From Procambarus clarkii (taxonomy: Eukaryota > Arthropoda > Malacostraca > Decapoda > Cambaridae): a stretch of DNA of 64,000 nt. Numbering within the stretch: position 1 is the stretch's first letter; each line of letters opens with the position of its first letter. The DNA lies in contig NC_091209.1 of NCBI RefSeq assembly GCF_040958095.1, positions 11,100,895 to 11,164,894 of the forward strand. The letters run 5' to 3'. Under the pieces are notes generated by a model. The model was not told the origin of the DNA, searched no databases, and saw only the letters and a list, made by a program, of their open reading frames with translations. Position numbers and translations under genes: made by a program. This document shows, one piece after another, positions 1 through 64,000 of the stretch.

Positions 1-426
1 ACCAATAGGCTTTCTACAAACACTTCTATTCAATATCCATTGTTTCGTGTTCTGTCTTGTGTTGATACTTTTAATACCCTATTAATATCCTCTAATGCCA
101 CATCATCCTTCCCACCTCACTCAAATGTAATGCCACATCACCCTTCCCACCTCACTCAAATGTAGATATAAAATCAGGGAAACGCAAGTTCTAATCAGTT
201 GTGTATTTGTGAAGTCTTTGAAAATGTAATAAGTTTTACGAAACGCGCCCGTGTCGCGTCAGACTAGAAATAAAAATGAATTTTGGAGAAGTGATTTTTG
301 ATTTACCTCCAACAGTGAAGCATAATGTACGAAAGATTGAGAAAATTCGTGTTAGAATTATTAATCTTACTTTTTCGGTCATATTTAATAAAATATGTCT
401 ACAGGAAAGACTGCTACCAAAATATA

Positions 427-495
<69 letters not shown>

Positions 496-960
496 AAATA
501 GCCCCTCCTCCTGTTTTGGTAGTACATATACCGATGTATAACCCAAGTAGAAATCTGTATGATACTATTGAATTTTGACAAACTGGAAAAGATTTTCTAT
601 TTGTTGCAAAGACAAACTAACCTAACCTAACCTTCTTAGGCCTAATATAGTACATGTGCTATACAAGGCCTAGAAAAATGTTTATTTTTTAGCTTTATTT
701 GTTCAGACTATAAAGTGAATAGTACAAAATTCTAATTGCTTAGTACGTCAATGTTTGTACAATGGCGCACATAGTTACAAAAACTACTATTTTGTAGTAG
801 TTTTTAGTGTAGTAGTAGTAGTAGTGTAGTAGTAGGAGGATGGGTTGGTGTGTGTGTGTGTTTAATATTTCTTCTGCAGAATTGAGCTATTAGCTCTTGA
901 ATCCCGCCTTTCTAACCAAAACAATTTTCCTCTGTTATGTCTAATTCATATATTTCTTTC
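1..960. other. AT-rich intergenic DNA with (TA)n
   Basis: No gene is supported here. The stretch contains a pure TA dinucleotide tract at about 429-488 and a short TAG-rich patch near 795-835. The open frame over the TA tract is a microsatellite artefact. Confidence 0.7.
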
Positions 961-961
961 T

Positions 962-1249
<288 letters not shown>

Positions 1250-1261
1250 ATTTTTGTCAGT

Positions 1262-1430
1262 ACTGTAATTTCAAAGAGTTATATGACAAAAGAGTGCTGG
1301 GAAGATGGGACACCATGAGCTTAGCTCTCATCCTGTAACTACACTTAGGTAACTACACACACATTTGAGAGGCAGGACCAAAGAGCCAGAGCTCAACCCC
1401 CACAAGCACAACTAGATGAGTGCACACACA
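1262..1430 (+). mobile_element. 3' ends of two LINE families
   Basis: The block reads like the tail of a CR1/Jockey-type reverse transcriptase element: a 'CACCATGAGC...CTCATCC' stretch followed by 'ACACTTAGGTAA'. It is joined to a second tail with 'GACCAAAGAGCCAGAGCTCA'. The same tails recur near 51040, 36440, 55410 and 62800, which is why they are called repeats. Heavily truncated, no coding capacity. Confidence 0.55.
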
Positions 1431-1454
1431 CATATATACATATATACACATACA

Positions 1455-1652
1455 TACGTACTGTATCTCCCGAGGAAGCAGCCTGTAGCCGCTGTCTAAC
1501 TTTTAGGTACCTATTTACCCTTAGGTAAGTGGGGGCATCAGGGGTGAAAGAAACTTTGCCCATTTGTTTCTGCCTCGGCTGGGAATCGAACCTGGAACTT
1601 TAGAGCTACGACCCCCGAGCGCTGTCCACTCAGCCGTGAGGCTCCCAGGGGG
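1455..1652 (-). mobile_element. tRNA-derived SINE copy
   Basis: On the minus strand a tRNA-like head (A-box region with GGACAGCGCT, B-box-like GGTTCGATTCCC) is followed by the shared body containing 'TAGGTACCTA' and the 'GAAGCAG' tail region. It matches the SINE copies at 11218-11460 and 63830-64000. Confidence 0.7.
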
Positions 1653-1659
1653 TGTGTGT

Positions 1660-3020
1660 GTATATGTTTGTACAGTATATATATAAACATATGTTTTTCA
1701 TTTTTACAAATGTACTACTGGCTTAGTGTGCCAAATTTGCACATATTATAATTTAAATATTTTTTGTTGTAAAATATGATGGTTTAACCCTTGCACTGCT
1801 CACCTATTTTCGGCAAAAACGTATTGGTGCAATTGTCAAGGACATATTTTTGTTATTTTTACAAATGTTCAGGTAAATTTAATGTCAATGTTTCCAAAGT
1901 CAACTATTTCCATTTCAAAACACAAATAGTAATGAAAACATTAAAAAACATTAAAATATAGCCAAATTAAAAAACAAAAAGCACAACTCTCTGAGCGCCT
2001 AAAGGTGCTTTGCGCAGTGCAGTGGTTAAGTAAATCTACATAAAATATTCAAATTACATTCCATAAGACATTGTTCATTGTGAATCCATTTATATGTAAT
2101 ACACCACTGTTCCACTAGCATAATTTTGGTCAGCATTTTTACTTGCGTTTAAATACAGTGAGCTCATTTGTTATCGTAACACAAATTTTCATGTACTGTA
2201 ATGTATCTATATGCTCTTTGATTCCTCTTGTGCTGATATCCTCATTATTTTTATTAATGAAACTTGATGTCTATATTTCCTAGCCTAATCCCGGTATTAG
2301 GGCTGTTATAAATCCCTTCTCTTTTAAATACATGCTTCTCTAATCCTATGACATTTTAGTTTTGTAGTAGCCTTTACTGTGAACTTTTTTATGCCTGATT
2401 TTTCACTTGTTTTCTTTGGGCTGTGTTACTTTATTAGAATCATAGATATCTTCATTGTTCTCAGAGAAATGCTATTTTAAGAGATGTTGTATGAAAACGG
2501 GATACCTTATTATATACCAGTATATATGTATCAAAAGACAGACGAAGACATACATAAAACATATATGTTCTTTCTGAGCTATCACATTTGGTTGCCTCCT
2601 AAGGTAAGAGTTGCTGTGTTTGTAGATAACATTTTGAATCACTAGGCAAGATGATGTTCTTTCACAAACCTCGCAGGTAATTATAAAACATCCCTACAGA
2701 CTAAGGTAAAGTACTAGAGGGGATCACAGATCACTTAATCCAACCCATAATGATCAACTAAATATATATTCATAAAAGCTTCAAGAATTTGCAAAAAAAA
2801 AGTCTTCTAATGTTGCAAAGAAGAGGCCCCCTCAAACTTTGTGTTTGGTGCCTGGTTGTCTGCCCTACATTTATTTTTAGGTGGTATCGCCATGTGCAGC
2901 TGAATATTCCAAATTCTGCAGCTACTCACATTCTCCAATCTCACTTCATAGCTATTGTGTATGGTGAATTTATAACTCCTGACATTTCAGTGCTTTGTCA
3001 TACTTTCTCTTGAAGCTGTG
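1660..3020. other. AT-rich intergenic DNA
   Basis: No coding frame, RNA gene or array is convincing. There is a TATATAAAC-like stretch near 1676 and scattered ACAGTA words typical of this genome's background. Confidence 0.5.
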
Positions 3021-3029
3021 AATGGTGGC

Positions 3030-3260
3030 TGCTTCCATCACCTCTGGCTCGAAGTATTGTATCAATGGCTCTGGTCTATGGTTTAAAGATCGTATGGTTT
3101 TCTTTGTTGAATATGTTCACCCCGGTTGCAGTCTTCCAAGTTTTTGGGAGTCATCCCAGTTGCTAACAACAAATTAAAGGCCCTAGTTAGAGGGTTACAT
3201 AGTGTCTTTGCTCTCTCAATATCCATGGAAAAAACTAGTCGGGTCCAACTGCTTTCCTTA
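3030..3260 (-). mobile_element. Decayed LINE reverse transcriptase fragment
   Basis: On the minus strand, in broken frames, the translation resembles the N-terminal part of CR1/Jockey-type reverse transcriptases: an 'A-x-G-P-D' region, then a 'P-K-x-x-x' segment like the family's 'DWK.A...PIFKKG' block (roughly 3050-3180). Frames are interrupted several times, so it is a relic. Homology rests on short motif resemblance only. Confidence 0.4.
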
Positions 3261-3839
3261 CATTTATTTCTTTATCTCCTCAGTTACTATCATATCATCC
3301 AAAAAGACTTTTACCCTTCCAGCATCACTTGTACCAACCCTCCAGAATGGCTTGATCTTGATAGCTTGTAATCTGTTGTTGAGATTACAATAATCTTAAT
3401 GAGGGTCTGCTTCGCAGGTCTTCAGATTTTTTCTATTTTGTAGTAAAATTTGTTTTATTTCTTGTTGATTTACTGTGTATGCATTTTCCAAGCATTTTTA
3501 ATTCTGCCTCTGGGTTCCTTGCATTGTCTGTGGAACCATGAATTAATCTGGGTCTGGATTAGGATTGGGAGTTCGTGGATATGAGATAAAGCTACAGGGT
3601 TGGTGTAGCTTTATCGCATATCCATTTATTAAATTGATAGTGTTAATAAGATAATTAAGCTGAGACTCCTTGTGCATTGTAATTTCTAAAACATAGTCTC
3701 ATTCTTGTGCTCCCTGCATTTAACTTTTGTCACACTGTCATCGATACTAATTATAGGTTTCATACTGTATATCCAAACTCATTTTAAATTTCACATTGTA
3801 TATATCTAAAGCAATATTAAGATTCAAACACAAGCCTTT

Positions 3840-4145
3840 TTCAGAATACAGCACTATTTACTCATTGTACACCTTACTTGTCTGCATGCATCACAGCTTT
3901 TCCACTTGTCTGCATTCATCACAGCTGTTGAACCTTACTTATCGGCATGCATCACAGCTGTTCCACCTTACTCATCCGCACGCATCATAACTGTTTCATC
4001 TTGCTCATCTGCATTCATCACAGCTGTTGAACCTTACTTGTCTGCATACATCACAGCTGTTTCTCCTTACTCATCTGCATGCATCACAACAATTCCATCT
4101 TCCACGTCTGCATACATCACATCTGGTTCCACTTTATTCGTCCAT
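3840..4145 (+). repeat. 33-bp minisatellite, about 7-8 units
   Basis: Tandem units of about 33 bp, each built around 'GCATNCATCACAGCTGTT' and a 'CTTACTCATCTG' linker. Because 33 is a multiple of three, one frame stays open (3906-4166) and reads an 11-residue repeat. No start context, splice signals or homology support a protein. Confidence 0.85.
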
Positions 4146-4169
4146 ATACTTGATAACAAAGGTTGATAC

Positions 4170-7100
4170 AGCTCATCTTTGGTAAACTCGTCTTTATTTC
4201 ACATTATTCACTCGTAATTAACTGCCGCATAAATAGTAATTTAATTAAAGGAATCCTTAAATAGTCCTTCCCCGCACACTGCAGATATAAATCATATCCC
4301 AACTTTGTTTGCTGCAGTTCAATGAATGCCCCACTGTTCTCAGTCGCATGAGTTTTCTAACGTTTCATGGTTCAGGAATCTTGTTACGTAGTACATATAC
4401 TACATGTTTCTCATGTACATTATTATATACTTTCTGTGGTATATTTGTTCAACTGTAAATGGGAGATGCTTACCCATACCAAAAATTGTAATGAGGGAAT
4501 ATTTTTTGTATACAGTATATTAAATACATAAAAAAATTACAAGCTTCCCCTTTTCCTCACATACATGTATAGTAATCAAAAATATAAATACAGTACACAG
4601 ATGCACTTCAAATGCAAGAGGGAACAGCAGGTGACCGGCACAATCATTTTGAATTTGCGGGACTTAAACATACCAACAAGGTGCGTGCATTAAATTTATA
4701 AAAAAGATACAGGGAATGAGACATAATACAACATGGAAATAATTTCTCACTCGCCAGATGGACTACTGTAGTTAAGTCACACTGAACAAAAACTGAGGTG
4801 CCCACCTCACTCAAGAGTGCATCCGACACACACACACCCTCAGCCGGTTAAGTCTGGATTCCCTCTGATGTGCTGGAGGTGTGGGGACATGAACCCTATG
4901 AAAATGCTTGGGAACTCTACACATAGGCATAAACATTCTCTAATATACAATTTAACACGCTTGCAAACACCAACAAATGGAAAATAAAATAAAACGAATT
5001 ACTTGTAATATTTTTAACTAAATACAAACTCATATTTACATTAATGACAATAATAGCTATAATATACTGCACAAATCATTACAAAATCAACATACAAACC
5101 CCAAAATTTTATGAAAAATAAGATAACATGAAACACATTATTTACCTTAAATGGTGAAATTAACATGCAAGGCAGAGAAAGCAATGAAGAGGTATAATAA
5201 CTGGAGAAAGTGATTGTGGGGCAGTTAATGCCACATGAAGTTAGTGTATCTCTGCCTTGGGTAACTTGATTATCTTCTCCTTCATTTCTAAGGTAACTGG
5301 ATGTCTCGTTCTTGGCAATGAATATCCACTAACATTTTTCCTCGTCTTATCAGCTGTTATTGAAGGGTATTTTTCTTGATACAACTGGAATAGCATAATG
5401 CACCACAGGTCAATACTTGGCACAAGAGTACTGTTAACGGGGGCAGTTTGGGGGCGTCTTGTAGTATTGTACTTGCGAGCAGTGCGGACAAAAAGGTAGC
5501 ACTGTGTATAATGTGGGGGGTGACTGGGTGGGTTCGTATAATGGATTGACAAACTGCAATGGGGGACTTGGGAGGCTGTTCAGATGTTTTGTTAGTTGAG
5601 GACCCCTGCTTGGGGAAAGAGAATATATATGTCTATATTTTATTTATTTATTTATTTATACTGTGTATATGTATATATAAATAAATAAATAAAAATAGTG
5701 TTTACTGTACTTGGTATAGACTAGATAATTCTTAATATGCTGCAATCAAACATACCATGTTAAACATTCTTTCTTAATTTATATTTCTTGGTGTAACTAG
5801 TCAGGTTTTTGTAGCATTATTATATATATTAATAGTACTGTATCATCACTCGGTGTTTCAAAACCATTTTTGTATTATGTTAAGATGTGATAATTGAACT
5901 ATAATTTTTGTAAGATGTTAAGATAATTAAACTAACCAATTAAGTTATTTCATCCAGGGGTGAAATAACACCAGTACAGAACTATACTTTGTACCCAGAT
6001 TTTAATACTGTATGGGTATGGAGTACTGGGTCTCATTTGATAAATTTTTCATCAAACACGATTACACTTTTATACACAGCCAGTAAGGTAAAGGGAATTT
6101 TAAACAGTCATTATAGGGCACCTTGACATTAGCGCCTGACTATAACAAGTTATTTGAAAGTTGTCATTCAATATTGATGTTGGTAAACAATATGTAATCA
6201 TATGGTTAGCCTCATCTGACTGTATTATTTTACATAATTGGTCACTGACATAACCAAAGTATGCATTTGATTGGCTTTGAGTTTGACTGTAGCTGCCATC
6301 CCTAATCTATAGCTGGCTGTTCACAGTACAATGGTGTACCTGGTTTTACACCTGGATACGCCCTTAATATTTTTTAACTTTGTTTTCTTGAATATTTTCT
6401 AATACCTGTAATATAATCAGATATTTAACTTGACACTTTGTGAACCTTTAGTGACAAAATATTTTGTCTAAGTTTGATCAGTCAGCTTTATTGTGAATTT
6501 AAAAAAAAAATGTACAACTAAAACTTTTACTATTTTCTGAAGGAAAATATTTGTTTGTGTTGACGCACCGCATTTGCTTATATTTGCTGCACATACATGT
6601 ATGTCCTTTTTACACGTGCTGCACAAGCAGTATAAGGATTTATGTTTTGGGAAGTTTGGGTTTTATTATCTGTAGCCTATGATGGCCAGATTTAATGATG
6701 TAACAATTTCAGTGTCAGTTCAAGCTATTAAATACTGTGCATTATTGTGTTTAACATTTTCTATTGCACTTTGAGGACAGTGTAGCTTCAGGATATAAAC
6801 TGGTGTGAGTGGTAAACTCAAAATTGTGGACACTAAATGTAATATTCAATTTTCATAGTTTAATATTCAATGACCTGTTGCTATATTTTCAGTAAAGATT
6901 CAGGTGTACAGTATGAGCACTGTACTTAAGCTCATTATAAAATACAGTTCAATACTGTAAGTGTTTACATAGTTTTATATTTTTAGGTACAATTGTAAAT
7001 TCAGAAAGTTATTCCAATATATATGTACAGTAGTATCTCTGATCTTTTTCTAGTTTTTGGCTAATGGCAGACTTGCCATATTATATTGAATATGATTTGT

Positions 7101-8090
7101 ACAGTATAGTGTTTTAGGTTCAGTGAAGTGTGATTACATTGAAGCATTTATAGAATGAGTGCCTTTGACTAAGCTATATAGTGTAAAATAGAGTAATGGG
7201 AGTGTACACTATCAGTGATTTATATCACCTTGTATCTTTCATGTGATAAGTCATCTTCTCAGAGTTGATTTTACTGCCATTGATACAAGTTAAGCACCTT
7301 ATATTGCTTCAGTTAATTTTCTATAAAGAATAAATACTAAAGAATAATATGTATTTTTAACCCTCATTTCATATCTTGGCACAATTATTGTGGGCTCAAA
7401 AGGAAAATTCTGTATGGTAAAATGCTGTACAGTGTAGGTAATGTAATAAAAAAAAAAAGAATGATACAAATACAAACATACAAAACTCAAATATTATTCA
7501 AGTGTGAAATGCACAAAATATTGACACTCCTCCCATGCAATCACAAATCAACGTATAAAGTTGTGTGAGGCTAACCCCAAGTGCTTGGCCACCATCCGTG
7601 GACAAAGGGTCAGATTAGTGTAACTTACACAATAGATACTATGAGGGCTGAATTAAGACTTGAAGGGCTTGAGCACCTTCAAGATATGGAGTCAGAGCAG
7701 CAGCACATAATAGCTGTGTACTGTATACCTAAGCTTTTATATAAGAATAAAGCATATACACTAGTAACACAAGCTACTATAGTACCTAGTATTAAAAATG
7801 TGATCCTTTTGGTATATTTGGCATATGTTCTAAACATTTCCTACTCATTATGTTGCATAGTATGATAGAACAAAAAGTGTATTATACAGCTGGAATAAAA
7901 TATTGTACTCTCTGAAACAAGTTTCTTCCATTTTGTGTTAGTTATGACCAGAATATGCCTAAATAGAATGGTATAGAAAATACTTAAGTATAAAACTTAG
8001 ATACAGTACTGTATACAGTATTAGAATTGAGTAATAAAGGCAAAAAGTACCTCTGAATCATTACATTAATATTCTGTAGAAAAGGGGGGG
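4170..8090. other. AT-rich intergenic DNA, no recognisable gene
   Basis: Almost 4 kb without a supported gene. It has small TTTA/AAAT runs near 5636-5693 and poly-A runs near 6499 and 7448. A 103-codon minus-strand frame at 5241-5552 has no recognisable domain and is not called. Confidence 0.5.
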
Positions 8091-8099
8091 GAGGGGAAG

Positions 8100-9345
8100 T
8101 AATTGCTATATATTATTGGACCACCACTCGTGGGGCCCCTACTATTATGTAGGCCACCATTATCTCGAAGGCCCCTTACTATTTCGTGGGCCACCACTAT
8201 CTCATAGGCTCCCACTATATAATAGGCCCCCCACTATCTCATAGGTCCCTACTCTCTCATAGCCCCCCTGCTATCTCATAGGCCCCGACTATTTCATAGG
8301 CCCTCTACTATCTCATATGCCCCCCCCCAATGTCTAATAGGCCCCTACTATCTCATAGGCCCCCACTGTCTCATAGGCTCCCACTGTCTCATAGGCTTCC
8401 ACTGTCTCATAAGCCCCCCCCCCACTGTCTCATAGGCCCCCACTGTCTCATACGTTCCCCACTGTCTCATAGGCCCCCACTGTCTCATAGGCCCCACTGT
8501 CTCATAGGCCCCCCCCACTGTCTCATAGGCCCCCCCACTGTCTCATAGGCCCCCACTGTCTCATAGGCCCCCCCCACTGTCTCATAGGCCCCCCCCCCAC
8601 TGTCTCATAGGCCCCCCACTGTCTCATAGGCCCCCCACTGTCTCATATGTTCCCCACTGTCTCATAGGCCCCCCACTGTCTCATAGGCTCCCACTGTCTC
8701 ATAAGCCCCCCACTGTCTCATAAGCCCCCCACTGTCTCATAGGCCCCCCACTGTCTCATAGCCCCTCACTGTCTCATAGGCCCCCACTGTCTCATAGGCC
8801 CCCCACTGTCTCATAGGCCCCCACTGTCTCGTAGGCCCCCACTGTCTCGTAGGCCCCCCACTGTCTCGTAGGCTTCCACTGTCTCATAAGCCCCCCCCCC
8901 ACTGTCTCATAGGCCCCACTGTTTCATAGGCCCCCCACTGTCTCATAGGCCCCCCACTGTCTCATAGGCCCCCCACTGTCTCATACGTTCCCCACTGTCT
9001 CATAGGCCCCCCACTGTCTCATAGGCTCCCACTGTCTCATAAGCCCCCCCACTGTCTCATAGGCCCCCCACTGTCTCATAGCCCCTCACTGTCTCATAGG
9101 CCCCCACTGTCTCATAGGCCCCCCACTGTCTCATAGGCCCCCCACTGTCTCATAGCCCCTCACTGTCTCATAGGCCCCCCACTGTCTCATAGGCCCCCAC
9201 TGTCTCATAGCCCCCCACTGTCTCATAGCCCCCCACTGTCTCATAGGCCCCCCACTGTCTCATAGGCCCCCACTGTCTCATAGCCCCCCACTGTCTCATA
9301 GCCCCCACTGTCTCATAGGCCTCCCACTATATGTGGGGCCTATTT
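8100..9345. repeat. 1.2-kb C-rich minisatellite, 18-20-bp unit
   Basis: More than 60 tandem units of the form 'CCCCCACTGTCTCATAGG', varying mainly in the length of the C run (3-9 C). Units are degenerate at the left edge (CTATCTC instead of CTGTCTC) and homogeneous toward the middle. Sub-blocks with TACGTTCCC or TTCCACTG variants recur, indicating higher-order duplication. Confidence 0.97.
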
Positions 9346-9447
9346 CGAGCATGAGTCCATTTTCTGTCAATTAACAAAGTATACATACAAACAATAGTAT
9401 TAAACATACAATTGTAGTATGTAATGTGAGTAAGCCATATACAGTAC

Positions 9448-9449
<2 letters not shown>

Positions 9450-9520
<71 letters not shown>
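9450..9520. repeat. (TA)n microsatellite
   Basis: Uninterrupted TA tract of about 70 bp just upstream of the probable COX6B promoter and first exon. Confidence 0.95.
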
Positions 9521-9521
<1 letters not shown>

Positions 9522-9559
9522 ATATATTGTATAGATATATGGTATATAGGGGGGTAAAT

Positions 9560-9654
9560 ATAGTAGTGATGGAAGGCGCGCGCAGGGCGATGCTCAGCCG
9601 GCCGGCCCGCCACCATACCAGCTGACCCACCGCTCCTGGCCATCTTGCGTGAGT
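9560..9654 (+). promoter_or_regulatory. COX6B1: Probable COX6B promoter and 5'UTR exon 1
   Basis: A short GC-rich island in AT-rich DNA ends with 'GGCCATCTTGC', followed by a consensus splice donor GTGAGT at 9649-9654. The reverse complement of the last bases, GCAAGATGGCC, matches the YY1-type element common near start sites of nuclear-encoded respiratory-chain genes. The first coding exon of COX6B has its acceptor at 10712-10713, so this is the natural upstream non-coding exon. The transcription start is not defined, and linkage to COX6B is inferred from spacing and strand. Confidence 0.5.
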
Positions 9655-9884
9655 CTCTCCCGGGGTTTTGTCTCCCGTTGCTTCTTATTTGTCCTGGTCA
9701 AGAAGTTGGGAAGTCCACACGGCTTGGAGGAGTGTAGTAGGTGCTGTAGTAAGTGGTGTGGAGGTTAGGGGTGAGGCGGAGGTGTGTAGTGGTGGTGGGG
9801 GTGAGGTAGCAGGGCCGGCCTCCCTCTTGCTGGCTCGGGAGTCTGCGCCGTCTCTATATTATCTCTTTATTAATTGGCGTCCTT

Positions 9885-10165
9885 GGCTTTCTGCCGGGGG
9901 ACAGGAAGCCAGCGTGTATTCATACACGTTAGGTCTATATGGAGGTCCTCCCCTCCGTCCCTCTCCCCTACAAGGTCGAATTACTAACCCCGCCCAGGAT
10001 GCAGCCCCCCACAAGCTGACCAACTCCTGAGTACCCACCTACTACTAGGTGAACAGAGGCATTAGGTGATAAGAAATGTGCCCAACCATTTCTGTTCCGT
10101 CCGGAATTCGATCCTGGAGTTCTGGATTGTGGATCGAGAACGAACCCTACTGTGCCACTGGGATC
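9885..10165 (-). mobile_element. tRNA-related SINE in COX6B intron 1
   Basis: The block contains 'AAGGTCGAATTACTAACC', 'CAGGATGCA' and 'AGGTGAACAGAGGCATTAGG', and ends with a reversed tRNA-like head near 10135-10165. The same body is present at 13435-13705 and 62868-63030. Confidence 0.6.
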
Positions 10166-10713
10166 CTTGTTAGGGAATTGTCACCTTCTTCAATGGGTGG
10201 AAGTGGTCGTTGACACCTTGTGATTGATCATGTCCCTAGGGGGTTGTATTGATCACGGGGTGGGGGGGGGGGGGGACATTGAGACCCACTTAATTTGTCA
10301 TAACATATTTTTACATCACCCTCGGGGCAAAATTTAAAATTTGAAGGATTACCATTTCAATTCACTTTTTAATTACAATTTAGGATTGATATTAAGTTGA
10401 ATAATGGGTTTTCGTAGCCTATGGGTGATGGATACAATTGATAAGACGTAAGAATAGCGGAAATGGTTAGTAGGCAGAACACAATGCTAGACCACATTAC
10501 TCCCACGTCGGTGTTAACTCTACGATTTAAATTCCATGTGCACAGTACTTTAGTATGTATTGGACTATATTTTGAGGTAAACTGATATAACCATTGTTTT
10601 TTCATGTAATATTTTTTAGCAATGAATGTTTTATAATTTGCTTTTTAAAATATTTTAACTGGAGACAAATTTGCAACTTCAGCTTTTATTTTGGAATGTG
10701 TTGCAAATTTCAG

Positions 10714-10806
10714 GAACTGTATTATGTCCACTGCCGTCATGTCATCCGAGTTGAAATTGGAAACTGCTCCTTTCGATCCCCGCTTCCCAAATCAGAATCA
10801 AACCAA
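10714..10806 (+). CDS. COX6B1: COX6B exon 2 (first coding exon)
   Basis: Acceptor 'AAATTTCAG' ends at 10713 and donor GTAAGT starts at 10807. The first ATG is at 10724; a second in-frame ATG at 10739 would shorten the protein by five residues. The exon encodes the conserved N-terminal block T-A-P-F-D-P-R-F-P-N-Q-N-Q-T and ends in phase 2, two bases of a Lys codon. Confidence 0.93.
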
Positions 10807-11058
10807 GTAAGTGAAATGTCTTTTAAGTTCTTTACTCATTAGTGTGCTCAATTAATAATACTAAAACAAAGCTGATTTTAAAATGTAAATTATGTGATGT
10901 GTGGTTGGCGCGCTCACTTACGAATCTTGCTCTGTTGAATTATAGCACAGGCTGAACGGTTGGTGTTCAGTGTATAGTAGTTAGTTCTGTGGGTCATGCA
11001 AGTGTTTGCTTATGTGAGGATTGTTCTAATCCACCACTAAGTCAGGGTTGTGCTTGCC

Positions 11059-11148
<90 letters not shown>

Positions 11149-14100
11149 TAATAATCACAAAAGAGTTATTACATTCTTGTATAGCTACTAGCATTGTAAC
11201 CATTGTAGCATTTTAGCATGGGAGTCGGTTGGCCGAGTGGACAGCACGCTGGACTTGTGGTCCCGGGTTCGATCCCGGGCGCCGGCGAGAAACGATGGGC
11301 AGAGTTTCTTTCACCCTATGCCCCTGCTACCTAGCAGTAAAATAGGTACCTGGGTGTTAGTCAGCTGTCACGGGCTGCTTCCTGGGGTTGGAGGCCTGGT
11401 CGAGGACTGGGCCGTGGGGTCACTAAAGCCCCGAAATCATCTCAAGATAGCATGCATAGTGTTTTGGGCTGGTCTTTAATCCTAATTATTCCCCAGTATA
11501 TGACCCGCCAAATCGTTTAACAACCAGGTACCCATTCAGTGCTGGATGAACTTAGGCTACAGTTTAGGATTGGCACCCAGTCAATCCTCCCAGGCCAAAA
11601 CGCTCACAAAACACTGGGCGAGTGTCTTACCACTGTGCCATGGGGACCACACTAGTTCTACTTGTTCAGGACATGTACTCGCCTAGTTAGGACGTTAGAA
11701 CATTTCCTTGTTATCAGGCAATGAATGTATGTATGTATGTAAATATATATTTATGTATGTTTGCATGCATAAGTATCCGCTAGGAAAATGACACGAAAAT
11801 TCTGAACATTTTTTTCATGACCAAAACGTGTCATGTGACCACCTTGCTCCACAGCATCGATGGAAAGCCAAAGCCTGGGGAAAGTCTCGATAAACGTTTA
11901 GGGTTAAGTAAAAAAGCTAGCATAAAATACACCAGTTTACTGGGGTATATAAAACAGGTGACCATAAAACAATAAAGGTCTTTACAACTGATTACCACAA
12001 TAATCCAGCTTGTCAAGCTCTTCGAAATCATTAACGGGCATTAAACTGCACACCCTCGGGACTAGCTGGCACCAGGCTATCCTGGCACAGTGGTACACTA
12101 ACCCCTAGCATGCATTAAACACAAGTACATGATGGTGGTGTCACACACAAATAATTAGTGGGTGAGGATTCAATATCATATCCAAGCACAGTAGCAATCC
12201 TCAAGTACCCACCTCAGCTGTGTACATAAAATCAACTACCACCACCTAGCATAAATGATGTACATCGATAGTCTGATCCAGTACAGGTACAACAGCATAA
12301 TTATATATATACTAGTAGCCAATAAACACAAAAATGCCACTCAAATCAAGAGCGGGACATCATACGTCCGCCCATCTGAGAAATCAAGAGGGTAGTTAAA
12401 AGTTGAAAATTAACACCCCAAACTTCATTTCACAATGTTGTTATGGCTGGCACTTAGATATGTTTCATTGACTGTCTACATTATCAAAGGCTGAGTTTGA
12501 ATAGCTACAAGTTTTTGTGAGGTGAAGTGAAGGTAAAGCACCTCACTTATGGGCCAATAGGCCTACGTTTCCATGATTGCTGGGGCAGCAATCATGTTTG
12601 CTTGATATAATGTCTCGCAAATGTCCAGCAGATTGGATATTACCTCTCGTCCTTCAATGCCCATGCCCTCCCTCTTGCCCCTCAACACCTCTGCTCCCCT
12701 CCTCGCCCTTTTACACCCCTGCTCCACCTCTCATCCTTCAACACCCCTGCTCCACCTCTCGCCCTGTTACACCCCCCTCGACCTCTCGCCCTTCAACACC
12801 CCCACTCCACCTCTCGCCCTTCAACACCCCCGCTCCACCTCTCGCCCTTCAACACCCCAGTTCCATCTTTCACCCTCTACCACACTCCCTCTATATCACT
12901 CAACTTCCCCTTCACCCCCATAATTGGAGGTATATTACAAATGTTGCCACAGTTTATAGGCCAAGTTCATTGAGCAAAATTTCAACTTGCCATAATATGG
13001 AAACTACCAGGAGATCCTGGATGTGAAGAGTTAATTCTCATTGCCAGTGTTCCTCAAGATTATGCCTCTTGAAGAAGACCCATCATCTTTCCAACAGTTT
13101 CTGTGAATTTTGGCCCTGCCTCCTAAGCAGGATTACCCAATTCTCTGAACACCTCCCTGTTCAGTGACATGGGTTAGCAAGTTCTGCCTGGAAAGAGTGT
13201 TGCAACTGGAATTTTTTTTAATCAAGGTTGCACTGAATATAATATTGCAATATTTTTATACATAATTCAGCAACCTGGTTGACAGTATATTGCAATTTTT
13301 TTATGCATACTTCAGTAGCCTGGTTGACAATTTTAACCTCTCCCTTCCTCAGCCTGTTCACTCTATTGCATTGCCTTATTTTTTTGTGTCCATTCCTTTA
13401 TGTATGTATGTATGTGTGTGTGTTGTAAGTAGTGCTATAACCTGGAAAGTACTTGGAAGGGGTCAGGATAAGGATTTGGGATGGGACAGGGAAAGGAATG
13501 GTGTCCTACGTGTTAGGCTTATATCAAGGTGCCCCTCCCCACCAAAGGTCAAATTACTGACCATGCATACCCTATCCTCTGGATGCAACCTCAAAACGAG
13601 TCGACTAACTCCTCGGTACCTACTTACTGCTAGGTGAAGCGGTGCATTAGGTGAAAGGAAATGTGCCCAACTATTTGTCCCGTCCGGGATTTAAACCCAT
13701 AATTCTCAATTGTGATGATATTTACCGTATTTGCCGGCAAAAAAGACATACCCTCGCATTGGACGCACCCCTATTTTGCAAGGATATTTTGTGGGAAAAA
13801 TTATTTTAGAATGTTTCATCGTACATTTATTGAAAGATATTTTAAAGTGGATTTTGTACCACAACTCTTGCAATGTGTTGTCATTCACACATTGCAAATG
13901 ACTGACGGGCAGATGAAAGTTGAACATTTCTTTCACATTTTTAGGATCATTTTTCATTTAGATAGTTAATAAATGTCTTAAAGTTAACACAGTTGTTAAA
14001 TAATGTATGACATATCAGGTGTAGGGTATGTATACTGGGTAAGATGATGTGAGCTGCCTTTACAACTGCCGACGTATCATAAGTTTGTGATGACTCGGCT

Positions 14101-14555
14101 TTCAGTATTTTATTACTCACAATGATTTTCGTGCCTAATGAACTTACCCAGTATGCTTGCCCGGCTCCCTTGCCTATGCCCCTTGGTATCCCATCCGTAA
14201 TATGGCCGCATTAGACGCAGGGCACTTTTTTGATACAGTACTTTAAAAAAATATATAGTTTCTTATATGCCAGCAAATATGGTACCTTGATGATACACAT
14301 AATATTTATGGTTATTGTATAATTATTTAAAACTTTTTCAGCATTACTTAATGTGTGTGTGTATCAGTTATATAATTTCTTCCCAGGTATTGCTACCAGA
14401 GCTATATTGACTATCACAGATGCCAGAAAATTAAGGGTGAAGAATATGAACCATGTAATTACTTCAAGAAGGTTTACCAATCTATGTGCCCTAATGCCTG
14501 GGTGGAGAAGTGGAATGACCAGTTGGAAGCAGGGACTTTCCCTGGAAAAATTTGA
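10724..14555 (+). CDS. COX6B1: Cytochrome c oxidase subunit 6B (COX6B)
   Basis: Nuclear-encoded accessory subunit of mitochondrial complex IV. In this family it sits on the intermembrane-space face and helps hold the dimer together. Joining 10724-10806 and 14387-14555 gives 252 nt: 83 residues plus TGA, the usual length for the family. The N-terminal block TAPFDPRFPNQNQT (residues 14-27) is near-diagnostic. It is followed by the twin-cysteine CHCH fold, Cys30-x9-Cys40 and Cys51-x10-Cys62, then P-N-A-W-V-E-K-W and a C-terminal G-T-F-P-G-K-I. All four disulphide cysteines are present and there is no presequence, as expected for MIA40-dependent import. The intron (10807-14386) carries a TA tract, SINEs, a minisatellite and a MITE but has intact splice sites. 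I see no sign of a retrocopy or pseudogene. B1 versus B2 paralogue naming is arbitrary for an arthropod. Confidence 0.96.
11063..11145. repeat. (TA)n microsatellite in COX6B intron 2
   Basis: Pure TA tract of about 80 bp, the third in the window. It is intronic to COX6B. Confidence 0.95.
11218..11460 (+). mobile_element. tRNA-derived SINE, well preserved
   Basis: The head looks like a tRNA gene with a long-variable-arm type sequence: A box 'TGGCCGAGTGG' near 11230 and B box 'GGTTCGATCCC' near 11267, giving pol III promoter potential. The body contains 'GGTACCTGGGTGTTAGTCAG' and the tail contains 'CCCCGAAATCATCTCAAGAT'. It is too long and lacks a closed acceptor stem, so it is not called a tRNA gene. 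An inverted copy sits at the right edge of the window. Confidence 0.85.
11485..11655 (-). mobile_element. Second tRNA-related SINE-like repeat
   Basis: The minus strand reads a tRNA-like head (a GGCACAGTGGTAAGACACTC-type A-box region near 11640). The body matches the copy at 18285-18535 around 'AACAACCAGGTACCCAT' and 'CAGTCAATCCTCCCAGGCC'. It lies immediately beside the previous SINE. Confidence 0.6.
12640..12880. repeat. C-rich minisatellite, about 30-bp unit
   Basis: Roughly seven imperfect units containing 'CACCTCTCGCCCTTCAACAC' with variable C runs, inside COX6B intron 2. The proline-rich frames at 12577-13026 and 12621-12923 are by-products of this array. Confidence 0.85.
13435..13705 (-). 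mobile_element. tRNA-related SINE in COX6B intron 2
   Basis: Contains the shared words 'GGATAAGGATTTGGGATGGG' and 'AGGTCAAATTACTGACC', then 'GCTAGGTGAAG' and a reversed tRNA-like head 'CCCGTCCGGGATTTAAACC'. Related copies lie at 9885, 36130, 48255 and 62868. Confidence 0.6.
13726..14286. mobile_element. MITE-like element with terminal inverted repeats
   Basis: The left end starts near 'TACCGTATTTGCCGGCAAA'. The right end, read on the other strand, starts 'TACCATATTTGCTGGCATA'. Together they form imperfect inverted termini of about 25 bp enclosing roughly 560 bp with no transposase. Subterminal words resembling 'CGCATTGGACGCA' also occur at both ends. Superfamily and target duplication are not clear. 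It ends about 100 bp upstream of COX6B exon 3. Confidence 0.65.
14387..14555 (+). CDS. COX6B1: COX6B exon 3 (last coding exon)
   Basis: Acceptor 'TTCTTCCCAG' ends at 14386. The first base completes the Lys codon split by the intron. The exon encodes both Cys pairs of the CHCH domain and ends G-T-F-P-G-K-I, with TGA at 14553-14555. Confidence 0.95.
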
Positions 14556-14852
14556 AAACTTCACTTATAATGACTTGTACATCCACTTAACTTTTGGAGA
14601 AATGTTCAGATTTCCTTATGGATTGCTTCTGTGAAAATTTAGTAATGCAGTGTGCTTCAAGGCATTCCAACACTTTCTGTATACTGAGGAATGGGATTAA
14701 GTTATTAAGATTCAATGTGTACTTGCCATTGTATAATTTGATCATTGTGGCAATTTGTTGTAGATATATGTACATTGAATTTATGTAGATAATGAAAAAA
14801 ATTAATATGCTGCAACACCGGTGTAATCTAACCTACTCATGTGTATTGTACA

Positions 14853-14858
14853 AATAAA
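14853..14858 (+). terminator. COX6B polyadenylation signal
   Basis: AATAAA about 300 bp after the COX6B stop codon, a plausible 3' end for a short 3'UTR. An alternative upstream signal was not evident. Confidence 0.55.
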
Positions 14859-15149
14859 AGTGGTATTACAAAAGTTTTTAACTGGTTTGTCCTATGTATC
14901 TATTTTACAAAAAGGGAAGGGAGATTGTACTGTACTTCTATTTTCCCAAAAATATCATTAATCTGCATTTCATTCTCAAGTGACATTGTCAGCTTCATGC
15001 AGTTAATTAGGAAGACAAAGCGTTCTCTCTGGTTCTCTGTGTCTCGTAGACAACCAGAGTGCAACTGCAGTCTCCGATTTTTTTATTTCCTTTTGGAAGG
15101 GAAGTGTGGTGGCCCGGAGGGATATCTGTGCTCAGCGTGAGAATTGGAG

Positions 15150-15835
15150 ACCTTTCGTTTCCACCATTACAACAACAGAGACAAGTCTTTCCTGATCTGG
15201 AAGAAAGTCTGCAAGATAGTAAGTTTGTTTTCGCCAGTCCTTCACCTCCGTGGTTCTATTGTGGCGGATCCGGTGTCAGTCACAACCGAACTGGATTCTC
15301 ACTTTTAGACTATTAGACTTTTAGGCTATTATCTCCAGATCCATCTTTCCCTACACATAAGCCCCTTCTTGAATCTTTTCCCTTAGATTTTTGCACTCGT
15401 CTCCATCTTTCCAAAAACGATCCCTTATCTCTCAGAATCCCGTCTGCCCTGACCTTTACGGCAGCGGGCTAGGGTGATATTCAATGAGATGCTTCTCTAT
15501 TTCCCTCCATGCACATTTCGGTATTTACTGAATATTTATAAGTGGGAGTCATCGTCAGTCCCTGAGGATTGGCTTGAGGTGGTTCTACCTATTCAGAAAC
15601 CTAGTTCTCTAGGGTCATCGCCAAGGACTTCCGCCCCCATTGCTCTGAGACTGGGCAATCACTCTTGAACGTATAGTCAATGTGAGTCAGATAGGGAGAG
15701 TTAGTGATAGCATTCCAAGAACCATTTCTCAATTTGGCTTTTGCAAGTGTCTCGGCACGATTGATGTCATCGTAAACTTGGAGTTTGTTCATACTGCCTT
15801 TGCTGCGAAGACCTCCATTGTTCCCGGCCTTTTTT
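15150..15835 (+). mobile_element. Decayed LINE fragment (N-terminal RT region)
   Basis: Broken frames read the segment before and into a reverse transcriptase: a 'W-K-K-V-C-K-I' block near 15200, a 'V-A-D-P-V-S-V' block near 15265, and 'V-P-E-D-W-L-E-V-V-L-P-I' at about 15560-15600. The last also occurs in the LINE at 23475, showing the same family. Several stops and frameshifts make it non-functional. Confidence 0.65.
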
Positions 15836-15879
15836 TACCTGGAAAAAGGCGTATACACCACCTGGAGATAACCAGAGCC

Positions 15880-17010
15880 TCAAATGTTTATTCGGGTAAA
15901 AGTACATACATAAAAGATGAGTTGCAAACATAATGTTGGACTTATAGATAGAGCTAGTACAGTACATACAATACCTAAAGCCATTAATATGCACAGCGTT
16001 TCGGGCAAGGTGTGGGGGAAAAATCACCTGGACTAAAACTTAATACTAATCGAGATAAATTATAAAATATAAATTGTTGAAAAGGAGGAAAAAAAAAGGA
16101 TGTACATGTATCCAAAAAAGGGGAACATTGCAGAAATTAGCAATTATACAAGTTGGTAAACAAAAAATGTTTGAAAATAGCAAGACCTGGGTTGACATTT
16201 AGGGGGTAAGGTAGATTACATGGAGTTTATTAGGAAGTACTTAATTTTTTAAAGTACTGGTTGAGAGGGGTACAGCCCTTGACATGATTGGGAAAGTCAT
16301 TCCACATTCTGGGTCCCCTTGATTTGTCGAGCATTTCTAGTTTGGTTAAGTCGCACCTTTTTTTTTTTTTTTTTTTTTAAATATCAGGTATATTTAAATG
16401 TCTCTGGTGTGGTGCCCATGGGTTCTGTTACAACCTTCCAGGAAGCGTTTAAGGTCAGGCTTGGCATTACAGTTCAGTTTTAAATATAGAGAGTACACTT
16501 CAGAGGATATTCAGTGATGTAATATCTAACATATTCAAAGATTTAAGTAAGGGTACCGAGTGCTGTCTAGGGCCAGAGTTTGATATTGTTCTAATAGCAG
16601 CTTTGTGTTGAGTAAAAAAGGACGTAAATGATTTTGGGTAGTAGAACCCCAAGCACCAATACCATAATTGAGATAAGGATAGATGAGAGAGTAATAGTCA
16701 CCAGGGCAGGGCGAGGTAAATAATATCTGATCTTAAAAAGAATGCCAACAGTTTTAGAAAATTTTGCTATATTTTGAAAGTGGTCCTGGAAATTCAGCTT
16801 ATCCCTACAGCTTATCTTCAGCTTCAGCTTAAATTCAGCTTATCGGCAAATAAAATTGGTTTGAGGTGTCAAGAGGCATTTGGAAGGTCATTAATATAGA
16901 TGAGACAGAGGAGAGGGCCAAGTATACTGTCCTGTGGGATACCAAGAACATACTGGAGGCTGTCACTAAGGTGAGACTGAAGGTATTGGAGGGAGTCTAC
17001 CACCTCTGTA
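15880..17010 (-). mobile_element. Decayed LINE with RT motif
   Basis: On the minus strand at about 16869-16960 the frame reads G-I-P-Q-D-S-I-L-G-P-L, then Y-I-N-D-L-P. This is the conserved RT block (canonical [21 protein letters not shown] type) with the key Gly replaced by Asp. Downstream sequence (16260-16420) reads like the RT C-terminal part in broken frames. A poly-T/A run lies at 16359-16378. Confidence 0.6.
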
Positions 17011-17227
17011 TATTCTGTATACAGAGACTGTACCCTGTGTAGTTTGTACCACCACATGTACTCCACACCCACACATGTACTCTGTACCACCACATGTACT
17101 CTCCACCCCACCCTCAAAGAGCCGATGGGTATTGGATAATATATGTGAATAAAATATTAATTAATAATTACCAAAGTAATCAATTTATTATACAATTCGT
17201 GCATCCTGGGAATGGTCAGTAATTCGA

Positions 17228-17475
17228 CTTGTGGAGCAGAGGACAGCATGGAGACCTTGTAGGACTGAGCACAGGAGGGCACGGAGACCTTGTAGGACTG
17301 AGCACAGGAGGGGACGGAGACCTTGTAGGACTGAGCACAGGAGGGCACGGAGACCTTGTAGGACTGAGCACAGGAGGGCATGGAGACCTTGTAGGCGAGC
17401 ACGGAGACCTCGTGGGACTGAGCATAGATCTTGTGGGACTGAGCATGGAGACCTTGTGGGACTAAGGACAGCACG
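17228..17475. repeat. Minisatellite, about 36-bp unit
   Basis: About six units containing 'GGAGACCTTGTAGGACTGAG' plus a spacer 'CACAGGAGGGCACG' that is missing in some units. Four overlapping frames in this region are artefacts of the array. Confidence 0.9.
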
Positions 17476-17639
17476 GAGACCTTTTAGAACAGTGCTCCAA
17501 ATTTAGCTAGATCATTTGCTTGTAAGACGGGAATTGATTACTATCTCTTGAGTGCCTCTGAACAGCTTGTGAGCAGCAATATTCCGATTAAATAAAGAAA
17601 ATTTGTTGATACACTATCATCATCAAAGTGTTTGAATTG

Positions 17640-17870
17640 ATTTGATTTGATAATTAAGATTGTAGTGAAGTCGTCAGCGAAGATGATAGCTGTTGATGGA
17701 TGGCACTATTAAAATAGTTTAAAAAAAGTTATAATAAGTTTTCATTCTATGTCAACTAATGATTTAAACAACTATTCTACAGTGCATCCTGTTAAAGGTT
17801 AGCACTTCGTAGAAATCTTGGTGCTTCTCAGTAAATTATAATAAGCACTATAAATTATAGATCATTATTA
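17640..17870. repeat. Arm of a 13-kb-spaced inverted duplication
   Basis: The segment around 'GTGCATCCTGTTAAAGGTTA' and 'GTCAGCGAAGATG' is the reverse complement of 30790-31030 with moderate divergence. This shows that the duplicated cluster extends left to at least here. Confidence 0.7.
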
Positions 17871-17989
17871 AATTTCATATAATAATGATGCTTTCGCTAA
17901 ACAACATTATATACAATACAAAACATCCACTAGACAGTGTGATATTGTAATTGCCAGAATTAGGCTGAGATATCGATATCTATGGCAGG

Positions 17990-18240
17990 TGGCTGCAGGT
18001 AATGAATCCTTAATGGTGAACATTCCGATTAGATAAAGGTTGTGCCAATTGTAAACTATGTCAACAAGAGCTGGAACACTCTCCATCACTATATCTGTGA
18101 GTGCTCTGTTATAAGTGACTTCTCACCAAATGGTATGAGGTACTTTGAGCTCTGTAATTATTTCATACACTCTGGAATATTGGAAGATATTCTTATGCTG
18201 TACCCAGATTTTGCTAATGAGGGCTAATAGATCAGTCTTA
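17990..18240 (+). mobile_element. LINE 3'-terminal coding fragment
   Basis: Frame 18042-18227 reads L-H-H-Y-I-C-E-C, then Y-F-E-L-C-N-Y-F and L-Y-P-D-F-A before a stop. This is the C-terminal tail typical of RNase H-bearing arthropod LINEs, where HxxxxC follows the RT/RNase H region. It is 5'-truncated. Confidence 0.6.
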
Positions 18241-18284
18241 CATATCTCTCTGTTCTCACCTTAGTCAGTTTTTTTTATACAAGA

Positions 18285-18535
18285 GTTGTTACATTCTTGT
18301 ACAGCCACTAGTACGCGTAGCAATTCGGGCAAGTCCTTAATCCTATGGTCCCTGGAATACGACCCCCACGAAGAATGGTTTAACAACCACGTACCCATTT
18401 TACAGTTGGGTTAAACAGAGGCTACAGTTAAGGATTTGCACCCAGTAAATCCTCCCCGGCCAGGATACGAACCCAGGACAAAGCGTTCGTATCCTGGCGT
18501 CTTACCACTACGCCACGGAGACTGGTGACAGTTGA
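18285..18535 (-). mobile_element. tRNA-related SINE-like repeat
   Basis: The left end 'TTACATTCTTGTACAGCCAC' and the body 'AACAACCACGTACCCATTTT' are followed by 'CAGTAAATCCTCCCCGGCC'. The minus strand ends in a tRNA-like head 'GGCGTAGTGGTAAGACG' with B box 'GGTTCGTATCC'. Related pieces occur at 11485-11655 and 32335-32405. Confidence 0.65.
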
Positions 18536-18889
18536 TGTATTTTTGTATTGAGGCAGGCATTTTCTCCCCCTGATTCCATGTATGACTAACCATCTTGTGA
18601 GAGGGGAATATTAGATGAACTTATAGGTAGTTCTTGATCTACACTGTGTAATATCTCATATAGAAGAGGGTAGCAGCACATTGCTGTGTAGACCTAATTT
18701 TCCTAATAAAAAAATACAATAGTGTAAGCTTTGAAAATCTTAAGAGAAATATTCTAAGAATAAATCTTAGATTTGTAGGAACGTCAACAGAAAACGATGT
18801 GGCGTTGGAATGTCTATGGGGTACACTTCAGCAAACAGGATTGACACGGACGACAACAAGTCACACGATGTTAGGTGGTCCACTACCAC

Positions 18890-19372
18890 CCCAAAAGGAT
18901 AGGTATGGGGTCCACTGCCACCTGTTGGATGGGTATTGGGTCCACTACCACCTGTTAAATGGGTATGGGATCCACTACTGTCCATAGGCAGTAGTGGGGT
19001 ACGGGGTTCACTACCGCCACTGGATGGTTATGGGGCTCACTACCATCCACTGGATGGGTATGGGGGTCCACTACTACCCATAAGATGGGTATGGGGTTCA
19101 CTACCGCCAATAGGATGTGTATATGGTTCACTACCGCCCACAGGATGGATATGGGGTCCACTACCGTCCACAGGGTGGGTATGGGGTTCACTACCCCTTG
19201 TAGGATGTTAATGGGGGGTTTACTACCAACTGTTGGATGAGTATGGGGTCCACTACCCCCTACAGAATGGGTATGGGGACCATTACCGTCCACAGGATGG
19301 GTATGGGGTCCACTACCACCCGTAGAATGGCTATAGGGTCCACTACCACCTGTAGGATGTTAAATAATCCCC
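18890..19372. repeat. Minisatellite derived from a retroelement tail
   Basis: About 12 imperfect units of about 37 bp with 'GGATGGGTATGGGGTCCACT' and 'ACCACC' cores. The unit matches part of a dispersed 3'-end repeat ('ACCGCCCACAAGATGGGTAT') present once each at about 20400, 26780 and 63320. Confidence 0.85.
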
Positions 19373-19560
19373 ATACACATCGAGTGACTAGTTGTGGACC
19401 CTATATCCATCCTGAGGATACACTGGCAGTGTTGAAGGCAGCAATGTTCAGTGTACAGGTTCCCAAGTAGGAAGACTTGAGAGGCAAGACCGACGAGAGG
19501 CATCAACATCAGAGGCTGGTGTCACGTGACAGACTTGACGTGGTGAGAGGCAATGTTGTG

Positions 19561-19690
19561 TTATGTTATCTCATCGTTGTAGATGTTCTTTACTACCCCG
19601 AGACTGTCTTTGTTGCCTTCCTTACTGTCTGGCTGTGGTCGTCTGAGATGGAGGTTATTTATAAGTTGATAAATCTCAAGGTAAACATTC
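19561..19690 (-). other. Conserved exon-like block, copy 1
   Basis: On the minus strand a CTCAG acceptor near 19648 precedes a frame with E-G-N-K-D-S-L-G-V-V and K-N-I-Y-N-D-E-I, which closes with a stop. It aligns with four other blocks at 22852, 29587, 34612 and 37201. No known protein family is recognised. A TATAAATA-like stretch lies just upstream on the minus strand. Confidence 0.5.
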
Positions 19691-20282
19691 AGCTCTAACA
19701 GGCAGAGCTGAAGAGGTTGGAGCAGTAGAGGGCGTGGAGGAAGGAGCTGGGAACCGCCTGACATCCTATAAGACTCGTCTTGAGACTTATTCCTCAAGGC
19801 ACTCGAGGAGTACCTTGGGGAGACGGAGACAGGAAGAGCGAGGAAGGTGATGGAAAGTCTTGTTTTGAGGACGAGAGGAGCACCGAGGACCCATCAGGCG
19901 TAACGTGGTGATCGTCGAGGACGCCACTTGTGCAGAATAATATTCTGAACAATGTCATCCTGGACGTTAATAAATATTATAAAGTGTAAATTTTCACACT
20001 TTAATAAGTTAAAATCACTCAATTTATCATTAACGAGCAATATCTTAAGTCAATCGACTGCAAATATTTAACATCATCCAATGTTGTCAGGGATTTTGGT
20101 TGTTGTGTTTGTTAGTCTGTTATTGCATATATTGTATATTGTAGTTGTGGAGCGGCCATTAACAGTTATGGACTGACGGACGATTACTACTTCACTGCCG
20201 ATTCTACTGCAAATGTTGCTCTGTTGTACCTGTTGTTCTGTTGCAACATTTACAATAGAATGTTGTATTTGGTTTGTGAAAT

Positions 20283-20458
20283 ATGTGAAGACTTATACTG
20301 AATTTTGTAACTAGCTCATCAAGATTGTAACTTGCTTAGCTAAATGAATTGTTGGGTTCAGTCCCTGAACCCATTATGTGCCTCTGTAACTCTTTCCACC
20401 ACCGCTCCCAAGATGGGTATGGGGTGCATAATAAATGAACTAAACTAAACTGAAATAG
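20283..20458 (+). mobile_element. Retroelement 3'-tail insertion in unit A
   Basis: This stretch is absent from the corresponding place in the inverted copy (between about 32120 and 32150). It contains 'CCCATTATGTGCCTCTGTAA', 'AAGATGGGTATGGGGTGCAT' and ends with AATAAA. The same tail recurs inverted at 26752-26850 and 63298-63395. Confidence 0.65.
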
Positions 20459-20589
20459 ATTTTGAAATTAACAACTTCAAACATTTAAGCTGGGGATCAT
20501 TATTGGTTAATTAGAGACTCGTTCGTATTTGGGGAAGTGAAGGAGTGGCTGTTGGCCAGTGATAATTGACACTTCAGACGCGCAAAATG

Positions 20590-20695
20590 TTAACCAATGG
20601 GGTGAGTTTTAGGGTGAATGCCAACCAATCAGCGGCCGGGTTTGGTTGGCTGCTGGTTATAAAAGAGACGATGAGACAAAACTCACTTCAGTGTG
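20590..20695 (+). promoter_or_regulatory. TATA/CCAAT core promoter A
   Basis: Two CCAAT boxes (about 20593 and 20624) precede TATAAAAG at 20658-20665 and an arthropod-type initiator TCAGT with A+1 at 20690, exactly 32 bp from the TATA box. The arrangement is a textbook pol II core promoter. The same elements at the same spacing are conserved in the inverted copy at 31900-32010. It would drive transcription rightward, toward the exon-like block at 22852. The transcript product is unknown. Confidence 0.65.
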
Positions 20696-20794
20696 GTTTT
20701 ACCTCACTTTTGGTGACCAGTTCCAGGTTCGTCTCTTGTAGTTTGGCTGTGTGTGGCGGGTCCCTTCCTTCCTTGCTCCCTCCCTCTGCTTCCT

Positions 20795-20842
20795 TGTTGC
20801 GTCCCTCCCTCCCTCCCTCCCTCCCTCCCTCCCTCCCTCTCC
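20795..20842 (+). repeat. (TCCC)n tract with TTGTTGCGTCCC unit
   Basis: A single 'CCTTGTTGCGTCCC' followed by TCCC repeats about 100 bp downstream of the predicted start site. The corresponding tract is expanded to several hundred bp at 31370-31830 (inverted) and 32465-32810. Confidence 0.8.
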
Positions 20843-22851
20843 TCCCTTGTAAAAATGTATAAATTCTAAGCTATATTAAGTTAACGACTACTTTAACTCG
20901 GCAACCTAGAGATGTAATTCTAGCAATGGGTGAAGTGAATTTTTTTTAAGCCATGAACTAGGTTCTGTTAATCTTCAGGATGTCCATCCATGGTATTTGG
21001 TTTTTTTATAACCATAGACGTTAATTATGTAACTTCCTGTCTAATATATATATTGTAAAATTGCCTTATAGAAGCATTTCAGTTGATTGTATAATTCCAG
21101 ACTTGAGTGTATTATGTAAATAGTTGTAATGTAAGAAGTTAGGGGAATACTTGGTCCTGACCATTGTACCTAAACGATAGTTAACTACAGGATCGTAGTG
21201 GTGCAGTTGTCAGCGCCTCGGAGGTCTACACAAGGCTGTAACAAGCCGGACAAACGGCAAGCAAGTCAGATGTTTCTCTTGGACACTTCCCAACAGTGGA
21301 TTACTTTAGCAGTTCAGAAAGTTTACTAATATACAATACAGCCATACACGTTTACTGTATGTTACTTAGGCCAATCTTGACACTTATTGTGGTAAATGAA
21401 GACAGTTGATTACTTTTAACAGCTTAACTAAATTGCTTAGCAGTCACTGTTGCTACAAAGGTGTTGCATTATTCGGTCTTCTAGTTTTTTTCTTTAACCC
21501 CTCCTTCCCCCCCAAAAAAAAAACTTTCAGCCTGATTCGAAAGTTGTCTACAAATATTTAATTATCCATAACCCTAGCTTAAAGGATTAACCAATGGTTT
21601 GAGTATCCTGGAAAGTAGTAACTTAACAGATAATTACACAAGTTAAATTAGTGATTACAAAGATAGCATTTTTCAATACAATTTGTACCTTGCCTTATTA
21701 ACCATATTCTTGCAGGAGGGTTAAGTGTAAATGGGCTAGTCTTAAATTGGCATTACTTTTCAGAATCCAGAATGCTTCTACTTAAAATACTGGTGTGGGA
21801 GTGTAGTCTCGGGACTACAATGCCCCAGACGGGTCCCTGGTGGTGGTGGTCTTCACGTCTCCTGAGTAAAACCAGTTGTCTGCACCAGTATTCGTCCCTT
21901 CCCAGAAGTCCTCCTCCAGGGAAAGTCTCTACAGTTCTCCCAAGACACTAAAGTTTCAAACTAGTTTTAGTCCTGTATTACGTCCAACAGTTGTCTTAAA
22001 GCGGCACTCTTGTTCTTCCAACACCTTCCTGCACTGGAAGTGCCCCAGCTTCCCTTCGCCCCTCACCCCCAGCTTGTCTCCCGGCCTTAAAGGCCGCAGG
22101 GAACTACACACTCCATCCTGTGGAATACCTGGCTAGTAAAATATTCTGGTTTTGATTTGGTTACTTTCTCTAAATCGCATAGATCAAGAGTAATGTGCTT
22201 AGAGTACCAAAGATACAGGTTTGACGCCTCAACATGGCTCTTGTTGTGCCCCTTTGAGTAAATTTAGATTAAATTTTAAACTGTTTCAGATGCATGAAAC
22301 AACGGCTGGTAAGAACTTGTGCGTAAATACTGATACCTACAGCTGGGATCAAGTTAACTCTTACTGCTAGTCTTGGCAGAGGGTTCCAGCTAATTATCAA
22401 GGATAAGGAAGCCTTCAGTCAGTCAGAAGTGAGTTTACTTGTTAATGTTTAACATGATCATAAATTATTGAAATGTGCATTAAACAGTCATCCTGCTGGA
22501 CTAATTTACTTAACGACCAAGAATTGTTGTAACACGACGTAATATTGTGATCCAGTTAATGTGGAGAAGCGACTATGAGGGCGGGGCGAGGGCCTGGAGG
22601 TGGTCATCCGGGTACACTGTCCTGCACCAACTGGTCTCACTGGAGGGTCTGTATGGCTTGTTTGACTTTATTAATTGGTCATTACAGCTCAAACTGTCAT
22701 GACATACTTGGTGTTTGGTAGGTTTAAGTGCAGGTTACTCATAAGGGGATCAACGGGTGTAAAGAGGTCCGTGAAAGGTAATATTAACTTAAAGATGTCT
22801 TGAGTCTTATCATAAGGAATATAATAGTTGTGATGTTACTCCCGTCCTCAG

Positions 22852-23014
22852 GCTCGGGTGACAACAGGGAAGGCCAAGAGGACCGTCTCGGGCTACTGAA
22901 GAACATCTATAACGAAGGCATAAAGTGGCAGGACATTGCCAGCATGTCAGTCCGTCGTCTGTGGGACCAGCCTGATACATATTTTTGCCAGAAAATGGCC
23001 TCGTTCGTTGAAAG
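22852..23014 (+). other. Conserved exon-like block, copy 2
   Basis: Acceptor 'CCCGTCCTCAG' ends at 22851 and a usable donor GTTAAG lies at 23015. One frame is open across the block: G-D-N-R-E-G-Q-E-D-R-L, then L-K-N-I-Y-N-E-G-I-K-W-Q-D-I, continuing to V-E-R-L-S. A second frame (V-T-T-G-K-A-K-R-T-V-S-G-Y then stop) is also conserved in copy 4. Which frame, if either, is translated cannot be decided. It is the longest intact copy of the five. Confidence 0.5.
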
Positions 23015-23474
23015 GTTAAGTTGTAAAATATTAAAATTTATTATAGCACATAATTTTCTTGAATACCTTAACCAGGTTTTTTATAGTTTGTCTACACAAC
23101 TTGCCACCAAAATACCTTGAGTGAAGTTAGGGTAATTTTTAGTTTTAGGAAAATATATAAATCCTTAACTCGTTGGTTAAAGAAATTATTAATGGCTTGA
23201 CTTGTCCCAAGACATTAGAACTAATGTACATATGGTGATTCACACAAAGTACCTCCCTTTCCACAAGACCGGAGTGTAGGCGGGTTACTTGTAAAACCTG
23301 GTTGTGGCACTATTTTGGGCCTCGTTCTCGGTGACCTCGCGAGGTATTTACGATGGACTTTTGTCCTGTCAGTGAGAGTATCTGGAAGGAACTTTGTTTT
23401 GCACGAGATAACAAATGTTAAAGTAACGAAAGTATATCCCTCTGAAGTTTCTATGAAATTTGTACAATCGGGTC

Positions 23475-25750
23475 TGGGAGTCGTCGTCAGTCCCTGAAGA
23501 CTGGCTCGATGCTGTTCTCCCTGTTCGGAAACCAGGGTCTCTAGGGTCATCCCCCAAGAACTTCCGCCCTATTGCCCTCACGAGTTGTCTGAAAGCTCTT
23601 TTGAACGTATGGTCAACGTTCGTTTGATGTGGTTCTTAGAACACCATCACCACCACCTTCCCTTTTCAATTTGGTTTTCGCAAGTGCCGCAGCACAACAG
23701 ATGTCCTGGTGAACTTGGAGGCCTATATTCGTACTGCTTTTGCTGCCGTCCTTTTTGACCTGGAAAAGGCTTACGACACTACCTGGCGGCATCATATTCA
23801 GTCTCGACTTCATTCTTTTGGCCTTCGTGGGAACCTCCCTCTCTTCCTCCGGAGCTTCCTCTCTCGTCGTTCCTTTCGTGTGCGGCTTGGTACTGCTCTC
23901 TGCCCCTTTTCAGCAGTATGAGGGTGTACCCCAGGGTAGTGTTCTGAGCACTACTTTTTCTAGTTGCCCTCAACGGTCTTCTTTCCTCTTTTCCTTCTGG
24001 CGTCTTCTCTGCTCTCTATGTTGATGATCTTACCCTTTGCTGTCGGTGATAATTCCCCTCTCCTTCAACGGCGGCTTCAACTTGAGATTGATGCCATGTC
24101 GTCTTGGGCTACCGATCATGGCTTAAAGTTCTCTGCGTCTAAGACTTGTGCTATGACTTTTACTCGGAAGCATGTCGTTCTTCGTCCCTCTTTGTCGCTT
24201 TATAGTCATCCCATTGTGTACAGGGATTCCGCGAAGCTTTTGGGGTTAGTCTTTGACACTAGTTTGTCTTGGTCACCCCATATCTCTTACCTGAGTTGAA
24301 TGCGCTAAGGCCCTTAACCTCCTTAAGGTTTTGTTCCATACTTCTTGGGGAGCGGATAGGCGCACGCTCCTCTATTTGCACTCCTCTCTCGTCCTATCTA
24401 AACTCGATTATGGTTGCCCTGCATACTCTTCTGCTTCTCCTTCTACTCTTCGTCGTCTTGATGCTTTGCACCATACTGGGTTGCGTCTCAGCTCTGGTGC
24501 CTTTCGTTCGACTCCCGCCCTTAGTTTATATGTTGACACTGGCTTTCTCTCTTCAGGACCGCCGTGACCGCTACTGTCTTCGCAATCTTGCGCGGTCCTT
24601 CCAACATCCTTCCTCTCGCCTCTGTCGTGCATTGACTTTGCCTCCTCCTGTGATTCCTGTTCCTCTTCATTGTCTCCCACTTTGTCCGGTTATCTCGCTT
24701 ACAGGATTCTCTTTGCTCATATTTCTTATGTTTCTCCTCGTATTGTTCCTTACCTCCGTGGAGTGTCCCCCTTTCCAATTTTTGTACGTCCTTGACTTGT
24801 ATTCCTAAAGTCTTTACCCCTCCTACAATTCTGAAAAGCCTCTTCCTTGAGTACTTTTCTTCGCACTCCCACTCTATTTCCATCTTCACCGATGGGTCTA
24901 AGTCTGCGGACGGTGTGGGCTACTGTTGTTTTTCCTGACCGTACTTATGTGTCGCCTCCCTTCGGAGGCTAGCGTCTTTACGGCGGAACTTTATGCTATT
25001 CTCTATGCTCTTCGTCTCTTGCTTTCTCATTCCTCTGTGGTTGTAGTTGACTCTCGTAGTGCCCTCATGACTCTAGGGTCCTTTAATCCTGTCCATCCGG
25101 TGGTCATCGAGATTCAACATTGGCAGTTTCTTATTTCTAGTAAATTTAAATCGGTAGAGTTTTGCTGGGTTCCCAGCCATATTGGTGTTTCTTTCAATGA
25201 GCGTGCGGATGCTGCCGCTAAGGAAGCTATCCGTTCTTGTCCTATCTCCCGTAAAGGTATTCCGACTTTTATCCTGTTATTCATTCTTGCCCGTTGGCAG
25301 GGCTGTTGGTCCTCTGTGGTTAGTAACAAGCTGCGCACTCTCAAACGTAGTGTCCCCCCGTGGCCTTCCTCCTGCCACCGTAACCGGCGGTGGGAAACTG
25401 CTTTGGCACGGCTGCGGGTTGGCCATACTCGCTTAACCCACGGTCACTTAATGGAGCGCCGCCCTCCTCCTTATTGTCCGAATTGTTGTCCCTCTTACAG
25501 TTGTGCATATCCTTGATGAATGTCCTGACTTCCAGGACGAGCGTGTGTCTTGCTTCCCGACCGTCCCTCGCGGTCACTTGTCCCTCGATAGAATTCTAGG
25601 TGAATCGGATACGTTTGATATCGTTCGCCTTATGCGTTTTTGTTCTTGTATTGGCATTCTTGGTGATATTTAGCGCCCTCTGATTATTTAGCACTTTGAT
25701 GGTGCTACATAGCCTTCCCGGTTTGGTGCCTTCTTTTGATAATTACTTAC
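23475..25750 (+). mobile_element. LINE with RT and RNase H domains, frameshifted
   Basis: A non-LTR retrotransposon, 5'-truncated, in several frames. RT landmarks are F-D-L-E-K-A-Y-D-T-T-W (about 23754), G-V-P-Q-G-S-V-L-S (about 23922) and the catalytic Y-V-D-D (about 24018). RNase H follows with F-T-D-G-S (about 24888), T-A-E-L-Y-A-I (about 24976), V-D-S-R-S-A-L (about 25047) and N-E-R-A-D (about 25197), so all four acidic residues are retained. A tail with R-L-R-V-G-H-T and H-I-L-D-E-C-P precedes the stop (about 25674), and the 3'UTR ends near GATAATTACTTAC. At least three frameshifts disable it. The corresponding site in duplicated unit C (about 34900-35100) lacks it, so it inserted after the duplication. 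It belongs to the RNase H-bearing I/Jockey-like group; the exact clade is not assigned. Confidence 0.9.
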
Positions 25751-26019
25751 TTGATAATTACCTTACCTTCTATGAAATTTATTAATGTGGAACAAGAGTG
25801 ATGCACGTATGTTGTGTTGAGCTTGTTCCATCAGTTTTAATTGTGAACTGATACTTGCATTGATGGATATACTTATTTGGTAAATTTCTACTTTACTATT
25901 TTTAAAGATGCGAGAGTCGGCCACAACCCGAGTAACGTCAACCTCGTGAATTGCAGAAGACTGTAACCTCCCTCTTGTGTGTGGCCGCCCACTGGCGGGC
26001 AGTGAGTCGCATGTCGGGA

Positions 26020-26160
26020 CGCCCTGGTGGAGTAAGAGTACGGACGCTTGGGCTGCCGCATGTTGGGACGCCCTGGTGGAGTAAGAGTACGGACGCTTGG
26101 GCTGCCGCATGTTGGGACGCCCTGGTGGAGTACGGACGCTTGGGCTGCCGCCTGAACGGG
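26020..26160 (+). repeat. 49-bp tandem triplication inside unit A
   Basis: Three near-perfect units containing 'GGGACGCCCTGGTGGAGTAA' and 'CGGACGCTTGGGCTGC'; the last lacks an 8-bp piece. Unit C has only one copy (about 35395-35440), so the expansion followed the duplication. Confidence 0.9.
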
Positions 26161-26284
26161 GAAGACTGGTGAACACTCCCGCTGATCTCCTGCGTTGGTC
26201 CATTATTATTGACCCCATTAATCCAAGCAACCTTTGTCCTCCTTCAAAGATCTCTTGTTCTACTAGTCTATCTTAGGCTAAAAG

Positions 26285-26555
26285 TTGCATTGTCCCTCTT
26301 ACAGTCGCTCATATCCTTGTTGAATGTCCTGACTTCCAGGACGAGCGTGTGTCTTGCCTTCCGACCGTCCCTCGCGGTCACTTGTCCCTCGATAGAATTC
26401 TTGGCGACTCTGATACTTTTGATATCGTTCGCCTTATGCGTTTTTGTTCTCGAATTGGCATCCTTGGTGATATTTAGCGCCCTCTGATTATCCCGCACAT
26501 TTGATGGTGCTACATAGCCTTCCCGGTTTGGTGCCTTCTATTGATAATTACTGAC
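26285..26555 (+). mobile_element. 5'-truncated 3' end of the 23.5-kb LINE family
   Basis: About 270 bp nearly identical to 25495-25750: the same H-I-L-x-E-C-P coding tail, the same stop and the same 3'UTR ending GATAATTACT. It is a dead-on-arrival insertion of the same family. Confidence 0.85.
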
Positions 26556-26586
26556 TTAAGCTAAAAGTTTTGCATCTGACATGGTT

Positions 26587-26644
26587 TAGTGTAGGAGCTG
26601 GAATTACAAATTAGAATTACTTTGTAATTCCAGCTCCTACACTA
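26587..26644. repeat. Perfect 24-bp inverted repeat (hairpin)
   Basis: Arms 26587-26610 and 26621-26644 are exact reverse complements (the arm begins TAGTGTAGGAGCTGGAATTA) around a 10-base AT-rich loop. The arm sequence recurs once more at about 26694-26707. Unit C has only a diverged single arm at about 35560. Confidence 0.95.
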
Positions 26645-26751
26645 TTAGAATTAGCTCCTACTCCAATTGGAATTAATTTGTAAATTTTGTGTAGGAGCTG
26701 GAATTACTACAAATTAGTTGATAGTCGCGTGACAAACAGGTCTGATCTTGT

Positions 26752-26850
26752 CTTATGCACCCCATACCCATCCCGTGGGCGGTGGTGGAAAGGGTTAGAG
26801 CCACATAATGGGTTCAGGGAGTGAGCCCCAGAGTTCATTTAGCCAAGTGA
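26752..26850 (-). mobile_element. Retroelement 3' tail, inverted
   Basis: The minus strand carries 'ACCGCCCACGGGATGGGTAT' and 'GGGGTGCATAA', matching the tail inside 20283-20458 and the copy at 63298-63395. Confidence 0.65.
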
Positions 26851-26989
26851 TAATCGTTTGAAGCTAACTGGACAATTGTTAATGTTACATGTACACAATT
26901 ATTTACACAAATACATGCATATAGATGATAATCTCATATCAAGTGATACAAGAGGCTCTGAAGTCGCTAGTAACACTGTAGTCTTGCTT

Positions 26990-27690
26990 TAGCCACCCAA
27001 CTGGGCGGCAACTTCAGTCATGTTCTCCACAACGGCGGCAGCTTTAATAATGTGCGCCACCCAATTGGGCGGCAGCTTCAGCAACTCAACTGGGCGGTAA
27101 CTTCAGTCATGTTCTCCACACAACAGCGGCAGCTTTAATCATGTGCGCCAGCTTCAGCCACCGAATTGGGCGGCAGCCTGGGCCACCCAATTGGGCGGCA
27201 GCCTGGGCCACCCAATTGGGCGGCAGCCTGGGCCACCCAATTGGGCGGCAACTTCAGTCATGTTCTACACACAACGGCGGGAGCTTTAATCATGTGCGCC
27301 ACCCAATTGGGCGGCAGCTTCAGCCACCCAATTGGGCGGCAGCCTTAGCCACCCAATTGGGCGGCAGCTTCAGTCATTATCTCCACAACGGTGGCAGCTT
27401 TAATCATGGGCGCCACCCAATTGGGCGGCAACTTCAGCCACCCAATTGGGCGGCAACTTCAGTCATGTTCTCCACACAACGGTGGCAGCTTTAATCATGT
27501 GCGCCACCGATGGGTGGCAGCTTGTCACGTGCGCCACCCAACTGGGCGGCAGCTTTACAGTCACGTGCGCCACCCAACTGGGCGGCAGTTTTAGTCATGC
27601 TCTCCACCCAATTGGGCGGCAGTTTTACAGTCGCCCAATTGGGCGGCAGTTTTAGCTATGTTCCCCACAACGGCGGCAGCTTTACAGTCA
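26990..27690. repeat. 0.7-kb minisatellite with CCCAATTGGG core
   Basis: About 20 units of about 27 bp built on 'GCCACCCAATTGGGCGGCAG' alternate with longer composite units carrying 'CATGTTCTCCACACAACGG' and 'GCTTTAATCATG'. Each unit contains a perfect CCCAATTGGG palindrome. The open frames here are array artefacts. Confidence 0.92.
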
Positions 27691-27719
27691 CGTGCAGGCT
27701 GCACCTACAGTGAGCACAT

Positions 27720-28250
27720 TTTGGATACTTCCCTCAGATGCCCGGCAGCACGTCATTATGGATGAAGTTCTTGGACTCCATTGATGGTGTTCTCTGAATT
27801 CAGCGATTTTTCTTCACATTCCAGTATATGACGACGCAAAGTATGCCAATAGTTCTGCTAACAGTTTTCATTTAGTCACATCTACATCAGCAGATGTTAC
27901 AAACTCCCAGAGGTACTTGTAGCAGAGCCTAAGCCTAGCAGTGGTGACATCTAGGCGTCTGCTAACCTTACTGGGTGACCCATAGACGTGCGGTACTGCC
28001 TACACAATAGAATGAGTAACTGGTGTGAATTTCACCAAGTCTAAGATTTTTATTGATGGTCCCGGAATATTACTGCCCTCAGACTGCTCTGTCCAAGATG
28101 GTAATTCTTCCTTTGAGTAAAAGATTTTTGCCCACTCAATTCTATCATGCATTTGGAAACCAATATGGGAAGTTCTTAGATGAGAACTATCTTGTGCTCC
28201 CCAATCCTCCAAAATGTACCTAAACCATACAACTTCAACATTGTAATCAT
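27720..28250 (-). mobile_element. LINE tail fragment with Cys/His motif
   Basis: Minus-strand broken frames read T-A-R-L-R-L, Y-K-Y-L-W-E-F and H-T-L-R-R-H-I-L-E-C, the zinc-knuckle-like tail seen after RNase H in arthropod LINEs. It is 5'-truncated and decayed. Confidence 0.55.
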
Positions 28251-28859
28251 TGCTTTCATATGGTTATATTTAACGTAGATTTTACTACATTTCACCTTTC
28301 ATTAATCTTCAAATTATGCTACAATGTACCTGTTGATAACAAGTACATTAAAGTAAAATTCGAGGGTTAACACTAATTTTGCTAGAAATTACCTATTTAA
28401 AATTATATCTTAGATTAAGGACCTGCCCGAAACTCCGGGTTATTGGCTTTACAAGTTAAATCATCAGTGCTACATACTCAGACGCAATGTACCTTCATAT
28501 ATATAGAAGACCAAGTGATGACGGGCAAGGCATAGTTTTAAATTTAGATTTTGCCCCGAGGGGCGAGTTTATTGGGCAGCGCCACTCATCCTGTGAGTGA
28601 ACACACCGCCATAGCAACATGTACAATACTCCCCAATAGGAAGAAAACCCGCTGGATTTATCCTGTCACTTGTACCCAGACACAGCTGGGAGTTAACAGC
28701 CACGTGAACAGCTTCTCAAAACTAGAAGATTAACATTGTCAACCCTTAAAATCTTACGTTATCGTGCGGGTGCAAAATGGTGAAAATCTCTGAAGACACT
28801 TATATTTTACTTTTTCTAGCTTAATATGGGTATTGTGCTATACATTTCTAATGACTTAA

Positions 28860-29575
28860 ATGTTCTCACACACTGGTAGTTGTCAAGGCGGTGTCCATCA
28901 CTACAGATTCTGCATCTTTGCTGCCCAACTGTTTCCATTCCGAATCTCCATGAATATTTGTATCCAAGACGGATTCTCGCTATTACTGATTCTCTCCCGC
29001 GGCGGCCGCCACTTCTTCGTCCATATTGATTGGGATTGCCAGTCGCAACCACATTGTATCAGCGTTCAGATTCACTTTTTTGTTTTATCCTTACCTCGCC
29101 AACATTGTCACTGATTTTGATTGACAATACCTCGAATTTGTAGAAGTCTTTGGTATAAAAAAAAAATCTATATGATCTTTCAGCGTCTTCAAGCAGAAGA
29201 TCTGTTGTGCATTTCCACAGATTTCAACATGGGAGGGAATCTACAGAAATTTGACGACTCTTCCTCGATTGGCTAGTACTCTCAACTCCTGATTTCAGCA
29301 GCTATTGCAAGACTTTCTGCCCGACTAAGGCTTTGTAGCGCCGTTTGGGAATCTCTGCAGATTACTGCAAATTGGCGTTTCGTTCAAGGAACCTTAACGC
29401 CATAATGGCATTTAGCTCTACTTGCGTTGAAGAGCGGAGTTCTCAATACGGGCTTTTCCTTCATTGTCCCGTTGTAAGGCATTATTCCTCAGTACAGTGT
29501 ATGCTGCACTAGCCCTGCCATTGACAGTGTTAGACGACCCATCAGTGTAGAGTGGATCCAATTCTTTCCCAACTT
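28860..29575 (-). mobile_element. LINE RNase H and tail fragment
   Basis: Minus-strand frames contain L-Y-T-D-G-S-S-N (about 29550), the first RNase H acidic block. About 500 bp later comes I-R-L-G-Y-K-Y-S-W with C-R-I-C-S-D-G-H-R-L (28880-28990). Intervening frames are broken. It is a second lineage, distinct from the 23.5-kb LINE by tail sequence. Confidence 0.65.
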
Positions 29576-29586
29576 CTTAACTTAGT

Positions 29587-29669
29587 TCATCGTTTTATTC
29601 CGTCGTCGAAGATGTTCAGTTGAGAGACAGTCCTCGATGCCTTCTCTTGTGTGGTGTAGTTGGCCGGAC
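29587..29669 (-). other. Conserved exon-like block, copy 3
   Basis: Minus strand: acceptor 'CTCGTCCTCAG' ends at 29670. The frame P-A-N-Y-T-T-Q-E-K-A-S-R-T-V-S, then L-N-I-F-D-D-G-I-K-R, stops at 29587-29589. It shares with copy 5 a 5-nt shorter centre than copies 1, 2 and 4. It lies downstream of promoter B on the same strand. Confidence 0.5.
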
Positions 29670-29789
29670 CTGAGGACGAGGGGAAGGCAACATTAGCAAT
29701 GACAGCTTTCAAGTAGTTAATATTACACTTTTTACCGTTACGTAAATGTAGTTCATTAAGCCTTCGTTAAACACTAGCAACCTTCACTA

Positions 29790-30275
29790 CCGCCCACAGG
29801 ATGGATATAGGGTGTTCACATTAGTCAATGTATGAGGTCCATTATCACCCATATGATGGGGCATTGGAGGGGTCCATTATCACCCATATGATGGGGCATT
29901 GGAGGGGTCCATTATCACCCATATGATGGGGCATTGGAGGGGTCCATTATCACCCATATGATGGGGCATTGGAGGGGTCCATTATCACCCATATGATGGG
30001 GGCATTGGGGGGGGTCCATTATCACCCATATGATGGGGCATTGGGGGGGGTCCATTATCACCCATATGATGGGGCATTGGGGGGGTCCATTATCACCCAT
30101 ATGATGGGGCATTGGGGGGGTCCATTATCACCCATATGATGGGGCATTGGGGGGGTCCATTATCACCCATATGATGGGGCATGGGGGGGGTCCATTATCA
30201 CCCACATGATGGGGCATTGGGGGGGTCCATTATCACCCATATGATGGGGCATTGAGGGAGGGGGGGTCTACTATC
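29790..30275. repeat. 34-36-bp minisatellite from retro tail
   Basis: About 13 nearly identical units containing 'TTATCACCCATATGATGGGG' and 'CATTGGGGGGGTCCA', with variable G runs. The founding unit at 29790-29820 is the tail sequence 'ACTACCGCCCACAGGATGG'. The homologous place in unit D (about 37425) has a single unit. Confidence 0.92.
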
Positions 30276-31159
30276 GCAATATAAATAGAAGTATGGACTG
30301 GAGACTGATACACAGAAGCTTAGGAGTTCATTAACAATGATGGAATATGGTAACAAGAGACTAGTCGCTAATATTAATGTGCAAATATTTAAGCTAGAAA
30401 ATTAATGATTGACAATTTATGAAACTGACATTTTAAGTGCAAAGTTTATACAGTTTTGTAAAATGGAGTCTAGGTGGTAAACTGGTAAATTTTGAAATAT
30501 TTTAAGAACCTATGCAGGTGCTTGTGAGGGTTGTTTTAATACCTGTTTAAAGGCTTAATATGAAAGGTTATATATTCCCAATTATTTGTCCATAATACCT
30601 GCCTACACCCCCCCCCCCAGCGGGCAGTTGATGCTCCATCTAATCTCTTCTCACGCATTAGCCTACAGTTTCAGTGATATTTATGAGGTATAAATATGGG
30701 ACTACTGATAACATTACTGTATAACCCATCCACCGGGCGGCAGTATATACCATTGTATATAATGTGTGGCGAACGAACCATTGTTGTAATTTATATAGTA
30801 CGCTTATTATAATTTACCGAGAAGTACCAAGATTCGTCCTAAGTGCTAACCTTTAACAGGATGCACTGTAGAATACTGGTTTAAATCATGGATTGAAACA
30901 TTAGTTGACACAATAGAGACTTATAACGTTTGTTTATTTTACTAAAATTTTTATTTTTAGTGTTTCAGTTTAGTTCATCTGTCAACAGCCATCTTCGCTG
31001 ACAACTTCACTATAATCTTAATTATTAAACCTTAAAATTACAAGCCTAAAGAGCCATAAGTGGCAGCTATGAACCATAAGCGAATTATAGACCTTAATAA
31101 ATAATAGTAATTAGAATTATTATTTAACTTTGGCCTCAAGTCAAATACATTATCGCCTG

Positions 31160-31277
31160 GGAATATTGCTGGCCCTCAGGCTGGCCCTCAGGCTGGCCCT
31201 CAGGCTGGCCCTCAGGCTGGCCCTCAGGCTGGCCCTCAGGCTGGCCCTCAGGCTGGCCCTCAGGCTGGCCCTCAGGC
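31160..31277. repeat. 12-bp tandem repeat (TGGCCCTCAGGC)n
   Basis: Nine to ten perfect 12-bp units. They encode alternating A-L-R-L in the plus frame or S-L-R-A on the minus strand, with no homology support. Confidence 0.95.
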
Positions 31278-31369
31278 AATCAGATGGTAGCCAATCATGT
31301 GCACTTAATCCAACCTGCGATTCGTCAAGGAAAATTGAAATGATAGTTTCCCCCATAAAAAGGGAGGAG

Positions 31370-31830
31370 GAGACAACAAGGGAGCACGGGGGGGGGGGGA
31401 GACGCAACAAGGGAGCACGGGGGGGGGGGGAGACGCAACAAGGGAGCACGGGGGGGGGGGGAGACGCAACAAGGGAGCACGGGGGGGGGGGGAGACGCAA
31501 CAAGGGAGCACGGGGGGGGGGGGAGACGCAACAAGGGAGCACGGGGGGGGGGGAGACGCAACAAGGGAGCACGGGGGGGGGGGGAGACGCAACAAGGGAG
31601 CACGGGGGGGGGGGAGACGCAACAAGGATGCAGGGGGGGGAGGGACGCAACAAGGGAGGGGGGGGACGCAACAAGGGAGGGGGGGGACGCAACAAGGGAG
31701 GGGGGGGACGCAACAAGGGAGGGGGGGGACGCAACAAGGGAGGGGGGGGACGCAACAAGGGAGGGGGGGGACGCAACAAGGGAGGGGGGGGGACGCAACA
31801 AGGGAGGGAGGGAGGGAGGGAGGGGGGACG
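31370..31830. repeat. G-run minisatellite, GGGAGACGCAACAAGGGAGCAC type
   Basis: About nine units with runs of 9-12 G, then about nine shorter units of 'GACGCAACAAGGGAGGGGGG', then GGGA repeats. On the minus strand this begins within about 100 bp of the start site of promoter B, so it would be early transcribed sequence. G runs of this length are strong quadruplex formers. The 258-codon and 292-codon frames across it are not genes. Confidence 0.93.
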
Positions 31831-31899
31831 GGACCCGCCACATACAGCCAAACTACAAGAGACAAACCTGGAACTGGTCACCAAAAGTGAGGTAAAACC

Positions 31900-32010
31900 A
31901 CACTGAAGTGAGTTTTGTCTCATCGTCTCTTTTATAACCAGCAGCCAACCAAACCCGGCCGCTGATTGGTTGACATTCACCCTAAAACTCACCCCATTGG
32001 TTAACATTTT
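31900..32010 (-). promoter_or_regulatory. TATA/CCAAT core promoter B
   Basis: Minus-strand TATAAAAG at 31936-31929 and initiator TCAGT with A+1 at 31904, a spacing of 32 bp identical to promoter A. CCAAT boxes are near 31968 and 31998. Flanks are almost identical to promoter A over more than 150 bp. It faces promoter A. Confidence 0.65.
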
Positions 32011-32279
32011 GCGCGTCTGAAGTGTCAATTATCACTGGCCAACAGCCACTCCTTCACTTCCCCAAATACGAACGAGTCTCTAATGAACCAATAATGATCC
32101 CCAGCTTAAATGTTTGAAGTTGTTAATTTCAAATGCTAATTCACAACCCAAATACAACATTCTATTGTAAATGTTGTAACAGAACAACAGGTACAACAGA
32201 GCAACATTTGCAGTAGAATCGGCAGTGAAGTAGTAATCGTCCGTCAGTCCAGAACTGTTAATGGCCGCTCCACAACTAA

Positions 32280-32450
32280 TTTATTTATTTATTTATTTAT
32301 ATATACAAAAAAAGTACATTGGGTTTAGGAGAGAACACAACATTGGTGTTTTTACATTCTTGTAAAGCCACTAACACGCACAGCGTTACGGGCAGGTCCT
32401 TAATCTGACAGATAATTTTAAGTAGGTAATTTCTAGGAAAATTATTTTTT
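32280..32450. mobile_element. Repeat insertion replacing the promoter of unit C
   Basis: Starts with (TTTA)n, then 'TTACATTCTTGTAAAGCCAC' and 'CACAGCGTTACGGGCAGGTC', words shared with the repeats at 15960 and 18290. It sits between unit B's promoter and the T/C-rich array of unit C, where a promoter would be expected. Confidence 0.55.
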
Positions 32451-32464
32451 TTTTAACTTTAACT

Positions 32465-32810
32465 GCCTCCCTCCCCCCTGCCCCTTGTTGCGTCCCCCTC
32501 CTCCTCCTGCCGCTTGTTGCGTCCCCTTCTTCCCTCCTCCTCCTGCCCCTTGTTGCGTCCCCTTCCTCCCTCCTCCTCCTGCCCCTTGTTGCGTCCCCCT
32601 CCTCCTCCTTCCCCTTGTTGCGTCCCCCTCCTCCTTCTGCCCCTTGTTGCGTCCCCCTCCTCCTCCTGCCCCTTGTTGCGTCCCCCTCCTCCTCCTGCCC
32701 CTTGTTGCGTCCCCCTCCTCCTCCTGCCCCTTGTTGCGTCCCCTTCCTCCCCCTGCCCCTTGTTGCCTCCCCTTCCTGCCCCTTGTTTGTCCTCCCTCCC
32801 TCCCTCCCTT
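32465..32810 (+). repeat. CCCCTTGTTGCGTCCCC minisatellite of unit C
   Basis: About 12 units of 24-30 bp containing 'CCCCTTGTTGCGTCCCCCTC', ending in TCCC repeats. It is the same unit seen once in unit A (20795) and expanded independently in unit B. Confidence 0.93.
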
Positions 32811-34194
32811 TTTAAGGTTGAACTAACATTTCAGAATTGTCTTGGGTAATCGAAGGTTGGGTTTAAAGTGCACAACGCTGCGTGTGGCACTATAGCAGAC
32901 CTCAGACTGACCTGTGACACTCCTCTACCCCACTTGTGTCACGCGAGGAAACTACATGACTAGTTCTGTTCTTGGCAGTCAATGTTACTACAAAAGTGTA
33001 GCTTTTATTTTCCACCCCCCCCCCCAAATGGTTTCAGCCTTAATTTTGGAAGTACTTTACAAACCTCTAGGTTATCTACATCCCTAGCCTAGAGGCTTAA
33101 CAAATGGTTTATCTTGGATAGTATTAACTTAACAGGTAACTACCAATTTGTTTGAAACAAATATCCTGCTTAACATTCTCGTGTAATTATTACAAAGGAA
33201 AAATTCTTCAATATTTTCTTCCTTGGCTTACCCTATTAACCATATTTTTGCACCAGGGTTAAGTCTAAATGCACTCTTTAGTTTTAAATTGATACAGTAT
33301 TAGTTTTCAGTTTCTGGTTAAAATACTAGTGTGGGTGTGTTGGGTCTCCGGGGACCAGAGACCTTGGTCTTCCTCCCGTATCCTAAACAAAACCAATTTT
33401 CGTCTTGCCTCTTCCTTCCCTAAACTTTTCCTGAAGGAAAAGTTTACAGTTCTCAAGACACTAACCGGTTTCAAACTAGTTGCTTTCCAGTTCCATATTA
33501 CGTCCAACAGTTCACTCTTCAAGCGGCACTCTTGTCCTTCCACCCCTTTCCTCCATTTCAGGTATCCCAACTTCCATTCGCCCCTCGGCCTCTACCCCAG
33601 CTTCTGTTTTAGGTTTGGCTACTCAGAACGAAATGTCTATATAGCACGGGCTATAGTGAGCCCGTAAGAATTCTGGTTTCCTCCAGCTTCCATTGGTCCC
33701 AGCTTGAGTCTCATCCTTCAAGGCCACAGCAAACTCGACACTCCATCCTGTGGAATACCTGATAACATAGTAAGAACAATGTTTTTATTTTTTTTTTTTT
33801 TTAGAGTACTGAAGATGCAAGTTAGAATCCTCAACATGGCTTATTTTGTCCCCCTTTTAGTAATTTTAGATTAATATAATTTTCAACCGTTTCAGATGCA
33901 TGAAACGAGGGCTGGTAAGAACTACCATTTCTCATGGTGCGTAAATACTAATACCTATAGCTGGGATCAAGCCAACTTACTGCTAATCTTGGCAGAGGCT
34001 TCCAGCTAGTTGATATCAAAGAGGATAAGCTTTCATAAAGAGCGTTTTTGCCATAAGTGAGTTTACTTGAGTGTTTAACATAGTTATACTTCATTGACTT
34101 AAATGTATATTAAATATAGTCTTCCTAATGGATAAAAATTTATTAAATGGCCAAGAATTTTTCTAAAACTATGTAGTATTTGTTAGGTGGAATA

Positions 34195-34318
34195 TAGTTC
34201 ACGAGAAAGTAAGTAATTATCAATAAGAAGGCACCAAACCGGGAAGGTTATGTAGCACCATCAAATGTGCGGGATAATCAGAGGGCGCTAAATATCACCA
34301 AGGTAGTTCACGTGAAAG
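34195..34318 (-). mobile_element. Short LINE tail insertion with target duplication
   Basis: About 94 bp matching the 3' end of the 23.5-kb LINE family (reverse complement) are flanked by a 15-bp direct repeat, TAGTTCACGAGAAAG at 34195-34209 and TAGTTCACGTGAAAG at 34304-34318, one mismatch. Unit A has no insertion here. A clean 5'-truncated integration. Confidence 0.85.
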
Positions 34319-34611
34319 GGACAAGGAGCGAGGCGCGACTACCTGGAGGTGGTCATCCAGGTACACTGTCCTGCACCAACTGGTCTTGCACTAGATCGTC
34401 CGTATGGCTTGTTTGACTTTATTTTGTCATTACAGCCCAAGTTGTCATACGGGTGTTTGGTAGATTTTTTAAGTGCAGGTTACTCGTAAGGCTTAAACGG
34501 TTGTAAAGACAAACATCTGTAGACAAAGATTAACTCATCACAAGATTCCCTATATTATATTCCTTAAAATGATCAGGTCTTAAATATTAACTCTCCCCCT
34601 CCCGTCCCCAG

Positions 34612-34742
34612 GCTCGGGTGACAATAGGGAAGGCCAAGAGGACCGTCTCGAGGTACTGAAGAACATCTATAACGATGGCATAAAGTGGCACGACATTGCC
34701 TGTCACCACGTAAAGTCTGTCATTAGTGACACAAACTTTTGA
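34612..34742 (+). other. Conserved exon-like block, copy 4
   Basis: Acceptor 'CCCGTCCCCAG' ends at 34611. The frame G-D-N-R-E-G-Q-E-D-R-L-E-V-L-K-N-I-Y-N-D-G-I-K-W-H-D-I diverges from copy 2 after about 30 codons and stops near 34740. The alternative frame V-T-I-G-K-A-K-R-T-V-S-R-Y-stop is also conserved. Confidence 0.5.
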
Positions 34743-34889
34743 TATTTTTTGTTAATGGCCTAGTTTCCTGAAGTAAAATAAAATTTAAACTAGCTCAATC
34801 TTCTTAAATACTTTAGCCAGAAGTTTTCTTAATGCTTTGTTTCTATACAACTTGCCACTTAAGGACATGAAATGTTGTTAAGGTTCTCC

Positions 34890-35000
34890 TGCCCCCTCCT
34901 CAAATTTAAACATTAATTTTTTAATTTAAAAATGTGAACTTTAATCTTAAATTTAAGAATCTTTAAATTTAAAATTTAAAGATTGTATTAAATTTTCACA
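34890..35000. repeat. AT-rich foldback
   Basis: AAATTTAAA-type sequence whose flanks AAAATGTGAA (about 34928) and TTCACATTTT (about 34996) are inverted, giving a long AT-rich hairpin. A G run (35016-35032) follows. Confidence 0.6.
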
Positions 35001-36129
35001 TTTTAGGAAGATAGTGGGGGGAGGGGGGGGGGGTAAGAGCAGGAAAGAATTTTTGCATGAAATTCTAGCAAGACTTAACAATTATATTTTTAACTTAAGA
35101 AGGATGTATTCATAAATTAGTAAAATTTTTGGAACAAAGAACTAGTGATGCATGCATGTTCTGTGTTGAGCTTGTTCCATCTCTAGGTTTTAATTATGTG
35201 AACAGATTTTTATTAGTAATGGATATCCTTGGTTGATCCTTTTTTCTTGGTTGAAGGTGAATTTTTATTTTAATTAAAAATGAAGATAGTGTCTGCCACA
35301 AATGGTGTGGCAACACAAGTAACGTCGTCCTTGTGAATTTTAAGATTAATGAAACCTTGCTCGCTTTTGTGTCGCCACCTGCTAAGGGCAGTGACTCTAA
35401 TTACGAGACACCCTAGAGTAAGAGTACGGATGCTTGGGCTGTCATCTAAATGGGCAAGTAGTTTTGTGAACACTCCTGCTGGTATCTTGTTCCTTTATTG
35501 CCGTTTCTTGCTCCACTACTCTTGAGCTATAAGTTTTTCATCCGAGGATGACGTGGTTTCGTGTAAGAGCTAAGAACTACAGTAACGGTACCATTGATCT
35601 CCCGGAAGAAAGCTGTCAATGTATCTACCACTTAATATTGGGTTTGTACATTTAAAATTTTATCTTGGATAAATAAGGCACTAGCACACTAAAATTTAAC
35701 TTATTAGTGGTTATTCAAAACTATTCTTATTGATGACATTTACTGTACTCGTGTATCCCTCTGGATTTCTGTATGAAAGAATAGAAAAATTCTGAAAAAA
35801 CAAAATTCAAAGTGTTTACATCTACAAATTAGTTGATAGTCATGTGGCTCTCAAACCTGAGAATTAACAGGTGATCTTGTCCTCCCGACTTTAGTATTTT
35901 ATATAGACTTAAAGGTCCAATGTAATGTATAAAGGGGCAACTGCTTGAAGAGAGACTTCACCCCTTAGGGTTTAAATATGTGGAACTGCCTACCTGCAAA
36001 AGCTGTTGGCATAGTATAAATTATGTTTATTATACAAATAATTGGGAAGAGGAACAATAAGTTGCCTCATCAAGGACAGGCAACTAGTACGGTGTGAAGG
36101 TAATCCTAACTTAAATACATGGATTTACC

Positions 36130-36300
36130 ATTCCTAATCCATCCACCGGGGGGGGAGGGGGGAGGGATAAGGATTTGGGATGGGACGGGGGAAAGGAATG
36201 GTGCCCAATCACTTGGATGATTGGGGATTGAACGCCAAACAGCACGAAGCGAGTCGCTCTACCATCCAGCTCAAGTGGTTGGGCGAGCCACATATTTTAA
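36130..36300 (-). mobile_element. tRNA-related SINE
   Basis: A G-rich start, 'GGATAAGGATTTGGGATGGG', then 'GGGGATTGAACGCC' and a tRNA-like head at the right. Same family as 48255-48385 and part of 13435-13705. Confidence 0.6.
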
Positions 36301-36490
36301 AGATTTGTCAGTGTCGGTAGTTAACAGATGGAATGCATTAGGCAGTGATGTAGAGGAGGAATACACAATTTGAAGTGTAGATACAATAGAGCCTAATATG
36401 CTTAAGAATCTGTACACTAGTTGATTGACAGTTGAGAGGCAAGACCAAAGAGCCAAAGCTCAACCTCTGCAAGAACAACTAGGCCAGTAC
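36290..36490 (+). mobile_element. LINE 3' end fragment
   Basis: Matches the tail of the element at 62270-62850: a 'GTTAACAGATGGAATGCATT'-type RT C-terminus, then 'TTGAGAGGCAAGACCAAAGA' and 'GCTCAACC'. It has no coding capacity. Confidence 0.65.
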
Positions 36491-37199
36491 ACAATCCTGA
36501 GGGTGATCTGCGTACCTACAGAACAGGTCCTGTGGAACACTCGTGCACCTTCCCATATCTCCAGAACACCAAGTATTTAACCAGGCCAGTTCAATGTAAT
36601 TACAGTATGGTATAAATGGAAACTAAGCCTCTGCAGGTCAGCCTCCAGTTTCTCTGCAGACCTGTGCCATCTCTTTCTTTGTTTGCCTACTTGGAGAGCT
36701 AATAGGTGGTTTTATAGCTCCTTTCTGAAAGTTCATAAGACTAGGTTAACACTATAGTAGGGCTGCCCTACCAAGGGAGCACACACTTCATATTGTGAAA
36801 TCTTGCGAATGGTTAACCAAGCATACTTACTTACCCATAATGTCTATGCATTTAGTAATGCCACTGAAGCAAGATGCGAGGAAGGTGTTGTATAGAGAGG
36901 GGAGGGGTCAGTCAGTTTAGTTTGGAACTAAATTCTGGGGCCTATAAACACCAAACTATACCCAATCATCCAGGTGGTGGGTTCAGGATAACAGCAGCAT
37001 CTAACAGCCTAGTCAGAGACCGGGCCACGAGAACATTGTGCCCAGCAGTTCAAATCATGTTTAATCAAATGAGGAAGATAGGATAAAATGCCAGTGTTTG
37101 AGGTAGCATTTTAGTTTTGAAATTTAAAGTTTGAGTCAAGAATCGGCACAAGATGTCATCAGAAAGCGAGCTCTTAGATCAGAAGACCAAGTATCGACG

Positions 37200-37850
37200 G
37201 GCAGGGCATCGTTTTATTCTGTCATTGTAGATATTCAGTACAGAGACTGTCCTCGTTGCCTTCTTTTGTCTGGCTGTAGTTGGCTGGACCTGGGGATGAG
37301 AGGAAGTTAACATTAGGAATGTCAGGTTAAAAGCAGTTAATATTGCACAATCTTTTTTTTTTTACCATTATGTCATTATGTAAATGCAGTTCATTAAATC
37401 TTCATTAGATACTAGCAACCTTCACTACCACCCAAAGGATGGATAGAGGGTGCACAACTAGTCACTGTGTATGGGGGTCCACCACCGCAATATAAACAAT
37501 AAGAACAAACAAGTATGGACTGGAGATGCAGATGTACTTAAAGCTTTAGAGTTCATAGATGTTTTATCTACACTGCATAATCTTTCATATAGAATAGGGT
37601 AGCAGCACGTTGCTGTGTATACCTAAGCTTGTTAATAATAATAGTAATAATAATAATAATAATAATAAGTTCATTAACAATGCTGGAATATTGTAACAAG
37701 ACACACAATAGTTGCTATTTAGGTGAGAAAATTAATGATTGATAATTAACAAAGTTATCAATTTATGAAACAGATTTAACAAATTTTTAAGTGCAAGGTT
37801 GTAACAAATTGGTAAATCGCAAATATTTTAAGCTAAGAATTGACGTGCGT
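37200..37850 (-). repeat. Segmental duplication unit D
   Basis: Direct copy of 29587-30480: exon-like block, 'GTTAATATTGCAC', 'ACTAGCAACCTTCACTACC', 'AAGTATGGACTGGAGA' and 'GAAAATTAATGATTGA' follow in the same order. It lacks the minisatellite expansion and carries a TAATAA repeat at about 37637-37668. Confidence 0.75.
37201..37289 (-). other. Conserved exon-like block, copy 5
   Basis: Minus strand: acceptor 'CTCATCCCCAG' ends at 37290. It shares the 5-nt shorter centre with copy 3. The frame ending V-L-N-I-Y-N-D-R-I-K-R-C is open back to the acceptor. Confidence 0.5.
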
Positions 37851-37892
37851 GTGTGTGTGTGTGTATATGATACCATTGGTAAGCAAGTGTGT

Positions 37893-37975
37893 CAGGTGAG
37901 CCTGACATCCGAGTGGACAGCGCTCGGGATTCATAGTCCCAAGATTCCGATTTCGATCCCCGGTGGAGGCGGGGC
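37893..37975 (+). mobile_element. tRNA-derived SINE head
   Basis: Degenerate A box around 'CCGAGTGGACAGCGCT' and B box 'ATTTCGATCCC'; the element ends at the junction with a LINE fragment. Confidence 0.55.
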
Positions 37976-38565
37976 TCGAGCAGATTCAACACAGTTGTTT
38001 TGCCGAGTTCCCAGCCATAGTTATTACTGTACATAAATGTGCAGGCTGCTGTTGCTAAGGCCATCTGCACCTATCCTTTTTCCCCCAAAAAAGCATTCCA
38101 TATTCAGATTTCTTCCCAGTCATTCATTCCTCAATCCATGACCAATGCAGTCATTGGTCTGGTGTTACAGGTAAACTCTGCACTCTTAATGACAACCTCT
38201 ATTACCATGGTAGGAGGAAGGCTAACTACTCTAGCTAGGTTATGTATTGGCCATAGGTGCTTAACTCTCGGGAACACTGCCCTGTTCCTTGTTGTCTGAA
38301 CTGCAATACCCCACTAACAGTTGTGCACCAACTTGTACAATGTCTAAATTTCAGGATATTCGTCAGTCTTGCTTTCCTAATGTCCCTCAATAATATCCTT
38401 GATGAATCTGATTACTTTTGACATTGCTTGCCATTATGTCCTTGTCTTGTACTGTATTGGCATCCCAAGTGATATATCTAGTGCCTTTTTTAATAATCTC
38501 CACTGATGGTCCTACATTGTCTTCTCAGCTTGGTGCCTTCTTTTGATAATTACAGTAGTGTATTT
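37975..38565 (+). mobile_element. Decayed LINE RNase H/3' fragment
   Basis: Broken frames match the 23.5-kb family: 'GAGTTCCCAGCCATA' corresponds to the RNase H W-V-P-S-H-I site, followed by tail sequence and a 3' end with 'CTTGGTGCCTTCTTTTGATA'. It is more diverged than the other copies. Confidence 0.6.
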
Positions 38566-38579
38566 AAGGGACTGAGATC

Positions 38580-41500
38580 GATGCACTTCAAATTATACTC
38601 TTTAGAGTACTGTATAGTTATATCATCTTTAAGGAGTATGGTTTAAAACATTAAAAGGTTCCCAATATGTGATTGGTTTGTAAAGCAGGATGAGAGGCTA
38701 AAATGGGAACCGTGGTCATTCACTAGTCCGAGACCTGTTGTATATTTAAAAGTACAATGTAATATACAGTATATATAAAAGGTGCTATTAAACAATAAAT
38801 TTATTACATTTTTATTTTAGATACGTCTTCGGTGGATCACACAAACATTTTCTGAGATCAGAATAAATACTGATTATACTAATGTGCATAACAACTTGTA
38901 GTCTATGATTTCCATAAATTATGCACAGCTATGTAATTGTTAGTTAAAAGCATGAGATCAGTACCATTGCACAAATAATTATTTTGAAAGTACTTATATG
39001 CCCTATCAGAGGAAACAATGTAGTTGAATATAAATATTTCTTCATATTGGGAATTAAATATCACAGTTTCCAGTGGAAAAATAATATGCAGCCATTATCA
39101 TGTATGGCACAATAACTTTTAACAGAACATGAACACAATAGTACCTTAAGAGCTACATGAAAGACCATCACACGGCACCAACTCAGAATAGGATCACAAG
39201 TCAAGAACTTCAACCCTGAGAAGGGATACTTTTTGACTGAAAATGTATTAGACAATTATCCCATTCAGTTTCGCTTGAATATAGTTCTTCACAATTATAA
39301 ACACGTTGAAGTCTTTAAACTAGATCAGCTTTAATACATTTCTGGAAGGAACATAAATACTGTTTAAAAATATACAAATATAGTAGATTAATAATAATAA
39401 TACAGTATACATAAAAGCAAAATAATCATCTAATCTCCAAGAATTTATTAGAAGAAATAGGAAGGCACACTGGATCCTGTCAAATACGGCTTTATATACT
39501 GTAGTCAAACACCATTTATCCACAGTGCTCAAGTACTAGATTTGTGTAAGTTTTGCAGTTTTGTTTCATTAGTTTACTGCTTGTGTGTGTGTGCGTGTAT
39601 GTATATGCACCCCAACATTTACATCATTACTTACATCACTAATCTTAATACACTGTATAGTATTACATCACTAATGTACTAGTACAGTATATTATTTACT
39701 TGCTTAAAATAGTGTTTTGACTATCAAGGATTGGTAAGTTATGTTATGTGGCTTAAGAGCTGGAGATAATGGTTTTGGCTTTTCACAAAATATGAGAGCG
39801 ACTTCTTCCCTTACATAGTGTTACTTCCCTTACATTGTTTGTTACTTTTATTGACTCAATAATTACATTAAACACACGTGCACACACACTGTACTCTGCA
39901 GTGTCAAAAATGCTTGGCCTCTCTATTAGTTTTAGGAGATACAGTACCTCCAGATTTCAACATTCATATACTTTTAGTGCTACAGCCTTGAATAAATGGC
40001 AGGTCATTGTACATGCAATTTTGTTATATGAGATTCGTTCAAAAATATAGTACGATTCATTATTTTACAGTACAAGCATTTCAGCAGCTTTAGCTGGTTT
40101 AAAATTTTGCTCAATTCCTTAAAGCCGTAAAATGCATTCGTCATATGTTACAAAAAATAAATGCGTAATTAAAGTTGTCGAAGAGTTCTTGTACTCAACG
40201 AAGTCGTGATGTACTGTACTTAACAATGCAGTGCCTATACAAATCTTTTAGATACAAGGAAAGAATAATAAAAAATATCATTAATTATGCAAAGCCAATG
40301 AATTGTGGTACTTAAAAGCTCCCTGAAAACATACTCAGCAAGACTGTCTAATTATAGAAGTGCACTTTTATATATATCGGTTGTCGAAAGGCTTACGATG
40401 AAGGCACTGCCAAGGACTAGGAATAAACGTTGACCATAATTTTTCATAATCATAGATGATATAAATTCATATTGTATGTAATATGCATCTTGTACTAAAC
40501 ATTATTAAAAACATTAACATTGAACTTCTCTACATCTAGAGCAATTATTTTTAATTGTTAACTTGTGCTTCAAATATCAGGGGGATGAAAATAGACAGCC
40601 ATTTTTCACAATACAGTATGGATTAGTAATAGATAAAAAAGTTTAAACACTTCATTTTGCCATAACCAGAGCTATCATACTTCCATTAGATTTCCAGTTG
40701 AATTTCATTTCATTAAAAGAGTATTCCATAAAATTATGTAAGTATGTCATTTCATTAAAGAAATGACATACATTTCAGAAATGTATGTCATTTCATTAAA
40801 AGAGTATTCCATAAAATTATATAATGCATTTACAATTCTACATTGGAACAAACGGATTTTTTTTTTTTTTTTGCATTTACAACTACAAACAGTCCAAGAT
40901 ACAAATATTTACAAGTCTCAATAAAAATATTTACATTCTGTATATGCATGAATGTCTTTCCATGTACATGCGCGCGGGCACACGTATGCATGGGTGGATG
41001 TTCTCACCCAACAAGTTGCTGGACCAAGTTTCAGCTGCGGGTGTCCACATTTCCAACTATCGGTGATCTAATGGGACTAACGGTTGAAAGGGACTTTCAA
41101 CCCTTTTTTTTTTTTTTTTTTTTGCTTTTAAAATAATGGGTAGAAGTACTCTACTATTTTTCTTTTTAGTTTCACTTGCTTACTGCTCTCATATTGATTG
41201 TGTCCAAATTTGAATAATCACTGACTACAAATAACAATCAATAAAACATTTGACAAAAAAATTATTAACTTGCAAATTAACTGCTTTTTCTATTTTATAT
41301 AAAATACATTTGAAAAATTTATCAGACATCAGTATTATTGTTGCATTTGCAAATTTTATTCTAATTTCAGTAATTAGTACAGTAATAGGGAAAGGCAAAG
41401 ACTTTTAATTGAGAACTCAAATTCTTTCACAATGAGAACTTTTTGTTGTAATCGTGGTAAACGTCCATTACAGTGCAGTTCTACATACTGATCCAGCAAT

Positions 41501-42690
41501 GTAATGATACCTTAAGTAATAAATTGTCCAAATTCTTTAAAAGAACATTTAAAGAGTAGCATTGTTATAATTCTAACCACTAGCATGTATCTGGTATTTT
41601 TAGATGGGTAAAGTTTTCTATTTGAAGGTTTGAAATTTACTCTTTGGCTTAATAATATGGCACCAGTTCTGGTACTCTTTTTACCCTTTAGACAGAGACT
41701 ATGGTCATATGTGCCTATGGAGAGAAAGAAAGAAAAAAAAAGAAAAGAAAAAAATATGGGAAGAATTTGTATGCAATATGTAAGAAAAACACGAAAATAA
41801 GTGAATATTTATCGTTTCACTGGGTTCAAGCGCTCTCGAAGGGCAAGTCTGGTGCCCGACTGAGGCTTCCTCGGATGTTTCACCGATTGTTTATCACTTG
41901 TTTCTCTTCATTTATAATGTTTAATAACTTGATAAATCACATAATTCACATAACACAATTATTTCAATAACACATGTTTCTGTTGAATGCTTTACCAGGT
42001 ATACTCCATTACAACCAAGAGAAAGTAGTGAAAAGGATATGAACAATGTGCAGTACAATGATGGTGTGCTCTGGGCAATGACAAATGGCCTAATTGGCTT
42101 CCAGAACATGTAATCATGAAATGGTAGGAAGATTTTCTTCATGGGTCAAGGTAAACTATTACATCCATATATCTATTATATCCATATTGCATCATACATG
42201 TAAAACCTAGACAATAATGGTTTAAACCGTCATATGACGGCAACTGTATTACCCCGCGAATCAACGAATGACGATAACCTCTGTCTAAGGGTTAAAGGTA
42301 AATTATGGAAATGTACAGTGTTAGCACTGAAGACAACGAAAAAATGGAAGTAAAATACTTTTTCGAAGTCTTTGTACTGCCTCGCCTTTTGCTCAGTCTT
42401 GGTAATGGAAGATTACCAAAGCTATTTAAGAATTTATAAGTCCTTAGTTTTAAAGGTTCATATGAGCTGTTTTATTTTTTGATATGGTATTATTTGACCA
42501 ATTGTTGGTACAATGTTGCACACTTTCCAAGTTATCCTGTGCAGAAGACCTGCTGATCAACGCCTCTTAAGTTATAAGAGTACAGTACACCTCATTAAAG
42601 TTCCACAAAATAAATCCTGCCCCAATAGATAATATAAGAGCATTTTATAAAAGCAAAAATTACTGAAAAAAATCAGTTTGTTTACTGTTC
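38580..42690. other. AT-rich unassigned region
   Basis: No protein domain is recognised in either strand. It contains a pure T run (40858-40872), a direct/inverted repeat cluster at 40690-40825, a poly-T run (41104-41123) and a purine-rich A/G tract (41723-41756). Some could be the 3'UTR of a gene not otherwise visible. Confidence 0.4.
40690..40825. repeat. Direct repeat flanking nested hairpins
   Basis: A block with 'CATTAAAAGAGTATTCCATA' occurs at about 40711 and again at about 40793. Between them TATGTCATTTC pairs with GAAATGACATA (about 40742-40773), and CATTTC pairs with GAAATG. A probable local inverted duplication. Confidence 0.7.
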
Positions 42691-42700
42691 TTTTGTGCAG

Positions 42701-42825
42701 AAAACATTTACAAGCTCTATTAAATCAGCAGAGCAACAGTGATGATGGGAGCAGCAGCCAGAGGCTAGCGTGTTTACCAGAAGAGGTCGGGAGGCCTTCC
42801 AAGACGCAAGGCTTGGCAGCTTACA
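42701..42825 (+). CDS. Candidate exon of an unidentified gene
   Basis: A strong pyrimidine tract and CAG acceptor (ending 42700) and a GTAATT donor at 42826 bound 125 nt open in one frame. It begins K-H-L-Q-A-L-L-N-Q-Q, with a central D-D-G-S-S-S-Q-R-L and R-P-S-K-T. Base composition is clearly richer in G+C than its surroundings. I do not recognise the sequence and found no neighbouring partner exons, so it may be an isolated or alternative exon, or chance. Confidence 0.35.
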
Positions 42826-42829
42826 GTAA

Positions 42830-45815
42830 TTATTTTCCTAAGATCTTGCTGACATTTCAATGTTAATTAGAAAAAAATGTATTTACTTTATATTAAATTG
42901 AAATGCAGTAGAAAAAAGTTTAAAAATGTTAAGAGTGCAGTTACATGACATTCTATTTTATGCACAAAGATCATGTCTTGCACATCATACTGTACAAGTT
43001 TATTAAATTTCCCAATTATTCAACTAAATTTGATTACATTTTGTTTTGTGCAAAATCATTCAAAATACAAACTATAAAGTAATTGTATAGTTAAGTTCCT
43101 GAAGACTATATAATCAAAGTAATTTCCGTGGTGGCCAGTTTAACCATGTACAAAGTTTTTATTGAGGCCAGCATCTGACACGTGCTGTAAGACTTGACTA
43201 TTCCGGTCAACCTTTATCCCTCTATGTGCCGGTAGTAATGTAATGTAGTGGTGCCATTACTCACCAATATAAATAACGAAAAAATATAAAGAAATTAATT
43301 AAAGCACAATTTTCACATTATATCGTATAAAATTACCAAGAAATCATGGAGCTAAAGTGATTTTCATTTTTTTTAATATTTTTGTGTGGCAATGTCTAAA
43401 CTACAGAAAGTAGTTGGTGAAATTATATTAAATTTCTGTAAACATTCCAAATTTATAATTTGTGCGAGGACGCTGAATAAAAAAAAAATATAAATATATA
43501 CATACATACATACATACACACACAGTATGCTGTACTGTACTTAGTTACTTATGTTTATGAATGTAATAAAATTTAATGCCCAATAGTTAGGTACTGCAAT
43601 ACATAATATAATTTACAAAATTAAAAGGAGACTTGTAAAGAAGTGGTTACCCTAATCCAGTTTTCATCACCACAATACTAAGAATTCAAGTATGTGATGA
43701 ACAGGTTCTGTGTACATGGTAAATCTGGTAAAATACTGAATTGAAAAAATGATTTTCTGCAAAAGCAATATTGTATTCAGCTTTAATAATGTTAATGTTA
43801 AGAAAGATGATTATTTTCTTGGGATTAAGATACGGGACTATTGACAGGCCAATTGGCAATTCATTGACGAGATTAAGATAGGTTTTTGTTTAATTAAAGG
43901 TAGTAAATACAAGTGTAATCTTAGAACTATGGAAATAAGAAAGATGTATAAACATCAGTAAAGGATTTTAATTGTGGAAAATCCAGACTACAAAAGCTAC
44001 TATTAAAACTAAGCCAAAATTACAAATTACTGTGATTGGAAAAAGAAGAAGCATTTATTTTAAGATGCCGTTCAGTAACTAGGCTGATGCCTTCCCGACT
44101 CATGAAAATTGGTACTATAATGGGATAATGGCACCATAATGGATAGATGAATATAGATTGCACTTTAAGAATACCATACATAAAAACAATAGGCAAGATC
44201 TCTGAAAGACCCAGAACTGTCAATTTAACTATAGTACTGTGCTTTGCAATATTAGTGAAATATGAAACATCAAGGGTGACAAGAATTACTTGAGTTGAAA
44301 CAACCAAAATGGTGTAAGAAATTTAAACAATCAGCACACTCAGGATTGACAGTGACAAATGATGTAAAGATTGATTTTCTATGAAGTGTACGTTAATTGT
44401 GAACAGCATAATGTGACAAGTTAGACGTGTATTTACAGCGAGACTAAAAACAAGAAATACCAATGCTGTGGAGGCAGAGTGGAATATTATGATATTTAAT
44501 TGAAAAGTTACGAGAAATTGATCAATATCATGGTCTATACAGTAGTATTAACTGTACAATGCTTTACCGATCTGGAATTGAGCTTTATATTTCTATATAG
44601 AGAGGAAAAGCTAATAATCATTACTATTATGCAAATGCTTCAATCTGAGACTATGAAAGACATGGTAATGCTGAAAATATTGTGATCTAATATTAACCCA
44701 GACTATAACAATAAAATGTAAATAGGAATGATGGCTACCTAGATTTTCAAATTAACCTAAGAGTATACAAGCAAACTATGTTGCTCAGGATGGCATTTAT
44801 ATCCAAGGGTAAAAGCTCTATTAATTATATACCATACTTGACTTACCTTCCTCTTGGGTGTATTACATGGAAGACTCCACAGCAAAAGATACCAATGTGT
44901 TGGAACATGAATTGGTAAAACCTTCACGTCAACTGAAAAGACCACTCCTTTACAAATGAATAACTGGGTACATACACAATTTGCCACGAAGTGTAGTAAA
45001 TTGAGATATTTTCCAATATGCATAATAAATATTCTCAGTTCATAACGGCAAGAAACCGACTTTAGACAATTCTTCAAAAAAAATTACATCCAAAATATGA
45101 TAAGTAAATCTAGTTGTGCCTCACAAAAATGTATATAAACTAAAACCCTAATATAAATTTAACAAAAATGCTTGACAAATGTGTTACTGTGCTCAATCAC
45201 AAAATGTCTTAATAATAATGAACATGTTCAATAAATTAAATGCCAGTGTAGTGCCCATTGCTGGACAGACTAGTACAAATTAACTTCCTTAAACAACAAA
45301 TTCACTATGGCACATTATTCAAATTTGCATACTGAAGGATGAGAATGTATTGACTATCAGTCATGTGTGTGAACTTCTCATTAGTTACATTTTTTATTAG
45401 GCAAGATGTTTATATATGAAATTTTGCATTGCTTACACAACAAATGATTCCATAAGAATATGCAGTATGTGTGTGTGTGTGCACAAATGCATACAGTGTG
45501 TGAGAGAGCATCTTCAATGAGGGTACACTAATTATAATGGTTTCACTTGATGGCTTTGAATGCTAAAATTCTTCACAGGACCATCCTGTTCACAGGACCA
45601 TGATTAATTAATCTAATTAAAACACACTTGCCCTCACATTACCATTATCAGCTGCACTTCCCTACCAGATCAAAGTCCTTCCAGCTGCATGAATTTCCTT
45701 TTTTGACTTGGCTGTGATGCACATGTCCTATTGCAATGGTGAGCTGCATTTCTCCCTTAATCAGAATCCTTACATACTAAAGCTTTCTTTCGTGTTTCTA
45801 GTATATCCTTTAATT
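42830..45815. other. AT-rich region downstream of MAPK15
   Basis: Probably contains the MAPK15 3'UTR at its right end (a minus-strand AATAAA at 45393-45398 is one candidate poly(A) signal). A minus-strand frame at 44020-44307 has a faint RT-like look (L-D-V-S, then H-S-T-I-V-K-L) but is too weak to call. No other gene is seen. Confidence 0.4.
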
Positions 45816-45818
45816 TAC

Positions 45819-46049
45819 TTATTTTACACCCTGCCGTAGCTGCCTGTATGCAGCAGATGATATTGTAGCATGTTGCGGATATGTAGCAAATAATGGATGA
45901 GAGGACTTTGTGCTATACACAGTAGTGGAGTATTTTGTTGGTGATCTATACGCTGCTTCACGTCCAAGAATGCTGCTCTTTATGTCTCCGTTGACTGGTG
46001 ATAGAGCTGCTGAAGACTTTTTAGTGGGGCTTATTTTTTGAAGTGATGC
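45819..46049 (-). CDS. MAPK15: MAPK15 last coding exon
   Basis: Acceptor 'TTGTTTTCAG' ends at 46050 and the phase 0 start matches the upstream exon. It encodes 76 residues rich in Ser, Thr, Tyr and basic residues (I-S-P-T-K-K near its start, R-S-P-T-K inside), ending R-Q-L-R-Q-G-V-K and TAA. The S/T-P sites are possible self-phosphorylation targets. It is separated from the preceding exon by a 7.9-kb intron, so inclusion rests on phase, signals and a compatible low-complexity tail. Confidence 0.75.
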   Translation of the reverse strand, partial: ASLQKISPTKKSSAALSPVNGDIKSSILGREAAYRSPTKYSTTVYSTKSSHPLFATYPQHATISSAAYRQLRQGVK

Positions 46050-49000
46050 CTGAAAACAAGAAAATAATTTTATTAACATTTAAGACTACAGAATGTTACT
46101 GCATTATTGGATTATTGATTATGGATGCTCATTTGGCTAAAAAGGAATGCAAAATTTGACTACAGTAACTAGTTTTTTACCTAATTATAAAATGATTAAC
46201 TTCAGGGTTTTGTCAATTTCTGAAACTATTCTATGTGCAGACATGCATTAAAGTAGTCTTACTTAGCAGCCACAAGTAACAAGGAAAATGGGTTTCCTTT
46301 GGTAGGGAAAATGGAGTTCTATATGATAAAACATTGGATTGATAAAATCTATAGAAAAAAGTACAAATTCTAGGATGAAGATTTTATACCAGTTGCATAA
46401 ATACTCAGGATTTAACAGGTTATGCAAGAACATGGATTTGTGTGAGGAACAGAAATTAATTTGAGTACCATGGGAAGGGAAGGCATTACCTGGAGAAAAT
46501 AGGTGTGAAGTACTATATAGGGAAAGATTTTGTGCCTAGTGACAAATCATTCCAGAACCAAATCAACATCTGTACTAGGAGAGGCCGAGGGCTGAGAACC
46601 TCGAACTAAACTTTGAGAACCAGACATAAGAGGGGCGATATCAATACGTTAAAATACTGAATAAATTTGAAGATATTAATCCAGACAACTTATTTAAAAG
46701 GTACAACAGCTTTAAGCTCAAACCACAATGTAAGAGACTTTGTAGAGGGGCTGAACAGTGGAGCCCGATTGCCAACAACATCGAGATAGCCCCACTCAAG
46801 TTACATCAGCCCTTGCAAGTCCTGTAATAGCATACCAGAAACTAGAGGTCAAACCTGGCCTCCCATTATAGAGGCACAGACATCATCACCCTCAACCAAG
46901 TGCCAAAGTTATAAATACAGTACCAAAAAGGTGTTTTAGTTCAAAATTAAGCTGGAAAAATGGGGTGCATCTTTAAATAAGTAAGTAATTATCAAAGGCG
47001 GCACCAAGCCGGGAAGGCTATGTGGCACCATCAAAAGTATCCGATTCACCAAGAATTCTATCGAGGGAAAAGTGACCGCAGGGGACAGTCGGAAAGCAAG
47101 ACACACACCCGTCCTGGAAGTCAGGACATATCTTAAAACAAGGAACTGGCTTTGTGTCTGCATTCAGTTATATCACTTGACTTGGTGGCCTTCAGGTAAA
47201 TACAAATAAACCAACCATATAGTAAACAGGTACAGTATCAGATGGATGCCTACTACTACAGTATCAAGTCCAAAACAGTTTTCTGTTGATTCAGACTAAT
47301 TCATTCAAGTACAGTAAATGAATTGTTGTCTGAATTGACTCCACAGATTAATGTGGTAAGTAAACCTTAATATGTTAAATTATTCCTTTGTCTTTAAAGC
47401 ATTAGATTACTTAACCGTAACTTTGAGGTGAAAAAGTGGAAAGCAAAAAAAATACCAATAATGCACATTGCTCCAAGTTAGTAGCTTAAATTTCTGGAAC
47501 ATGATGAAACAGCTTTAGTAAGGAAAGTGGATAATGACAAAATGAATGTACTATACAAGATATAACTGCCACTAGATGGAAAAAATATAGAATCTTAGTG
47601 ATTTGAATATACAGTACTATACATAATACTAAGTGGATTATTGGCTTAAGACCCACAAAATTATTGTATGTGAAAGAGGTTCTGCATAATCCATTATCCT
47701 GAGCAGGATAAAGATACTGTAAAGGCTTCAGAGATAGAAAAATATCTGAAAGTGTCGAGAATCTTCAAATATTTGATGTAATTTGAATTATACCATGGAA
47801 ACCCATTTAAAATACATATACAAATTACTAATAATCAAATATCGATTATTATAATATTCATGTTAGAATATTTGCCTATATTGCTCCACAGTTTTAATCA
47901 GGAATTAATGCTGTAATTAATTTTATAACAAGACAAAATCTACATTCACAACATGCATCTTATGTGCAAAAAAAAAAAAAACTTGCCATTTTAGAAGTGC
48001 TTAATAAAATGATAAACAGCACTATAACAAAACATGTCCATACCATTTTATTTACGCAAAATTTTCATGTACAATACTTCCAAAGTTCCTCTAATGAACA
48101 ATCATGCTTGTGCTGATGTCACATTACATCATCTACTTTTGTTAACTCTTGCAAACATATTTTTATCAGTCAACTTATCACAAGTCCCCAACTTTAGCAT
48201 CACAGCAAAGTTAAGGCAATTATCAGGAGAAAGCACTAAGCCATTATGACTATACAGCACTTTGAAGGAATAAGGGGATAAGGATTTAGGATAGGACAGA
48301 GGGAAAATAGTGCCCAACCATTTGAATGGTCGGGGATTGAATGCCTACCTGCAAGAAGCAAGACTGTTGCTCTACCGTCCAGTCCCTTTAAGATACTGTA
48401 CAAATATTTTCAGTTGGTTTGACACTTTCTTAACCATGATCTCTCTATTGTTTTTATTAAAAATTTTATGCATGCCTCACTTTTACAACCTGATTTTTCT
48501 TGGCCTCTGGGTAGTTCACACGACTTTTGCCCACTGTGAGGCCTGTTTACCTTGAGTATAGTAAGTAGTCTTCAACATACATACTCTGTTTTGCTGTGGA
48601 TGGCACCATACATGCTTACTTTGCTATGGATTGGATCTTGCATCATAATTTTTTCTGTGAAGTGTAAGATTTTTGTTTGGGGGGCTCATGAATGAGAGGC
48701 AGGCAAACTGGACTCTGGTGACCTAAGCTGCCACCTGGTGGTGGTGGTCAGGTGCATCAGTGTTCATCATAAGGCAGTGATTGATTGCTTCGTTACTTCC
48801 GAGTGCTTATTTTTCTTAATAGTACAGTAGTTATTTGCTTTGTTGCACATATGCATTCTGGTGTTCTTTTCTGTTTTAGATTAATCTTTGATCTCCAATT
48901 TGCCCTTACATCATAGAACATGTCAGATTCTGGTCCTGGCTTCCAGTAGGCAGGTTGTGCAGGGACCAGTGCTTTGCTCAAGAGCTATGGTGGCTCACCA

Positions 49001-52000
49001 GTAATAGTCATTTCTGTACAGTATATTCAATACTATTTTTAATTAATATTTTTCATTGTAATATTAATAACTGTCAAATTATTCACTGTGCAGTACTTTA
49101 CTAATACTGTACATCAATCTTGTGCAAAAGGTTGAGGTAGAGAACCGAAGATGAAGACAATGCCTCAATATCGATAAGTTGTCCAGTTAAAAAAAATTTC
49201 TTTAAACAAGTTTTTTGCCCATTTCCCAATATTCTATACAATAGTGTACTACCAAACTATTTCAGTGTTTGCAGGCGATGAGTCACAATAACGTGGCTGA
49301 AGTATGATGACCAGACCACACACTAGAAATTGAAGAGACGACGACGTTTCGGTCCGTCCTGGACCATTCTCAAGTCGATTGTGATGAGGACAGGTAGGGA
49401 CAGGAATTAAATAGGCAAGAGAGAGCTGAGGAGGAAAGTCAGGTGTAGGGGATAGTAGTAATGAGAACTGCAGCAGGCCTATTGGCCCATACGAGGCAGC
49501 TCCTATTATAACCACCGAAGGAGATGGTAATAGGAATAAGAAGAGGATAGCAAGGGAGCGTAGAAGACAATGAACAGAAAAAGGGAGAAGAGAGAAAGAA
49601 AGGGAAAGAGAAAGAAAGAAATGGAAGGGGGAAAGCTTATGTTAAGTCACGTTTGTTAGAAAGATTAGAGCATTTGAGTATATACTGTGAAAGGGAAGAG
49701 TCCACAGCAACAAAGCCAGGACTCAAGTTCATGTTGGGTACATTGTTAATAAGAGCCGATTCTACAAGACGGCTATTTCATTTCCGATTTTATTTCATTT
49801 CCGATTCTATTTCAAATCCGATTCTATTTCAGTGTTTTATCTGTCTTGGTCTTTTAAGACTAAGTTTGTCAATTAACTGTGTAGATTTATTTCCACTATG
49901 TAAAATCTTTATATTTCTAGTTAAAACTGCAGTTTTGAGTCATAATTTATGTTAAAAGGACAGAGACCTACGGTAATGTAATCCTACAATACTTAGTGCA
50001 CATAAAATTGTTGTATGGTATCTGCATCTCAAAAGCTATACAGTATTGCTAAATTATAAAAGGTGCAAAGACATGCTATTAATTGGCTCCCAAATAAAGA
50101 AAACAAGCTATGAGAAGAAATTGGAGGTGTCAAGTCTGCTAAAACTTGTAGACAGGAGAAAACTGGTATCAAGATCATACATACAAAACTGAGAATCTAA
50201 AAAATGTATATAGAAGGATTTTTTTTTTTAATATGTAACATCAAGAGCAAGAGGTTATATATTCAAACTAAGAAAATAAAAGGAGCAAATACGTTTAAAT
50301 TTTCATTTGCAGTGGAACACGGATGAAATAGAGGATACTTTTTACCAAACTATCGGAAGCTCCAAAAGTCACACGACAAAGAAGACAGGTCACCACGAGC
50401 ATAGGTTTTATCCTGTAACAACGCCTAGGTAATTCCAGGGATGAACAAACGAAATGAAACGGTAAAGATAAAGAAAGAGATCTAGGGGTGGTTCTAGACA
50501 GAAAACTCACCTGACAACCACATAAAGAATAATGTGCGAGGAGACTTATGCTTCACTTTCCAATTTCAGATTTGTTTTTAAATACTGTACATAGATGGTG
50601 AAATGCTAAAAAAAAAATTTCACAATTTTTATAAGATCAAAGCTAGAATATGCAGCAGTTGTGTGGTGCCGATATCTTCAGGAGCACATCGACAAACTGG
50701 GCAAGGTGCAAAGACTTTCAACTAAATGACAAAGAGGTTTGAGAAATTAAATATGACAAAACTAGAAGATAGAAGAAAAAGAGGAGATTTAATCACTACA
50801 AAGAAAATAGGAATGGGAATCGACAAAATTGATAGGGAAGAATTCCCGAGACCCGGAACTTCAAGAACAAGAGGTGTTCTTAGATTTAAGCTAGCTAAAC
50901 TATGATGATAAAATTTGAAAATTCACTTTTGCAGAGTGGTAGACAATTGGAACAAGTTAAGCAAGAAGGTGGTGAAGGCCAAAACCAACGGTAGTTTCAA
51001 AGCGTTATATTACAGAGCAACTGGGAAGACAGTACACCACGAGCATAGCTCTCATCCTTTAACTACACTTAGGTAATTTTGACCGTTTGTCTTCCCTCCC
51101 TCGCTCACTCCCATTCTCCCTCCCAGTGGGCAAAATATTCTCATGTTAAATCAATATTGAATCAATATCATTATCACTAAATCAATGTTGCTGATGTTGA
51201 ATCATCGATGATCACAACCAAGAAATAAGTTGGAAAACTTTATGGACAGTCAAACCCCCATTTCAGGCTGCAAAACAATCTTTGGTTGTTGCAACAGGAG
51301 ATAATCCTGCTTAAAATGTACACTGGGGATCAATTCCAATCACCCTACGACACTCGCTATGCAATCACAATTCACCATACATTTACACAAGTACATGCAT
51401 ATATGTATGTGTGTGCACACCCGCATGAACACTGAAGTAAAAGCAGTTGCAGAGCATTGAAGTCCACTTATGTGTGGCTTGAAGTTCACACTACAGATAC
51501 ACCAACAAACAATTATCAGGCTGGATTTAATTACAGTTAACAGATCTAGTTCTATGAAGTGATAATATTCTTGAATATAATCTAAACATTACTGTAATAA
51601 CAAAAAATTTAAATGATGCACATGTATTCTATGAAATAAACACACACACAATATACGATTACTTACGATTTAATATTTGTATACAGGTATTGCATAAAGA
51701 TTTGGTTTGATCTTAAATATATGAAAGATTAAAAGTTTCCAATCCAAATCCAAGATGACAGGAAAGTTAGCATCTGAAGTACACAACACCAGACTGCTTA
51801 ATGAGGAATCATATCTTAAATAAGAGGAATGTTGTGATATGAAATATTCAGCAATGCAGATAAGAAAATTAGTGGAAGCAGAAATAGAAGGGAGAGATAA
51901 TCAGACGAGGACAATGCAACCAAAGGAAGAGTAACTGTGCTGGAGAATTAAATTTTGAGTGTGCTATAGAGTTTATGTACAAGAGTTTGAAAGATGTTAT

Positions 52001-55000
52001 CACAGATAAACAGAACTTGTACATCAGTGGCATAGTTTAAGTGCACAAGTTAAAAATGTGATTATCTTCCTATTTCCCACCAAGGTTAATGTCACGGTAT
52101 ACATTTATAAACAAACAATATGATGTTTTAAAAACTGAATTACCTTAAGCCTTTTGATCCCTGTACATAGCTACAATAATAAGATTTTAGATGTTACAAG
52201 CAAACAGCAAAATACTTAATTTACTGTACTGTATAAGAATTTTTCCATAACTTGACGGGAAACTATTTTTAAATGATAGTCAAAATACTGTAGTATACAG
52301 TATTTCAGATCTATTCTCTTCAAATGCTACCCAAAGCAAATCCCTAAAGGTCCTATGAATAGTATCTCACAGTCAGGTTAAGTCATTATTCTGAACCAGT
52401 GCAGTGAGGATATTTTTCAAATACCAATGATAGGAATCATCTTGATTTGTTCTTGTCTCAGTTGTGGGCAAGCAGAGACTGGAATTTGATTACCTGTAGG
52501 TAATCTGCATTTAGCCTAAGACACTAATTTCATTGGGGCCGCTGGACACACTTTCTAAATCTGCACTTCACTCTGCAGCCTCATCAGAGGACGACTGGTG
52601 GCAAACAATATACTGTTGGTGAACTTGCTGGCTATCTTATACTGCTGTTTAAAAGATGCCCAAAAATGCTGGCCGAGGAAATAAATCTTCTCGCCATAAA
52701 ATGGCAACAGATTCTTCACACGCCACATACACCATCCCACTGCTTTAGCACAAACTGACTTGATTGAGTCGCTGACTAATTAAATCCATAGAATCACAAC
52801 AGACTTCCATACATATATGATGTGTTCCAACATTAAATATACTTCTGCAGCAAGCACAAAGCATGAGCCCACTGTACAGTGAAAAAATTTCATAAGGATG
52901 AAAACAAGGCATTTATCTGAATCTGATTTAGAGCTTGCCCAACTATCGTGGAACAATTAAGAAGAAAATGACTGACTTGAGGCAAGAGACTGGCTGTTGA
53001 TATTAATTTAATAGTGCCGGTGCATGGCAGCCCACAGTTTGTGATAGCACTACATTGTAACCCTCGTGATGCATAGTGGAGATAGTAAAGGCCCCAAATG
53101 TTTATGATCATTTTTATAGCCACTCTGGGTTGAATTAATCTTTTCCTCAGTACCTTCCTTGCACCAGTAGGACAACGGCGATGTTTGAAAAGATCTGTTA
53201 CATGGGTACGGAGATTTATTCTGTCCCGAATGTGTCAATTTGGTCCAATGGGACTATTAGTGATCTTGCCTTAAGGAACATATGAATTGAATAGCTCAAA
53301 AATTATCTTTGTTGTAAATGCTACCTTATTTAACATCAGAAGCATTACATAAAGTCATGTACCATGTGCTGGATGACCCCAAAACTCATAAAAATGTGTG
53401 TATTGATCAAGAGTATATAACATGGATATTACATGACAATGTATTAACCAGTTGCACTACCTACATATTCTGAAAGTTTCATTGACACTTTCAGGAAATG
53501 TTCCATCTAAAACATTTTCTCATTTTTTATATCTTACAAGACTATCAATAAACACTAAATTTATTTAGTGTCTTGCATATGTAAACATTTTCAAAACAAC
53601 AGCAGAGCCTTTACTTATTGAGCTACTAGGAATGAAGATAATGTGTATTTTATCATGAGCCTAAAGAACTCTCTGAATGTTTTATCATGCTAGTCATAAA
53701 TCTTAAGAGATTTTGTTCTGTCCCAGAGTACATTTTTACAAATTTCTAGTTTTCCTTTTGTACATTACTTTATTTATCTAGATATTGTATACAGGGTATT
53801 TCTTTTGTACAGTACTTTATATTTATCTAGATACTGTATATAACTGAGCTACTATAAGCTACCTACTTTGTAAAGAATGTGTCCTTTCCCACTAAACCTA
53901 CTTTGAGTATAGAATTTAGCAATACTAGTGCACCATGACATACTTACTTGCTTGTTATAACTAGTAATAACCTTGGTGGGTGAACACTCATTTGCAGCAG
54001 GGAAGGTGAGGGATACAGACCTAGTGAAAGGCCCACGCTTCTCACCTGACCCTCCTCCCCCGCACGATCCTCCAAGTGTCACCGTCACTCCTCCTGACCT
54101 TGCTACAGGCACTCCCCCAGGCATGGCACTCCCTCCGTCCAGGCTGCGATGCTTTTGCGATACATCTGAAATAAAACGGAAACGTTTTTTATATATTGAT
54201 TTCAAATAATATATTGCCTATTTAGGTAATTGAATAATAACAAATTCACCATTTACTTTGATACAATTATAAGTCGCAATACCGTAGGCACGTAATTTTA
54301 CATACCATTAGGATGCTGACTGTAAATTCTTTCACGTCTTTTTTCTGGTGTTAACTCTGCTGGTCTTGAGATGACGGGAGATATAGACTTGTGACGACCA
54401 TTGCTGGTTGGACTAGAACTACTTGAAGATTTTGCAGACGACTTGGCTGAAGATTTATCGCTATCCTTTGAAGATAGCCGAGCACATTCTTCAACATTAG
54501 CAATAGATTGTCTGTCTACCTTGCGTGCAACTACTTTCACTTTAATTGGCTGGTTTGTTTGAAAGGTTTGTGCACCTCTTATTGTGGTTAGGTTGTTTGC
54601 ATTTTGAGAATTTGAAGCATTTTGGTTATTATACTTAAACTGTGAGCTGCTATGGTCTCTTGAATTGTGACCATTTGCTTGATTGGTATTACATCTTGAA
54701 CTACTGACACCATTAGCTCGATCGCTACTCGATGAATTCTTTAAACGAGTTTTTCGAGAGGCTATTAGTTCATATAGTTTATTTCTATATATATCAACAC
54801 TAAGCTGTATATCATCACGAATACAAGGCACCACAGCATGTTCCAAGCATGGTTCATTAGCAGCATTGTGAAATCTGGAAAAAATACTAGATTATAATAA
54901 TTCCATACAAATACACAGTATATGTATACCTGCTTTACTGGCAAAGAAAAAGAAAACCTATACTATACTGTAGAGTATACAGATAATATGTATTGTACAG

Positions 55001-58000
55001 TATATGAAATACAAATTTGAGGGGTTAGCATGAAATTATTAATAAAAAAAAGTAAATAAATAAATCAGGTAAACTTTGATTTTCAAATAAATAATGAGAA
55101 AATATATATATTGAGACAGCCTGGCCCAGTGTGCGAGCCTCAGCCCACCCTAAGGTGGGCCGAGTGTTTCCCGTGAGAGTGCACCCGCACTAAAATGTGT
55201 AAACTTTCTAGTTTTGTCGCCTCAATTTTTGTGCTACGTTGTTCATTTTGGTATCAAATTGTTCAGACTAGAATTCTCTAAAGGGATATATGCATATAAA
55301 GTCATAAAGTCCCATTTGTTACCACAGCAAACCAGAAAATCCACCGAATGTTACCCAAGAGCAAGCACCAATCCGCACACCAAAGAGCGAAGAACACACC
55401 AAATTGACCAAAGAGCCAGAGCTCAACCCTCGCAGGTACAACTAGGTGAATACACCCACATCACTTGCAATAAAATGTGTATACAGTACTCTTTAGTTTT
55501 CTCACCTCAATTTTTATGTTATGACGTTCATTTTGGTATCAAATTGTTCGCAATAGAATGCTCTAAAGGGATATATGCATACAAGGTCAAATGGAAGAAT
55601 AATATTACCACCACCTTAAGAATAAAGTATATCGTCATGAAGAAAAAAATATGAGTACATTCTCATCGTTGGCATCTTCACAATGCCCATCAACATTGTC
55701 AGTCCCAAATATCTGGCAAAGCTCTTTTACACTAACTTCATCCAACTCATTGCTTATATTGTTAGAAGCATTGGACATGCTTTGTGATGCATACAAGTTT
55801 GTTTCATATACAGGTAGCTTGGTCAATAAATTTGATACAATGTACATATTCCGAGGCAGAGAACCCCAACATCACTGGAATCAACGAGACAAGGGAATAA
55901 GGAGAGAGAACGGAAATTAAATTCCATCTCGCAGGGTACAACTCACTACTTAGAAAGGACAGAACAAAAGCAAGACAATATTGTATAAAAAAAAAAAAAA
56001 AAAAAAAAAGACCTGAATGCGACCAGCATTAAATTACTGTATTAAGATTGGATACTTGTAATCTGTCTTGCCAAAATGCAAACAAACTGATAGTGAGCAT
56101 ATGCTACCAAGCTCATATAGCATCAGACTAGTGTAGCTGATGACACACTGGACAGTCATCAGAATGAAAAAGTGCTGAAAGTCAAAGTCAATTGACAGTA
56201 AATTTAATAACTCAAGTACTTGAGCAATGCATATGTCTCGCAAGTCACTTTGTCACCTAAAAACAGTTTAAACAAGGTATTGGTAAAATGTTTAGTATTT
56301 TCTACAATGACATTTAATTCATTTATTCTAGCCATTTTGTAAATGAGAATAAAGCAAGGGTAATTTAATATTTGAATCATATATTTTGAAATTAATAAGT
56401 ACTGAATGTGTACACATACTGTATTACAAGTTTTAATCATACCTTGCAACATAAGGGTGTTTGAGAGCTTGTTCCGCTGTCAGTCTTTTGTCAGGACTGA
56501 ACACCAACAACTTTTCAATCAAATCTATGGCATCATTTGGCGCACCTGCCAATATATCTTTAAGAGGCTTGGGAGTTCGGCCGCCATGAGGTTTACTCAA
56601 AAGAGTCGAGGCATACTGTGATGAAACAAGATGTAAATCTGCAGAAGAAAATAATATAGTTTTTCTTTGCTTTTCTTTCTTATCACTGAAAAGTAAGTAG
56701 ATTTATTTGCTTTTTATACCTGCTTTATTACTTTTAATCCATTCATTACTCATTGTGAACTTTCCTAAATAAAGCTAAATATTAATACTGTACTAGAACG
56801 ATGGGAAGGAAAGTGTTCTATGAACTTATACTGAAACTATCACTTCTTTAGTTCTTGCATCTCGAATTTCATTGGTAACAATATAGCAGTTTCAAGAAAG
56901 GAACCATCTGCTAGCCCATGTCAAAATAAAACCACACAACCCACTTATATATGCTGTTCTATCAGGAAATCCTGCATACTTTGTGCTATTTCTTGGTGGA
57001 AAAACATTTAGCATTCAAAAACATTTTCAGGATTGAATTTTGTGACAAGATTTTGGGTAGAACAATGTATTTCACATTATTATACTATCTGGAGTACTAC
57101 AGTTTCAGATGCATCACATAATATTCTTGTCAAGACATAATAATCACTGAAATTCCTTAAGTTAATAACTACCACAATAATGTAAACAAATCATGACATT
57201 TTCTTATTAAAATATTTAGTTAGTCATTTTCCTATTGCTACACAGTTTCCCTTGACCCAGAGTTTTGTGATTAGGATACTCCATCAGACAAAAATGTCAA
57301 GTTAAAAAGGATATTTTTTTTACATCAACACAAGTCTTATATTTCAGACTCTTTGGATTCTCACAGCTAAAACAAACCTAACCTAACCTTTAGAATGACA
57401 GTTAATAGTTGGCATAGAATCCTTTTTGTGGAATATAATATATAGTACACTAATTTTAATATCTTCATTAGTTAGCTTTCAAGTTTTTGTTTATGGTCAA
57501 ATTTTACCACTTTTATTTGAAGGCATACTTTTACATGATTTATGTATAATTATTTCATCCAACATGAAACATTAATAGCTACTCAAAACTATTCAAACTT
57601 ATTACAAAAATCAAACATTTTTCTTTGTGTACAGTATCATTATAACTACCTTCTCTGCATGGAGGAGATATAATAGACATTATTCTCTCAATCTGGTCAA
57701 GAGTAGAAGAGCCAGGAAACATAGGTTTACCCAGTAGCATTTCTCCAAGGATGCAGCCAAGGCTCCACATGTCCACTCCTAATGTGTATCTGTCAATGAG
57801 AAGACCGTGAAAAACACATGCTCAGCAAGTTTGCGTTTCAGTGTTAAAGGAACTCTTTGATAAGCATCAAAAATCTAATTACATTGTTACAGGTTTATTA
57901 AGCTTTACAAGCAACACAATATTGTACATACCTTTTAGAATTCAACAAGATTTCAGGAGCTCGATACCATCTTGTTGCAACGTAATTTGTGAGTGTAGGA

Positions 58001-61000
58001 TCACCTTGTGGTTCAACCCGAGCACAGGGCTCTACAGAACGTGCCAGTCCAAAGTCTGCAACCTTGACACGACAGTCACTATCCAACAGAAGGTTAGAGG
58101 GCTGGAAAAAAAATCAAAGTAATAAGACACTATATGTAACACCTAAGAAAATTCCTATTCAGTATATAGAGAGTTTACAAAATTAATACTCCTATATTAC
58201 TTTAATTTCAGATATCTTATTTAGAAATAGACATTTCTTAAAAAATTTAAAGGGTTTAATATTTAACTTGAAAATACTGTAGGAGCTTGGTTTTCCAAAG
58301 CCCACCGAACCAAATACTGTATTTGGATTATGCAGCCAAAATCAGGTTCGGATAATTTTCTGCCAAACTTCGCCATATCTGAACAGAAGTTCGGATAACC
58401 AGAAATTTGGTTACATAAATTTTCAAGATCTACAGTATCACACAAGACAAATTACAACAAGGTAAGCTGAACCATCCACACTTCCATGGAAATAAACATT
58501 CCATTCACTTAGACTGTATGGGTTTCGAACTGTGGACCCCACTCATGTGAAGCCGTAGCTCTATTGACTGGGCTATGAGAAGTCTTAAAAAGGAAAGTTT
58601 CCAGAAGCAACATCTTGCTGCCAAACTGGAATTTTCAACTTTTCCTGACTACTACTGAAGCTCAGAGGAATTACTGACCCATGCTCGTGTCATATAAATT
58701 GTCATCTACACTTCCGTGGAAATGTGGACGACTACTCATAGCCCAGTTGATAGAGCTTCGGCCTCACACAGATGGTACTTTCAAGGTCCATGACAATAAA
58801 ATACATACGAGTATACTACTGCAATTATCTTAACCTAATTACTACAGTCATCACTGTAAGGCTAATGTTTATGGATTAAATTATTAAATTATTAGAATTA
58901 AAGCAAGTTAAGGCTAACTTGCTTTAATTCTTATAAGTATAACTTCTATTGTCCTCCATTATTTATTAATGAAATATTTTAACCAGTATCAGACTTCATT
59001 ATTAATTTTTGTTTTTAGCAAGAACATGATAGCTCAATACATTTTCACACTACTTTTAATCCAGAACATGTCAAAATAGACCACTACATTATAGGATGCC
59101 CTATGTCATCACCTTGTAATTGAGGGTCCTGGGCTTAATGCTAAGGTTAATTGCTTAAGTAATTACCCAGGAGTTAAGCAATTGTTGTGAATTGCATCCT
59201 GGAGAAGGTCAGCACTGTAGTTGGCCTAAGGAGACCTCAATAAGTCAACATACAGGCTTCCTGTTCCCAACAAGAAACCAACACAGTAGTTTTTAAGCAG
59301 GTCCCTTGGTCACTTCTTGAGCCATGAACCAAATGGTTCGTCTCCCTATGCTGAATTTATTCAGTTTTTTTTTTATTACCCTTGCTATACGTATTAAAAG
59401 AAAAAGAAGGACAACACCTACCATTATTTTTCACTAAAAAATAATGCCATCCGATTGCAAGATACTATAGTATCCATAAATATCAGCACAAACAATGAAC
59501 ACAATATATGAGAATAAGTATAGTACAGTACATTACTTTGATAAATACACAAAGCGCCGCACATTATTAAAAAATAAAAAAAAAAAAAATATATACAGTA
59601 CCTACTAAAAAATTACAATCGGATCCAATACACAGTATATATTTTTTAGAAATAAAGTAATATTACCATTATTACACAATAATCACACTAACTTGATTTA
59701 TCAATGAAAAAATTCATTACGAGCCACGAGGAGGATTTGAACCCATGTGCTGGGTAGTCCCCCACATGCCCCAGAGGTTCGAGTCCTCATCATGGCTCCT
59801 ACAGATTTCTCATTATTATTATTATCTGTATTGTAACTCACTTTGAGGTCTCTGTGTATGACAGAGCCAGAGTGCAGATAACGAGCAGCTCGGAACAGCT
59901 GATACATGATGTAGCGTCGGTGAATATCTTCTAAAACATTGCCTTTCTTGATAACATTATGGAGATCAGTCTCTGTAAAAGAATATCTACAATAATGAGC
60001 ATTCTATTTAGGATGCAAGCTGGGAATACAGAAAATGAACTGAACATTTGTTTATAATTAGACTACAATCTAATAAAAACAATACTGTATAATTGGTGCT
60101 CCAAGAAATATTCAAACAAAACCTCTCTCACAGGCAGCAAATGTACCTGCTTATCTTAAGTCTAGACAAGACAAAAATTACATACAGTAAAAATTAATCT
60201 ATTAATTGTACTGTTCTATATTCAGTGGAGGAGATCGATGAGTGCCTTACACTAGACATGTGAAAGACATGGCTAAATATGCTAAATAATTTGCTTGTCT
60301 GCATAGGGGTCACACATCACCTAGACGCAAAGTATATAACCCGCAAATTGGATCTATGATGGAGTACTGTATTCTCTACTTGGAATTCCTATCTAAAATA
60401 AAGGCACAATTCTTGGTAGTTCAGGAGTGTGATTTAAAATGATAAAATACTGTAAGCGTGTCCTCAACTTACGAACAAAATACATTCCAAAAACACTCAT
60501 TACCTTTAATATTGGCATTGTTCTGCTTGTCTTATCATAATTATTGGCTGTATTTATATTATTAAATGTCTTGCAAGCACACACTTTCGTTTAAAGTTAC
60601 TTAGTCCATATTTTCTATTAAGAAAGTCTCGATAAATAATTTGTTTTTGTGCATTTGTTTTTACCACAATTTCTGTTCTCAAGTTCGTTGTCATAGCTGG
60701 GAAGTGTAGGTTTTACTCCAAGATATGTAATAAAAAAATGGAAATGTATTTTTTTGGGGGGGGTGGTGGGGGGGGGGGGGGGGTTGTTGCATTTCTACCT
60801 TGTCGCAGCCAAAATTGGCCGTGTGACCAAGGGGGAGACACTTATGTTTAGAGCACCAACATATTTTAGGCCCTATTACTGTCTCTGACTTAAAGTTTGT
60901 ATAAACAATAAGCTGAACCCATATATAGTACAGTATATGGGTTCAGAGGAAGCAGATAGCATAGTAGAATGTAACATACATACGTTTAAAATGCATTATC

Positions 61001-61661
61001 AATCTGTGGGTGGGTATTATATAGTATGTTTTGCGAGACTTGGCTATATCAAGTTACTAAAGACTAATTTTTATCGAGTAAGAACTACACTACAGCACAG
61101 TACCTATAATCTATTAATCACTGAACCCCAATGGTCAAGTCTTATATGCAAGATATGAGTGCATGTATGAAGTGTAGTGGAAGTAGGAAAATAGTACTGT
61201 ACTGTATGATTAAACTTTTAATATCTAAAATGAAAAGATTAAAGGAGAGAAAATGGAGGATAGGGAAAAATAGTAGAATGATAAACAAAAATGAAAAGTT
61301 TGCAGCGGGAGAGAATAATTGAGCAAAGGGAGGGAATTGGATTATGGAGGGAAAAAGAGAAGACAATGTTATAGATATGGCAGGGATATTCCTGTGCGGG
61401 CCCCAATTCTCTGGCTGGCCCACTAATAGATGTAGACGAACCCATGAACTGGAACACGAGGTAGATGTCCTTGTTGTTGTCTGCTCTCAGCACATTGAGC
61501 AGACGAATCACATTGGGATGCGACGAGAACTCCAGCAGGAAGACTATCTCTCTGAAGGTGCGTTGCGCATCCGTCTCGTTTCTAAAGGCATCAAAGATTT
61601 TCTTAACAGCCACCACTTCCCCTGTTCGACGGTCAATAGCCTTCCACACGATACCATATGC
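45819..61661 (-). CDS. MAPK15: Mitogen-activated protein kinase 15 (ERK7/ERK8)
   Basis: Atypical MAP kinase. Family members phosphorylate Ser/Thr-Pro sites, autoactivate, and act in ciliogenesis, autophagy and stress or secretion control. Eight exons splice in frame: 61442-61661, 59842-59972, 57932-58101, 57650-57789, 56443-56638, 54306-54874, 53948-54165 and 45819-46049, giving 624 residues plus TAA. Numbering from the first visible residue: G-loop remnant A-Y-G (1-3), V-A-V-K-K (about 17-21), H-R-D-L-K-P-S-N (113-120), D-F-G (133-135), activation loop T-N-Y (155-157), W-Y-R-A-P-E (161-166), D-M-W-S-L-G-C (about 180-186). The segment K-K-I-F-D-A-F with D-A-Q-R-T-F-R-E-I is diagnostic of MAPK15 rather than ERK1/2. 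After the kinase domain a Y-E-L-I (320-323) matches the LC3-interacting site of the human protein. A long Ser/Asn-rich and Gly-rich tail follows. The exon with the start codon is missing from view. The T-N-Y in place of T-E-Y is odd; no stop or frameshift is present. Confidence 0.95.
46600..46745 (+). mobile_element. Weak LINE RT fragment
   Basis: Broken frames resemble the RT C-terminal region (R-G-D-I-N-T-L-K-Y, then D-N-L-F-K-R-Y-N-S) within the last MAPK15 intron. Resemblance only. Confidence 0.4.
46975..47135 (-). mobile_element. LINE tail, 23.5-kb family
   Basis: Reverse complement of the family 3' end: 'AATTATCAAAGGCGGCACCA' and 'GGGAAGGCTATGTGGCACC', then coding tail with 'AATTCTATCGAGGGA'. 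About 60 bp of the canonical 3'UTR (the TAGCGCCC...CATTT section) is missing, so it carries an internal deletion. Confidence 0.8.
48255..48385 (-). mobile_element. tRNA-related SINE in MAPK15 intron
   Basis: 'GGGATAAGGATTTAGGATAG', 'GTGCCCAACCATTTGAATGG' and 'GGGGATTGAATGCC' identify the same family as 36130-36300. Confidence 0.6.
49260..49780 (-). mobile_element. Penelope-like element 3' end
   Basis: On the minus strand a coding tail reads [19 protein letters not shown], then S-L-S-Q-Y and [11 protein letters not shown] with a stop at 49637-49639. This is the C-terminal tail of crustacean Penelope-like polyproteins beyond the GIY-YIG domain. A UTR and a terminal block with 'GGACGGACCGAAACGTCGTC' (about 49358-49339) follow. 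Penelope terminal repeats are known to carry hammerhead-type motifs, and this block shows a degenerate one. The element is truncated on the coding side and inserted in the last MAPK15 intron. Confidence 0.7.
49765..49835. repeat. Short tandem repeat at Penelope edge
   Basis: Three to four units containing 'TTTCATTTCCGATTCTATTT' lie exactly at the truncated edge of the Penelope fragment. Confidence 0.75.
50010..50440 (+). mobile_element. LINE 3' end, copy 1 of a tandem pair
   Basis: RT C-terminal-like broken frames lead to the tail 'CACCACGAGCATAGGTTTTA' then 'ACAACGCCTAGGTAATT'. The same tail ends the next copy at 51085. Confidence 0.55.
50450..51085 (+). mobile_element. LINE RT C-terminal region, copy 2
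   Basis: Frames read [10 protein letters not shown] (about 50485), [10 protein letters not shown] (about 50640) and R-V-V-D-N-W-N-K-L (about 50936), then the tail 'CATAGCTCTCATCCTTTAAC'. These are landmarks of CR1/Jockey-type RT C-termini. Frameshifts disable it. Confidence 0.7.
51090..53940. other. MAPK15 intron sequence, unassigned
   Basis: AT-rich intron DNA. Short CA runs near 51640 and a duplicated TTTATCTAGATAnTGTATA motif (53771 and 53821) are the only repeats. Minus-strand frames at 52555-53238 show no recognised domain. Confidence 0.4.
53948..54165 (-). CDS. MAPK15: MAPK15 exon, Gly-rich tail
   Basis: Acceptor 'TTTATTTCAG' ends at 54166 and donor GTAAGT begins at 53947. It encodes a Gly/Val/Ser-rich linker (G-G-G-G-S near the middle) then [10 protein letters not shown]. 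An earlier GTTATT at 53971 could also act as donor but is weaker; the chosen donor gives the phase needed by the last exon. Confidence 0.8.
54306..54874 (-). CDS. MAPK15: MAPK15 exon with kinase end, LIR and Ser/Asn-rich region
   Basis: 569 nt. It starts with F-H-N, completing the kinase C-lobe extension, followed by I-Q-L-S-V-D-I-Y-R and Y-E-L-I, equivalent to the human autophagy-receptor binding motif. The remainder is low-complexity Asn/Ser/Gln with S-S-A-K repeats and ends P-E-K-R-R-E-R-I-Y. Acceptor 'TTTTTTCCAG', donor GTATGT. Confidence 0.9.
55120..55605. repeat. Paired dispersed repeat with LINE tail between
   Basis: About 120 bp at 55195-55310 is repeated at about 55470-55595 (landmarks 'TTCATTTTGGTATCAAATTG' and 'CTAAAGGGATATATGCATA'). 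Between them lies a LINE tail with 'ACCAAAGAGCCAGAGCTCAA' (about 55408). All within a MAPK15 intron. Confidence 0.8.
56443..56638 (-). CDS. MAPK15: MAPK15 exon, kinase C-lobe
   Basis: Encodes the C-lobe from L-S-K-P-H through D-I-L-A-G-A to [12 protein letters not shown] and H-P-Y-V, the family-typical end of the catalytic domain. Acceptor 'CTTCTGCAG', donor GTATGA (weak at +5/+6). Confidence 0.93.
57650..57789 (-). CDS. MAPK15: MAPK15 exon, MAPK insert region
   Basis: Encodes [18 protein letters not shown] with [11 protein letters not shown]. Acceptor 'CATTGACAG', donor GTAGTT. Confidence 0.93.
57932..58101 (-). CDS. MAPK15: MAPK15 exon, DFG and activation loop
   Basis: Begins P-S-N directly after the H-R-D-L-K of the previous exon. 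It contains K-V-A-D-F-G-L-A-R, then an activation segment ending [15 protein letters not shown]. The middle residue of the T-x-Y signature is Asn (AAT codon), not Glu. Donor GTATGT. Confidence 0.95.
58500..58800. repeat. Inverted pair of tRNA-related fragments
   Basis: 'AGCCCAGTTGATAGAGCTTC' at about 58740 is the inverted partner of the reverse complement of 58550-58578. Both look like the 5' half of a tRNA-derived SINE, roughly 170 bp apart, in a MAPK15 intron. Confidence 0.6.
59700..59800. mobile_element. tRNA-related fragment beside MAPK15 exon
   Basis: Contains GAGGTTCGAGTCC (B-box-like, about 59771) and a second GGGTTCAAATCC-like segment on the minus strand (about 59744). It is SINE debris about 40 bp downstream of an exon donor, not a functional tRNA. 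Confidence 0.45.
59842..59972 (-). CDS. MAPK15: MAPK15 exon with HRD catalytic loop
   Basis: Encodes [10 protein letters not shown], the I-H-R-R-Y helix, Y-L-H-S-G and V-I-H-R-D-L-K. The acceptor ends at 59973 and donor GTGAGT starts at 59841. The first two bases complete the Glu codon begun in the previous exon. Confidence 0.95.
60755..60783. repeat. Poly-G tract
   Basis: A G-rich run (GGGGGGGGTGGTGGGG followed by about 13 G) in MAPK15 intron sequence. Confidence 0.9.
61442..61661 (-). CDS. MAPK15: MAPK15 exon, kinase N-lobe
   Basis: First visible exon. Acceptor 'TTGACTTTTCAG' ends at 61662. It starts A-Y-G-I-V-W-K-A, i.e. in the middle of the glycine-rich loop, so an upstream exon must supply the start codon and the first loop glycines. 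It contains the catalytic Lys in V-A-V-K-K and the diagnostic I-F-D-A-F. It ends F-Q-F-M plus one base, with donor GTTCGT. Confidence 0.94.
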
Positions 61662-61663
61662 CT

Positions 61664-62265
61664 GAAAAGTCAAGGGGTCCAGATAAAAATCTATTGGCCA
61701 TTAAAACTATTTTAATAATACAATATTACAATATTAGAGGATGGACAGGAGTGTGAGATGAATGAATTTACAATCAGGTATTTTTTTTTATAAACATGGC
61801 TAAACTATGCATGTTGTATAGTTCAACACCATGTGAATAAAAACTAAATGGGGATAAAGCAAATTTAATATAAACTGCAAGGTTTTGATGGATGGTCATT
61901 ATGCTCCCAAGTGATGCATGTGCTCGAGCAACTATTGACCAATGAATCTATCAACTACACAAAATAAATACAGTAATAAGAGTTTGAAGATGTATGCCCA
62001 AATGTTCTAGTTCAACATTAGAATAAGAATAAACATCCATATATTACAAACAAACATTTGTTAATATTTTAATAACATATGTGAGCCACTCAGTCGTCAG
62101 TGCCCTCGGATGAATAAGAAAAATATCTACCAAGGTACTGTATTTTATTATTGTGGTGTTCTCTTGGTTCCTGAGTGAACCCACTGCTTTAATTTCATTG
62201 TGCTGGGGGACAGGTAGCCAGGGTGGTCATATGTGGCTTATGCGAGGCTGGCTAACATTAGAACT
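61664..62265. other. MAPK15 intron 1 sequence
   Basis: AT-rich, no repeat family or exon recognised. A coding exon for the N-terminal residues of the kinase was looked for here and up to the window end without success. Confidence 0.5.
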
Positions 62266-62269
62266 GCCT

Positions 62270-62850
62270 TCAGAACCTGTGTAAGCAATCATTCAGAACC
62301 TTGTATACCACTTATGTAAGACCAATCCTGGAGTATGTGGCCCCCAACAGGAAGCCCGTACCTTGTCAAGCACAACACAAAGCTTGAAAAAGTTCAGAGT
62401 ACCCTATTCCACTAGGGTATTCCCAGAACTAAGAGGCACGAGTTACGAGGAAATGCTGAGCGAACTGCACTTCATATCGCTGGAAGACAGAAGAGCTCGG
62501 GGAGACATGATCACCACATACAAAATTCTCTGAGGAATTGACATGGTAGACAAGGATTTTTTTTTTTTTTTTTTAACACGGGTGATACACGCGCACAAGG
62601 AGACATGGGACGTGGAAGCCGAGTACCCAAATGAGCCACAGACATTAGAAAAACCTTTTTCAGTGTCAGAGTAGTTAGTAAATGGAATGCACTAGGAAGT
62701 GGTGTGGTGGAGGCTGACTCATACACAGTTTCAAATGTAGATATGATAGAGCTCGAGAAGCTGGGGAATCTGTACACCAGTAGACTGACGGTTGAGAGGC
62801 GGGACCAAAGAGCCGAAGCTCAATCCCCGCAAGCATAACTAGGTGAGTGC
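62270..62850 (+). mobile_element. LINE RT C-terminal fragment
   Basis: Frames read T-Y-V-R-P-I-L-E-Y (about 62310), L-R-G-T-S-Y-E-E-M-L-S-E-L (about 62428), E-D-R-R-A-R-G-D-M-I-T-T-Y-K-I-L (about 62480) and V-S-K-W-N-A-L (about 62668, broken by an in-frame stop). It ends with the 'CAAAGAGCCGAAGCTCAATC' tail. It is a CR1/Jockey-type element, 5'-truncated, with a T run (62558-62575) splitting it. Confidence 0.75.
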
Positions 62851-62867
62851 ATGTTTGGCTTTTCTCG

Positions 62868-63030
62868 AGGACCCCCCCCCCCTCTCCCAAGGTCGAATTA
62901 CTAACCCCCGCGCAGGATGCAACCCCACAACAAGCCCACTCCTATTCACTGCTAGGTGAATAGAGGCATTAGGTGAAAGGTAATTCTGGGTTGTGCGTCG
63001 AGAACGAACCCGACTGTACTACGGAGACCC
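62868..63030 (-). mobile_element. tRNA-related SINE
   Basis: 'AAGGTCGAATTACTAACC', 'AGGATGCAACCCCACAACAA' and 'GAATAGAGGCATTAGGTGAA' match 9885-10165. Confidence 0.65.
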
Positions 63031-63119
63031 CTCAAATAGTGTGTACTGGCGAACACCTCTGTGTTACCATGTGTTAGTTCATAGATTGTATGGTGCTCTA
63101 TTTTTGTGGGTTTATATTT

Positions 63120-63190
63120 ACACGTGTATTCACCTACTTGTATTCACTTAGCTGTACTTGCGGGGGTTGAGCTCTAGCTCTTTCCTGTCG
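63120..63190 (-). mobile_element. LINE tail, inverted
   Basis: Reverse complement contains 'AGAGCTCAACCCCCGCAAGT' and 'ACAAGTAGGTGAATACACG', the same tail as 62800 and 55440. Confidence 0.6.
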
Positions 63191-63297
63191 ATCATTATTT
63201 TTTCCACGTGTGGTAAAGTCAATAATATGCTTAAGCTGTGATCTTGTTAAAATCAGCTGTGAAGGGTTAATGAAAAATGAATCATCGGAGTAGTTTT

Positions 63298-63395
63298 CAT
63301 TTATTATGCACCCCATACCCATCTTGTGGGCGGTAGTGGAAAGGGTTACAGAGGCACATAATGGGCTCAGGGACTGAACCTCACAATTGAACCAT
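63298..63395 (-). mobile_element. Retroelement 3' tail, inverted
   Basis: 'TATTATGCACCCCATACCCA' and 'GGGCGGTAGTGGAAAGGGTT' are the reverse complement of the tail at 20330-20440. Confidence 0.65.
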
Positions 63396-63639
63396 CACAA
63401 ATAATTTTTTGTGTTTAGTTAAAAACATATGCTTTTGGAATGTTACAGAATTTGCATTCATGATATTGTACACTGATTAATACTGTTTACACTGCACCTA
63501 ATTATGAACAGAATTTTAGGTCAATCTTAAACTCGTCCAATATGAAGAGTGAGGGAGCTACTAGGGGGATACATGCAGCCTCGCTGAGGACACGCTGTAG
63601 GCAGTCATGCAGAGTGGCACCATGCCTCATTGGGGAGGG

Positions 63640-63725
63640 GGCGGGGCGGGGGATGGGGGAGGGGGGCGGGGAAAGGGAGGGGCAAAGGGAGCGTGCAGGG
63701 GATGGGGGGGCAAAGGGAGCATGGT
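63640..63725. repeat. G-rich imperfect repeat
   Basis: GGGGGCGGGG and GGGAAAGGGAGGGGCAAAGG-type sequence with strong purine bias; quadruplex potential. The frames across it are composition artefacts. Confidence 0.7.
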
Positions 63726-63829
63726 AGCGTGCAGAGGTGCAGGAAGGGTGTGCTGTGATAGTGAGACACTCTTCCCCCCACCCCACCCCACCACACACAC
63801 ACACACGGAGTTATCTTGATCTTGAGGTT

Positions 63830-64000
63830 ATCTTGAGATGATTTCGGGGCTTTAGTGTCCCCGCGGCCCGGTCCTCGACCAGGCCTCCACCCCCCAGGAA
63901 GCAGCCCGTGACAGCTGACTAACACCCAGGTACCTATTTTACTGCTAGGTAACAGGGGCATAGGGTGAAAAACTCTGCCCATTGTTTCTCGCTGGCGCCC
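63830..64000 (-). mobile_element. tRNA-derived SINE, cut by window end
   Basis: Inverted copy of 11218-11460: 'TCTTGAGATGATTTCGGGGC', 'GCTGACTAACACCCAGGTAC' and a reversed body reaching 'GTTTCTCGCTGGCGCCC' at the edge. The tRNA-like head lies beyond the window. Confidence 0.85.

Follow-up and report, generated by a model that had tools for sequence, protein, structure and literature searches.

What are the five exon-like blocks that recur in a 20-kb region of the Procambarus clarkii genome, and how did they come to be repeated there? The region (positions 17,640 to 37,850) lies within a stretch of 64,000 nucleotides of contig NC_091209.1, hereafter called the window. A first-pass annotation, made from the letters of the sequence, had recognised no known family in these blocks. 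Our analysis leads to a different answer, in which we have high confidence: each block is a degenerate copy of the last, C-terminal exon of a C-type lectin gene (QPD type) that has open relatives elsewhere in the genome, and this DNA was duplicated in blocks, in one cohort of copies after the gene had died. The gene family is already known and its decay is ordinary, and it is the dispersal that is the part of interest.

Five related blocks in the window

Alignment recovers all five blocks where they had been reported: B1 (19509-19642, minus strand), B2 (22852-22973, plus strand), B3 (29588-29669, minus strand), B4 (34612-34742, plus strand), and B5 (37181-37289, minus strand). Their likeness is not due to chance, since B2 and B4 have 102 nt in common at 94% identity and a genome search with a 51-aa piece of B4 gives at least 152 matches at E≤10, after scoring of 150 of the 247 candidates. 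A splice acceptor with a pyrimidine tract had been attributed to all five blocks. We find AG with pyrimidine-rich tracts at 22851, 34611, 29670, and 37290, but B1 has CTCAG with a weak tract only, so that an acceptor common to all five is slightly too strong a claim. The E-D-x-L and N-I-Y-N-D-G-I-K core is present as described, but it varies, being K-D-S-L in B1 and N-I-F-D-D in B3. The division by a 5-nt difference holds: 5 nt are missing from B3 and B5 and kept in B1, B2, and B4. A 33-row tree groups B3 with B5 (support 100/99), while B1, B2, and B4 are not one clade. In this tree, B1 of the window pairs as sister (99/100) with an exon of the B1 type that lies in the C26 unit, in its right arm.

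The blocks derive from C-type lectin genes

Among sequences of solved structures, the B4 piece is closest to the C-type lectin domain (CTLD) of L-selectin (PDB 3cfw, 5vc1; E 0.0053), a distant vertebrate protein with which the comparison spans the C-terminal third of the domain only. It was followed by SP-D (E 1.8), and no other PDB sequence matched up to E 10. Within the crayfish genome, the B4 piece is 71% identical over 48 columns to an exon of the locus L069, whose exons 1-3, once joined and translated, match Lectin_C with 62.7 bits (Pfam cut-off 22.6) and 88 PDB sequences at E≤0.01. The family is thus that of C-type lectins (Pfam PF00059). Lectin_C is absent among the Pfam matches of the single relics of the window, and PDB searches with B1, with B2, and with a profile of the five rows gave no match. 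The long frame of B2 has two sub-threshold Pfam matches, both outside the lectin core. A tblastn search of B4 against phages gave one match (E 0.6), which we took as chance, and in a tblastn search with the ORFs of eight loci the matches listed were all outside the five blocks.

The open relatives have three CTLD exons in order, and open copies in the same genome read QPDNREGNEDCLGVLKNIYNDGIKWHDIACHHVKAVVCETSL. These exons are complete and open in all 11 distinct open-type loci, and broken in all 23 dispersed loci. By eye, L069 has the four CTLD cysteines (in SYC, EDC, IAC, and VCE), as well as QPD and KWHD. Judging from its sequence, an open relative would comprise a TATA/initiator promoter-like element, a start that resembles a signal peptide and includes a P/Q-rich stretch, and then the three exons. 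These would together make one carbohydrate-recognition domain, the last of them contributing QPD, EDC, KWHD..C, and VCE. Two crustacean C-type lectins of the same species, PcLec-EPS and PcLec-QPS, are reported to have EPS/QPS motifs and three exons, with two duplicates that differ mainly in exon 3 (PMC9638144). They resemble the genes studied here in the lectin domain, in the signal peptide and low-complexity stretch ahead of it, in the multi-exon structure, and in being duplicated, whereas the window copies are broken and the reported genes carry EPS/QPS motifs (PMC9638144).

The window copies are pseudogenes

We class these copies as pseudogenes because cysteines have been lost, reading frames are broken or interrupted by stops, and B3 contains an insert. 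In every block either CTLD cysteines are missing or the frame is broken or stopped, and none combines intact cysteines with an intact frame. B1 is what remains of the last CTLD exon: QPD is still there, but a cysteine is gone and there are two in-frame stops. The other four correspond to CTLD exon 3. In B2, EDC has become EDR and there is a deletion after KWQDIA. B3 and B5 belong to a second type with the 5-nt deletion, and B3 keeps EDC. B4 is open up to a stop codon, but EDC is replaced by EDR, and VIC/VVC by VIS. A complete folded domain would be beyond any of the five.

Relics of CTLD exons 1 and 2 lie in order, on the plus strand, ahead of both B2 (22290-22434, with a 12-nt deletion and a stop; 22550-22646) and B4 (33896-34023, with a frame break; 34326-34400), and a genome search with exon 1 recovers both exon 1 relics of the window. 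Further upstream, on the same strand, are the relics of the 5' parts of the two genes, at 21525-22131 and 33012-33765. The former is 67-83% identical to 33032-33761 and spans the region matching the P/Q-rich exon, which was assigned by position only. All three CTLD exon relics are therefore kept in the B2 and B4 units, and only the last exon was found for B1, B3, and B5. The copies show what is expected of C-type lectin pseudogenes, namely homology to open genes, an exon order kept in the B2 and B4 units, and disabling changes. The variable sites of the B2 cohort (8 rows) fall 4/3/4 by codon position versus 8/3/23 in the open genes (9 rows), in a small comparison of 81 and 90 nt that includes only this cohort on the dead side. 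The B2 cohort therefore has no third-position bias, as is the case under relaxed constraint. The earlier suggestion of a lineage-specific gene family with turnover was right as to the exon-like nature of the blocks, their membership in a gene family, the turnover, and the distinct B3/B5 type, but the family is a known one and the five copies look non-functional.

Inverted arms and nested insertions

The repetition in both orientations is confirmed and takes the form of inverted arms and a direct repeat, the latter between 21525-23107 and 33032-34858 (67-74%). Complementarity between the arms, at 20142-20850 and 31734-32278, is 91-97%. B1 lies towards the outside of the left arm, and the outer portion of the repeat in this arm (20142-20283, plus strand) is 97% complementary to 32137-32278. 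Both arms contain a TATA/initiator promoter-like element, which we call P, and the blocks adjoin these arms, in which P points inward. In the left arm (20451-20850, plus strand), TATAAAAG at 20658 is followed by TCAGT at 20688 and then by a TCCC minisatellite. The right arm (31734-32278, minus strand) has its TATA at 31929 and TCAGT at 31902, on the minus strand. NF-kB-like sites were absent from P in 18 of 19 rows when searched with one crude pattern. There seems to be exchange of sequence between the two arms.

Nested retrotransposon pieces interrupt the stretch. A non-LTR-like fragment (23462-25767, plus strand) matches Pfam RNase_H (28.7 bits, cut-off 25.8), is flanked by 13-nt duplications (TTCTATGAAATTT), and is missing from six other copies. 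Within B3, an insert of about 1 kb (28541-29587, minus strand) has an imperfect 10-nt duplication (9/10 alike) and resembles a retrotransposon RNase H by eye only; B5 is uninterrupted. A 35-bp minisatellite (29766-30330, minus strand) adjoins B3.

Dispersal of dead lectin DNA

Lectin exon copies number from at least dozens to about 150 in the genome. This does not fit a known transposable element present in thousands of copies, and a scan of 17 ORFs showed no transposase. The B2-type cohort occurs on two contigs with inactivating changes in common, including a C-to-R change in 7 of its 8 rows. It therefore multiplied after the death of the gene, which means that dead DNA was copied, not selected for a lectin. 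Blocks of lectin-relic DNA were duplicated along C60, the contig of the window, and onto other contigs, perhaps through ectopic recombination between repeats, the route that we favour. We found no earlier description of this unit in the open-access literature. The sea urchin Sp185/333 cluster is likewise reported as a clustered immune gene family in which segmental duplications and short tandem repeats occur, but it is another gene family in another animal, likened by description and not by sequence (PMC5103432).

Could the stretch between the arms be a unit of 11-16 kb that spreads by itself, having captured lectin genes as cargo that it multiplies after their death? The arms and minisatellites would then be its long terminal inverted repeats. 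In foldback-type DNA transposons, too, the inverted arms are long and contain tandem repeats. There are eight inward pairs of P on four contigs, about 11.35-15.53 kb apart, last-exon copies occur on at least 21 contigs among 40 scored, and the arms are very alike within a unit (98.6% in C7, 96.2% in C26). However, no transposase turned up in the 17 ORFs scanned, and neither an outer end nor a target-site duplication of the unit was found, no common end being recognisable in the arms from C7, C26, and C60. Moreover, homology extends beyond P in several copies, the sequence outside the arms differs, and the interiors of C7 and the window are only about 70% alike although P is 92% alike. We consider such an element unlikely. 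The block at 17640-17920, a candidate for the unit end, is instead a dispersed repeat (at least 400 first-look candidates, 40 scored).

It is more doubtful still that P elements drive RNAs from the dead genes, either lncRNAs, as the first-pass annotation had proposed, or convergent or inverted RNAs that would yield small RNAs against the live lectins. Such a role would fit two P elements that face one another, the 88-98% likeness of P across 39 other scored copies, and the presence of intact TATAAAAG with TCAGT about 30 nt downstream in 14 of 19 P rows. Yet this pair is missing in the other 5 of the 19 rows, including both C26 arms, and the dead-B1 arm of the C60 10.76 copy is conserved to the same degree as P (97%), a pattern that speaks for exchange rather than selection on P. 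Rfam gave no match at the gathering threshold, and a tRNA scan was empty. Finally, B2 and B4 could be living genes for altered lectins or for short lectin-like proteins. Their last-exon frames are open, and these exons are 94% alike versus about 70% for the introns, which would be unexpected had both decayed neutrally since a common dead ancestor. In both units exon 1 is disrupted by a stop or a frame break and cysteines have been lost, and the B2 cohort is without third-position bias, which makes living genes highly improbable.

The formerly unknown exon can now be named as part of a lectin of the innate-immunity type. Under the preferred reading, that of dead lectin DNA dispersed by block duplication, broken copies adjoining inverted promoter-bearing arms went on being copied beside clustered open lectin genes. 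Since broken lectin DNA kept multiplying, the number of copies in families of this kind is not necessarily a measure of selection for the protein. Should the arms turn out to be the ends of a mobile element, they would provide a vehicle for the spread, expansion, and turnover of immune genes.

C-type lectin identity of the five blocks

The five exon-like blocks of the window (contig C60, 11100895-11164894, of a 4.03-Gb genome), namely B1 (19642-19509, minus strand), B2 (22852-22973, plus), B3 (29669-29588, minus), B4 (34612-34742, plus) and B5 (37289-37181, minus), all align with one another, in line with the first-pass annotation. The likeness of B2 and B4 is not due to chance, since they have 102 nt in common at 94% identity. 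The pyrimidine-tract acceptors proposed earlier are present at four blocks (22851, 34611, 29670 and 37290), with only a weak tract at B1. The suggested division into two subfamilies holds for B3 and B5, where 5 missing nt break the frame and which the tree joins with support of 100/99, but not for B1, B2 and B4, which do not form a single clade there.

The open frame of B4 is DNREGQEDRLEVLKNIYNDGIKWHDIACHHVKSVISDTNF. The only PDB sequences that it matched up to E 10 were the C-type lectin domains (CTLDs) of L-selectin (E 0.005) and SP-D (E 1.8); B1, B2 and a five-row profile had no match in the PDB, and a Pfam scan recognised none of the window relics submitted. The decisive step was the search of the crayfish's own genome with a 51-aa piece of B4, which gave at least 152 matches at E≤10 (150 of 247 candidates scored). 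Open copies elsewhere in the genome read QPDNREGNEDCLGVLKNIYNDGIKWHDIACHHVKAVVCETSL, or a slightly changed version of it. In one of these open genes, locus L069 on contig C61, a promoter-like element comes first; next are a start resembling a signal peptide, a stretch rich in P and Q, and the three CTLD exons (by-eye assignment of the signal peptide and of the splice phases). Its joined exons 1-3 match 88 PDB sequences at E≤0.01, and the 60 listed are, going by their names, all CTLD proteins. The same exons score 62.7 bits with Pfam Lectin_C (cut-off 22.6), so the blocks, previously assigned to no known family, do belong to one. Lectin_C has at least 81 matches genome-wide at E≤0.001 (150 of 339 candidates scored), and the last-exon copies, among 40 scored, are spread over 21 contigs.

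The last lectin exon and exon 1 both have many open-frame matches at 22.4-33.4 Mb of contig C38 and 13.9-16.3 Mb of C79; these lie tens to hundreds of kb apart and make up large open-type lectin groups. Among the matches listed, two groups on C56 (14.40-14.53 and 20.39-20.51 Mb) are mirror images, oppositely oriented and equal in score, which reflects either a large inverted duplication or an artefact of the assembly.

Decay of the window and dispersed copies

B2 and B4 mark two lectin pseudogenes in which every CTLD exon is present as a relic: exon 1 at 22290-22434 and 33896-34023, exon 2 at 22550-22646 and 34326-34400, and the blocks themselves as the last exon. For B1, B3 and B5, the last exon alone was found. 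A genome search with exon 1 recovered both window relics among at least 135 matches (150 of 185 candidates scored).

The survey of the three exons covered the window and 35 of 86 loci; most of the remainder duplicate other entries or are flanks, arms, additional C64 and C54 copies, or the initial Lectin_C loci. All 11 distinct open-type loci (12 loci, L014 and L069 being one gene) have three complete open exons, and each of the 23 dispersed loci is interrupted by a stop or a frame break or lacks part of an exon: the lectin copies of the window and of the dispersed loci are dead. Variable sites by codon position number 8/3/23 over 90 nt in nine rows of open genes, and 4/3/4 over 81 nt in the B2 cohort, the eight rows of B2-type copies that include the window B2. 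In this cohort the third CTLD cysteine is replaced by R in seven rows and by S in one, and six rows have a deletion 3' of KWxDIA, the point at which the remaining two alignments end. Because the inactivating changes (cysteine loss and deletion) are held in common, the cohort multiplied after inactivation. In another dead copy, L054 (1934-2113, minus strand), an exon 2 stretch, TSGNERGTTTWWWS or near it, occurs four times in 46-bp steps; this portion of the exon became a minisatellite.

B3 is split by about 1 kb of inserted sequence, which the uninterrupted B5 made recognisable and which has an imperfect 10-nt duplication (9/10 alike). The fragment at 23462-25767, 2.3 kb long and with a match to RNase H, is flanked by exact 13-nt duplications. 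It is missing from five copies on C60 and a sixth on C51, where the sequence is continuous through the site; the last of the seven copies compared, L020, ends short of it. The last exons of B2 and B4 are 94% alike and their introns about 70%, with EDR in both. This excess likeness of the last exons does not fit neutral decay from a common dead ancestor, and either local gene conversion or constraint outliving the cysteine would explain it.

Inverted arms and their promoter-like element

The window's inverted arms (20142-20850, left; 31734-32278, right) contain a promoter-like element, P, carrying TATAAAAG and TCAGT at a spacing of 30 nt. Fourteen of 19 P rows have the two motifs intact; TATAAAAG is missing from three old copies and from each of the C26 arms. 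Searching the genome with 20455-20770 revealed P in at least 40 places (40 of 200 candidates scored), the other 39 at 88-98%. Sixteen of the 40 form eight inward-pointing pairs spaced 11.35-15.53 kb apart, five on C60 (window included) and one each on C51, C7 and C26; C20 has one more pair, pointing outward. In at least 27 of the 40 places, among the matches listed, a lectin exon match lies within 25 kb of P.

Outside P, the arms at the window left, C60:10.76 Mb right, 14.07 left, 16.5 left, 11.45, C51 (in part) and C26 right carry a B1-type exon; none was found at the window right, 10.76 left, C26 left or C7 arms examined. The C26 arms are 95% identical to each other over 907 nt, and the tree places the B1 of C26 as sister to that of the window (99/100), from which it follows that arm and B1 part travelled together. 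In the window and on C7, the B3/B5 type faces a B2-type gene.

Other repeats lie in the window. A short dispersed repeat (20284-20450, 26753-26847 and 63296-63388) has a copy inside the left arm and none in the right one. The inverted pair 17640-17920/30787-31029 is a member of a dispersed repeat that has many C50 copies, and a perfect 12-bp tandem repeat of GCTGGCCCTCAG (31168-31277, 9.2 copies) adjoins G-rich minisatellites. An array of about 60 copies of an 18-19 bp unit (8150-9330, 37-bp period) has a G+C content above its surroundings.

Proposed exchange between arms and route of copying

Left and right P were compared in the five units with both arms. Within units they are 98.6% identical on C7, 98.2% at C60:14.07, 97.8% at 10.76, 97.5% in the window and 96.2% on C26; between units identity is 89.1-94.9%, except for the window and 10.76 (97.4-97.8%). 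By this comparison three of the five units show the within-unit excess, and we infer gene conversion between arms. On C7, the P core is near-identical between arms and the flanks diverge more, while its lectin part is only about 70% like that of the window. Counter to arm exchange, however, the 14.07 left arm is 100% identical to the single arm at C60:13.9, closer than to its own partner, and the C26 arms match a 131-nt piece from C78 at 95.3-95.4%. Selection on the promoter alone fits less well than exchange plus recent copying at 10.76, where the arm bearing the dead B1 is 97% identical to the window and the B2 gene part 89%.

Window 17414-28195 is collinear, inverted and with gaps, with C60:10.76 Mb; copying of the block within C60 and related blocks on C51, C7 and C26 are demonstrated, as are homology, exon order and decay. 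We found no earlier description of this arm-and-lectin unit in the open-access papers searched. C-type lectin expansion through duplication is known in crustaceans, P. clarkii among them (PMC9638144). The sequence of events and the copying route can be proposed from these comparisons. The main rival is a foldback-like mobile element; the route we favour is ectopic recombination between repeats, through which the blocks would have been copied.
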